DNA of 64,000 bases from Thuidium tamariscinum (lineage: Eukaryota; Streptophyta; Bryopsida; Hypnales; Thuidiaceae). Shown here piece after piece: positions 1 to 64,000 of this stretch (the stretch's first letter is position 1; each line of letters begins with the position of its first letter). The position numbers were made by a program, and so were the translations under genes. Below the pieces are notes generated by a model. The model had not been told where the DNA came from, made no database searches, and saw nothing but the letters and a program-made list of their open reading frames with translations. The stretch is from contig OX344751.2 in the NCBI GenBank assembly GCA_947034885.2, positions 36,321,582-36,385,581 on the forward strand, in the 5' to 3' direction.

Positions 1-430
1 TGGCAAGAAAGGAATTATTATCATATTTGCATGCAGTTTCTTCTGACATAACAGATTGTGATTGTGACTTTTGTATTGACTATGTCCAGAGGATAGTGCA
101 TCGGAGCCTTGAATTGAGCGCATCTGTAACAGCGGATGATACTGTACATTAGAGATTCTCCAGGTTCACAGCTCTCATCCTTCCAGCTGAATATTGTTAG
201 AACATACCCTCACATCTCTTTGATATCACCTTGAAATCCCAAGAAACAGCAGCTCTTGGAGTGAACGTGTAAACAAGCGCACTCCCAATCTTCTTGGCAT
301 TGTTGCACTCACCAATCTTAACGTCTTTGAGCTGAAGCCTAAACCCTAAAACCTTAACACCGTTTGCGGAAGGAGAAGGACCTTCGCGCTCTTCGCAACT
401 AATCCAAAACTGTAACGCACTGTCAGTCAT
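1..430 (-). CDS. Unidentified protein, 5' end of a gene running off the window
   Basis: An open frame on the minus strand starts at an ATG at 430 and reads MTDSALQFWISCEER, with a later stretch ALVYTFTPRAAVSWDF. A good splice donor (AAG|GTGATA) lies at 230/229, giving a 67-codon first exon. Unspliced, the frame stops at 197. A possible second exon begins at 123 after an acceptor (TGTTACAG) in the matching phase and stays open to the window edge. I do not recognise the protein. Its start lies only about 106 bases from the epsilon-tubulin start, in head-to-head orientation. Codon use looks like a real exon, but without the rest of the gene the call is weak. Confidence 0.35.
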
Positions 431-536
431 TGACAACAAATCTGATTTTGGTTTCACTTGTAGGCGAACCAAACCTCTTGCATTCCCCTTCAGAGATCAT
501 CTTTTCTAAGCTAGTTCTGGTGTACGCGGTGTCAAG
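431..536. promoter_or_regulatory. Short divergent intergenic region, possible shared promoter
   Basis: Only about 106 bases separate the ATG of epsilon-tubulin at 537 from the proposed ATG of the minus-strand gene at 430. If both genes are real, their leaders and core promoters overlap here. I see no TATA box. This is inferred from spacing alone. Confidence 0.35.
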
Positions 537-3500
537 ATGCCGCGAGAAATCATAACGCTGCAAGTAGGCCAATGTGGAAATCAGGTACATGCCGCCTGAA
601 TCTCCTGCCTTAGAAGTCGATCTCCATTGTTGAACAAAAATTATCTGTATTGATAACGTCACAGGACACGATGAAGAATCGAACGCTGTCGGGATTAGAG
701 CTTCTGCTATCGCGATCGATGGGTATGTTGGAGATGGAGAAGAGCATTTTGAAACAGCTCAGGGAGTTCGGCAAACATTACAACGCTATGAAAAACTACA
801 CGATTTTATAGCTATTCTTGGATTAGATGAATTATCAGGATTAGGGCTTCTGCTATCGATCGGTGGGTTTGTTGGAGCTGGGAAACATATTAAACGAAAA
901 TAGAAGTGCTTGATTATGTGTGCAGATTGGATGCCGGTTCTGGGATATGGCATTGCGGGAGCACGCGTCTTGTAACCCTGATATGGTATTTGACCACGCT
1001 CTCAGCAGGTAAGAGAGCCCAGAACACTGTTGGAGCACAGCTGTTCTGGAAAATCTGATTTGAGAATTCTAGGTCACATTCTACCGAGCATTGTATGCTC
1101 TTCTCAAATTTTCTTGAGATGGAATTCGACTGTGGGCACTGGCATGTCCGTGGTTCTTGCGAATCTTGACAGCAACTCGTGTCCAGTTTTTTTCATAATG
1201 TGGACAGACGCTACTCGCCGCCCCGGGAGCTCCCTGTGGGTGGAGGCAACACTTCCATACACTTCTTGAAGGTGAGCGAGCGCAACAGGATGGCCGTTCT
1301 GAACAAATTTGTTTTGATTCCATTTGATCTCAATCATTTGCTGCTGCTATTTAGTTTGTGATCTTCTGTGCAGGCTAGAGCAGTGCTGATAGATATGGAG
1401 GAGGGGGTCGTCAACCAGCTGCTTAAGGTGGGAATGTTCTCTTACATTTGCTGTGATTTGAAGCTAGTTGGTCAATCAGAGTCCCTGCAAATGACTGAAG
1501 ACGATGACAATTAGAACACCCAAGTTTCCAGAAAGAAAAATTTGGGCATGTCGGCGCTTACAACTAGATCACAATGTATAACATCAGGAGATGTAAACGG
1601 CGGCAAAATGTTAGGAACATGTTTGAGTCAGAAGATGAAGAGTCGACTGAGTACAACACAAATCACTTCCATATCAGAATTTTGAGCTTTGAGTATTTTA
1701 AAGTTCAGCAGTTGCGGTTTATGGAATCTAAGTAGCTCTCAACAAGCGACGTCTCAGATTCCTCGACGTGTTTCAATTTAAAACACCAAGAGTTTGCAGT
1801 CATACGATTTCATTTTCATCGATTGTGTTGAATTTCAAGGGATCCCTCGCAGAACTGTTTGACAGTAAACAGTATATTACTGGCGCCTCTGGCTCTGGCA
1901 ACAACTGGTATGTTCATTCCTTCAAGTTATCTTTTAACGCGTTCAAAACTATTTAGGGTTCTCAATCCACCAATATTTATACAGGCTGCGTTATCTTCCA
2001 TTTCCTGAGAGAGGTGCGAGATTTGGTAGCTTGACAATCTTTGAACTGATCAGGGCTCAAGCACATGAACTGCATGGACCACAATTCTCTGATGCCATTC
2101 TTGAGAAGGTCAGGGTTGAGGTATGAAGTTCCATTTCACTGAGGTATGAAGCATCATTGTACGGCTTGTGTCAAAATTAATAAGAGTTTCAAGATCTCTG
2201 ACCTTTCATATGTCAATGTATTTTTTTTTAAAATTCTTGGTATTGGAAATTCATAGCTGAATATTTGTGTTGCCTGAGCTAGTAAATGGGAACATCACAA
2301 AGACGCTTTCTTCCTGAACAAAGGACTTAATTACACGGGGTTGCTCTTGCAGGCAGAATCATGCGACTCCCTTCAAACTTTTGTGATGATGCACTCAATC
2401 GGAGGTGGTACTGGATCTGGTGTTGGGAGCTACATTTTGGAGTTACTCCATGTGAGTACTCCAGATACTACGCAAAAACTCCTCCCTTACTTGGCCCACA
2501 AATTTGAAGGAACTAGGCAAAAAGCTTGTTCTGAAATTTATGCGCAAACAGGGACAGTATTTCATATGCAGCTTAAATAAGAGGAAATGAGCTTTTCCAT
2601 GCAAGTTAATCAGGTGATTTTTTTTTCATTTTTGGAGGACGCATATCCGGAGGTATATCGCTTCACACAAAGTATTTTTCCATCTGCCGATGACGATGTG
2701 ATCACTTCCCCCTACAACAGGTTCTTTTCTTTTGTATTACCAGTCTAGACTTCTTATGCCTTACTTTCACTGAAATGGAGGATATAATTAGTGAAGTGTG
2801 GCGTTGACCAATCGATGCCAATTATCCATTGTCCATACCTTCATGCGTCCAAGGAGATCTAGTTTGGGAGTTCAAATCTGAACTGAAAGCTCACTATCTC
2901 TGAATTGACACTCCTAAAAATTAATGTAAGCCATCTGGCTGTGATGAATAAAGGCGTTGAGCAACTTATTGTTATAACCTTGACCTAGTTCTATTAACTT
3001 AATTTCGTGTACAATAGATTAGTTCTCATGTTGTGAAGGATTTTCTAAACGACTGCTATGTATGCAGCCTTCTATCGACCATTGCACTCACTGAGCATGC
3101 AGATTGTGTCCTGCCTGTCGAAAACCAGGCCCTTCTTGACATCATCAGGTTGTCCAAATCTCTCCTTATGAGGTTATTCATAAATTAAATAAGCGACATG
3201 TGATTGCCTAAATTGCACTTCATGAATCTTGAATAAAGAATCGTTAGTTGAGGAATTGCAAGTTCCAATCTGAACTCTTCTTCATTCGAAATGGTACAGA
3301 AAGAAAGACGCAGTCGGGACAAAAACTAAACCAAACCCTGCAGCGGAACGGTGGAGTCCAAAGGTGACGAAACCATTTGACGAAATGAACAGCATCGCCT
3401 CAAACCTGCTGCTTCACTTGACCAGTTCTATGCGCTTTGAGGGACCTTTGAATGGTGATGCTCATGTTTGCTCTTCGTTCATGATGCTCTAGGAAACTAA

Positions 3501-5573
3501 CTACAGTGAAAAGGGGTACATTTGCATTTTCTATGTAGATTACTGAAATGTGAGCCTTACATGATTGTCAGTAACTGAAAATATTCTCTCAATACAGGGT
3601 TTGCCGCAAACAGATTGGTTTTCTTATGCCCTTTCTGCAGACAAGATTTTTGAAACAGCGACTGTCTGATGTGCTACACATGGCTGAAATGCAGTTGATT
3701 TGAACGAAATAACGATGAACTTGGTGCCATTTCCTCGACTGCATTTCCTGACGTCAAGCTTGTCACCGCATTCCGCTGTTTCTCCATTCGGTGCTGTCCT
3801 ATGCCTCTTCCAGCAGAGAGAACATGACAGACTTTGAACCTCAAGTAGTTTCCCTCATTTCGACAAATTCATGTGAACTGTGATGTAGATTTTGTATGTA
3901 GCAAGCAATATCTCTACCATGTGACGACAGTAGCATTGTTCAAGTGAAAAGGCATCTCTATTGAGAATAATAATGACATTCCTTTTGGTGTGACATCAGG
4001 ATATCAGCAGCGTGCAATCAATCAGGTACATGAAGAAACTACCTCAAAGAAATATGTAGTGGCTTGCATCAATTCTACCAATAATTTGAAGTTGACTGCT
4101 TTGGGTTCAAATCGAGATGGGCAAGATCAAGGTTTTTGATTGTGGTTAATACAGCTCTTCACAGACGTATTTTCGAGAGAGACTCAGCTGATGAAGGTGA
4201 ATCCAATCGGCTCGACCTACTTAGCGTGTGCACTGCTCATGCGTGGAAACATCTGCACCATTTCTGATCTTCAAGAAAATGTTTCTCGAATGAAGCATCG
4301 ACTCAGCATGGTTAGTATGGATTAATTGGTTCATCTTAATTTCGTTAATTGAGTTGTTATTTTTCCATTTAAAATTTAGAAGCAATGAAAATGATTTTGG
4401 AATGCACGGAAAATGGAAATTGTGTTCCTCCTCCACAGGCGCATTGGAATGTAGAAGGTTTCAAAGTAGGACTTTGCAGTCAACCTGCGGTGCACAGTCC
4501 CTGCTCTCTCCTATGCTTGGCCAACAATACTTGCATACGGTAACTCTATTTTGCAACCATCATTGGCAGATCTTGGGGACTTACCACGTTCATAGCTCTG
4601 TTTTAAATGTATTTTTAATAAATTTTTGTTAAAAATTGCCTTAAAGTCATTACTTATAATCTTATGTCTAGAACTATACTTAAAAATTCACTTAAAACAC
4701 CCCTTTTTCTTGTAGTGGCAAGATCCATTTGTGAAAATCTTACATAGTATGTTTATGAGTCACACCTGAGCACTAATCCCTCGGGCCATGGATGACCCAG
4801 AAGCCGGTTTATTGGAATGAAGGAGAGCTTCAAGCAGCTGTATAAGCGAAAAGTTTATGTGCATCATTACACAGAGTATATGGATGTATCCATGTTCGAT
4901 ACTGCCAGTAGTAAGTGTGCAGCCTACAAGTAATGCTGAAATCTATTTCTTCATGTCACAAACTCTGTTGGGCACAAATTCACTTTATCCCTTATGCTGT
5001 TACATCACAAAAGATCCCCATTAGAATGACTTTTCTATTTTTAATGTTAAGCTAGCGGGCAATACAGGTCTCTTGATGAGTTAATGCTCATTTAAGTTTA
5101 TAGAAATACAAATAGTAAATTAATGTAAATTAATGTTCATTAAATGCAAGAGGGCTAACTTAATGTAGAATGACTTAGTGTCATTGACATTAACTTGATA
5201 TTAAACTGTCAAGTATGAAGTTAGCATTACGTCAAAAGCACCTTTACATTGATTTTATATTACGTGATTATTGATCTAATGTTCTATTAGCTAAACCTTA
5301 ACTTGCCATTAATAGCTTTGTGAATCTCATAGGGGATCTTTTGAGATGAGTAAGAACACCTCAAATGAGAGAAGGTACGTGGAAACGCTAATTAGGTGTA
5401 CAAATGTTTTAACAGGATGGGTGTATGAAATCTTTGGTTTGTTGCTGCCTTCGTTGAGACGGTCTCTTTTGGCAGATATGCTGGATGATCTGATTGAGGA
5501 GTACGAAACACTGGAGACAGCAAAAACTCCTCAACGTCTCACACGGTTGCAGCCGATTACTGTGCAGCTGTAG
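537..5573 (+). CDS. TUBE1: Epsilon-tubulin, complete, 16 exons
   Basis: Epsilon-tubulin is a tubulin-superfamily GTPase of centrioles and basal bodies, needed for triplet microtubules. Exons read by eye: 537-584, 926-1008, 1187-1271, 1374-1427, 1840-1907, 2054-2120, 2353-2451, 2638-2720, 3068-3148, 3300-3454, 3695-3790, 4000-4025, 4155-4310, 4439-4539, 4801-4910, 5476-5573. They total 1410 bases (469 residues; family about 475), and every phase matches. Landmarks are [38 protein letters not shown], the GTP-binding loop GGGTGSG in exon 7, [12 protein letters not shown], and [10 protein letters not shown] in exon 13. [13 protein letters not shown] and the C-terminal LIEEYETLE pattern separate it from gamma-tubulin. 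Exon 12 is a 26-base microexon. No stop or frameshift is seen. Intron 1 holds a plastid atpB fragment and intron 14 a MITE. It implies flagellated sperm. Confidence 0.93.
692..881 (+). repeat. Direct repeat flanking the atpB fragment
   Basis: Copies at 692-736 and 838-881 share the order GGATTAG, GCTTCTGCTATCG, ATCG, TGGGT, TGTTGGAG. They abut the plastid fragment on both sides. The left copy has three extra bases. This is the pattern expected if the target was duplicated when the organelle DNA was joined in, or if the piece fell between two older repeats. Confidence 0.7.
736..838 (+). pseudogene. atpB: Plastid atpB fragment (NUPT) inside epsilon-tubulin intron 1
   Basis: Read in one frame, this stretch gives [11 protein letters not shown], then [13 protein letters not shown], then [10 protein letters not shown]. 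That matches the C-terminal region of the plastid ATP synthase beta subunit (pattern GEEHYETAQ...QTLQRY...[10 protein letters not shown]). Codons are A/T-rich, as in plastids. It covers about 34 codons with no start, no stop and no splice context, so it is a plastid-to-nucleus transfer with no coding role here. A mitochondrial ATP synthase beta origin is possible, but QTLQRY and ILGLDELS fit the plastid form better. Confidence 0.82.
4597..4717. mobile_element. CACTA-type MITE, one end degraded, in epsilon-tubulin intron 14
   Basis: The right end reads CTTAAAACACCCC then CTTGTAGTG, the reverse complement of the CACTACAAG terminus typical of CACTA (En/Spm) elements. The body matches the copy at 34800-34941 (AAATTTTTGTTA, AAATTGCCTTAAA, ATTACTTATAATCTTAT). 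The left terminal inverted repeat has decayed. No coding capacity. Confidence 0.7.
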
Positions 5574-6364
5574 TAAGAGTACTAAACTTTCAAATTTGTA
5601 CGCAACTGTAGAAATTTTGCATCCTAGATGCACAAAAATCATCAATTGTGCCGCAATTTACATTACTAATCTCGTACAACGAATTCTATAATTCTACTTG
5701 CGAGGCCAGACAAAAATCATCCGGATCACTGCTGTTGATGGCCCTTCCCGGAATTGCAGACTAGATTCAAACATATTGACTCATTCAAATGTCCTTTTCA
5801 GTTGATCATTTGCAAGTCTTATCATAATTCTACTATAGAATGCAACATTTGGACTATGCAAACAATACGTTTCAAACGTCGCTTATTAAGTTATCTTTAA
5901 CAGAATCTCTGAGGTCTCGTTGATATTGTTTCCCCCATGTGGCTGGAACTGTTGAAGTCTTCACCTCTAATTGATCATTGATCATCAAATCTTGCTTAGC
6001 AAAGGCTTGTGTCCTGAATCAACAGTTAATCAACAGGTAAAGTTGACTATCTTTTCATTGGAATTGCTACGATAGACCTCTTTTATCGTCTCTTCAATTG
6101 GTTTTCCTCCATTAATTTTCACCCTTTAGAGTTTCACGCAACGCTTGTTAGCAAACTTCATGAAAGATTGTCTACATATATAACACACATTCAATTGATT
6201 TACATTCACTCCAAGAAGACTTCGAGAGGACTACACAAGGATCAGTTATTCTTGCTTGAAAACTTGTGCTTGAAAACTTCTACTGAAAATGGAATATGAA
6301 AATGAAACAAAATGCAGGACTCGGTAATCCCTTGGATTGTGGGTCAGTGTGAAATTCGGGCTTC
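5574..6364. other. Epsilon-tubulin 3' flank, no gene seen
   Basis: This is AT-rich DNA after the epsilon-tubulin stop codon. It should hold the 3' UTR and polyadenylation site, but I cannot place them with confidence. Small open frames here show no recognisable protein. Confidence 0.5.
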
Positions 6365-7100
6365 AAGCAATTGCAAGAAACACTTGTCCTATTTTCTATC
6401 ACACCTAGTGTGCTGATTTGTTTTTTGGCCATAATTTTTATGTTTTGGCTCTAAATGACTCAAGATTTATAGAGAGGATACTCATAGGTACTATACACAT
6501 TCTCTAATTTTTTCATAATTTTCAAAAATAGTTTGATTTCAAAATAGTACTAGTGATTGAATGTCACACTTCATAGTTTAGGGGTTTTTAGTCACTAAGG
6601 AGTACCTTATTTTAATGATTTTGAGATGAAATTTGGATGAGATGGTCTTCTAATAGACTTACAACTTTCCAAGCGAGGGATTTTGAAAAAAGTTATTTTT
6701 AGGTCATGTGAAAGTCCACAAAGTCAGCTTCCTTCTGGTTGCATTTTTAAACATATAAAATATTATTTTAGTGATTTTTTTTATGAATGACCATCTCCAT
6801 AGAGTTGTTGCAAATGGCCACTTTTTATTTTTTGTATTTACTTATTTTTACTAATTTTTTCGAATTAAAACATGAAGGTATGTATTTTCTTGAGGTTTGG
6901 TGCTTTTTAAGTTCTCCTACTTAGAGAATTTTTCTATCAATTTCCTTTGATGAAAACCTTCATCTTAGAGGTGTATACATTATTCATATTTTTCAAAAAA
7001 AATTCAAATTAATTTTCTAATTTTAAAGTACTCCAAAAAAAAGTCACGAGTACTATAGTAAAACACAACAAATAGGACACGTGTTTCTTGCAATCACCCC
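6365..7100. mobile_element. Non-coding TIR transposon, 'GCAAGAAACAC' family, subfamily A
   Basis: The element is about 735 bp. Its left end contains ATTGCAAGAAACACTTGTCC and its right end the inverse, GTGTTTCTTGCAATCACCC. Its interior aligns, in reverse orientation, with the arms of the element at 12843-14490. It has no transposase frame. The superfamily is not assigned; other copies of the family suggest a TA target duplication. Confidence 0.8.
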
Positions 7101-8789
7101 TTCTCGTTTGCAAGTTTTCAAAAATGTACAACATTACAGCATTTAAGTGGTAATGTCATAATATTGTACATTTTTGAAAACTTGAGTTGAAGCTTGACCG
7201 AGTCTCCAGTCGTTTCCTGGAACTCGACTGAAAAGACTCTTCGCTAGTTTGCCCTTCCCATCTGGAAATGCAAAATTCGATTTTTAGGGTTTCATGGATC
7301 TAGTGAGATCTTGTTGCAGTGATACCCTCATGCCGTGTAGCGGCCAGGGAGGATTGACCCCCTTGTTGCCCCGTCAAAAGGTAAACGATAAATTCCCCCC
7401 TATTTGCCGTGTAAATTGTGCATTTCTTCACCTCCTGCAGCTCATTTGGGGCCTCTGATTGCAATTATAAATTCAGAATTTGCAAGTTTTATAGTATGTA
7501 GCAAATTAAAAAATCCAGTGTTTTCTCAGGGGTAAAATGCGGGGCAATAGCTACTGTACGAGGAGACAAAATGACAACATACCAATGTAAATTAGTGCAA
7601 GACGAATTATTCTTGCAAATGTTGCATTGCATTGTCCTGAAAAGTCCACGAATATTTTGTAGTGACTCTAATAGGATAAACCAGTGCACTCAGTCTGAAT
7701 ACCACGATTCCAAATAGTGGATCAATTGAACTGGCAATTGAAGCAGCATCAACAAACAACGGTAAGTTCTACTGGCTGCTTGAGCTAGGGCTTGGCTCTC
7801 ACTGAAGGGAGCCCTAATTGCACAACCGCAGGAATGCCAAAAGTTTGAACCCTAAATCCATGGAACCGCAACCTACCCACGAGTCGCCACAAATTTTTTT
7901 CCGGACGCAGCGCATCGGCGCTGATCTGAAGAGTGCCAGGTGACACACATCTAGTGCACTTCCCAAGCAACCCACCTAAGTACCACTTCGTTAAGTTTCC
8001 TGCAACCTCCCCCTGCCAGCATTTCGAAAGATTCGTGGTTTATAACACCACTTTTAAATGGATCCGTCTCCTGCCTCAAGATTCACGAATCTCGATTCAT
8101 TGGTATGTTGTCCAGTGTAGTGCGTATCGATCAACAGCGGTGTTGATTTTCTTATTAATTGCAAGGGCCGGGGGTCTTCGATCATGTCTTGAATTGTACG
8201 CCACTACGAGTATAAATTCAATGCTTGGGGAGGTTATTGAAATATAATACTCCTGAACTGATTCAGTGCAGGTACCCAACTGATTCACCGTTTCTGATGC
8301 TGGAGTGATTCTTCAGAACGTAGTGACTTCGGTAGTTCGATCTTCCTAGCTGCGGATATCACTTCAGTTGCTCATTCAATTCAGTGTATTTCACTCACTG
8401 TGTCTGACGAGCTCGATTTCAATTCAATAGTGAATTAGTTGTCCTGTCACCCTGTGAATGTGCTACTTATACTCGGTGTGGTTTTCGATTAGTGATTTAT
8501 GCACAGATTCATTCCAATGTAGGAAGTTAGAGATTCTGAATATGGTGAAGATCGATAAGAGGTTAATTGATCGAATGGGTGATCGGACGACGACGTGCAG
8601 GTGAATCTGATACAGTATGACCTTGTTAGCTAGCTAGGAGGCACAAACTACAAATTTGCTACAGGCGAGTGATCGAGCGGTTCAAGAGAACACATTTTCA
8701 AGCTTGTAATTAATTGGAGATCGATTTGGAGAACGTCCAGACCTGAAGAGCTGTATATACTTTCTTTGATTCAGGTAAGGTCAACCAAA
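7101..8789. other. Intergenic DNA and leader of the hemoglobin gene
   Basis: About 7335-7510 resembles the reverse complement of a stretch near 54985-55150 (shared CCCAAAT/ATTTGGGG, AGGTGAAGAAA and GGCC patterns), so it is an old dispersed repeat. The 300 bases before 8790 are gene-like in composition and probably hold the hemoglobin promoter and 5' UTR. The 104-codon open frame at 7933-8247 has no recognisable motif and I do not call it a gene. Confidence 0.4.
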
Positions 8790-10826
8790 ATGCAGTCGTT
8801 GCAGAGACAAGCGTCCTGCATGAGTGGGGTGAGGCAGGAAGAGGCCGCGGCGATTGACCACGTCAACTTGTACGAGAAGCTTGGTTTCGACACATTCGTG
8901 CAACTCTCCACTAATTTCTACACCAAGTAAGAAACCGAATCACGCACTAGGATCGATTTCCTCGCTTTCAGTATCAATAAATTTCTTAGTTGTCAGTAAA
9001 TTTTAGACTCTTTCAGAAACCAACTCCTAAACCAATTCTTCAAAGAAAATTGTTCCCATCCCATCCCCATGTATATCTCTGATGCCCATCTATGATTCAA
9101 GTAGAGGTCTCTCTTAAATTTATCACAGACTATAGCAATACCCGTGTGGAGACCTTTGATCTTTTACTATGCGATCGATCGTAGGGAGTGAGACATCCCC
9201 ACGAAACCACTGACGTACAGGAAACTAAGCCTCTGTTCAAGATGTTGTGTCAAGATTTTCGACGTAGTAAGTATACTTTTATTGAAAATTTGTTTGCAGT
9301 TGAATTGACCGAGAATTGAAAGTCAGTACTGACATGCTCTTTCATTAATTTTACGGTTGTGTGGGTCGGATTAATTACGAACTTGTGTGCAGTGTGTACA
9401 GTGACGAGCAGCAATGGTTTCGAAGCATTTTTGCCAACGCCACCAAGGACGAGGCCATCCAGAACCAGTCCGAGTTTTTCATTCAGAGGATGGGAGGACC
9501 TGCTTTGTATGCTCAGAGGAAAGGTGCCACAGCTCTCATCGCAAGGCACGGTCCGTATCCCATCACGGAGAGAGCGGCCGCGCGGTGGTTGTTTCACATG
9601 AAATCCGCTCTGGACCAGACCTCGGAAATCGACTTCGACTCCAAGACCCGCATGTTCAACTTCTTCAAGTAAGCACGTCCATGATGCAGCGGATCGGAGG
9701 ACCACGCTGTAATCAATCAATAACTTAGATTCATCATTAATTTGGAGCTTCTTAGCTTTGACTTTGAAATGATACAATCTCCAATTTTGAACGTAACTGC
9801 GTTGATGGAATAATTGAATCCAAGCACAAATTAGCCAGCTTTGTGTGGCACACGTGCATCTAGAACCTTTGGTCTGAGTGAAATCCGACTGTTTAGATGA
9901 CGTTGTAAAAAGAACCATTTCTACAGAATTATGATGCACATGGAGATTTATTTCAATTCTAGTTATGGTCTTTATGCCAAATTTAATTTTTAATTTAATT
10001 TAAAATAAAAATTCTAGTGATGTTCTCAATAAATGAGCAAACAATTAACTTCTCTGACTATTTATCTCTGTCAGGGAGACTCTGTAATGCACGTGACTTA
10101 GGAAACTCCTCGTAACTTATACCATTTCAGTCATGTCGAGTAAGTATTTCATTTAAGTTCAATTTGGCAGATTCTTTCAATAGTCATATTCCTTTGAAAA
10201 TCCGTGTTTTCTCCTGAGGTAAATCTTTCTCCCTTGAAAAAATGATTTCCCCATAAGTTGGGGCGTCTATTTCCAGAATTAGTTGTTGCCGACCTGATAC
10301 TGGGCCTGTACATTATGGACTAGGTAACCTTCGAGCCGCCGGGAGGCGGCGAGAAGGATTACCGGACGTAATCAGCTCTGTCCGCGGATGAAAAATCCCG
10401 TAACTGCTGCCTTCATGGATGAATCTTGCATGATTATGAACAAATTGTGCTGCTCATGGATGAAACAAGTTCAAGCAGACACTTGCGCTCAATCAGAGCT
10501 GGTTACGATGGAAGTCATTATCTTTATGCTGATGTAATGTAATATAAAAAGCTCCGTCATGAAGCAATCGAATTTTACTACCGTTGCAAGATTTCCAGAG
10601 CAGTATGAAAGTAAAGTTCATTTGGAATTATGATTTGGTGTAAGATGAAGTTCAGTTATGAGAGGTAGCTGATTGATTGGCTTAGATGTGGCATAATTTG
10701 TGGGTGTTCCTGCATGTGCACAGACACACGGCATTCTTTTTGGTGGCTGGGAAGGAGCTCACCAACCACCATCGACTGGTGGGGAACTACGGCGTGGGGG
10801 GAAGCAAGCACACGGGACGGGCTTAG
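8790..10826 (+). CDS. GLB3: Truncated (2-on-2) hemoglobin, GLB3 type
   Basis: This is a class-3 plant hemoglobin with the 2-on-2 fold related to bacterial truncated hemoglobins. It is a soluble heme protein thought to bind O2 and NO. Exons are 8790-8926, 9393-9668 and 10724-10826, 516 bases in total (171 residues; Arabidopsis GLB3 has about 175). Landmarks are MQSLQRQAS at the start, NLYEKLG...[38 protein letters not shown], a conserved His in [18 protein letters not shown], and [16 protein letters not shown] at the C-terminus. Both introns are phase 2 and all phases agree. The C-terminal extension ends in GSKHTGRA. Intron 2 contains a GC-rich hairpin. The gene stands alone. Confidence 0.93.
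10324..10362. repeat. GC-rich inverted repeat in hemoglobin intron 2
   Basis: The arms read CCTTCGAGCCGCC and GGCGGCGAGAAGG around a GGGA loop. Pairing extends outward through GTAA and TTAC with one bulge, and a GA/GA mismatch sits inside. It is GC-rich in an AT-rich intron, so it could form a stable hairpin in DNA or pre-mRNA. Function unknown. Confidence 0.65.
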
Positions 10827-10967
10827 TTGAAATTCTATATTGGAGACAAAATTAATTAAACCATTCATCCCTCAAGGTTCACCCATCTAAAAAGTGGGTT
10901 TGTCTATCTTGAAGTGACTTTGAGGTTTTATGTCATGATGCCACATCACATCAAAATCTTGACGACC

Positions 10968-11728
10968 TTAACCCCTAAGCGCTCCAACATTCAATTTTTG
11001 GACGATGTATAGATTGAATGTCAAATTTCTTTCTCATTACAGTTTGGATGAAAGTCGTTCTAATTTTGGGGGATGCATTACGAAGTTGTTGTCTTATCTA
11101 AGAGTTGGATTTGTTGTGACTAGAGTACATATTATTTTGAAATTACAAATGTGAAAGTATGTCAAGTGGTTGAACAAGCCACTAGAAGAGAAAAGGGTGT
11201 TTTAAGTATAGTCCTAGAAATAAGATTTTAGGTGATGACCTTTTTAAGAGATTTTAAGTAAGAAATATGTGTCTTTCTAGTAAAAATTTATTAGAAAGAC
11301 ATGTATTTCTTACTTAAAATCTCTTAAAAAGATCATTACTTAAAATCTTATCTCAAGGACTATACCTAAAACACCCCTCTCTCTTGTAGTGTTAGGTGAT
11401 GGAATCAAAGAATACAAAAATTCCAAAAAATCACCATATCAAGAGAACCTCATTTGAAAACCATTCCAACAAATTTTACTAAAAGAATGAAAGTATTTTT
11501 CTTGACATTGAATTTTAAATGAATTTTGAAATCTTTCTTTCAATATTTATAGAAAGATATTGGTGATAGCATTCACGTGGTGAATCAAACTATATGGACA
11601 AAATCTAAATTCAAACCCTACAACTTTTGTTTACACCTCAATACCAAAATATTCTTCAATATAGTACTTTATGATGATTTTTTTTAAACCTTCATTTTTG
11701 GAGATGAATGTGGACACTTAGGGGTTAA
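10968..11728. mobile_element. TTAA-flanked TIR element (piggyBac-like ends), interrupted
   Basis: It starts TTAACCCCTAAG and ends CTTAGGGGTTAA. Without the nested 212-bp MITE the body is about 550 bp. It aligns well with the copy in the GAPDH intron at 40754-41276 (shared ATTACAAATGTG, AAAATCACCAT, CATTCCAACAA, ATATTGGTGATA). No transposase frame. The TTAA flanks and CCC/GGG ends are what piggyBac transposases use. Confidence 0.8.
11180..11391. mobile_element. CACTA-type MITE nested in a TTAA element
   Basis: The start CACTAGAAGAG..GGGTGTTTTAAG is the inverse of the end (ACACCCC..CTCTTGTAGTG). The 212-bp element is almost one long palindrome: GATTTTAAGTAAGAAATA in the left half recurs inverted as TATTTCTTACTTAAAATC. 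It interrupts the TTAA element, whose other copy lacks it, so it arrived later. I could not see a clear target-site duplication. Confidence 0.85.
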
Positions 11729-12309
11729 TGTTGAAATTTTTTTTAAATTTACAAATAAAATTTAGGATTTTCTCTTACAATTATGGATGGAAAATCAAAT
11801 GTATCCTACTACTTAAAATGCTTGTCTAATTTATATCAGTCTTCCTAGAGAATTTTATGATATTCCATTCAAATTAATAGAATATTCCATCATGATGGAC
11901 TTTGGGGTTTGTGTCAAATTACGGGTCGTGACATCTTAATGTTGTGATTTGATGTCATGTAGACAACTTTAGATGCACCTTAGTCAACCTCAATTGTAAC
12001 TCCCAAAACAAATACTTTTAGAATTTGCTTTAAAAAGATTATTGCAATTGAAAGCTCAATGCCTTAGAATGCAAATAATACATTATGGTGTGTTTTCCAA
12101 TCATTTATTTATTTATTTTAAATTTTAAATTATAAAATTATGATTATAATTGAACCCTTCATTTATAGTTAAAATTACATATTATTCCGCTATATATTAT
12201 AATTGATACAATTTGATTTTGACATCTAGCTTTAAAAAATTACAATAATTTGATTTTTCCATCAGAATTACTAAATAAATAAATTCACAATGAATCAAGT
12301 CCTCTAGGG

Positions 12310-12770
12310 ATTAATTGGCTACCATTCAACAGTCCAGTTAGTCCACTAACAAATTCTATTGTTTCTTAGCTTCTATGCATATGTCTATCAAATGGGTTCA
12401 CCTTGTAGAATTGTACAATGTTCTAAGAGATACTAGAATAGAGATTGGATGGTAACCATTAATTGGCTACCATTTAATAATCTAGTTAGGCCATTCACAA
12501 ATTCTATTCATCTATTGCTTCTTGGTTTCTTTGCATATGCCAATAAAATATGTTCACCTTATAAAATTGTGCATTTTAAGAGATACTAGGAAATAGAGAT
12601 TAGATGATAACGATTAAATTGCTACCATTTGATAGTCTAATTAGTCCACTAACAAATTCAATTGCTTTTTTATTTTTGTACATAAGCTTATGCATATCAA
12701 ATAGGTTTAGCTTGTAGGATTGTGCACTTTAAGAGACATTAGGAAATAGATATTAGATAGATGATGGAAA
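12310..12770 (+). repeat. Tandem repeat, three diverged units of about 150 bp
   Basis: Units begin at about 12310, 12458 and 12613 with ATTAATTGGCTACCATT or a variant. They continue through TAGTCCACTAACAAATTC, GCATAT, TTCACCTTGTAGAATTGT and AAGAGATACTAG. Spacing is 148 and 155 bases. The units differ by many substitutions and small indels, so the duplication is old. No open frame is preserved across units. Confidence 0.8.
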
Positions 12771-12842
12771 AATGTTTCAAAAAATAGATTGAATTTTCTT
12801 TTGATGAGGTGTCACTTAGTGGAGATTTGAAGAGTTACATTA

Positions 12843-14490
12843 GGTCATTGCAAGAAACATTGTCCATTTTTTGTAGTGTTTTGGAATTGGACTTTTTTTT
12901 TCAGGAATACTATTTAATTAGAAAAAAAAAATTAAAAACATGAAAAATATGTCTCATGTAAACACTTTAAAGAAGAAGGTATTCCTTGAAGGAAAAGCTT
13001 AGGAAAATTTTCTAAGTTGGAGAATTTGAAAAGTGCAAAATCTCATGAAAATGGGTATATTTACATTTATATCTTTTAAAAATAGAAGAATCTATTTTTT
13101 TAAATCTAAAAATTGGCCATTTTGTAAGAGTTGATGGTGATGGGATTTCACCAAAAAAACAATCTTAGCACCATCGTTAATGTTTAAAAACTGCATGCAA
13201 TGGGAGTATTATTTGCACACATGTGGAGGACATAAGATAATGTATTTTTAGATTTTCTTTTGTAAAAATATGCATTCCTACCATGCAAAGGTATTATGAA
13301 AATTTCACCTTTAGGTCATTAAATTTGGGGATGCCTAATGTAGTAAAAAATCCTAAACCTCAATTTTGTAACAAATTTTTTTAACCCCTTAAGGACTAAG
13401 AGGACACAATGTGTCTATTCCAAAGTTTTCAATGGCAATTTTTTGAAAGGGTGAAACAAATATCAGTATTTTGTAAACTAAGATCTTGTACAAAAAGAAG
13501 TTTACATACTTTTCATTTTCCAATTCTCTAATTTTGAATGTCAAAAGTAGTTAAAAATTCATTTTTGAAATGTAATCGAGAATGTAGTCTAGTAGGAAAA
13601 GAAAGCAAGTATAATGTTTTTTCATGAAAAGAATAGTAGAGATGGAAAAAAAACATTTTCTTACACAATTATATTCTATAATCCACACAAACAAACAAAA
13701 TTTGAAAAAAAAATTGAAATTCTTGTTTTTAACAATTTTTTGAATAAAAGGTTCAATCAAGTGTAATTAATGATACAAAATAATTAAAATGATTTCAAAT
13801 TTTTTTAAGATATTCCAAAAAATATGATAATAAAATTCATTGTAAAATTTCAAAAATTTATCCATATATAAATTTTTAAGAATTTTGTAGGATCCAATTT
13901 GCTTGGAATTGACTTTCTACTCTTTATGTTTGAGAATGTGTACAAATTTGAGAGATTTTTATTTTCTTCAAATTTTCAAATAAAAAATTACAAAATTTGC
14001 TTTAGATTCCAAATAATTTTTTAAGGGGGGTTAAAAAAATATTTATTCATCTTTTTATTAATTTTTTTTTCCAAAACCTACGGCTTAGGCCTATGAAGTT
14101 AATCATCCAAAATTGTTATAATCTAAAGATCTAACGGTCCAAATTTCCTAAAATTCATTCCATGCATACTAGATAAAGTAATCTTTACTTTTGTACGGTT
14201 AAAATTTTAAAAATTATTCACATCTATGTGCAAAAAAATACCAAAGTGCTAGAATTCATTGAAAACCTCCATTGTCAAAATTGTGTTAGTCCTTAAGGGA
14301 TTAAATGAATTTTAAATATGTAATGATTTTTCTTAATTTCCAAAAAAAAGGGATGTAAAAACCATCAAGTCACAAAGGTCCACTAATTATTTCATGTTTT
14401 TAGATCTTTGGATTCAAAAGTTACAACATAAAAGAACAAGGTCACTCCAATTGTAACGGAGAATAGGACCAATGTTTCTTGCAATCATCC
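12843..14490. mobile_element. GCAAGAAACAC-family TIR element, subfamily A, split by a nested insertion
   Basis: The left end is GGTCATTGCAAGAAACA and the right end TGTTTCTTGCAATCATCC, with TA on both outer sides. Total span is about 1650 bp. Removing the nested element at 13381-14304 leaves about 720 bp, the same as the related copy at 6365-7100. Its arms match that copy in inverse orientation, for example AATTTTCTAAGTTGGAGAA against its complement near 6905-6935. Confidence 0.82.
13381..14304. mobile_element. TTAA-flanked TIR element nested in another transposon
   Basis: The left end is TTAACCCCTTAAGGACTAA and the right end TTAGTCCTTAAGGGATTAA. The element is about 920 bp, AT-rich and without a transposase frame. 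It sits inside the GCAAGAAACAC element at 12843-14490 and so is the younger of the two. Confidence 0.82.
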
Positions 14491-15683
14491 TATTGAACTT
14501 TTATTGTAGCTCAAAGTGTGTGAAAATGAAACCTAAGGTGTAATTTTACCATTAAGGTTCAAAAGGGCAAGATTTTGTAATTTTTAGTAACTTAAAGATA
14601 TACAGTTACTATGTCAAAAAAAAACTCTTGCATCCCTCACATCTCTTCACCTTACTATGGGCTTGTTTTGTGTTACCATCACCTATTTGTAGACTTGTGA
14701 TAGTTTCTGTTACATCAATACTTTTTAATTTTAACCAAAGCATTGAAGTCCACAAGTGGTCTTTTGGTTGATGACAAACTATGTCATTTCATGTCTAAGT
14801 TTTGATCCTCCTAATGCACTTGAAACACCTCCAATCTATTGTGAGGTGACTTCAAATTTCTTTGATCAAATTGTAGATTTGATTATGCTTAAATCTACTT
14901 TGGAATTATCTAGATGATTTTTTGAACAATTTTTTTAATAAATTTGATTGTTTCATTGTAAATAATTTAAGATTTGAAAATAGCATTTACTTCACATTTT
15001 TTCACCATTTTCTTTTTACAAATTCTAATTAATTTATTTGATACATGCTTCCAATAAATATGTAGAATTTATAAAAGGTTTCTTCTATATTGATACTTAA
15101 GTAATTTAATCACAACCATACCCCATTTACGGTACCATCATTTAATTTAAGCTTTCTTATACCTTTTTCTTATGACTTTATATTTTGGAGTTTGAATTAG
15201 AGAAGAACTTCAAATGTTGCTTATATAGCCAATTTCCTATAAATAATCTACAAGTAAAGGTACATTTCATCAATATCAATAAAGAATGAGTTAACAAATG
15301 CTTAGAGATTCCTAAATAATTTTTGGCTATTTTTAACAACAACCCTAAATATTTCTTAGGATGTTGTTATGGTTTCCTTGTGGGTTTCCTATGTGACAAA
15401 GTGGCATCAAAAAGATTCTAAGAACAAACAAACTACTCATTCTTTCCATCTAAAGTAGCATCTTTGATCTTCAAACTAATTAATATTGATGACTTAGTAT
15501 CCTAGAAATTTTTCAAAAATTAACATTAAAATTTTAATATAAAAATCATCTAGTGTACCTTACATAATTGCCACAACCAAAATTAAAAGTAATAGTAATT
15601 GCTACTCTTTTTATTTGTAAAAACTTCAAAAATCCAACATTTTTACATTATATGTCCAAATGCCACAAAGCAAAGCCATTAGA
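14491..15683. other. AT-rich intergenic DNA, nothing recognised
   Basis: I see no open frame of note, no clear terminal repeat and no RNA gene in this stretch. It may be decayed transposon sequence. Confidence 0.5.
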
Positions 15684-16439
15684 GGGTGATTGCAAGGAAC
15701 ACTTCATGTTTTTGGCTCAAAACGCTGTTTTTGGACATAGTACTAGCAGTACTACGCAATCCTGACAGTACAACCCGTCTGACGTGCGCCTATAAATCTC
15801 AACCGTCGATTTCGTGGGCCTGTAGATCTGGGCCGTTAATATAATACTATGCAATACTATGCAGTACTATAGAGTACTACAAATACTTTACAGGCTACAT
15901 GGAGTAAAATTAGCAGAAAAAGGGAATGTGGACCTTTTCATTTTTAATAATTCGAAAAAAAATCAAAAAATTATTTTTAAAAGAAGAAATTTTTCTAAAC
16001 AAAATTGCGCTCATATTGCAACAAAAAATTCCTCTAAATTTTTTTTCCCTCTTTGTAGCATTTGTACAAAGGAAGGTCACTTTGACCCCATGTGGACAAT
16101 AGACATTTTACTATTTTTATAAAAAATCATTGTCAATCCTTGAAATGTTAGTAGACCTCCAACTTGTCCAATTTGTGGCTTCAAATTTGGATTTTTGAGT
16201 CAAAAATAGGACTAAAAACCTCCAAAATGGCCAAGGTAGACAGCCAATCGGGGGAAATTTAAAAATAGTAAAATAATTTTAAGAAAATTGAAAAATTATA
16301 AAACATATAAAACTTTTGTGTGCACCTTCATTCCAAATTTCAAGTTGATAGGGCAAAATATGCAAAAGTTATGAGCAAAAAACTACCCGTTGGAGGTCAA
16401 GGGGACAAAAAATTGGACAAGTGTTTCTTGCAATCACCC
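15684..16439. mobile_element. GCAAGAAACAC-family TIR element, subfamily B
   Basis: The left end is GGGTGATTGCAAGGAACACT and the right end AGTGTTTCTTGCAATCACCC. Length is about 756 bp. It aligns over its whole length with 62335-63079 and, inverted, with 63588 onward. Shared landmarks include GTACTATAGAGTACTAC-like repeats near the left end, GTCACTTTGACCCCATGTG, TTGGAGGTCAAGG and TTTGTGTGCACCTTCATT. Flanks read TAGA on both sides. The short open frame at 15859-16122 is not conserved coding sequence. Confidence 0.85.
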
Positions 16440-17815
16440 TAGATGAGGTTTAGGTGTTCAACAAGATTGTGAGTTTCCGGAGTGTGGGGAATGTGGGAAC
16501 TAGACCTCAACAACAATTAAACATGGTCAACCTTTAGCCATGTCAAATGAAAATATATGATTAATTTTTAATTTTTAATTAATTTTTAGTGAATTTTTAA
16601 AATTATTTAAAAATAAATTAATATTTAATATTTTGACAGCTACCTACTTTGATAGCAAGTAATAATTAACACCACAAAGACAGAGTGGTCTCTACAAAAA
16701 TCCTATGCCTTGCAAAAATATAAACCATCTACTTTTAAAAATTCAAAAGTACTCACCAAAGACCAAATTATTGTTCATGATCTCCTCTTTTTGTACCAAA
16801 TTTTAAGGATGAACAATTGCACTTTTATCTTACATGCAAGAATTCTTTGTCATCCATTGGACACTTAGTGTCTATAGTAGTGTTATTCAATTAACCCTTA
16901 AATGCTCAAGCCTTTTCAAGTGTATTGTGACTATGAAAAAAGAGCATTGACTTGTAGTTCTCTCCAATGAAGCAAAAAATTTTCCCCAAATCTAACCATA
17001 TAGATGTTTATAAAGTTTGTTTATTAGTATGAATGCCAATTTTGACTACAAAATTTCATAGGGTTGGAAAATTATACCAAGAGAAATATACATTTTCTAT
17101 TTTTAGTATCTTATCTTTGCCTACAAAGTTTTATAAATTTGCATTTAAAAGTTTTTGGGATTGGAGGTAACATGAACAACTACAAAGAGTGTTAGCACAC
17201 TAAAATGCACTTCCAAAAAACTTAATATCACATGAAAAAACATCATCTGACTCGTTACACAATTCATCTTGCAATTGTTGAATGCAATTATTGAATGTAA
17301 TTGTTCTTTTATAAGTAGAAATTGCAAATAACTTCAAATCAACACTTGTATGTTGAGATTTTCAATAGTGAAAGTCATGAAAAGACTTTAGACTTTTCAT
17401 TAGCATCATTGTCAAAGCAAATGGACAAGTACAACTTTTAGATCTCAAATCAAGTAAAATTGCCCCTCGGACCAAAATACAATAAATCACAAAACATTCC
17501 CTCAAATTTTTTTGTAAAAGGTAAATTAGCCTATATAAGAAAACTACCCATGACAAATAAACCACCTATCATAGACACATATGAAATGACCTACTACAAT
17601 CTTGCATCAACTGATAACAAAAAATTTTAATAAATGAATTCTAGGGCTCTAGGCTTCATGAGGTTAACAATGAGTTGCCACAATCAATATCTTGGGTGAT
17701 GGTAATGGAAGGATTAGTGACTACAATAGGGACTTCACCTTTTTAGTGCAAATTCATTACATGAAGTGACTTTTTTAGGCCTTTATGTTATGACCATGTT
17801 AGAAAATATAACATA
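16440..17815. other. AT-rich intergenic DNA, nothing recognised
   Basis: The sequence TTAACCCTTAAATGCTCAAG at about 16893 resembles a TTAA-element left end, but I could not find its partner. The open frames of 60-67 codons near 17145-17565 have no recognisable motif. Confidence 0.45.
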
Positions 17816-18076
17816 AGAGGTTTTTCCGGGGTATTGAGAGACTGTTTTAGCCTCGTTCCCCATTCTGTGAACCAGCCACTACTGGTCAGAATAAAAAAAA
17901 ATTAAAAAAATTAAATTTTTTTTTTTTAAAATAAAAATAACTTTTTTTAATTTAATAAAATATTATCATCTAATGTGGCAGTCTCTGTGCCACATCAGAT
18001 CTGCTGTTGGGACTGTTTCCAGCGAGTTCCTACAATCCGGGAACTCGCAGTCTCCCAACATGGTGAGAAAACCTCT
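17816..18076. mobile_element. MITE, 261 bp, with GAGGTTTT ends
   Basis: It begins AGAGGTTTTTCC and ends GAGAAAACCTCT, with TA outside each end. The centre is a long A/T-only block. The part before the right end (GAACTCGCAGTCTCC) resembles the element at 34981-35241, which is also 261 bp, so the two are probably related. Confidence 0.75.
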
Positions 18077-18663
18077 TATATATATCATTTTGGTGAGTAA
18101 TATGACCATCGTTGATAGGTATACTTTTTATTGGTTTGGAGGTAGTCTCTTTTTGACCAATTGGACAACACACTTTGAAAATTCATAAAAAATTCATACT
18201 TTGTCCAAAAAATAAAATTCCAAGTGCTCTCTCCATTTCTCACATTTGACTTTTGTATGGAATTTTTTTAAATTTTTTCAGAAATGCCAAAGGGTAAACT
18301 AGTCATTCTACCTATCATATACTAAGGTAGGACTAGACATTCCTAATGAAGGACCCATATCCAACCTACAGGGTGCAACTATTTTAAACCAAGGTTGGAA
18401 CAAATTTCCAACCAAAATTTGGAATGTGTTTTTTCTTCCTTTTCAAAGTTAGACCCAATAAGATCATCAGACATGTCTCAAAGTAGTGAGTAAGAAATTA
18501 GGAAGTAGTGAGCAGGAAAGTACTTAATCTATGATTGGAATTGGAAGAGTTTTAACATTGGCTATTAGTTTGGACAACTTTTTGGCTTCCATAAATCACA
18601 ATAAATTTCAATTTTGGAATAAAATTCTAGAAAATTTGTAGTCTCCATATTTCCTATCTTCTT

Positions 18664-19020
18664 AAGGAAAAAACACCCAAAAACATCCCTGTACCTTGCA
18701 GTGGACACTAGACTCATGGCCAAAACTATCCCTAGACTACAATTAATGTGTTTGCCAAATGCTTCATTCTAATTCGTTGACGCATATTCAGGACACGTAC
18801 CATAAAGTGATTGGCTCACTGCTGATTTTAGTATCGTTTAGATTTCGGGGCATCTATTGAACAATTTTAGTGGTCTAGGGACCCAACACATTAAAAAATC
18901 ATAGAAATTACATACGACATCCAAAAAATCTATTTTTTTTAATATTCATGATTTTCACTCGCTAATACTAGAAAAATATTATTTTTAGAAAAAACTGCCT
19001 CCAACTATGCTGAATTCCTT
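18664..19020. mobile_element. MITE with TAAGGAA ends, upstream of the LEA gene
   Basis: The ends are TAAGGAAAAAACACCC and GAATTCCTTA. It aligns in inverse orientation with 61358-61708 and partly with 32400-32715; all share CCTCCAACTATGCTGAA. Length is about 355 bp. It lies some 520 bases before the LEA start codon and could contribute promoter sequence. Confidence 0.7.
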
Positions 19021-19034
19021 ATTTGGATGGCAAA

Positions 19035-19074
19035 AATTCTACTTGCCTTAACTATAGTTATGGCAAGTAGAATT
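19035..19074. repeat. 40-bp near-perfect palindrome upstream of the LEA gene
   Basis: The arms AATTCTACTTGCC and GGCAAGTAGAATT enclose TAACTATAGTTA, itself a palindrome. Only one base pair in the 40 fails to match. It sits directly beside the MITE at 18664-19020. Confidence 0.8.
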
Positions 19075-19126
19075 ACGGTTAAAGTGATCAACTATAGGTA
19101 CCTCTACCTTCGTTCACCTTACCTTA

Positions 19127-19133
19127 ACGTGGC
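19127..19133 (+). promoter_or_regulatory. ABRE-like element ACGTGGC upstream of the LEA gene
   Basis: ACGTGGC is the core of the abscisic-acid response element bound by bZIP factors of the ABI5/AREB group. It lies about 410 bases before the LEA ATG. LEA genes are commonly induced through this site, so the placement fits. A single seven-base match could be chance. Confidence 0.45.
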
Positions 19134-19538
19134 TTGTGAACGTGCTTTTTTTTTGCTGCAAAACAAAGAGCAACCTGCAAGCCCCTGCAGCTGTGAGCCT
19201 GGCCTTCCTGCCTTTGCTGCGTCACTAAAATATATCTTCCTCACTTATGCCATGCCCAAGCCAGCTGGCATCCCCCCTGCCTCCGTGTCGCCCTCCCCGT
19301 CCCCCACTTGGCATGGCCCCTTTCTCTTCCACCTTACATACACATTCATAACATAAGCTTAGTCTCCTCAACTCTCCACTGCAATTACTCAAACCCATGT
19401 ACAATTTCCATACAACCGACACCCATCAAGCAATCCGTTCCTCTCTCAAGCAAACCCATTTTTCCAGATTGCTCCTCTGCGGGATTCAGTTCCAGATTTG
19501 TTGCTGGGAATTGAGCCTGGTTGCTTAAGGCTTGAGCT

Positions 19539-21996
19539 ATGGCGAGTGAGCAGGTGAGCAAGTTGCGCGAAGACGACGTGAGTCAACTCGAGAGCCCCAT
19601 CACGTACGGGAACATTCTGGGCGCCAAGGAGAAGCTGGGCAGCGACGCCGTGGTGCCCGAGGATGCTGCGCTCATGCAGAGTGCGGAGGCGCGGACGTTC
19701 GGACACACGAAAAAGGACGGCGCCGCGTCTGTCATGCAAGCGGCCGCGCAAGAGAATGTGAAAGCGGGATTCGTCAAGGATGGAGATCATTCGCAAGTGG
19801 CGGAAGAAGGGGTTGTGGCCCAGGAGATTCTGGTCCCAGGTACACTAAGAACCCTGCCCTTATATTTTTGCTCTTAGCAAATTTTTGTAGCTTGCTTTGG
19901 CACTTCCAGCAGTCCAGGTCTCGTTGTGATCTTCAAACAGTGTTAAGCAGATCGCTGAATCAAGGTTTCTACGATCTTCTGAGTTTGGGCTCTTGATTTC
20001 CTCCGTGACCAGCTGGTCCTGGTAGAGGATGATTGATGTAGCAGTCTTTTTTAGACATTGAGTGGAGTTCCCAACTTACTGGATTGGTCGAATTTTATGT
20101 GTTCATAAGAGAGGATTCTAATGCCCGTGCGATGCATTCCTTGTACAGAAGTTATGAAGATTCGCTGAACTTTGTAGTGATAGATGACTTAAAAATGCTC
20201 GTTGGCGAAAATGTGTGTACCGATTGGGTTTTTTATTCCAGCTGAAAATTCGAGTGTTGCTGATTTAACTTGGAAACGAATTTTGAGTGAGATTGAATGA
20301 TTTGATTCAATTCAAACCCTAATGGATTTGGATTTGTTACTGAAGTTCACAGTCGAACCTTGACTACTCAGTTGTCGGTACAGGGAGATGTGAGGTATTT
20401 CTTGGTCAGAACTCGACTGACATGGGTTTACATTTAATGCGCACTTTTAAAATAAAATCACGTGCAAGTCTAACAAATTTGTAATGGCTTTGCAGGTGTA
20501 GAGATTGATTTGGAGTACGTTGCAGGGCAGCCAGTGCTGGCCTCCGTGACACCTACACCAACCAATTCACTTCTTGTAGCCTCCGACGCTGTTACAATAG
20601 GAGATGTGAGTTTCACATTTCCCCGTAATGAAGTTTACAATTCGTTGAGCATCCTGTATCTAAGTAACTGACCTTCAAATTCTTTGCGTAATTGTGCCCT
20701 AGAGGAGAGCATTACGTGATTTACTATTGAGATCTATAAGCTTCTGGAGTTGAGTTGAGATTGCATGGAGTGCTAATCAAACCCTTACTGATTCACAAAT
20801 GACTTCCAAAATTCATAGTTTCATGGTATCCAAAAAATACATTTTCAGATGCGTTGGAATTGTGTTTCAATTGCCAAGCAGAACCCAATAAGAAAATTCA
20901 AGGTAGTCTAATCACATGAATCACTCGCAGGTGCGTGTTTGGATCCTCTTAAGACTGGCCGGGTTAACATACATATTCCATGCATTTCGTTTATAATGAG
21001 GGTGCATGGAGTGTTGAAGCCCTAATTTATGTGATTTCCACAGGCATTGGAGGCAGCAGCTGTAGGAGCAGGTGACAAACCAGTGGATCTGAATGATGCC
21101 CGTGCAATTCAGAGTGCAGTGCAGCGTGCAACTGGTGGACCCGCAACAGCTGGAGGATTGGCTGCTTCTGCCATGTCCGCTGCGTCTTTGAACCCCCGAG
21201 TCAAAACTGCTGACAAAACCACTTTGGCAGACATCCTTATGGTATGTTTAGACATACTGCTATAATCCTTAACTGCTTTACGACAATTAATGACTGGCCA
21301 AAACCATACCTGGAGTGGAGACTTATTGTTTCCTTTAATTTGCAGGATGCAAGTATCGATTTGGATGTTGACAAAGTGGCAACCCAAGAAGATGCTTCAA
21401 AGGTGCTGAATGCGGAAATACGAGGCTCACCAACAGGAGAGCCTAGTCCAGGAGGTGTAGCAGCTGCTATCCAAGCTGCAGCGGATCTGAATGAAAAAGC
21501 TGGTTTTGTGGAACCAGCGTCAGGTCAGTGACGTTGAATTTGGAGTCAAAGGGCTTCTTTGCTTTCCATGAACGAAGGCTTCTTTCAGTGTAAAACATCT
21601 TGAGTGCAATACTTTCAGTGCAGAACAACCTGAATGAAAGCTGTAGAAGGATCGCCATCCCTTCCCATTCAAGAATGTCTCTGTTTTGGTGGAATATTCT
21701 ATAATCTTCAATACTTTTCCATGAACTTACTGTGTCAATTTCTCATTTTGTCTTCTTTTGTAGCCTATCCGAACATCTTCGTTTAATTGCCCTCGAAAGC
21801 TAGAAACTAGTCAAGAAAATTTCTTCCTTCCACTTGACTAACCTTCATGAAAATCCAATAATGTATTGCTTCAGGTGATCATGCAAGGGCGTTTCCTCTT
21901 GAAGACACTCCTGCACCCCCGAATACGCCTGCACCTGGATCCGCACCTGCAGCAACAGTCGAGGGAAAGGTACCTGGCCATGTAAAAGAAGACTAA
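19539..21996 (+). CDS. LEA protein with seed maturation protein (SMP) domains
   Basis: This is a hydrophilic late embryogenesis abundant protein of the SMP (LEA D-34) family, linked to protection during drying. Exons are 19539-19839, 20496-20605, 21044-21241, 21346-21523 and 21875-21996, 909 bases in total (302 residues), with all phases consistent. The N-terminal repeat reads ITYGNILGAKEKLGSDAVVP...ALMQSAEARTFG. The second SMP unit contains TIGDALEAAAVGAGDKPVDL...DARAIQSAVQRATGG. The third contains KTTLADILMDASIDLDVDKV...GGVAAAIQAAADLNE. The C-terminus is proline-rich and ends GHVKED. The 5' leader (about 19190-19340) is pyrimidine-rich. An ABRE-like site lies upstream. No damage seen. Confidence 0.92.
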
Positions 21997-22858
21997 GCCA
22001 AGCTTTATGATATTGAACCTATACCTTCATAGCCATAAGATCAACGACGTCTGTAATGGTTTTATATAGAATGATTTTTATGCTGGAATAGTTTCTGCTT
22101 TCACTCGACAAAGTTGAGATTGCTTCCTGAGTTTACATATTTTGTCATTTTGTTGAAGACTCCTTGATCTGTAGTAACCAGTTGCATAAGGTGTGATCAT
22201 TGAGGCAGTCAATCAGTTGTGCATAGTTTTAGGACCGAGATGTGAATATAGCGAAACAGCATATGCTGCGGGGCGTAAAATCTTGAAGGTGTAGGTGAGG
22301 TGTGGGAACAGTTATTAGAGGGAGGGTTGAAGGTCCATGATTGCAGGTGAAGAGAACTGTTGTATTCCTTTTTCATTGATTACATCAGTGAACAGTTTTG
22401 ATAATTTTTGTGTATACTTTTCTGCTGGAAGTGATGTTTCCAAGGATGGCAATTATTATTCTGGTTTTCGGCTGTTTTTATATAGTGTCTATCATTGAGG
22501 TAAAAAAATCGGACATCTTGTTTCTAAATTATTTCCAGAATTTCAATATATTCTGTACTTTATATATTAGGAAAATGTATGAAAAGAATGGAAAATTTTG
22601 AATTTTTTCTCATAGGATGAATAGGGTATTGCACGTGTTCAACACTAAAAGGAACCTACTGTACATGTCAAGTTAGACAATACGAAAATCTAATAAGAAA
22701 ATTCAATGTTACCCCGTAAAGCACCAAACTGCATTTTTTTTTTGCAATATAGCGATTTTGGATAGTGCACGAAGAACAGAATTTTTAATTTTCATTCACT
22801 GAAATTTTCACACAACATAAGCCCAACTGCCCAAGGAATAGCCTTAGACCACAAAAGC
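21997..22858. other. LEA 3' flank, no gene seen
   Basis: This should hold the LEA 3' UTR. The 67-codon frame at 22398-22601 is hydrophobic and AT-driven, with no recognisable motif. Confidence 0.5.
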
Positions 22859-23844
22859 CCAAGCCCTTTTCTTAATTTAAAGACATCATTGCTTTTGAAG
22901 TGGTAAAGATCTTATAGTTACTAAAGTATAGAAATCTAAATTATACAATCTTGTAGTGTATGTGTTGAAGATGATGTGAATGAAGCTTGAAGTTATTTGG
23001 CCGCTTATATTTCAAGATTATAATGTTTTAGAGTTGAAAAAGAATGTGGAAATTTTCCTAGCAATACATTTGGAGGACAAATTCAATTTTTGGAACCTAC
23101 TCAAATGAAAAAATATGAAACTATAAAGTGATTGAAATCCAATATACGAACACATTGGCAAAAGAAAATGTCATTTAGATGACTCATTGTCATTGTGTCT
23201 ACGAAATGACTCTGAATGTCAAAAAAAGGTAGAGAAGTTGCAAAAAAATAGACTTGAAATTGTACCTCCAACTAAAATGCTTCTCGGTCACTTATTACTT
23301 CTTGGATTGATATGAAATTTTATACATACAAACTTGTCTAGCTAGTATATTTGCCTTTCCAAAATAATTGTCAAAAATGGATATTGTATGAAGAAAAAGC
23401 AAGCTGCCAAAGTCCAATGTAATTCAATAATGTTAGGATTTTAAACTTTGAATTGCTCCCAAACATTCAAAACAACTTCGATTGACAAAATAAACTTTAC
23501 CATAATAATTAGACTTCAAGAGAAACATAATTCAACAATTTTTTTTAAAAACAAATATTGGATGAAGGAGACACTAATTTTCAAAGTTGCAACCATGAAA
23601 TGCAATTTGGTGAATTCAAATTGAACTTTTGAATTTTTGTTGGCATTCAATTGGTGTTGAAAAAAATAGTAGACCTTAGATTGATGTGAAATTCCGTAGT
23701 ACACAAACTAAAAGAGATAGTGTGAATTTCCCACCAAGTTTTATTGAATTCAAACATTGAATGCAAAAGTTAGATGACTTTGCATTGGACTTGAAACTAT
23801 ATTATGTGTGGACACACTTAGAAAGACTTGGCATTTAGGGTTAA
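22859..23844. mobile_element. TTAA-type TIR element, copy of the 44153-45099 element
   Basis: It aligns with 44153-45099 along its length: CATTGCTTTTGAAGTG, AAGTATAGAAATCTA, GATGATGTGAAT, TTCTTGGATTGATATGAAATTT, and TTGGTGAATTCAAATTGAAC. The right end is TTTAGGGTTAA; the left end has decayed to AAGCCCTTTTC. No transposase frame. Confidence 0.75.
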
Positions 23845-23984
23845 CACCCAAGTAAGAGATGCTCTAAAGAAGTACGGAATACCCTGATTGAAATCAAAAT
23901 TGTTGTTTTGTTAGTTGACTACTAGAATCTTTTGGAATATTCTTCAACTATCCTTGATTAATTCTACCAATATCCTTTGCTCTT

Positions 23985-24225
23985 TTTGGTTGATCACCAA
24001 GATCACATTGAGCAAAAGGGTTGTGAATTATAGGCTAATGTCAATTTGTTTCATTGAATCTTGTGCATTTAGATCTGTGCTTCTTGGTTGAGCAGAGGAC
24101 TTACATTTCTAGCAAAAGGGTTTTCTGTTATGATCTGATGTCACGTTGTTTTATTGAATCTTGTGCGTTTAGATCTGTATTTTGGGTTGATCAAAGAACT
24201 TACATTGAGCAAAAGGGTTATGGAC
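23985..24225 (+). repeat. Tandem repeat of about 98 bp, 2.3 units, before the C2 gene
   Basis: The word AGCAAAAGGGTT starts at about 24011, 24111 and 24208. The spacer TTTCATTGAATCTTGTGC..TTTAGATCTGT..TTGGTTGA is repeated. The array lies where the missing first exon of the C2 gene would be expected. Confidence 0.8.
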
Positions 24226-24397
24226 TATATTCCCGGGAGAGAAAGACTGCTGCATTGAAGCTTAAATCGAGCCTCATGAAATCAAAGTCGCATACTCCAT
24301 TCTTCTCTGATCTCGAATTGAACCCTAATCCTGTAGCCTAACTAACTTTGTGTAGATTGGCTCAACTTTACATGACCCAAGTGTTGATCGCCTGCAG

Positions 24398-25745
24398 GAA
24401 AGTCAGATCCGTATGTAATTTTGAGCATTGGAAAGACCGAGAGGAAGAGCAAAACCGCCCAAGGTACTGCTACTCATAACATTGTTGACGAATGCTTAGT
24501 GGTACATAGTGTAGCTGAAGAAAGCGAAGGTGAGCCAGATATAGCTGGCTGGTCTCTTTGTTACTTAAGATTTGAGAGTCTGGGAACTGCAAAGTATTTC
24601 GCTGCTAGCCATTTCCTGCAAGTAACCACTTGACTTGCTTAATAATGTTAGGGCTGTTCACCAACATCAGATCTTAATTTGCAAAGTATTAGCACGTCGA
24701 TGAGATTTCTAACCCTAATTGGTGTGGTTTGAACAGATCAAGCTACCGCTCCTTGAGTCATTCAGCATCGACATTTGGTCTGCAGTTCAAGGGCAAGTCG
24801 CAAGGGGAGCTCAGGATTCATTTGTCATTTGAGGGCGAGGTACTAAAGACCTTGAGTTGCCTTTGTTTGTGCACAATTGCTTCCAATGAGAATGTCCTTC
24901 GGAGGCTTCAGTCGTCTGTGATTTTTGTTGAGGAGAGTTGCATTTTTTTAAATGCTGCCATTTACAGGGTGATCATGAGTCCAAGGGACTGGTTGGGAAG
25001 ATCCATGACTTGTTCGTGGGTGAGAAGAAAGAGGCCCATGAAGAACAAGGAAGAGGAAGGGAAGGAGTCTCATGAGGAGCACCACAAGGACCAGGGTTTG
25101 AAGGAAAAACTTACGGAGAAAATTGAAGGACTGAAGGAAAAAACAGAGGAAACGAACGAAGAGAGTGACAAGAAGGTCCAAGAGAAAAAGGAAGAAGTGG
25201 AAGAGAAAGCAGAAAAGAAGAGAAAAATAAAGAAGGTCAAGAAGGAGAAGTGAGGACTCTTAACTCCTCTCAAGGAGTAGATCCATTGCGGAATAATCAC
25301 ACATTAATCATGTTTGAGCTAAATTTAGCCTTTTAAATCTCTTTTTTGGTGCAGCCTTCATTTGCACCCTGAAATTCTTTTAAAACAAGCATTTAAAAGA
25401 TACAAGATGCTCTGTCCGTTTTGTAGTGTAGCTGAACTGCAGCTTATTTCATAGTCTAGTTGCACTATTGATTTAGATTATTTCAATTTCAGTTTCAGTT
25501 TAGGGACTTGGGCTCTCACTTCATTTTCAGATGGACTGTAGCTTGCTGCAATTGGACATTTGGCAGCCAACAAAAAATGGCCGGGCACTAACAAAGTGGT
25601 ATGACTGATATATGACAGGTCGAAGGAATCTGAAGATGAAGGATCATCGAGCTCAAGTGACAGTGAGAGCGATAAGGAGAGTGTCAAGGAGGATGACACG
25701 GAGGCGCAGAATGATTTAGAGAGTAGAACGTCGTCGAATCTATGA
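24398..25745 (+). pseudogene. C2-domain protein with Lys/Glu-rich and Ser/Asp-rich tail, damaged
   Basis: C2 domains bind membranes, often with calcium. Exon 24398-24463 gives KSDPYVILSIGKTERKSKT, a classic C2 strand pair. Exon 24737-24839 ends GELRIHLSFEGE. An exon from 24968 gives GDHESKGLVGKIHDLFVGEKK. The tail to 25249 (KEKLTEKIEGLKEKTEE) joins in phase to 25619-25745 (SKESEDEGSSSSSDSES...SSNL, stop). Problems: no first exon with a start is visible; exon 24737-24839 shows C2-like pieces in different frames and does not fit the preceding phase; and the frame changes by one base near 25045-25055. Either the gene is decaying or the region holds assembly errors. The acidic/basic tail remains open, which is curious for a dead gene. 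Confidence 0.6.
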
Positions 25746-27177
25746 AGGGGAGCCACTATTCGTGAAATGCATACAACGTACCAGCATGCCCACACTGTCT
25801 GACGTTTTTTGGGCCCAGTGACAATTGAGATCACGAATAAATCTGCAAAACTCTTTGTAATGTCCACAGTGCTGTATGAGTAGATTATCGCATAGCCAGA
25901 TGCAGACTCGGTGTTGGCTTGATCCCACCGCGACCTGCACAAATGAAAACGAGACGACACAGATCGAGATGGGCACTTTTTTATTTTTGTTTTTTGAAAA
26001 GAACGTCTTCCGCACTTGCAGAGCTAGCAAACAAGAAATTGTGGTCAGCTGATCGATTGCATTGTGAGAGGCACTTGCAAGCTGTCAAACAAATTAGTAC
26101 TGCAGACACTGATCGAGATAGGCATAGAATAAATTTATTAGCTTTATTTGGCGATAAAGACGGCGTGTAGCTTGGTGGTGTCTTGATTAACCAATTAATT
26201 TTTTATTTTTGGCGTTCGGCAGGCTTCATAGGGGCCCAAGAGGACATGAACAGTAGTTTTTTGTTTTCATTTTATTTTAGTGACCTTTCATGTTGAGTTG
26301 CAAAGAGTCTCCAATTGAGTTTTTAGTCTAACTAATGTTTGTTTTTATATAGTTGAGAAGTACTTAGAGAAAACGGATGACAAAATTTGCCATTTTAGTG
26401 TATTTTGAGAAATTGACAAAATCTGAAATTTCTCTTTGAAAATGACATTTTCTGAGTTAGAGCCCAACTAATGAAATGAAGGTCCTCTCCTCCAGTTTCT
26501 ACTCCAATTGAAAATTTGTGAAAATTTGTAAAATGAATATTTTATTGTGGTTTGCACTTTGGCTGTATTTTTAATGTCCATTACTTTCTAATTATAGATG
26601 TATACGGTAAATTAATTTACACCATGATGATTTTCACTGTAATGTTCGCACATGGTGAAATTTTCAAATTTTTTGAGGTTATTTTCTATTTGATATGATT
26701 TTTCCTTCATTTTTCCTTCAAAAAATTTCAGAAAATACAATTTTCCTGAAAAAAATCTGAAATTTCTTCGAAGTACAGAGAACATGTAGTTTCATCTTTG
26801 AAAAATAAAAATAAAAATTTTCATACACATCTGATTACAAAATGGCAACAAATTGAGTGGTAGAGAGTGTGGGCTGAAACCAGTGGTTATAGGCCCGGCA
26901 TTTCAGGGTTAAGGGTCTTCACACTTATGGCCGAAGGTTGAGAGTCCATCTGTTTCCACCAATCAAATTTCAAGAAATCATGAGTTCAGCCTCTTGACCC
27001 TTCACACTATGCTAGACAAACCAAAATTTATAAAAATTTGATGGCCCCAATATTGCCTACACAGCAACCAAATGCTTACATGGTGACGGACTCTCAATTA
27101 GAGTTTGACTTGAGTAAAATTGGAGGCCCAAACTCTAGTTGAGAGGTTGTAGGGGTTTTTTCATTAAAAATCATAAT
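25746..27177. other. AT-rich intergenic DNA, nothing firm
   Basis: Positions 26850-27170 have a less AT-rich composition and look like part of a dispersed element, but I could not pair its ends. The 83-codon frame at 25919-26170 has no recognisable motif. Confidence 0.4.
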
Positions 27178-28105
27178 TTAATCCCTAAAGGTCAGAGACT
27201 ATGTCTGCACCAAAAACACACCAAAACTGCCATTTCTACTTCAAGCACCAAATTTTTGAAAAAAAAATTTTTAGACACATGTAACTATAAGATCTTATAG
27301 TACACTTGAGTGAAAAGATGTGGAAAAATTTCAGAATTTTTTGCTGTATAGATTGCAAGATATTAGCATTTGAATTGACAAAAATCCTTTTTTTGTCCTT
27401 GCAAAAAAGAAGGCAGCTGCACTTCACAAGGTCACATTTCTATGAAAAAATGTCCAAAATGGTGGTGCTTCTTTGGATTAATTCTTCACGGCAAGTTGGC
27501 TATATGCTCAAAAAATTTCGCATCATTTGGAATTGTACATTATTTAGGAAAAAATTAATAAGTAGAAAGAAGTAGAGAATGATTCAAAATACTAAATTGT
27601 TAAAATTTTATTTATAGAATAAAAAATGTCAATCCCAATGGTTGTAATGTTGTGACAAAGAATCAACATCCCAAGTTTTAATTTTCTTTCAAAAATATTT
27701 AAAATTGAGGAAAATAAAGGCTTTCAAGGTTTATTTCAAAATAGAGAATCCATAATCACCTGCAAACTAAATCTCTTTATAAATTTCATCTCATAAATCA
27801 AAATGGAGTGATTCAAAGCTTTCTGCATATATGTACATCTAAAAAACCAATTTCAAATTTTGAATTTTGAAAAAAAAAATTTATAAGAAATTTTTGGATT
27901 GCCTGCCAACCAATGAAAACTACATATCATGCAATAACTTTTGACCATGTAGTCAAAAGTTATGAAAATTGTCAGGCCTTAAAGCTACTCCTTTGGCACA
28001 TGTTGTGTAAAAATTTCAATGAAAAAAAATAAAAACTCCATCTGTAGTGAGCTGCCCAAAATTGCTATGTTGCCGAAAAACACAATTTGGTCTTCTAGGG
28101 GTTAA
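27178..28105. mobile_element. TTAA-flanked TIR element, copy of the 52712-53622 element
   Basis: The left end is TTAATCCCTAAAGG and the right end CTAGGGGTTAA. It aligns with 52712-53622 across the interior: AGATTGCA..ATATCAG, CAAGTTGGCTA, CATTTGGAATTGTACA, ATGCAATAACTTTT and ACCATGTAGTCAAAAGT. The two copies have short open frames with similar peptides (QVGYML and IIWNCT), but each is only 65-89 codons and resembles no transposase, so I treat this as shared ancestry rather than coding. Confidence 0.8.
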
Positions 28106-28130
28106 TAAGATCTCAATCATTAGATTGGTA

Positions 28131-28340
28131 TAGGTTTGGACTTTGGGCTTGCCATGTGAAGCTTTACACTCTAGTTGTCCAAGTTGAAAGGATGTGGGAG
28201 TTCATTTCCAAAGGTTTGGAGCATTTAAACTTGGTCTTTGGAGACTTCACAATATAGCCATTCAAGTTAAGAGGCCTTGGGAGTTCATTTCCAAAGGTTT
28301 GGACTTTGCGCTTGGCCTTTGAAGGCTTCACACTATGATC
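28131..28340 (+). repeat. Tandem repeat of about 82 bp, 2.6 units
   Basis: The unit starts GGTTTGGA, runs through a CTTCACA..ATAG block and CAAGTTGAAAGG, and ends GGGAGTTCATTTCCAAA. The last 17 bases are identical in the two complete units. Confidence 0.75.
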
Positions 28341-28465
28341 AGCCAAAGATTTTAAATCCTATTTTTTATTGCTTTATAATAGCCCATTTTTTTGGACTCT
28401 CACCAAAATTTAGGTCATTTACTTGCACGGCCTCTCGATTTGAACGACCATGGTGTGAAGTGGCC

Positions 28466-28850
28466 TTAAGGTAAGAGGTCCTATAATGGACCATCTAAGG
28501 GCTGAAACAGAATTTCAGGAAGGTAAGACTTCTAAAAATATTTTTCAGTAAATTTTCCTTGAAAGACAAGTAGAATTGACAATTAACTCAAGTCGTTTTA
28601 TATTTTTTTTGAGCTTTTTTGAATTAGTTATCAAATTTTGAAGTTGAAAGGGCATAGGGCTCTAAAATGGTGCCCTAGCTAAAATGTACACTGTCAGTAC
28701 ACTACTGAAGGCTATGAAAAAGCAACATGTACAAGTACTGTACATTTAAGTACACTACTGAAGGCTATGAAAAAGCAACATGTACAAGTACTGTACATTT
28801 AAGATAGGGCACCATTTCAGAACCCGCTCCATTTAAGAGCCTTCTACCTT
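28466..28850. mobile_element. MITE with TTAAGGTA ends and internal duplication
   Basis: The left end is TTAAGGTAAGAGG and the right end CTTCTACCTTAA. It aligns with 60803-61128 and with a truncated copy at 63490-63587; shared landmarks are CCATCTAAGGGC, ATTTTTCAGTAAATTTT and GAAAGACAAGTAGAAT. It holds a 53-bp exact tandem duplication (28696-28801) containing AGTACACTACTGAAGG and ACATGTACAAGTACTGTACA. The other full copy has a single diverged version. Confidence 0.75.
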
Positions 28851-30023
28851 AATTAACACAGACTTGGCCGAAGATTAGCGCCTTGGCTGCCGGCTGCCGG
28901 CCGTCAGCCTTGTGAACGGACACGCGCGTGCTGCTGCTCACGTCGCTGCGTCCTGGTTGTCGAAGTTCTGGCACGTACTGCATGTCGCCCACCAAGGACG
29001 TGGTGATGGGCGTGCCGCTACAGCTCTTGTCGTTTGAATGTCTCGATCTTGGCCGCCTCTACGACGACGAAGCTGCTGCTCACCATCGTGCAGCACTGAC
29101 ACACCCACCACGCCGCTTGCTGGGATCGATCTGCGCGATGATGACGATCGATGCATCAGATATGTCAAATTGTTAACAACCTCTTTGGAAAGGCTGAATA
29201 AATCGCCAGACACATGAATTTATGTCGGCGATCGAGTAACTACTGAGTTGGCCGGATTGAAATTCTCGCAGAGAGACCGACACTCAGACTGCTGATCGCA
29301 GCTGTGAAGCCAAAGCGATGCAATGTGATGCACGTGCAGAGTGACAAAGTTACCAGGCACTCAATTTAATTTATACAAGTTCCAACAGGAGCAAGATAGT
29401 GCAGATGGCATGGGTTTCCAGATGTCGACGAGGATGTTGACTTCTTGGAACCATGAAGATTGGGAACAATGCGTAACCAGCGACGTCCCGTAGAAATCAT
29501 CTGGGAGCGTTGTGACCTCCAACATCATGACCATATATACACTCGAAAACATCCTGTAATTGCAAAGAAAACATGTGAGTGCGTTTAAGAGCCCAATTGT
29601 TCGCCAAAGGCACACAGTTAAGTGTAATTATCCTACTTGCTTTTTTCTGAGAAGTAACGACCTGGAATACTGACATCCTTCAGTATCAAGCATGGATTCC
29701 GTCTGATTGATTGCCAGTAAATTGCAGGCTTCTTATCCATTGCACGAGACAAGTCAGAGATTTCTGGGCAACAGCAGTTCCAAAGAAAAGATGATGGCAA
29801 CCATGACCATTGACCACCTCATAGGTAGGGAAAAAATTCTAGGGCTAAACTTTGGCCATGATATGTTTGGGTCCTTGCTATACCGAACGAGCATATTGAT
29901 CACTCACCTACACTGTGATCAATAGTCAGACATACTACTCCGAATGAACGCAAGAAAAAGGGTAAAACGGGCCTTCTGTGTACATTCAGTCATGAATTGA
30001 TAAAAGGATTCCTTTGCTCTCTA
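28851..30023. other. Intergenic DNA with a GC-rich patch, no gene recognised
   Basis: Positions 28865-29110 are markedly GC-rich and have open frames on both strands (82 and 91 codons), but no motif I recognise. Exon-like stretches occur at about 29361-29615 (minus; DDFYGTSLVTHC) and 29725-29824 (plus; acceptor-like TTGCAG then ASYPLHETSQRFLGN, then a donor). They may be remnants of real genes. I cannot name them. Confidence 0.3.
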
Positions 30024-30629
30024 TGGTAGGATGCTCAAAAACTGTGCGTGTTCTTGCAATCGTTCAGTAGGGGGCTGTGAAATTGACTCTTGACACTGGA
30101 GAAAAAAACTGTGGATTACTTTGGAGCATGATAGATTTCATTTACACTTCTTCAGAGGATAGTTTTAGAGCTACAAGGGGTTCATTTTTAACTAAGTGAA
30201 TAGGTGTCTACTAATTTTATTCAAAATAAAAATTAGTTGTTGAACTACCTTCTTTCAAATGATAAAAAATCTGAAAGAATGATGAATTCAATCATTCATT
30301 TCAGTTTTAGAAAGAAATGCATTTAGAAACCATATCAATTACTTTTGACATGTTGCAATGGTAGTTTTTAAACAAAGCCTGATTTTTTTCAAAACTTGGC
30401 ATGCATGGGTTTCCAAGGGCCTACTGGTCACAATTAGGGCCCTATGACAGATTGTGTTTGAAAATTCATAACTAATTCAATAATGCTTCAAAAAATATGA
30501 AACAACTTGTGTTAGATTCATCCTCTATTTCTCTTCAACTGAAAAATCAGCTAAAAATATTTCCATCAAAGGAAATACATGAAAAAGGCATATCAGTTCT
30601 TAAATGAGCGGTTTTTGAGCATACTACCA
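30024..30629. mobile_element. TIR element, about 606 bp, TA-flanked
   Basis: The left end is TGGTAGGATGCTCAAAAAC and the right end GTTTTTGAGCATACTACCA. The outer dinucleotide on both sides is TA, as for Tc1/mariner and some other superfamilies. No coding frame. Confidence 0.8.
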
Positions 30630-30719
30630 TACTTAATCTCCAACTATGGCCATCTTCTCCACGAATGATCTGAGGACACTTCCTCCATTGGCTTGTAAAC
30701 TGGATCCACTATTGTAGCT

Positions 30720-31113
<394 letters not shown>

Positions 31114-31492
31114 TCACCCCTGCGACATCACCCACGCCGCAGGTCAAAATCCGTCAAATCCCTCCGCTTCTAAAACGCACAATCGAATGAAAACGAACAC
31201 AAAAAGCTCTGCCTCATCAGCACCAACTCGCAAATTTAACACTAACAAGATAACAATCCGTTCCATCCTACAAAGCTCAGCCATTAAAAAAACAGTACGT
31301 GCGCATGATCACAAACACAAAAAACTCTACACAATCACTGTCGCCACCACAATCCACCGGAATCAAATTCGTCACTCCCAAGGTGGCATCCGTGGAATCC
31401 CAGCAGCCACACCGTTTAAATAGACAAAAAAACATAAAACACAAACGCAGAGAGCCCTCCACCATCATCATAATTCAAAATTCGGCCAATTG

Positions 31493-31975
31493 TCAAAAAA
31501 TTAACAGACTTCGCCAAGCAAAAGAAACAGGAGAGACTAGACCTAGCTCAATCAAATCTTATGCAACCGAAACTTGAGTCCCGACTCAAGTGATCGGAAC
31601 GCAACCTCGTTTTGTATTCCCCGGTAAGCTACGATACTTGAGCAATTGGACTCTCCCAGGGGTCGTTGAAAAAGCGAGAACAGCAAGAGACAAGGGTGTC
31701 GACTCGAGCACACAATTGGTTGTCGATCTACAGATATTAAACAGAATTCGCCAAATTTTATAGAACGGAAAGAAACTCGAACAAGACTAGCTCAAAAAAC
31801 TTACGCGAACAAAGCTTGATGAGTCCCAACTTACATATTCAAAGAAAGCCACCTCGTTTTCGTTTCCCCAAGTGAGCTACATGAGCAATCAGCCACTCAT
31901 CATTCCCCCGGGGTTCGTTAAAAAGGCGAGAACAGCAAGCGACAAGGGAACTCGAGCATACACAATCGATGAGAG
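31493..31975 (+). repeat. Diverged tandem duplication of about 235 bp
   Basis: Two units share TTAA(C)AGA.TTCGCCAA, AACTCGAACAAGACTAGCTC-like text, CACCTCGTTTTCGT/CAACCTCGTTTTGT, GGGGTTCGTTAAAAAGGCGA/GGGGTCGTTGAAAAAGCGA, GAGAACAGCAAG and CGACAAGGG. Unit 1 is about 31493-31730 and unit 2 about 31745-31975. On the minus strand each unit contains GTAAGTT-like donor sequence upstream of the GAPDH fragment, so this could be its old leader. Confidence 0.7.
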
Positions 31976-31987
31976 GCTGGCGATTGA

Positions 31988-32362
31988 TCAATGGCGAGGA
32001 AGAGAGGAGTTGGCGATGGCGTCGACGGCGTAACGGGAACGACAACGAGCTTGGGAATCGACGGGAGACAACCGACGGCAGTTGGGGAAGACGGGTGGTC
32101 GGGCAGCGGGCAGCGGGCAGTGAGGAGAAAGAATCTGGCCACATGAACATGCTTGTGACACTTGGGAAGCTGTGGAGCGGGGATGAACGAATGAATGCGG
32201 CGACCCTGATGCTCCTCTGGATTGGGCTTTAGGGGAATGGGGGGCCCTTGGGGGCCGCACCTGGCTTAGGAAATTGATGCCAATCGTGGGATTGGTGGTG
32301 TGTCCCTGTCCCTTTGCATGGAGCTGCATCTGCTCGAGGAAGTTCATGCAACGGTGAAGCAC
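31988..32362 (-). CDS. Doubtful open frame in GC-rich DNA
   Basis: A 124-codon minus-strand frame (internal ATG giving MNFLEQMQLHAKGQ) and a plus-strand frame at 31969-32232 overlap in the same GC-rich patch. Neither shows a known motif. High GC alone lengthens frames. Listed because the composition differs from the surroundings; it may be a leader or first exon tied to the GAPDH remnant. Confidence 0.15.
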   Translation of the reverse strand: MLHRCMNFLEQMQLHAKGQGHTTNPTIGINFLSQVRPPRAPHSPKAQSRGASGSPHSFVHPRSTASQVSQACSCGQILSPHCPLPAARPPVFPNCRRLSPVDSQARCRSRYAVDAIANSSLPRH

Positions 32363-32399
32363 CCATTTATTTCAGTGTATCCATAGTTTGATGCTAGAG

Positions 32400-32715
32400 T
32401 TTCTTTCAAAGTGTCCCCAATAGTACCTTGAAACTTTAGTTGTGGTTGGTGGGCTCTCATTATTTTAAATTTTGGTGTGAGAATTAAGGTAAATTTACTA
32501 GGAGTGCAAATTTAGGTGCTCTACTAAGTCCTACTTTGAAAATTCACAGAAATTAGATGTCTTGTCCAAAAATTCTATTTTTTTTTTAATTCATGATTTT
32601 CAGTTGCCAATACTGCAAAAATATTCTTTGTAGGAAAAGGTGCCTCCAACTATGCTGAAACTACTAACACTAGCAGGAATGGGTGCTTCTACCTTAACCC
32701 TAAAACATCTCAATC
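32400..32715. mobile_element. Degenerate copy of the TAAGGAA MITE
   Basis: It shares AATTCATGATTTTCA, GCCAATACTG.AAAAATATT and GCCTCCAACTATGCTGAA with 18664-19020. The ends have decayed. Confidence 0.6.
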
Positions 32716-33493
32716 TTTTTTTGAATTTTTGTGCATTATTGCTTATAGCTTTGTATAGATATATAGTTTTTCAGAATTTAATGAATTTGGTCATTAAGAA
32801 AGGTTGTCTTTTCTAGATTCAAGTATTACATTTGATATATGAGAAGTTAATTGGATGAAACAGTGCCTTGAAGCCCTATGTTCAAAATATGGACATCAAA
32901 GTGTTTTAAGGTTAACCATGTGAGATTGGTGGGCAAAGTTAGAAGGGAGAGTTAGAGGGTTTGAGGAGGGGGTTTTGAACAACATTTCACTTGATCTAAC
33001 ACATTTGAGCCTCTTTGCCACTATCCTCTACATTTCCATCTATATAACAAAGTCAGCAAACTAATACATAGCCAAAAAACTATGGGTCTATGCGAACAAT
33101 TGCACTTCTACATAAACCTAATAGATGTAAAGTAATTGAGTAAGAATTTCACACATATTGATTCCCTTCGAGTGTAACCATTCTTTACCAATGGGATTGT
33201 TTATTAATTTTGGTGAAACTTTAAATCCTCCTTTTGTTGGGAAGACAATCAATGGAATCTTCTTGTCTTCTGGTACTTTTTTTATCCACCAATCTCATAT
33301 GGTAGGAGTGCTTATATGCCATAATTTAGCCTTTATATCATTCAATATGTTAATCTTCATGCACCTTCTCATCACATTGAATCTCTGTCTCTATTGATAA
33401 AGTTTAATTGTATATAGAATGTTCCATATATACCATCTATCAGAGCATGATGGCCATCTAGGTATTGTAATGCCTTCTAATACAACAAGCTAG
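32716..33493. other. AT-rich intergenic DNA, nothing recognised
   Basis: The longest frame (79 codons, 33158-33397) has no motif I recognise. No terminal repeats found. Confidence 0.45.
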
Positions 33494-33700
33494 TATGTGA
33501 TTATAAAAGTGTGAGCATGTGAGCCTTGAGCATATATACATCATGCAACCATTGAAGGCGTTTATAACATAATCACCTATAATATAGGTATATATAGTAT
33601 ATACAGACTATTAACATAGAAGGTTACTATAATATAGACACTCATATCATAGGTATATAGTCTTTTAGGCTCATAGGCTCACACTTTTTATGCTCACATA
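33494..33700. mobile_element. MITE with GTGTGAGC ends
   Basis: The left end is TATGTGATTATAAAAGTGTG followed by AGC, and the right end its imperfect inverse (CACACTTTTTATGCTCACAT). It is about 207 bp, rich in ATATAGGTAT words. Text at 55838-56035 looks like a distant relative. Confidence 0.65.
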
Positions 33701-34799
33701 ATAGCAATCCTCCCTTCTAATAAGCCTTTGGTAGAATTTGCACCCTATTGTAGCTTTTCTAATAAAGCACCCCTTGCCAAAATACCCCCATACTACTTTG
33801 TCGTTACTAGCACAAACAAAAAGTCAATATATTGCTTCTAAATCATCAATTATGTGGAATCATAGTGCCTAACAATGGAGATTTGAGCTTTGTCTACACC
33901 TCCAAAAGCCAACAACAACCATTCCGACATGTTGTTTTTGATGCCTAGGTGGTTACACTTGTATAAAGCCCAAACAATGACAATGCATGCTACTAAATGT
34001 TATGTTGTAGCACTACTAAGCTAACTAATTTTTCCTTTTAATAAATGAAAACATTTTTGTCCGACAAAGAAATAAAGATCTTCATTGTATTTATTATACA
34101 CAATTCTGTTGGCTTGAGGCCAAATGGGTGGAAGCTTTGAATTACAGCTCCATGTTGCATTAACACTAAGACTTATAAAATTTAAAATAATTATGAAAAC
34201 CTAATCATTGGAAGCTATATTCAAAAAACTCTCATTTAAAATCTTGAAAATGTATATTTTGTTGTAGTTTAAAGTTTAGGGTCTATAAACAATCTTCAAA
34301 ATATTGAATTGAATTTTGAAGTCCTACAATATAATTATCCTACAAGTCATCAAATGGAGTCTTTCATTTATTCCATATTTGAATCCTTATTCTAAGTCAC
34401 ATTTGAACTTTGCTTCATGTTGTAAATATTTTGTTTGAGATGTCATCAAGACATAATTGCTTGAACTTAAGCCACATTGAATTGTCTTCTCACTTTGTTG
34501 GAACTTTCACTTCAACTCATACAACTTTGAGCCACTATAATTGCATGCACTCAAAAGATTTGAGCACCATTAAAGGTGAATAAACACTTTTACACCTTTT
34601 TTTATATTTATCACAAAGATAAGAAAATCAAATATCTAATAACACTTTCAATAGTCAAGAATTAAAAAATAGCTCCATCAATTCATTTAGAACGCTCTTT
34701 TTTTAGATTTTACTTTCTTGGCATGACCTTAGAACAATGGTAGTTGACTCAAAATAACATGTAGAGGGAATAGTCTTTGCAATAGTCTATCACCATTCA
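33701..34799. other. AT-rich intergenic DNA, nothing recognised
   Basis: No gene, RNA or paired terminal repeat could be supported here. Confidence 0.45.
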
Positions 34800-34941
34800 T
34801 TGCAAGAGAATGAGGTGTTTTAAGAGTATATGTACTTTTAGTAAATTTTTGTTATAAATTGCCTTAAATGTCATTACTTATAATCTTATCACTAAAACTA
34901 TACTTAAAAATTCACTTAAAACACCCCTTTCTCTTGTAGTG
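34800..34941. mobile_element. CACTA-type MITE, 142 bp
   Basis: The left end GCAAGAGAATGAGGTGTTTT matches the inverse of the right end (AAAACACCCCTTTCTCTTG then TAGTG). The body matches 4597-4717 and, more loosely, 11180-11391. Confidence 0.75.
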
Positions 34942-34980
34942 ATTGAAATGAGACTATAAAATTCACATTAAAAGAAATCT

Positions 34981-35241
34981 GAGGGCATTATAGGGCTGTT
35001 TCGGGTCTGTTTCCAAAACAGCTCCCAATGCCGCTGACCGCTGTTAGGCCGACTTTTATCAAAAAATAAAAAATAAATTAAAAAAATAAAAAATTTGGGT
35101 CCTGAAATATGAAAATAAGTCCAAAAAGAAATTTGAATTTTTTTTTATTACGTGGTAGTGTCCTGACTACGTAGGAGTCGAGTTCACAGGGCAGAAACTA
35201 CGTTCCCGCAGTCCAGGAACCCACAGTCTCCTAATGCCCTC
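34981..35241. mobile_element. MITE, 261 bp, with GAGGGCATTA ends
   Basis: The left end is GAGGGCATTA and the right end TAATGCCCTC. Inner text (CTGTTTCCAAAACAGC, CACAGTCTCC) resembles 17816-18076, and both have an AT-only centre. Confidence 0.7.
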
Positions 35242-36589
35242 AAATTTCATCTAATGCCTTAAGGCTTGCCAAATTTCAATATGTAGACCTCAATTTAGAC
35301 AAGCATTTTCTTAATGTGTTTTTTTTTGCAAAGTTTTCTAATTGCATCACATCTGGACAAGCAAGTAGAATATCCTTGAATTTGCACGATCTCTCTCTAG
35401 AGGCATGTTAAACTTCAAATTGTTAATTATACATTTAGAGGATGTTGTACTTGGCTAGAGGGACATGGTAGAATTTGGTCAGTTTAGTCTTGGTCATGCC
35501 CTCCATATCAACTTGGATGTAGTAGTGATGGTCTTATTTGTAAAGCACCTATAAGAATATTTAACACCAATACATAAGAAATGTGTAGTGTGAGAAAGAG
35601 TAAGAGTGTGGCTACCTAAACTTGTTAAAAATGATTTTCTAGAGTGGTTGCTATGGATAAGACTCAAACTCCTACAATTAAATGTTGTGTGACTCCACTT
35701 GATCATTGATTCAAGAGCGATGTAGAAGATGTTTGCCTGTGCTTTTTACTGAGGAATGGTTAACTATTGTTGTATGTTTTTTTTGTAGCATGTTTAGAAT
35801 AGCCCTTAGTAGCATGGTGGAGCAACCTTCTAAATGTTTTGTACAATTATTCTTCCTCTATCAAATTCTTCCTCTATCAAAAAAGATCAATGGTACAAAA
35901 CATTGAGAGGGGTGCTTCATTGTCAAGCTATTCTTAGACAAAGATTGAAGACGAATTTTCTTTAATCCATGCTTGTTCTTCACCAAAGAGGCCCTCAACT
36001 ATTGAATGAAAAGTTTGTTTTTCTTAACTGTTCTATTGGAAGAGCGATGATGGGGTGCTACCATGGCCTACTAGGAAGCAATACAACCATGCCTAACATA
36101 TTTGGGTGTTCATGCTTAGAGGATGAACATAAGAATCATGTAAGGGAAAAAATTTGGTGAAAATTCACTAAATCTATTAGAATTTGATGAATTAGTAGTC
36201 ATCCCTCCTACAACCAGGTTTTTTTTCTAGCGATTTGGTACAAAATTGCACCAATTTTTTTGGCCTAGCACCAAGTCTATAGAAAATAAATAGTAAAATT
36301 TTGGATGAAATCACCAATAAACTTCAAATCTTTTAAAAATACTGGATGAAATTGCCAAATAATAGATGAAATTAGAATGATAGATATGTATTATGCACTA
36401 ATGTGATATTTTCTATCCAATATATGGATGAATGTTGAGATTTAGAGTTCCATAGTAAAATGAAGTATCGCCACTTTGGCACTTCATAAGAAATGGAAAA
36501 AAACAAAAACCTACCTACAACTGGCCTATGGAGCAAGGCCAACAAGGGGACATTGGCAAAAGAAAAATGAGCCTTGGACCACATCATTA
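35242..36589. other. AT-rich intergenic DNA, nothing recognised
   Basis: Several frames of 60-70 codons occur (35494-35706 minus, 35706-35906 plus, 35969-36160 plus) with no motif. One could be fossil coding sequence, but I cannot support it. Confidence 0.4.
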
Positions 36590-36954
36590 GGGGGTGTCAC
36601 GACACTTCTAAAGTCCTCAGAATTCCGTGAGAAAGAGTACGTGGTGCATCGGGAGCGAAAGGTGGATGCGAAATTCTCAGAGAAAACGGAGTGCCGTTTC
36701 TTCTCCTCCGCGAGTGAAGAAACGGTGTTTTTGAAAATTTTCTTGAAGAATTTCTTGAAGCCCTCGACTTGGCGCAAAGGTTGGAGCTCCCAACGCAGCT
36801 GTGCGAGCTAGAAATTCTTGTGGAATCGTTGCGAACAACAAAAAGGGGTGTCACGGCTCCTCCATTCTACGGCAGTTTTCATTGGCTCCCAAAAAATCTC
36901 ACCAACTTCGGTTTCCCTGAGAAATTGAGTTTATCTGAGGAGCGTGACACCCCC
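36590..36954. mobile_element. GC-richer TIR element with GGGGGTGTCACG ends
   Basis: It starts GGGGGTGTCACG and ends CGTGACACCCCC, TA outside both ends. A third copy of the terminal motif, GGGGTGTCACGGCTCCTC, lies inside at 36845 and pairs even better with the right end (GAGGAGCGTGACACCCC). So a 110-bp unit (36845-36954) may lie within a 365-bp composite. The 111-codon frame at 36476-36811 overlaps the border and is not convincing. Confidence 0.75.
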
Positions 36955-38474
36955 TATTCAGTGTAAGTTTTCTCCCTGCCCCTTCAAACTGGCTCAACAA
37001 AAGAATGAGGGGCCGTTGGGCCGTTGGAAGTCCACTCACTGTTCCCATTCGCACTCATCCATTCGCCCCAATAATACTTTTCCATCCAATATTATAAAAT
37101 ATCAACCCTAAAGAACGCAAGATGCTCGCTCGTCGACGCTCGGCTCTCGTAACTACCTGCCAGGCACCCAAGGCAGGTCGCAAAACTAGGGGCCCAGGTG
37201 TCAGTCGGTAGTGGGATGATACCCTCGAAGGGACACGGGCGGCCAGCCCACAGCTGAACGTTCATCCATTCAGAAGTTTTGATGCCGACGATTTCGTAAG
37301 TACATTCATCCACACGTCTTTCTTGGGCAGCCGCTGGGGTTCTTCAGTGCTGCATTCACCGAGTTTTGCCATTGCGTTTTGTTGCGGCCGCCCTCCCTCG
37401 TCAGTCGCGCTTCCGATCGTCCTCCTGCCGATCGCTCAATCGTTGTAAGCGCCTGACCGATCTGTAGTGCGATCCTCTTCTTTTCGTAACATTTCGTGGT
37501 TTTTTTAACAGTGTTTGTTTTCGTGGATTTGCGGAGGTAGGTCGTTAAGATTTTGTGTTTGAAGAAGCGGCGGCTTGGTTATTATTCCGGGTTTATGGAT
37601 CGCGTCAGTGCTTCTTGTTATCTTGCTCTTAGTGTCTTCAGGAGTCCAAGTTCGATGTTTGAGTCGTCTGTTTTTTTCGATCAGCGTTTGTCTTCGTTTT
37701 TTTGCCAAGGTAAGTCGTTCACCTTGGAGTTGTATGCAGAGTTCGCTTGGTTGTAGTCGGGGATTAGATCAGGTTGATCGTGGTAGTACGTTACGATGCC
37801 TTCCCTATATCGTTTATAGGCGATTTGAGCGTGTAGAAATGTATGTTTGATGTCGACGAACTCTGTTTTGACGAAGCCTTGATTGATGAGCTCTTGTTTT
37901 GGAGGCCTTGCAATGGTAGGTTGTTGTTTGATGTTTTAATAGAAAGCAGGTTGCGTGATGTCCGGATTTGAGCAGTTGCAGTGTGAGTGTAGAGATGAAC
38001 TGTGTTTCAATGATTTGTTAAAGGTCTTCATTCAAACAGAGTTTGTCTCGCTTCGTTGGTAAGGTAGGTGTTTTAAGTTGATGAAAAGCGCTTGATTGTT
38101 GTCACGGATGTGATCCGTTACTTTGTGACGATCGTAGTTGTGTGACTTTGCCTTTCATTTGGTTTACAGCAGTTAGTATTTTTGTGTTAACAGGGAACTC
38201 TGTTCTGAGATGGCTACATCATGTAATGGTCGATTTTTTTTAGTATTATCGTCTTATTTGGGTGCGTTCGTCGCTTGGCTTCTGATAATTTTGATGCTAC
38301 CCGGGTCCCGGGGTTTACCTTGGTTCTCTCGGGCCTGACAAGTTGCGCTGGAGTGGGCCGTGGGGGATGTATAACGATGTTTTTTGTAAACAGGGATGTG
38401 TAATGTTGATATGAAAAACTGGTTTGATGATGTGTCAATGGTTGCTGGTGCAGAGGGTATTGATAGGAAGAGAA
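36955..38474 (+). promoter_or_regulatory. Upstream region and probable leader of the plastid GAPDH gene
   Basis: The composition rises in GC and TCG words from about 37090. Four loosely repeated segments carry GTTTGT..TCG followed 15-20 bases later by a donor-like GGTAGGT or GGTAAGT, near 37508, 37683, 37886 and 38037. This looks like repeated leader exon/intron units, and an intron in the 5' UTR is likely. I cannot fix the transcription start. Confidence 0.4.
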
Positions 38475-42039
<3,565 letters not shown>

Positions 42040-43089
42040 GATACTACTTGCCATCGATTTTCACGCACGTTCTAATTATCATTTCCAGAGGACTTGAAAT
42101 GGGGGTCATTCAGTCAAGAGTTGAGGAACAATAACAGCAGAAGAGACTTCCCAATGGCTCCTACTATAGGACGAGCAGCTAGTGAGAGCAGACAAGGTAG
42201 CCATCGGTTTGATGCTGGATCTGCAACCGACTTCATTTAGGAAACTGATCGAGGCGGGTGTTCCATTTTGTTAGAGTTAGGATTCAGAGTTCCATTCGTG
42301 GAACCATGCCGTTCAAATGTGCCCTTGTGCTTCAGTTTAGTGAAGAAATGAATAATGTTCTCACCGATCGTTCGTCTTTCTGTGATGGTTTCTTGGGAAC
42401 TATGTGCGAGTGTGTTGCGTCGGTCGAGACAGCAGCGAGCGATGCATTCATAGAGTTCAGCATTTCTGAGACTCGGTGTTAAATAACGGTAATCCGAGTG
42501 TAAGAATACTCTGTTAATCGACGTGATGACGCGTAGTATTCGTTGTGGTATCGAATGTGGTCAGATCTTTAGTTTCGGATTATGCCTCCAATTCTCTGAT
42601 GATTCCAGACCAGTGGCCGGAGACATGTAGCCAAGTCTTGGTTACTCCACTCGCTAGTAACGTATTTCAGGCAAATGCATGAGCAGATGGAAATCTGTTG
42701 ATAACAAGGATCAGTTCCCTCATGCTATTAGTTTCCTGTGAATTCGGAGAATCTTTTGTCCCAATGGAATGGACTTTTCTGTTGATAGTTCTCACATCGC
42801 TATTTCGATTACGCAGTCTATTCTGCACTTTCCCAGGTGAAAGGTCGACACCCCCTCATATCATCACGTTCCTTGACCTCTCATAGTACAGTATTGGTCT
42901 TTTGGCACCATATCTATTGGAACAATTGAGTTTTTGTGCAAAAAGTTTGCATGGACTACATATGAACTAATGGATTCTCAAACCAAGTATTCCGAAATCT
43001 TCACTTCATCTTTATAATGTTCGTGAGAGATTGGATGTTAGTTTTTTGATTGGCTTGATTGGCATACCTTATATTATATATCATCTTGG
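42040..43089. other. GAPDH 3' flank, no further gene seen
   Basis: Positions 42040-42560 keep gene-like composition and probably contain the 3' UTR. The 74- and 62-codon frames in this stretch show no recognisable motif. Confidence 0.45.
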
Positions 43090-43184
43090 CCAAGGATTTT
43101 AGAGAGAAAGAAAGAGGAGACCAAGGATTTTAGAGAGAAAGAAAGAGGAGACCAAGGATTTTAGAGAGAAAGAAAGAGGAGATG
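43090..43184 (+). repeat. Perfect 31-bp tandem repeat, three units
   Basis: Units start at 43090, 43121 and 43152 and read CCAAGGATTTTAGAGAGAAA then GAAAGAGGAGA. They are identical, so the expansion is recent. It lies about 140 bases before the coiled-coil frame. Confidence 0.9.
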
Positions 43185-43323
43185 ATAAAAGTCAATTCTT
43201 TCAAATCGTAGGAAGTCTGCCTTGTGAATCATCTTCTTCCAAAGGATGAACTATGGCACATCCATCTTTAAGCTTTGGAAGTTTGTTTGAACTTTTGTTC
43301 AAATTTTAGAGAGGTTATTCATT

Positions 43324-43713
43324 ATGGAAGTTGAAGAAGAAATAACTATAGAATCAATTCCCAAGAAAGAGCCTAAAGAAGACATCAGATTGACTAGTCC
43401 AACTACAAGCTTAGAAGTGGCTCAGTTGAAGAAAGAGATTCGGTCCTTACGTTATGAGAATGATTCCCTTCACAAAGAGGTAGAGACTTGTAAAGAAAAT
43501 ATTCGCATCGCAAACAACTCATTCCAAAGTTTGCGGGACCATTTGCGAGCAGTGATAGATAAGTACATGTCAGACCAAGGGCAAAGTGAAGTGGAGCTTC
43601 AAGGCTTAGATAAGCAAGCCAAACAAATCATTGAGCGAATCCAAACAGTTGCCAACAAACTAGAAGAAGATAATGCATTGCTAGTGGAAAAATTGCAAAA
43701 AGCCATCAAATAG
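43324..43713 (+). CDS. Hypothetical coiled-coil protein, 129 residues
   Basis: A single-exon frame runs from ATG at 43324 to TAG at 43711-43713. The N-terminus is acidic (MEVEEEITIESIPKKEPKED). From residue 34 on it reads as heptads: VAQLKKEIRSLRYEN, SLHKEVETCKENI, SLRDHLRAVIDKYM, then QIIERIQTVANKLEEDNALL. Base composition (about 42% GC) is above its surroundings, and no intron is needed. I do not recognise a family. It could be a lineage-specific gene, part of a larger split gene, or a remnant carried by a repeat. Confidence 0.45.
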   Translation: MEVEEEITIESIPKKEPKEDIRLTSPTTSLEVAQLKKEIRSLRYENDSLHKEVETCKENIRIANNSFQSLRDHLRAVIDKYMSDQGQSEVELQGLDKQAKQIIERIQTVANKLEEDNALLVEKLQKAIK

Positions 43714-44152
43714 GAAGTATGAGGACTCCACCAAAATCTAGGTTTTCTTCTCAAAGTCATTTTTGGGGGACTAAATATCTCTTTAGTATTCTTGTGACTC
43801 TTGTGTTTCATTGACAAACCTTTGCAAGATTTTTAAAGTCATACTATTGGGTAAACTAAATATTGAGTTGTTTTCCTTGTAAAGCTTTGCTTTCATCCAT
43901 CAACATTTACAAGACTCTCAAAGTTACATTGTAGTTGAAACTAAATATTTTTTTGGTTTCTATCTATAGCTTCCTACTAACTTTAGTAAGACCTTTATAA
44001 TAAATAAGTGTCATCTTCTCAAATTTTACTAGTAGAAAGCATGAGTATGAATTGTTGTATGTATTAATTATTTTATAATATGTTGGAGTCAAACCTTCTA
44101 GAATAGAGTAAGCTTCAACTAGGAGGAACTTTACAAGAATTGTTAGCATTCT

Positions 44153-45099
44153 TTAACCCCTTTAGAAGTTAAAAACAACATTGCTTTTGAAGTGTTAGAG
44201 GTCTAAATGTCATTAAAGTATGGAAATCTCAATTATAGAATCTTGAAGTGTAAGTATTGTAGATGATGTGAATCAAATTTGGAGTTATTTGGCCACATAG
44301 ATTGAGAGATTATAATATTAGTATTGAAAAAAAATGCTAAAATTTTCCTTAAAACACATTTGGAGGTCAAATGTGATTTCTAAACCTACTCAAGTGACAA
44401 AACTTTGAACTAAAATGTGCTTCACAATCACAATACAAGCACATTAGTATAAGAAAATATCATTCAATTGACTCATTGTATTTACAAAGTGGCTTTTAAA
44501 TGTCAAAATATAATTGTGAAAAATACATCTAGGGTTAAACCTCTTTTTACTACAAAAATTTTCAATCACTCATAACTTCTTGGATTGATATGAAATTTTA
44601 GCCACACAAACTAGACTAGTAAATGCAACTTTTTCAAAAACTATTGGAACAAACACAATGTGAAGAAGAAACAAGCTGTTGAAGTTCACTATAATCCAGA
44701 AATGTTTTATTTTTTAACTTCAAATTGTTTTCAAATATTCAAAAAAACTTAGATTGATATGGAAATTTGGCCACAATAACTAGACTTCTAGAGGAAAATA
44801 ATCCAATAAATTTTATTGAAAACAAACATTGGATGAAGGAGATACAAGCCCCTGAAGTTGCAACCATTAATTGTAGTTTGGTGAACTCAAATTGAACTTG
44901 TGAACTTTGATTGACCCTCCAAAAAATCATTACATCTTAGATTTGTTAAAAAAATCTTACCACATAACTAAAAGAAAGAGTGCAAATTTTTCTTTAAGTT
45001 TTATTGAATTTGGGTAGTAGATGTGAAAGTTACAACACTTCAAATTGGACTTCTAAATTGTAAGGACACTTTTGGTCCCCTAGGGCACTCAGGGGTTAA
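44153..45099. mobile_element. TTAA-flanked TIR element, about 947 bp
   Basis: It starts TTAACCCCTTTAG and ends CTCAGGGGTTAA. It aligns end to end with 22859-23844. It has no coding frame over 63 codons. Confidence 0.8.
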
Positions 45100-46879
45100 A
45101 TGCCAAAAAAAACTCTTTACAAGGAGGTTCTTGGTTGAATTTTTGTACAAAAGTTAGTTACCAAATAGAAATATATTAATATGTATCATGTTTATGAATC
45201 ATAGTTTAGTTCACATGAATGAAAAAACATACATTGGAATCTTTGGTTTAAAATTGTGTAAGTTAAACAATTGTACCTAGTGGATGAGGGACTCTATCAT
45301 ATAGTCCAAGCTGACCTAAAGTTGGAACTTGCAACCTTATGTGTAAGTGTGCCTTTCATTGGTGAATGCTTTGAATATAATGGCTTTGTTCTATGTAAAA
45401 ACTTCAAAAAAATTCTAATGTATTTTAATGAGATTTGTAATAAAGTATTTCATTTAAATTAATGGGAAAATGTAACTAGCATACTTAATGAGAACCTTCA
45501 TTGAATAGAGATTACTTCACTAAAAGCACTTAGTTCTTTACATTAGAGTAGTAACCTTGGTGTGGCATTTTATAGGAATAAGGATGACCTAAGGTTTGCA
45601 ACCTAAGTTGTTGTAACCAAACACTTCACCACAATTGCTCACCCTACAAGACTACATAGTTGTTGAAATAGGTTTCATTCCTCAAAAGCTTATCTCAAAC
45701 CAATGTTGCCAAAAACTTGATGAAACAAAATGCGAGAAATATGGCTGGTCTAATAATAATCAAGCCAAACATGCCTTTAAAATAGGAGTCTTGAGTTCCA
45801 CCTAGGCAATTGAAATTGTTCCTACATAATTGTTAGAAACATTATAAAGAATATCAAAAAAGGATCACATTTTCTTCAATGTGTTTTTTGCTCTTAATTG
45901 TATTTGCGATTCCCCCTAAATAAATATATATTTATGCAAGGCTAAAGGAAAAGAAAACATGATGTGGATCATTCTCTAAGAGCCAAAATTACATGAACTT
46001 TCTAAGTTTTGTATTCATCACTTTTTGAATTGTTTCACTCTGTGCATCAATAGTTACCCACGCACATTTCACTTTGAAAATTCATAGCTAATTGATTCTA
46101 AGTCAAAAAAAATTACAATTTAAATTGCTAATGCACTCATCAGGAACTTCAAGGCATGTGAATATGGTGCCATGATGGTGCATTGTAATGCAATCAAGTA
46201 AATTTGGTGCCAACTCCCATACCAACTGAGTATGGAAAAAATGGCACCTATATTGTCAAAATGTGGCCTTTGGTGTCAAAATAGCACCAAAATAGTCTGG
46301 TTCAACTTTTCTGATGCTGTTTTTCTTTCCTAATACTATGAAAAGTATGTAAAAATGCTATATTGGACTGATTTTCCTACACAGGTCGATTTTCCCTTAC
46401 ATGGACATTACATGAGCCTCCTACTTTTTTTACACTCTTGTGAAGTTGCTATATTTTGTGGAAAGATGTTATTCACTTTAGTGAAGGTTGGCCTCACTGA
46501 TTGTAAACTCAAGGCTTTCTGTGTGAGGTATTGTACATGAGTTGTGGAAATTGTAATCTCTCATCAATGAATTGTGTACCTCTTTGTATGTAAGTTATGT
46601 GCATCATTTGTCATGCTCCAAAGCCCATCTGAGAGTTCGAAAGCTAGATATCCTTGAAGCCCGTGCAACAGACAGCCATGTGGATTGTCTCATGATGAGT
46701 TGAAGAAGATCCAAAGACAAGATTACGATGAAGAGGAATGGCAATTAATTTGATGACAATATTAATATGTCTTCTTTACTTGATGTTTGCAAATTCCAAT
46801 AAAACATGGAAAAGATGAGATTCCTGTATCAATTTGGCAAATTTTTCTTCATTTTCCAATTTTTCAATGGAAAATGTTA
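45100..46879. other. AT-rich intergenic DNA with one dispersed repeat
   Basis: Positions 46144-46250 (GGCATGTGAATATGGTGCCA, GTGCATTG, TTGGTGCCAACTCCCATACC) are the inverse of 59720-59830. No gene recognised. The 61-codon frame at 46355-46540 has no motif. Confidence 0.45.
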
Positions 46880-47035
46880 AGGTAAACTATCCCATTACAG
46901 ACAAAATGGGAGCAAGCCTATTGTGGGTAAAATTATAATAGTGATGTACATTCAAATTCTTAAATATACATCATCATTATAATTTGTCCCACAATAAACT
47001 TGCTCCCATTTTGTGCATAAGAAGATAGTTTACCT
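46880..47035. mobile_element. MITE, 156 bp, TA-flanked, AGGTAAACTATC ends
   Basis: The left half (AGGTAAACTATC, AAAATGGGAGCAAG, ATTGTGGG) is mirrored by the right half (CCCACAAT, CTTGCTCCCATTTT, GATAGTTTACCT). The whole element folds as one hairpin. TA lies outside each end. Confidence 0.88.
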
Positions 47036-47883
47036 TAGTAGCAGGAGCAAAAGTCAGTTCTGTTGGTTGGTTATTGCAGTACACAAAATGATGAGAAAAT
47101 CTTTTCTCACAGTTTGTGGTTGTCATTTCTCAATCAATCACAAAAATGTTGTCCAACACTCTACATGTGAGACACTGAATGCCCATCAGCAGGACAAGAA
47201 CACAAGCTGTCCCCGCCTCCTCTTTCTTTGAACTGGACCTTGAAGGCATGTCAAATCAAGTCAAAAATGAACTTGATCGAAAACTGAATAAATTGCTTGA
47301 AAAAAATTTCAATTCCTCTTTTTGTTTTCTGCTGGCCTGTACAAACTCCCACCCACATATCCCATCCCCCCTTTTTCACATGTGAACTTCCTCTAGTCCT
47401 TTTCAAACTGAGCCATCATATAAATTTTGTCTAGGATTGCACTCGAATGCACTTGAAGACTTTTCCACCAACACAATTTGCGGCCGGAGTTATGACTTAT
47501 GAGTTGCACTTGCAATTTGTAATCGTATTTGAGATTTTTTGTCCTTTCCAAGAAGGGCCAATGCAAATATGCCCATGGAATCTCTCTGATCCAATGCACC
47601 ATCAACATCCACAGTATTGGCAAAAAAAACAGTTAATATTTGGTTATGAGTTTCACTCACAATTTTTTGTAAAGTAACCCATTTGAACACCGATTTCATT
47701 AAATGGCGACACTCTGATACAGACTTTGGCTGCACAGCCTGACACCAACATCTATGCAGTATGCCTTAGTTTGTGACCTGCAATTAGACCTTTGTGAAGA
47801 TTGTACATCACAATTTTTGGCTTGTGGAATGTTGCTAATTTAACGAAATGGACATTTTTGAGCCGTGCACTTGGGTTGGTGTA
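47036..47883. other. Intergenic DNA, nothing recognised
   Basis: Overlapping short frames on both strands (47393-47735) have no motif that I recognise. Confidence 0.4.
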
Positions 47884-48139
47884 AGGTGGGTACACCCAAA
47901 AGTGCAGCTGACTATAAAGCGCCATCTACAATCTGTGTACATTTTCAAAATCAGTTATGTATATAGATTGTAGATGGCACTTTTAGAAACAAATTTTGCA
48001 TACTGTATCCAAACACTCTGTTCTTTGGTGCATTGGAACATACTTTTACGAACCCACAAGACCATATGAAAATCTGAACAGCCTAATAATAGTAACTAGG
48101 TGCAGTACCAATTTGTGGCACTTTTGGGTGTACCCACCT
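47884..48139. mobile_element. MITE, 256 bp, near-perfect TIRs, TA-flanked
   Basis: The left end is AGGTGGGTACACCCAAAAGT and the right end its exact inverse for at least 22 bases, TA outside both. A second inverted pair inside (GCCATCTACAATCT / AGATTGTAGATGGC) gives a two-stage hairpin. The intact ends suggest a fairly recent insertion. Confidence 0.9.
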
Positions 48140-48479
48140 TACTCATGAAAGTGTCTGCAAGGCAGCTCTCCAAAGCTACCAAACAACAATTGTCTGCACA
48201 GACAGTTTCAACATCAGTCACACAGTGTCTGTCGTTTTAAACTTTCTTCACATAATTAAAAACCTACTCAAAATCTGTGTTCCTTTCAATTATTTAAGCA
48301 GAGCCAAAAACGGATGTGCTCATGGAATCTCTCCTGGTGCACCACCAACGTGACCACAATATTGGGAAAGCAGATTTTGTGGTTAGGAGTTGCAGCTCAC
48401 AACTGACAAGCCTCGAGTGTCTGCATGGGCATGAAAAAGGTCTTTCTGCAGCTCATCCAGAGCTACCAAACAGACAATT

Positions 48480-48990
48480 CTCTGCCACTTTTCAACATCA
48501 TTTGCAGTTCATTTTGCTGTCATTTGGAGAATTGCCCGCCACGCAATTTACGAACTGGAAATTTCTCTGCTGCTTTTCAACATCATTTGCAGTTCATTTT
48601 GCTGTCATTTGGAGAATTGCCCGCCACGCAATTTACAAACTGGAAATTTCTCTGCTGCTTTTCAACATCATTTGCAGTTCATTTTGCTGTCATTTGGAGA
48701 ATTGCCCGCCACACAATTTACAAACTGGAAATCTCTCTGCCACTTTTCAACATCATCTGCAGTTCATTTTGCTATCACTTGGAGAATTGTGTGCCACGCA
48801 TTTTACAAACTGGAAATCTCTCTGCCACTTTTCAACATCATCTGCAGTTTATTTTGCTGTCATTTGGAGAATTTCTCGCCACGCAATTTACGAACTGAAA
48901 ATTTCTCTGCTGCTTTTGAACATCATTTGCAGTTCATTTTGCTATCACTTGGAGAATTGTGCGCCACACAATTTACAAACTGGAAATTCG
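48480..48990 (+). repeat. 85-bp tandem array, six units
   Basis: The word TTCAACATCAT or its variant starts at 48491, 48576, 48661, 48746, 48831 and 48916, always 85 bases apart. Each unit carries TTTGCAGTTCATTTTGCT, GGAGAATTG and CACGCAATTTAC. Since 85 is not a multiple of three, the same three peptides rotate through all frames and no frame has a stop, which creates three overlapping long open frames (48316-49014, 48425-48898, 48609-49226). I do not call any of them a gene. Confidence 0.93.
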
Positions 48991-51900
48991 AGCCGTGTTG
49001 GAGTTGGTGTTTGATGTTGTCATTGATGAATTTGCCATCCATAAGCTTAGTGCTCTGTCTATTGTCAGCTGATTTGTTTTCCATTCACCTACTCCACCCC
49101 ATAAATTATCATCTCCACGTGGTTGGACGAGGGGCTTTCAGGCCTCTGGATTATTGTCATGTGCCGCAGTCTGAGAAAATCTTGTCTGTGGACGGTGGAA
49201 ATGCACCACAAACGCAAACCGCATGATTGCTATTTCCTGCCGCAAGTGAGGACTGTGGTACCGTACTTCTTGTAAGGAAAGTGTCCTCAACCTTCATAAT
49301 TGGAGTCCTTTTTTTTTATATCCCCAAAACCACAAGACACCAATGCAATAAAAGTGCGTTGAGTTTCTTTTTTTTGGTGTCAAAAAATCAGAAGAAAGAG
49401 CAAAGCGCTGCCCACTGCAGCTGCTTTGCCAGGCTGACAGGTGCAAAGTAGCTCTTCAAAAGAAGAGCAGTTATGATTTTCTGATGTGTTTTTTATTGAC
49501 AACAAAAGCTACATCAAAACGAGCATGCGGTTTTGCCATCGTAAGTTATTCAAAAGTGAATCAATGTGCAATGCGTGACACAAAAACGGCCTTGGACCAC
49601 ACAACAGCAGTTTGAAATGAAATAACTTAAGCTTCAAATTCATCATTCTCTTGATGTTCATGGCTTGTTCCCCACGTGGAGTATAGATCTACAGTTCCAA
49701 GCAAATTATATGCATGGCCTGGCTGAGGAAATATGGAGTAATATAATGCTATAATTTAACTGTTTAGTCTAATTGTATGATGGCCCACAGTGAGGAATGG
49801 AGGCCGCATCTTCTTGCTGTCATTTAGAATTAAGTACTTTTTGCATCACAAAGCTCATCTATTGACAACTGTAGCTCATCCATTGTCTTCAGTTGTGACT
49901 CAGCTTTCCTGGTCTTCAAAAGAGATGTGCAAACTGCTTCCAGAGTTTGATCCTGGCAGGCTAGCTGTGCTCCTTGTTTCGTAGACTAAAGAATATTCTG
50001 AATGGGATACCTTATGATAAAGCCACCCCATCACCGACGATCATAGCCAGTCTAAACCGGTGGAGGATTGAAGAAGTATTCATCCTTAACCCATCCAATG
50101 GATCTTTCTGTGTGGGAATGAAGTGCAACTATTCATCTTCAGAATTTTATGTGAAAAGGGGAGATCTTCTAGAATAGTTTGACTTCTAATGAGTGTTTTT
50201 GGATTTTTTTTTTAATCCTAGCGATTTTCATAATATTGAAATGGATGATTTTCACAGTTACTAGTTTGTCTTTTAAAGGTTGAATGTCTAATTGGTGACT
50301 AAGGAAAATATCCCTTTTGCTACAATATGACATCATGTTTTCATTTTTCCCTTAAGGTTACTCCAAGGTAAAGAACTACCAAGTGTAGCTCAAAATTGAT
50401 GGAAATTAGATTTACCACGGTGATTTTACTCACTTTAAATGGCCATGATATTTTTCTAAAATCTTCAAAACTTGTACCTCACTATCCACCTAAAAGACAT
50501 GATACCATGCCACAACTTCTAATAACTTCGGTATCATCACTTGCAAAATCCAAAGGCACTTTTATCAAATCTCCAAAGTATTTATTAATCCCTTGCTACC
50601 TTAGTAACCATATATAGTTGCTCTAAAATTTTAGCTTCTTTATATGTCGACAATTCAATTCCTTTAACCATTCTAAATTTTTTTTTTAAAGTAGTATTGA
50701 AGGTTAACTATTAGAAGCTTTTATTTTTCACTTAAAATGTACAATAGTATTTGACTTTTGAGAGGCCAAAAGTACTTAGTTCACTTCAAAAGTTGAAGGC
50801 AACATAACTTTTGATTTAGACAACTAATTTAGAAAAAAGAAATCAAATTATTACTGAAGGGTTACAAGTGTTTACACCTTGTGTCAGAATTTCATAAACA
50901 TCCAACTTAAATTGACTTCATTTGTAACTACCCAAGATCTGTTGGATACATTGAATGGTCCCTTAGAATTTATTTTATTGATAAATTTGTGTATGTTGAT
51001 TTTGAGGGGATAATAAGAGTTAATTCTAAATTGAAGAAATTATGATACTTCTAAATAAGATAGCATGCTCTTACTCTAAACTTACCACTAACACAAAGGT
51101 GGATGTCCCTTTCTTCAATGTACCAAAAGTGTACATTTCATGAAGTGGACTCTTTCAGTAACTACTATGTTTCAACTTCAAAAATTCATGCTCCTTCTAT
51201 TTTTGAAAAAAAAGACATTTTTTCTTTGTATATATAGGAAATACAAGCCTTTTTAGAAACAAAGGTAGAAAATTTACAGATATACAAAAAATATGAAATG
51301 ACTTGAGTTTGATACCAATTCTATATTTTCTTCCTATAAAAATTTATTAAATTTCTTTTCAAGAAATTTTAATTAGTTTCCCTTAAAATATACTCAACTC
51401 TGAAAAGGTTGCTTTAAGAGCAAATTAAGTTACCTTAGGTTAAATGATTCCTATGAAATTGTTGCAACACCTAGTAAAAGCAGATTGCCCAAAGTAGAAT
51501 TTATAACAGTTCGTTGTGATTTAAAGGACTTGGAGACTGAATTGTGGATGTCATTGGTTGGTGCCCGCTTGAGGTGATTGATGGAGCTCTTCACTTGTAG
51601 GGAGCTTGCCAATTAATACAACTTAACCCTTTTACCTCATTTTTCATAATTAACCTTTAAACGTGGACACAAACATTTTGTATTCGATGGATGATAAAGA
51701 TTCTTTTAGTGTGGGACAAAAGTGTAACTATTCATTCAATTGGAATTTTGAGTGGAAAGGAGAGATCTTCTATAATAGGTTGACTTTTAATGGGTGCTTT
51801 TAAGATTTTCTTAAACCATTACTATTGATTGAAGAATTCATATTACAAATGGTTTGAGGGGATGAAAGATAAATTGATTTCTACATTTTTGTAGGTGACC

Positions 51901-52295
51901 TATTATTTTTAAAATTGACTTACTTAGCTTCTATGAAGTTTGAAGAGTACAATTATTTCTTTTCATTTACAATGGCAAATAGACAATTCATGGTTGTCAA
52001 AATATCAAGTGCTAGTAACTTTCCTATGAATGCCTCCTTTAACCACTACAAGAAGGAATTTGATGTTTGTAGACCCAAAACTATTTTAAAGTATTCGAAC
52101 CCAAAATAAGGCTAAAATCTTCAAGTAGATTTATTTATTAATAAACCTAACTATATGATACTTTAATAACTTGTTAGAATACAATGTCCTAAAATTTCAA
52201 AAAAGATATTTTAGCAATTCTAAGAGCATGATGGCGAATTTCATTAAAACAACAAAATTTCGTTAATTTGACATTTTTTACAGTTTAGACCGCGC
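48991..52295. other. AT-rich intergenic DNA with a dispersed repeat
   Basis: Positions 50085-50215 and 51685-51825 are direct copies (GTGTGGGA, AACTATTCAT, GGAGATCTTCTA, TTGACTT.TAATG). A third, more diverged copy is at 63345-63480. They may be the ends of one larger element or separate insertions. No gene recognised; the 67-codon frame at 49974-50177 runs into the first copy. Confidence 0.45.
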
Positions 52296-52475
52296 AATTT
52301 GAAATCTAAACCTATCATAGATTTTTGAAATCTATATGCGTTGTAGATGTTTGAAATCTAGACCTATCCAAGATGTTTCTAACCACAAGGTCTGAAATCT
52401 AAATATGTCATAGATTTTAAAAATCTATACATGTCGTAGATTTCTGAAAATCTATACCTCTCCTAGATGTTAATG
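52296..52475 (+). repeat. Degenerate short repeats of GAAATCTA..CCTATC..AGAT
   Basis: About five units of roughly 32-36 bases contain GAAATCTA(A/T/G)ACCTATC and (A/T)AGATTTTTGAAATCT variants. Neighbouring units can pair as small palindromes (AGATTT..AAATCT). No coding sense. Confidence 0.65.
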
Positions 52476-52711
52476 TTTAGTTCAAAACATGCAATCTGAA
52501 AAATGGCACAGTAAATATTGCCATTTTATCCAAATTTGCCATAATGATGTTTAAATTTAAAAAGAGGTAATCTTAGTTCATTTCAAATGAATGGGAAGAA
52601 GTGCATTTTCACAACCCTTCTCTCAACTTTGTTTGTTGCTATTGAATGAAGAATTCATATCACAAATGGTTTTGGGGATGAAAAATAAATAAATTTCCGA
52701 CACTCTTTAGC

Positions 52712-53622
52712 TTAACCCCTACAAGTTTTTGAGTATGTTTTCACCAAAAGTGCTCCAAATATGTCATTTCTAGGACAACTACCAAATTTTTTTTTAAAAA
52801 CATTTTTGGAATAATGTAACCGTAGGATCTTTAAGTGCACTAGTTCAAGAAGATGTAGAAAAAATTTCAGAAAGTTTCACCATGTAGATTGCAGGATATC
52901 AGTGTTTGCAATTGCAAAAATCTTTTTTTTACTGCTGCGAAAATTTGGGCAGGTGCAATTCAGAAGGTTACATTTGTATGAAATTTTTTTCAAAATGGTT
53001 TTTACTCTTTGTAATCATTATTTAATTCAAGTTGGCTACATGCTTGAAAATTTTCAAATCATTTGGAATTGTACAACATGTAAAAAAAATAGTAAGTAGA
53101 ATAAAGTAGATAATGATTCAAATACTAAAATGTTAACAATTGATTTGTTGAATTGAAAAATGCCAATCCCAATGTTGTAATAAACAATCTACACCCAATT
53201 TTTAAATTTTTTTTCAAAAATATTGAAAATTGAATAAAATAAAGGACTTCAAAGTTTTTTTTAAAGTAGAGAATCTATAACTACTCAGAAACTAAAATTC
53301 TTCATAACTTTTGAGTCATGGAATGATTCAAAGTTTTCCACGTATATATAAATCTATAAAATCAATTTCAAATTTTTATTTACGAAAAAAGTGATTTTTT
53401 ATGATCTGCCTGAATTGCCCGAGTTGAGAAAAAAAAACCATATTATGCAATAACTTTTCAACCATGTAGTCAAAAGTCACAAAAATTGTTGAACTTTGAA
53501 GATACTCCTTGTCCACACCTTCTATTAAAGTTTGGTTTCAAAACATTGAAATCTCTAGTCACACGTACCTGCCCAAAATTGATATGTTGCCAAAAAAGGC
53601 ACTTTGGTCCTTTAGGGGTTAA
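52712..53622. mobile_element. TTAA-flanked TIR element with a paralogous empty site
   Basis: It begins TTAACCCCTAC and ends TTTAGGGGTTAA, about 911 bp. Its surroundings (GATGAAAAATAAAT before, TTTAAAATTGACTTACTAAG after) are a second copy of 51861-51928 (GATGAAAGATAAAT...TTTAAAATTGACTTACTTAG). With the element and one TTAA removed, the two copies are both 68 bases long. That fits insertion into TTAA with duplication of that site. No transposase frame. Confidence 0.85.
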
Positions 53623-55837
53623 ACTATCCATTTAAAATTGACTTACTAAGCACCACAACACAATTGATTTTCTTACCTCCATTTCGATTATCCTTTCGTA
53701 TTTTCAACTTAAATCACTCTCCTTCTCTAATTGACACATTCAAAGGTTGGTGTATTTGAAGAATCTATAAAATTTAAAAATATATATATATTATAATTCT
53801 ATGAGCATTTATCATTTAAAATTGTTTTATATGTGTCATGATTTATACATGTAGATTTTGAAATTTGTTTTTTAAGACATCATCTACTTCTTGGTTGTTT
53901 ATTGATACTAAATCCTTTTACAATAATTTCTAAAGACTTTTTGGGTAGAATTTGATCAATCCTATTTGAATTAAGGTTGGAAATCTTTTCAAATGAATAA
54001 AATTTGTTTTGAATACTTCAAAGTATCAGATATAAGTGTATTCATCTTGCACTTGATTGTTTCACGAATGATCTATAAAAACCCAAAATATTTATATTGT
54101 TCCTTAGAAGGTAACAAATTGTACTCCCATCATAATTCGAAATTGAAATTTTATAATTTTGCCTTTTCATAGGGAAAATTTTTTATTTGTGTTAAAATTG
54201 AAAATGAAATTCCAAATTTTCTCAAGGTTGGAATTGCCTTCACACCAAATTTCATGATGTTTTCAAAGCAGAAAAAACTAACATTGTAGAACCAAAAGCA
54301 ACTCCAAAGTTACCTCAACATCAAACTAGAAGCAATTCCAAAGTTAGTTTGACAATGAACCAAAAGCAACTCCAATGCTAGAAAAAGTTTACCAAAAGTA
54401 AAAAAACGTGCTCCATTTCCTTCCCTCTTTTCACAAGCTTCCCTTAAAATCTTCTCGACCACCAATTCCAATTCTCTATTCTTATAACTATTGTACTCTT
54501 CTATCGTACATTTCTATGCAAAATCATTGACATAGTATTTTTTAAATCTTTATTGCAAGCTTCGGCCCATTCTAGGTTACATGAAAGTCAACCATTCCAA
54601 TCATTCCCCTTCCTTTCACAAGTACACCTTCTCCATCCCCCCTCTTCTTCTTCTTTTTTTCAAAATTTGGCCCATGCCAATGCTCCAACCCATGAGAAAC
54701 AACCCTAAACAAAAGGTTACCGAAATTGTTGCCACATCCAAGGCAATTCAAAGCTTCAGTTGGCTGCGACTCTGGGAGCTTCATCCAAGGCTTTACCCAA
54801 TTGGGAGTTTGGGACCCCCAAAATTTAACTTAGCCTGAATTTTCTTTACCCAACTGAAAATTTCTTTACTCCACACTGCCAGGGAACTTGGTTCCAAAGT
54901 TTTTGCTTCCGCTGACTCTGAGGGGCAGGGAGAACTGACCCCCTCGCTCAGCCACTCGGGTAAAACGCTGTAATTTTTTATTTTTCACACAAATTATTTT
55001 TTGCAAATTTCGAATCCATATTTTGCAATCACAGACCCCAAATTAGCTACAAGGTGAAGAAAGTAGGGGTGATCACGGCCCAAACTAGAAGGCTTTTTTT
55101 TTTATTGCACCTCTGGTAAAACATGGTAAGGCCGAGCAAGGGGGCCACAATCCACCCATATCACTCTGAGGGAGCTTCATCCAAGTCTTTACCCAATTGG
55201 GCCCCCCCAAAATTAGCGCCTACAGTAAAGTTTCTTTGCAGAAAATGCTCTGACACCAGGGCGAATATACCGTGGCCGTTAGTTTCAGTTTCCATATCCA
55301 AACTCCTTCAATTATGGACGCCAATCATACGTACTGTACAAAAGACCTAAAAATACGGAAAGGGCTAGCCTACTAGTCTAACTTACTAGTAAGTTAGGGC
55401 AACGTCACTCACAGTTCACGACCCAGTCGTCACTGGTGACACCGGCCACTGGACGGTTAAGAATTTGAGGAAAAAGAGATGAGAAATCTAAATGATTTTC
55501 ATCCATACCCACGCTTTGCTGGATAGGACAGCCAGCCTGGCTGGTTTCAGGGCTTTTCTCCCGGATCGAGAAAACCGAATGTGAATATTCGAATCTTTTT
55601 AAAGGCATTGAATTGGTTTAAAACTTGGGCCTGGATTTTAGATTCTAACCCCCTTTTTAAAAAAAATCAAGTCCCCTTTGTGCAGCTTCAATTCCCCACA
55701 TTGTGTAACCATATAATCCATCTTGGGCGTTTCTAACAATCATAGCTTCGCGAAACTTTCAACCCAAATGGCATCGTGCAAAGCGTGGATTGAGTATTAG
55801 CTCAAACTATCTTTTTGGCTTATAGATGTACTATGTA
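53623..55837. other. Intergenic DNA with a direct repeat, no gene recognised
   Basis: GGAGCTTCATCCAAG.CTTTAC then CCAATTGGG occurs at about 54776 and 55170, about 390 bases apart. Positions 54985-55150 resemble the inverse of 7335-7510. The 67-85 codon frames at 54581-55608 show no motif. Confidence 0.45.
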
Positions 55838-56035
55838 TAGGGTAGAGGGGTGCTATCCTATGAGCCCAAGATCTTGAACTCATGAGCCTTAAAGACTATA
55901 TACATATGCTATCTATAGGTGTCTATACTATAAGAATCTTTTATAATTCTAGGATACCTATTTTAATAGATACCTATATTTTGGGTGTTTTATGTTATGA
56001 GCACCTTCAATGGTTGTAAGATAGATACTTATACC
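55838..56035. mobile_element. Probable degenerate MITE
   Basis: It has GTGCTATCCTATGAGCCC at the left and GTGTTTTATGTTATGAGCAC at the right, with ATATAGGTAT-like words between, resembling 33494-33700. The ends are imperfect. Confidence 0.4.
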
Positions 56036-56090
56036 TATCGTCAAAATTCATATGATTGCATTTTCAAACTGAGCACACAAGTATTGTTGC

Positions 56091-57555
56091 TTAACCCCTG
56101 AAAGCCCATTGTCCTCTCAAGGGACAATTTGGAATTTGGGTAGGTTTCAATGACCTCAATTTTTAGTTGAATTTTTTGAATTTTTTTCATAAGATAGGAA
56201 AACTGATTAGCTATGTGGGAATATAATTAATATTTCAATTAGTGCCCGGGAGTAGAAGTTATACCACAAAAGCCAAAATTTCAACTTAGTGAGCACAAAA
56301 ATGAATCCACAAAAAATTGAAATTGAAATTAACTTTTTAAGAAAATCTTATTGACTATATTTTTGTCTATATGTAAAACTTTGATTCATTTGATTTGGAT
56401 TAGTTATATGAAAGTTATGAATAATCTTGTTTTTTGGGCAGTTTTAGCATCTTTTTGAAAAAATAACTCGTTGGATTCATTTCTGAATGTAAGTTTCATA
56501 ATTTATCAAAAAAAAATCTTGACAAGGTTAAAATTTCTTACTAGACCAATCTCTCCATTGGGATTATTGTGTTTTGATCCCATTATGGAACTATTAATGA
56601 TTTAGTTTTTCTTTCAATTTTGGATTCACCTCTACTTAATAATTTTTTTAAGAATGAAAATCAACCATTTAAGAAAAAAATATCTCAGACTTTCAACTCA
56701 ATTCTTGAATACAATTTTTTTTTAATTCAAAGTCCAAAGTGCAAAAAATTTCAATAGATGGTAGTCAAAGTCATTTGAAAAAGTAGGACATTATACACTC
56801 TCTTTTGAGTGGATAGTAAGGGACATGTTCCACCACTCAAAAGACAGTGTTCAAGAAAAACATTTGCATTTTGAAATCCCCTAGCCCCCTTGGATTTTGT
56901 TAATTAATTTAATTTTTTTGATTTTAATTCAATACACCCCACCTCTTCTTTATAATTTTGAGAAGGGGTTGAGAAGACAAACAATATGGGACAATATCTA
57001 CTCCCATAATCCATATTTGTAACCATATTTGGTATTTGGTATTCATATCATATTAGCTCATGTATTTGTATCTCATCCCATATGCGTCTCTAATTCCATA
57101 TTTGTAATTGTATTTGGTATTTTATGTTTGTATCGTATCTATATTCATACTTTATATCCCTAGATCAACAATTGTGAATGTCAACCACATGCTCCATGAA
57201 TGGCCCTCCATTTTTTTCGTCAAAAAGATCAACCGTAGGAAAGGGACTTCTTCTTGATCAATGGCTATGCTTATTCGAGGAAGAGGGGTTTAAAGCCAGG
57301 ATGCCAACATCTTTTGCAAGGACTGTTAAAAAAAACTCTATTTTAAAAACTTTAAATCGTGCTTTGAACACAAATATCCTTCAATCTATATAGTCAAACT
57401 TCATGAAATTTTTACAATATGACCTCAAAAATAAATTATAAGATCCTAAATTAGATCTCAAACAAAACAAAATTTGTTCTCTTGGATAAATGCAACCAAA
57501 ATGGCAGTTTTGAGTGTTTTTTGAAAAAAAATGACCTTGGGCCTTTGAAAGTTAA
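56091..57555. mobile_element. Long TTAA-flanked TIR element, about 1465 bp
   Basis: The left end is TTAACCCCTGAAAGCCC and the right end GGGCCTTTGAAAGTTAA. It is longer than its relatives and may carry further insertions. The region 56770-56850 contains an inverted pair (CACTCTCTTTTGAGTGG / CCACCACTCAAAAGACAGTG). A 71-codon frame at 57178-57393 is not recognisable. Confidence 0.65.
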
Positions 57556-60500
57556 GAATATTGAGTAAATATACTCAAAACTCACAAATTAAACTAAAAA
57601 ATATTGACACTTTGAACTAGAATCCTACATCTCAATGAAGATGTGGACAAAAAATATTTATTCTTCACTTGAACTTTTTCCGTAGATTATCTATATATTT
57701 TGAAAGTTGAGAAAGAAGGATAAAAATGTATTAAAATTTAAGATATAGGTAATTGCCCTACCATCAATCTTTTTAGTCCTTGCCAAGCATAATTTGCACC
57801 TATGATTTTCAAGGCATTAAGCCATGTTCATTAATGATCAAAAACATTGTTTTGATTCTACAATGATTCTCAAAAACTAAAAGTGCTTCAAATCAAGACA
57901 TTGTCTTGTAGATTGAAAATGAATTTAAATAAACTTTAAGTTCAAGTCTTCTAGAAATAATTTCAACATACTGTAATTTCAAAATTTTCAAACTATTATT
58001 TCTCTTCATTGATATTCCGTAAAATTTAATACCTTTTTTCTCTTTTATAGCTTTATAAATATATAAGTAGTTGATTATTTGGTGAAGCCATATTGACTTT
58101 GTAGGGAAAGTGTCTCAATGAGGAATGGATCTTTATGTCCATAACTTTAATACCATTGATGTATGTTAGAGTTCCTTTGGTCTTCTTCCTAACATATACT
58201 TAGGGCTAAAAGTCAAGATATTTCAACTTCAAAGCCACATTTCTAAGCTTATCCACAACCTAGCCACATATTTTGTTAAAATGAAGTGATATGAATTATT
58301 ATTTCTATTTGAAAATAGTATATGCATTCTTAGGGTTGCTTTACACCTAGAGGCTTGGCCAATTCTCCTTGAAGTAGATTGTACAAAATTTCAACCCATT
58401 TTTTACTAAAGGCAAACCTCAATTAGTCATTGGAATAAGATTGTAATTGGGGCCAATTCTCCCATATTAGAAGGTCTCGAGGGAGAGAAGTAAGATTCAC
58501 TAATTCAATAAAATCCAAAAAAGAAAGAGAGAGGGGGGCTAAAATTTTTAGGGCTACTTTACATGTAAAGGTTGGACCAATTCCATTTGCACAAAATCCA
58601 ACTAATGTGATTTATTGAAAAAAAATCATATTCCAAGAATAAATTTCAAATTGAAATCTGACATTTTTTCCTAGGCTAAGAATTGACTTCCCATTTTCTA
58701 TGCATCCAATTTAGCAAGCTTGAATCATCTCAAATTGTTTATTTTTTGAATAAAAATTCATTCTACTAAATTGGTCCAACCTTTAGGTGTAAAGGTTTTG
58801 GGGTTGATTTTAACCTTTTATCCAATCACAAGTGAAAATTTGGGACTTCTAACGCAACAAATTGGCTTGATGTTGCACATCTAGCTTCTAAGTGTAAAGG
58901 AACCCTTAGTGCAATGACCATTGAGAATGAAAAGTATGTTGATTCCTAATAGAAGGAGTATCATATAGAAGGAGTATCATATAGAAGGATTCACCTTTAT
59001 CATGAGTTCTATTAATAATGAAATGAATAACTACACAGTCACTTATGATGAACATCAAGTGTACAATAACAATACATAGTGTCAACTAGAGATGTACTAT
59101 AGGTTGGGAGAACATATACTTACTATAAAATATTTCGTACTCGAACTAAAAGTTTCATCTAAAAAAATGATTCCAAAATGATGTTTTTGACTCTTGTCAT
59201 GAATCTTCCATAAAAGCTTGTCCAATGTTGATTTTGCAATACAAAACTCACTTCCTTCGAAAAGAGAATAAAATGGTACTTGCTAGTAGGTCCACGTGGC
59301 TTCCCTAGTAGAATTTCTTGAGCCCCAAAAGACAATCGTGAATCACGTTGGCCCTAAGGTAGGGTCGGTGTTATTCTCCTTTCCCCAGTCCAGAAATTCC
59401 GGATTCCCAGGAATACTATATTGCCAAGAAACACTAATTTTCTGTAAAATATGAAGTCCCAGCCAGTGATTCTGTTAATTCCTTCGAGGCACCTAATGTG
59501 TCCACGTGTGACGATAGGGCTCAAAAACAGAGGCAATGCACCCTGGAAAGAAAAGCATGGGCCTCAGACTAAAAAGCTTTTTTTTGGGTCTGGGCAGACC
59601 ATCCCTGCCCGTCAGAGAGGGGCATCAGGGCATCACATCAGAAAAGTTGGGCCAGATTGTTTTGGAGTCATTTCGACATCAAAGGTCACATTCTTGGTAA
59701 TACAGGTAACAGGTCATTTTAGTGTCATTTTATCCATATTGGGTTGGTATAGAGGTTGGCGCCAAATTAACTTTAATGCATTTCAATGCACCATCATGGC
59801 ACCATATTCACATGCCTTGAAGTTTTTGATGCAATCACAAAATGATCATTTGGGCAATTAGGAGAAAATTCATGAACATTTTTGCAATCATATTCTGGAC
59901 AGTGAATAGAGCTCTTCAAACCAATGTTTTGTCCAAATATCTTCTCATTTATTCAAAGCAAAATTAATCTTAAATCTTTTAATCCCAAAAGTTTCGTGAC
60001 TATATTTTACCCAAGAAATATTCTAAAACTCACCATTTCCATTGCAAATATAAGCAAACATTCATTACATTTGATTTTCTTGACATGTCCGACTATAGTA
60101 CCTTGGAAAATTATAGTGAAAATTGAGTAAGTATAATCTATAAGAAACTAAATTATTTTAGAAAGAGTAACTTTTACAAAGTTGCTAACAATGTAAACAA
60201 TACAAAAATCATCTCAAAGTCAGTCATATGATGATCACGTGATAGACATGTCACACCATGTGCATTAAACTAACATATAGTCGGCAATTTGAAATTTGCT
60301 ATTGGAAAAATTTGAAATGATACTAGCCTACGAAACACTCATTGACAATAGCTATGCTCCAAGAGGCTTTGTTCCCCACAGTTGTACAAAAAACGTGGAA
60401 CTAGAGTAGAAAAAGCGATGAAGAAATAGCATCTCTTTCTTTTTCGTTTTTTTAAAGACATAAAGTGACTTCCTTTTTGAGTAAAGTAGCTACTCAAACT

Positions 60501-60802
60501 TCCTCACAAGTATAGCTTTGTCCCCGTCTCCAATGCGAAGCCTCGTCCTCTATGGTTCAGAGCCAATAAGCTCCGGAGCCCAAATTGTTTATCATGAGCA
60601 GACGGGTCATGCGTGGGCGCACGCCCCATGAATTTGTGTAACTTAGGCCCCATGAATTCAGTGTGTACGACTCCAGGCCCTTGCCCAGCAGCTACGTAAC
60701 GCAGTCTGTTACGGAACAGCCAGCCAGCTGGGGTGAAAGAATGGCCACATGGCCAATTGATAATTCAAAACCCAAAGTTGAAAATACCTCCCGCATGATA
60801 AC
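57556..60802. other. AT-rich intergenic DNA with small repeats
   Basis: A short tandem repeat (TAGAAGGAGTATCATA, about 2.5 units) lies at 58945-58990. Positions 59720-59830 are the inverse of 46144-46250. The 136-codon frame at 59451-59861 runs through that repeat and has no known motif. Positions 60480-60720 are GC-richer but unrecognised. Confidence 0.45.
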
Positions 60803-61128
60803 TTAGAAGTAGGAGGTCCATAAATTGACCATCTAAGGGCCGGAACTGAATTTCCGGGGGTAAAACATCTTGAAATATTTTTCAGCAAATTTTCTTTGAA
60901 AGACAAGTAGAATAGGCATTTAACCCAAGTTGTTTCATATTTTTTGGAGCTTTTTGGAATTAATTAAGAATTTCTGAAGTCAATGTGGCATAGGGCTCCA
61001 GAACCGCCCCCCCTAAAATGTACATTGTTTGTACATTTCTCTTATTGAAAAACATCATGTACAAATAAGGTACATTTTGGAAGGTGGACGGTTTTGGAGC
61101 CGGGGTGGTTTCCAAGTGTCCTACCTTA
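60803..61128. mobile_element. MITE, copy of 28466-28850
   Basis: The left end is GAAGTAGGAGGTCCAT and the right end GTGTCCTACCTTA. It shares CCATCTAAGGGC, ATTTTTCAGCAAATTTT, AAAGACAAGTAGAAT and GGCATAGGGCTC with the other copy. Confidence 0.7.
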
Positions 61129-61357
61129 TTTGCAAAGAGGCTTTTGAAGCATCCATCTTTGAATCACACCAGTGGAAATAAAATAACCATGTTGGCAAAC
61201 TCCAGAGGACTCCTCCACAAATCATCCAAATCATCTGTGCCACGCGAAGCTTCCATCATGACCTTGTGAAAGATGCTGGTGAATCCCAAGCCATTTAATT
61301 TGACATGCCGGCAAGTTTATTTGACCCCTATGGTGGAAGCACCCAAAAACGTTCAAA
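61129..61357. other. Short intergenic stretch, nothing recognised
   Basis: No repeat or gene could be supported here. Confidence 0.4.
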
Positions 61358-61708
61358 TAAGGAATTCAGCATAGTTGGAGGTAGCTTTTTCTTAAAATGA
61401 TATTTTTCTAGTATTAGTGAGTGAAAATCATGAATATTCTATTAAAAAAAATATTTTTAAAATGTTGTCTGTAATTTCTCTAATTTTTCAAAGTATTGGC
61501 TCCCTAGATCACTGAAACTGTGCAATAGGTGCACCCAAAACTCAACCTTACTAAAATCAATAGTGAACCAATTGGATATTTATATGTGTCCTTGAAATGC
61601 GTCAACCAATTAGAATCAAGCATGTGGCGAACACAATAAGGGAACTCTACTGACACAATTGGGTGAGTCTACGATCCATTGGAAGGAACACGTTCAAAAA
61701 TGGGTGTT
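61358..61708. mobile_element. MITE with TAAGGAA ends, inverse copy of 18664-19020
   Basis: It starts TAAGGAATTCAGCATAGTTG and ends GGGTGTTTCCCCTTA. It aligns along its length, inverted, with the copy before the LEA gene. Confidence 0.72.
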
Positions 61709-63301
61709 TCCCCTTAAATGCCCAATGCCTTTTTTGAGCTTTCAATTGAGTGAATTATTGACAAAATATTCAAATATCTCGAGATAATAACACTTAGAGA
61801 TATCCAGATGTTATGTAGTGATCTCCCATTGCTTTGCATAAATCTCTTGATGTTTTACATTATCTCCTTATGACCATTTTTTTTCAAATATTATTTTTGA
61901 ACCTTTTGAAAGTCCAAAAGTAGTTAAATGTGGCATACTCACTCTAAATTGAACAAAAATCCAACATTCATATTTGATAACATAGTTGATAAGTTGTATC
62001 AATTTCTTTTGAATTATAAACATACAAATTCAACATTTTAGTAATCATGTAGGAAAAGAAAACACATCAATATCACTTATGGATTGAAAGATTATAATGT
62101 TTGATCATGAGTGTGTTAAAACTATATAAGTGATTTGAAGTCTTTCAATCCTCTTTTCACATGTCAAATCTAAAAAATTGGTCATCAAAAAACATATGAG
62201 GTTAATGGGCCCAATATGCATAACTTAAATCAATTAAAACTTCTCAAAATCTATTCTTTACATGAAATTATAATGTAATTTTTTCTCTTAGATTTAGTGT
62301 ATTTGAGGCTTCAAGAGCCTTGTTCAACACTATAGGGTCATTGCAAGAAACACTTCACGATTTTGTCTCAAAAACACAATCTTTGGATGTAGGACTGACA
62401 GTACTGTGCGATCCTGCCAATACTGCGCATCTGCATTGCGCTTGTCAATGTTAGCCGTTGATTTTTGGGTACCTGTAAATTTGGGTTGTTGATTTAGTAT
62501 TATGTAGTACTATGAAGTACTACTCAGGCCACTGCGGGTAGAAAAATTATAGTAGAAAAGGGGTTTGTGGACCTTTTCATTTTTAGTAATTAAAAAAAAC
62601 TCAAAAAAATATTTAATAAAATACATTTTTCTAAACAAAATTGTGCTCACATTGCAACAAAAAATTCTTTTAGGAATTTTTTTCCCTCTTCATAGCCTTT
62701 TTTACCTAGGAAGGTCACTTTGACCCCATGTGTGCAATAGACATGTTGCTAATTTCATAAAAACTCATCATTACCCCTTGTAATGTTAGTAGACCTCCAA
62801 CACGTCCAATTTGTGGCTTCAAATTCGGATTTTTGGGTCAAAAATAGGACTAAAAACCTCCAAAATGCCCAAAGTAGACACCCAATTGGAGGTAGTTCAA
62901 AAATAGTAAACTAATTGTAAGAAAACTAAAAAAATTATTCAACGTCTAAAACTTTTGTGTGCACCTTCATTTGAAATTTCAAGCCCATAGGATAAAAGAT
63001 GCAAAAGTTATGAGCATAAAACTACCTATTGGAGGTCAAGGGGGACAAAAAAAAGGACAAGTGTTTCTTGCAATCACCCTATAGCAGAAAGTCAAGATTG
63101 CAATGGACACCTTTGCACAAATTCTTGAATAAGAAAATCATAATCAATTATTTTCAAAATTGGATTATTGATGCTCAAATTGAACTTCAAAAAGAAATTA
63201 AAAAAATAGATACTACTAAAAATAGCAACTTTATCAAATTTTATTTAACTTCAAAATATTGTCAACACCAAAATTTGGTCCCTTAGGCATTTAGGGGTTA
63301 A
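61709..63301. mobile_element. TTAA-type element carrying a nested TIR element
   Basis: The right end is GGCATTTAGGGGTTAA. The left end (CCTTAAATGCCCAATGCC) matches its inverse but merges with the MITE at 61358-61708, so the exact left boundary is unclear. Without the nested element at 62335-63079 the body is about 850 bp, the usual size of this family. Confidence 0.65.
62335..63079. mobile_element. GCAAGAAACAC-family TIR element, subfamily B, nested
   Basis: The left end is GGGTCATTGCAAGAAACACT and the right end AGTGTTTCTTGCAATCACCC, 745 bp, with TATA on both sides. It aligns along its whole length with 15684-16439. Confidence 0.85.
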
Positions 63302-63344
63302 ATCAAGGTTTGAAGAACTTTTAATTCAAGAAGGATGTTGTTGA

Positions 63345-63587
63345 TATAGAGTGTATAATGGATGATAGAGAATCTTTCTATGTATTGTGGGTCACAAGTG
63401 CAAATATTCATCCTTGGGATTTTTTATGAAGTCTTGTATTGTAGTTCTACCTCCAATGAGTGTTCTTGGGTATTCAAGGTTTTACATGGTAAAGTAGGAG
63501 GTTCATAAAGTGCCCATCTAAGAGTTGAAATTGAATTTTGGAGAGGTAAAACTTCTTGAATTGTTTTTCAAGAAGTTTTCCTTCACT
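63345..63587. repeat. Two abutting repeat fragments
   Basis: Positions 63345-63480 are a copy of the repeat at 50085 and 51685. Positions 63490-63587 match the left part of the MITE at 28466-28850 (AGTAGGAGGTTCATAAA, CCATCTAAGAGTTG) and stop where the next element begins. Confidence 0.6.
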
Positions 63588-63880
63588 TGATGATTGCAAG
63601 AAACACTTGTCCTATTTTTTGTCCCCTTGACCTCCAACAGGTAGTTTTTTGCTCATAACTTTTGCATAGTTTGCCCTATCAACTTGAAATTTGGAATGAA
63701 GGTGCACACAAAAGTTTTATATTTTGTATAATTTTTTCAATTTTCTTAAAATTATTTTACTATTTTTAAACTTCCCCCAATTGGCTATCTACCTTGGCCA
63801 TTTTGGAGGTTTTTAGTCCTATTTTTGACCCAAAAATGCAAATTTTGAGCTGAAAATTGGCATGCAAGGACCTCACCTAA
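63588..63880. mobile_element. GCAAGAAACAC-family TIR element, subfamily B, partial
   Basis: It starts GATTGCAAGAAACACTTGTC and continues as the inverse of 16440 leftward (CCTTGACCTCCAACAGG, GCTCATAACTTTTGCATA, TGGAGGTTTTTAGTCC). The match fades at about 63880, near the window edge. Confidence 0.75.
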
Positions 63881-64000
63881 AGTTACACAAGACCACGAAG
63901 AGATTTTTTGAAAATACTATACTGTTCAACCTCCACATGTCGTCAAAGTGGCTGACTTTGTGCAAGTGTAGAGAGTAGTGTTTATTTTTTCCAAAGATGA

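Follow-up and report, generated by a model that had tools for sequence, protein, structure and literature searches.

The 64,000-nucleotide window analyzed here, a stretch of moss DNA, contains short elements that end in CCCC/GGGG next to TTAA, and the question is to which transposon superfamily they belong and how they are moved. The nine such elements claimed in an earlier note, at 10968, 13381, 22859, 27178, 40754, 44153, 52712, 56091, and 61709, were all found at these positions. The left-end sequence TTAACCCC was present at 10968, 13381, 44153, 52712, and 56091, and GGGGTTAA at 11721, 14027, 28098, 45092, 53615, and 63294. Counted on both strands, TTAACCCCT occurred 10 times in the window, while in 200 first-order Markov simulations it averaged 0.5 and never exceeded 3. 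Two ends were preserved in five of the nine elements (10968, 13381, 27178, 44153, and 52712), a single end in 22859, 56091, and 61709, and neither end in 40754. The end decay that had been claimed for 22859, 40754, and 61709 was evident, and the right end of 56091 proved to be decayed too.

By similarity, 10968 groups with 40754, 22859 with 44153, and 27178 with 52712, in line with the claim of at least three sequence groups. Elements 13381, 56091, and 61709 fall outside these groups, with the exception of a 108-bp stretch of 56091 that matches 52712 at 71%. Three elements, 10968, 56091, and 61709, are composites with younger nested insertions. The element at 10968-11728 (+ strand, as are all elements below) is a piggyBac-type MITE with TTAA flanks on both sides, and it is longer than its two fetched full-length relatives (587 and 584 bp) because of its nested insertion. 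A younger foldback with CACTA...TAGTG ends is nested in it at 11181-11391 (no strand assigned); its inverted repeat comprises 11180-11284 and 11287-11391 (89%). A decayed MITE of the 10968 family lies at 40754-41221; it matches L051 of the same family at 72% up to position 41221 and has an unrecognizable right end. The piggyBac-type MITE at 44153-45099 has TTAA on both sides, and its old relative at 22859-23844 (71% over 922 bp) has a decayed left end and a preserved right GGGTTAA. Similarly, the piggyBac-type MITE at 52712-53622 is flanked by TTAA on both sides, and its relative at 27178-28105 (74%) has the ends TTAATCCCT...AGGGGTTAA.

The ungrouped element at 13381-14034 is a piggyBac-type MITE with TTAA on both sides and is little diverged from its best copies. 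In the piggyBac-type MITE at 56091-57555, the left TTAACCCCT is preserved and the right end is decayed (AAAGTTAA). This element extends to approximately 57555 around a nested insertion at approximately 56791-57361, and many of its copies match positions 1-700 and 1272-1456 of the query, with the middle missing. The old TTAA element at 61709-63301 has the preserved right end AGGGGTTAA and is split by a nested repeat of approximately 750 bp at 62334-63080. This repeat is missing inside relatives on C6 and C3, and a copy of it lies near both.

The elements were also claimed to lack a transposase. Indeed, tblastn with four transposases of the same genome, at E values of up to 1, detected no transposase coding remnants in the window. 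The identical command recovered the transposases of L021, L039, and L017, which served as a positive control.

In a first look at the genome, loose counts of candidates (about 40 per query were scored) amounted to 8,128 for 52712, 6,326 for 56091, 4,120 for 10968 (40 scored), 3,587 for 44153 (40 scored), and 993 for 13381 (40 scored); the 56091 and 10968 queries include the nested insertions. The scored copies of 13381 were 89 to 94% identical to the window copy over most of the length, and the 39 other scored copies of 52712 were at 85 to 88%. When eight members of the 52712 family were fetched and compared with each other, their identity was 88.6 to 93.0% (mean, 90.5%).

Candidate sources of transposase were found elsewhere in the genome. 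For PF13843, there were 657 candidates, of which 116 were scored, all above the cutoff (best E value, 5.7e-80); none of 14 control genomes matched. Among 20 fetched transposase loci of 9.9 kb (L021 to L040), 11 contained one and the same element, which is 5,096 bp long with both TTAA counted. The ten other copies were 99.94 to 100% identical to that in L021, their alignments to it ended at most 7 bases from TTAA at both ends, and their 12-base flanks differed at every site. The 5,096-bp elements seem to have jumped very recently, and on these identities MITE families of more than one age appear to be present alongside a full-length family that is very young. Other full-length families measured 5,094 bp (L032 and L033), 5,615 bp (L034 and L035), and 6,048 to 6,320 bp (L036 to L038). 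A TTAACCC...GGGTTAA pair was assignable in 18 of the 20 loci; since the ends were located by this very pattern, TTAA is present there by construction. No such pair was found in L039 and L040.

Four transposases from four full-length families, encoded by ORFs of 870 to 1,180 codons, matched DDE_Tnp_1_7 with E values of 1.5e-76 to 6.4e-80. The aspartates D662, D767, D883, and D886 (P0001 numbering) were invariant in all four proteins. Also invariant were C980, C983, C991, C994, C999, C1003, and H1008 at the C terminus, a C-C-C-C-C-C-H motif that was recognized by eye in a region without a Pfam domain call. A PDB search with one of the transposases returned two chains, piggyBat and 6x67 (piggyBac). 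In the alignment, the four conserved aspartates paired with aspartates of piggyBat. The catalytic residues of the Trichoplusia ni piggyBac transposase are D268, D346, and D447 (and D450).

The earlier note had suggested looking for a DDE_Tnp_1_7 transposase with matching ends in the same genome, and this search was successful in part: DDE_Tnp_1_7 elements with TTAACCC...GGGTTAA ends are present, and one end each of the 10968 family and of 44153 could be matched to such elements, but the other families could not, among the ten ends sampled. For this comparison, 16 MITE ends without their first 8 bases were aligned to the ten full-length ends, and 910 ends at other TTAA sites of the window, from which CCC/GGG sites were dropped, served as the null. 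None of the 910 null ends matched family D (L037) as well as did the left ends of 10968, L051, and L052, which belong to one family, and none matched family B (L032) as well as did the right end of 44153. Thus, 4 of the 16 MITE ends, three of them from one family, surpassed all null ends. At their opposite ends, the 10968 family (right) and 44153 (left) had no outstanding match to the ten full-length ends, and altogether 12 of the 16 MITE ends did not match these beyond the 5% null level. The nearest among them were the left end of 27178 and the right end of 61709, for which 52 of the 910 null ends were as good. Among the ten full-length ends sampled, no partners were found for 13381, 27178/52712, 56091, and 61709.

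The 12 unmatched ends would suit another TTAA-targeting superfamily, Kolobok or Sola3, as the source of the families without a matched partner. We consider this improbable, since these families have the same CCCCT...AGGGG termini as the full-length piggyBac elements. The termini of Kolobok and Sola3, which target TTAA as well, are unlike CCCCT...AGGGG. We infer instead that the remaining MITE families are linked to piggyBac through the common TTAACCCCT terminus.

Looking at the letters alone, TTAACCCC can also be read as T-TA-ACCCC, that is, as the boundary of a Tc1/mariner-like or other TA-target element with ACCCCT ends that is preceded by TTAA by chance. If the target were TA, the other three bases preceding TAACCCCT should be enriched too, and VTAACCCCT should be more frequent than TTAACCCCT. 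We counted both patterns in 363.2 Mb (19 contigs), using the reversed pattern as a control; this count is independent of how copies were chosen. TTAACCCCT was found at 30,159 sites (15,145 and 15,014 by strand) versus 3,948 for the control (1,956 and 1,992), which is 7.6 times the control and corresponds to an excess of 26,211. In contrast, VTAACCCCT showed no excess: with 5,413 sites (2,727 and 2,686), it was below its control of 7,069 (3,492 and 3,577). The base preceding TA is therefore T, which refutes a TA-only target and supports the TTAA target that the earlier note had favored. A TA duplication with a free outer base, as in Tc1/mariner, was thus not observed, and the full-length elements with these termini encode DDE_Tnp_1_7, which also argues against a Tc1/mariner-like origin. 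We regard the chance of such an origin as negligible.

Consistent with the T-specific excess, TTAA was present on both sides in 11 of 12 fetched MITE copies (L049 lacked the left TTAA); these were the best matches of the 10968, 52712, and 44153 queries, a selection that favors intact ends. Furthermore, 96 candidate end pairs were joined and compared with the window and the fetched loci in a search for unoccupied sites, and four joins were matched across the junction. One of them corresponds to L024:8909-9830, which is related to the 56091 element (75 to 76%). Its three unoccupied relatives, with a single TTAA each, are located at 28773-28854 in the window (90%) and in L017 and L010 (92%). The join of L031:3139-8234 matched a 79% relative that reads CTAA, and the L031:2164-8234 join is a mispaired version of it. 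For the 52712 join, the matching relative (79%) has gaps and lacks TTAA at the site, so that this match settles nothing. Altogether, insertion into and duplication of TTAA was seen in the genome-wide excess, the boundaries, the fetched copies, and the three unoccupied relatives of one insertion, and the CCC...GGG termini adjoin TTAA. Spread of a repeated block by segmental or tandem duplication instead of transposition, in favor of which tandem repeats make up certain flanks (L031), is practically ruled out by the unshared flanks of the 5,096-bp copies, with the alignments of all ten other copies to L021 ending within 7 bases of TTAA.

Both the TTAA target test and the DDE_Tnp_1_7 elements in the same genome support the piggyBac superfamily reading that the earlier note had preferred. 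We conclude that the window elements are almost certainly non-autonomous piggyBac MITEs of several families, presumably mobilized by the genome's own full-length piggyBac elements. They would have been inserted into TTAA sites by a cut-and-paste mechanism, in which the DDE_Tnp_1_7 transposases of full-length elements located elsewhere in the genome would act in trans on the MITE ends. Their excision would restore TTAA, as is known for piggyBac, and the youngest full-length family may still be mobile.

In L021, L032, and L034, the transposase ORF is preceded on its own strand by a second ORF, and the three upstream ORFs have a region of approximately 100 residues in common. The L034 companion protein had 143 matches in the genome. 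For 51 of the 116 scored DDE matches, an L034-type companion lay on the same strand at an upstream distance of 1,174 to 2,748 bp, while approximately 0.11 such cases were expected by chance; only two companion/DDE pairs within 6 kb had another arrangement. The remaining 65 scored DDE matches had no companion match with the single L034 query, and the remaining 92 of the 143 companion matches were not placed in this manner by a scored DDE match, with 541 DDE candidates being unscored.

A companion profile built from the three families (L021, L032, and L034) detected the domain in all 20 of the 10-kb transposase loci, 11 of which are copies of one element, so that the independent families number about five. 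In L036 to L040, which are outside the training families, the E values were 7e-10 to 2e-15. The domain was on the DDE strand and 1,568 to 2,196 bp upstream in 18 of the 20 loci, and approximately 3,880 bp upstream of the DDE match in L039 and L040; L034 contains an additional copy on the opposite strand. The 12 short loci L009 to L020 (4.2 kb) gave no profile match, but their flanks of 1,500 bp would not reach a domain at even the shortest distance measured, 1,568 bp. The profile search detected no companion domain in the window. The domain had no useful Pfam or PDB match, the one match being to Presenilin with an E value of 1.5.

We favor the interpretation that the companion domain would be a spliced 5' exon of the transposase, because the upstream ORF of L021, L032, and L034 runs in a different frame into the beginning of the transposase ORF and because in L037 approximately 1 kb separates the domain from the transposase ORF downstream of it. 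Alternatively, it could be a separate accessory protein. Whether a distinct branch of piggyBac with recent activity and a second conserved module (approximately 100 residues, motif LGW...R) exists in land plants is, in our estimate, evenly balanced. In such a branch, this module, either as an exon or as an accessory protein, would be encoded on the strand of the catalytic domain, 1.6 to 3.9 kb upstream of it.

The host genome gave 49 chlorophyll a/b-binding matches and six LEAFY SAM-domain matches, one of the latter being strong, as expected of a streptophyte plant. Its best LHC match was to 9vfj, a polyprotein entry from Euglena, and the next two were to 8htu and 7xqp, photosystem entries from mosses, which makes a moss likely. 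The piggyBac superfamily is best known from animals and has provided a standard genetic tool of animal origin. The moss elements resemble piggyBac (Trichoplusia ni) and piggyBat (Myotis lucifugus) (PDB 6x67 and 9c0f) in their TTAA flanks and CCC...GGG ends, and also in DDE_Tnp_1_7, the catalytic aspartates, and the cysteine-rich C terminus. They differ in that the host is a plant and the ORFs have 870 to 1,180 codons, compared to 594 and 578 residues in the two PDB chains, to which the moss transposase shows distant similarity only (E values of 1e-22 and 3e-27). Moreover, unlike piggyBac and piggyBat, they have the upstream companion domain in 20 of the 20 ten-kilobase loci. Animal piggyBac-derived MITEs, for example in corals and moths, are short, non-coding, TTAA-flanked, and repeated. 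The moss MITEs are alike in all of this but belong to a different host lineage, in which the single 52712 family reached the above-mentioned loose count of 8,128 first-look candidates.

By the sequence features tested, the elements are members of piggyBac, and this membership itself is ordinary. The unusual aspects are that a plant genome contains MITEs in abundance, full-length copies that are nearly identical and have long open frames, and a companion domain that is conserved. In a repeat table for Ceratopteris (C-fern), the PiggyBac row reads 1230, 122417, 0.00; this is the label in a land plant with a repeat-annotation count, and the passage around it describes no element. In the excerpts of other papers, plants are mentioned for piggyBac in passing, without detail, and a review names PiggyBac among superfamilies. 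No description of a bryophyte piggyBac family was found among the papers listed in a literature search that reached few subscription papers and neither preprints nor repeat libraries. A literature match for Niphotrichum was rejected, as the word was "piggybacking."

With 11 near-identical full-length copies and approximately 26,000 excess ends, this genome is a natural place to seek a plant-adapted piggyBac. It is also useful for asking how far back piggyBac goes in the green lineage, and for testing the role of the conserved upstream domain. The window itself additionally contains three more likely TTAA-ended elements that the earlier note had missed, at approximately 16891, 26239-26912, and 32694, and a GAPDH exon at 40101-40442.

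In addition to the elements listed in the earlier note, the window contains a TTAA element at 26239-26912 that had been overlooked. Its right end, read inward, is TTAACCCTGAAATGCCGGGCC, and it shares 86% identity with L031:2224-2898, part of a 9.9-kb transposase locus from the same genome. The two TTAACCCT-ended stretches at 16891-17462 and 32694-32884 are probably two more TTAA elements, with relatives at 73% (locus L008) and 88% (L033, another 9.9-kb transposase locus). In locus L013, two distinct TTAACCC-ended sequences adjoin at 4000-4020, downstream of a transposase match, with 4 bases separating their TTAAs; this junction represents adjacent insertions. The decayed 40754 element starts approximately 300 bp past a GAPDH exon (40101-40442) and is possibly located within or next to the GAPDH gene.

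The old 61709 element is split by a high-copy repeat of approximately 750 bp (62334-63080; also at 15677-16441 and 63591-63860), which has inverted ends, GGGTSATTGCAAG...CTTGCAATCACCC. Its apparent target duplications are 4 bp long (TATA and TAGA, and CTAT in locus L007), a length similar to that of Sola2 targets. The 61709 query, which includes this repeat, yielded 8,343 candidates in the loose genome-wide first look, and the repeat accounted for the majority of the scored matches.

CACTA/TAGTG ends were found on a foldback sequence (11181-11391) nested in the 10968 element and on a 98-bp repeat, both copies of which (4620-4717 and 34844-34941) have the terminus CTTGTAGTG. Furthermore, a tandem array of about six copies of an 85-bp repeat (48379-49058) preserves long open frames.
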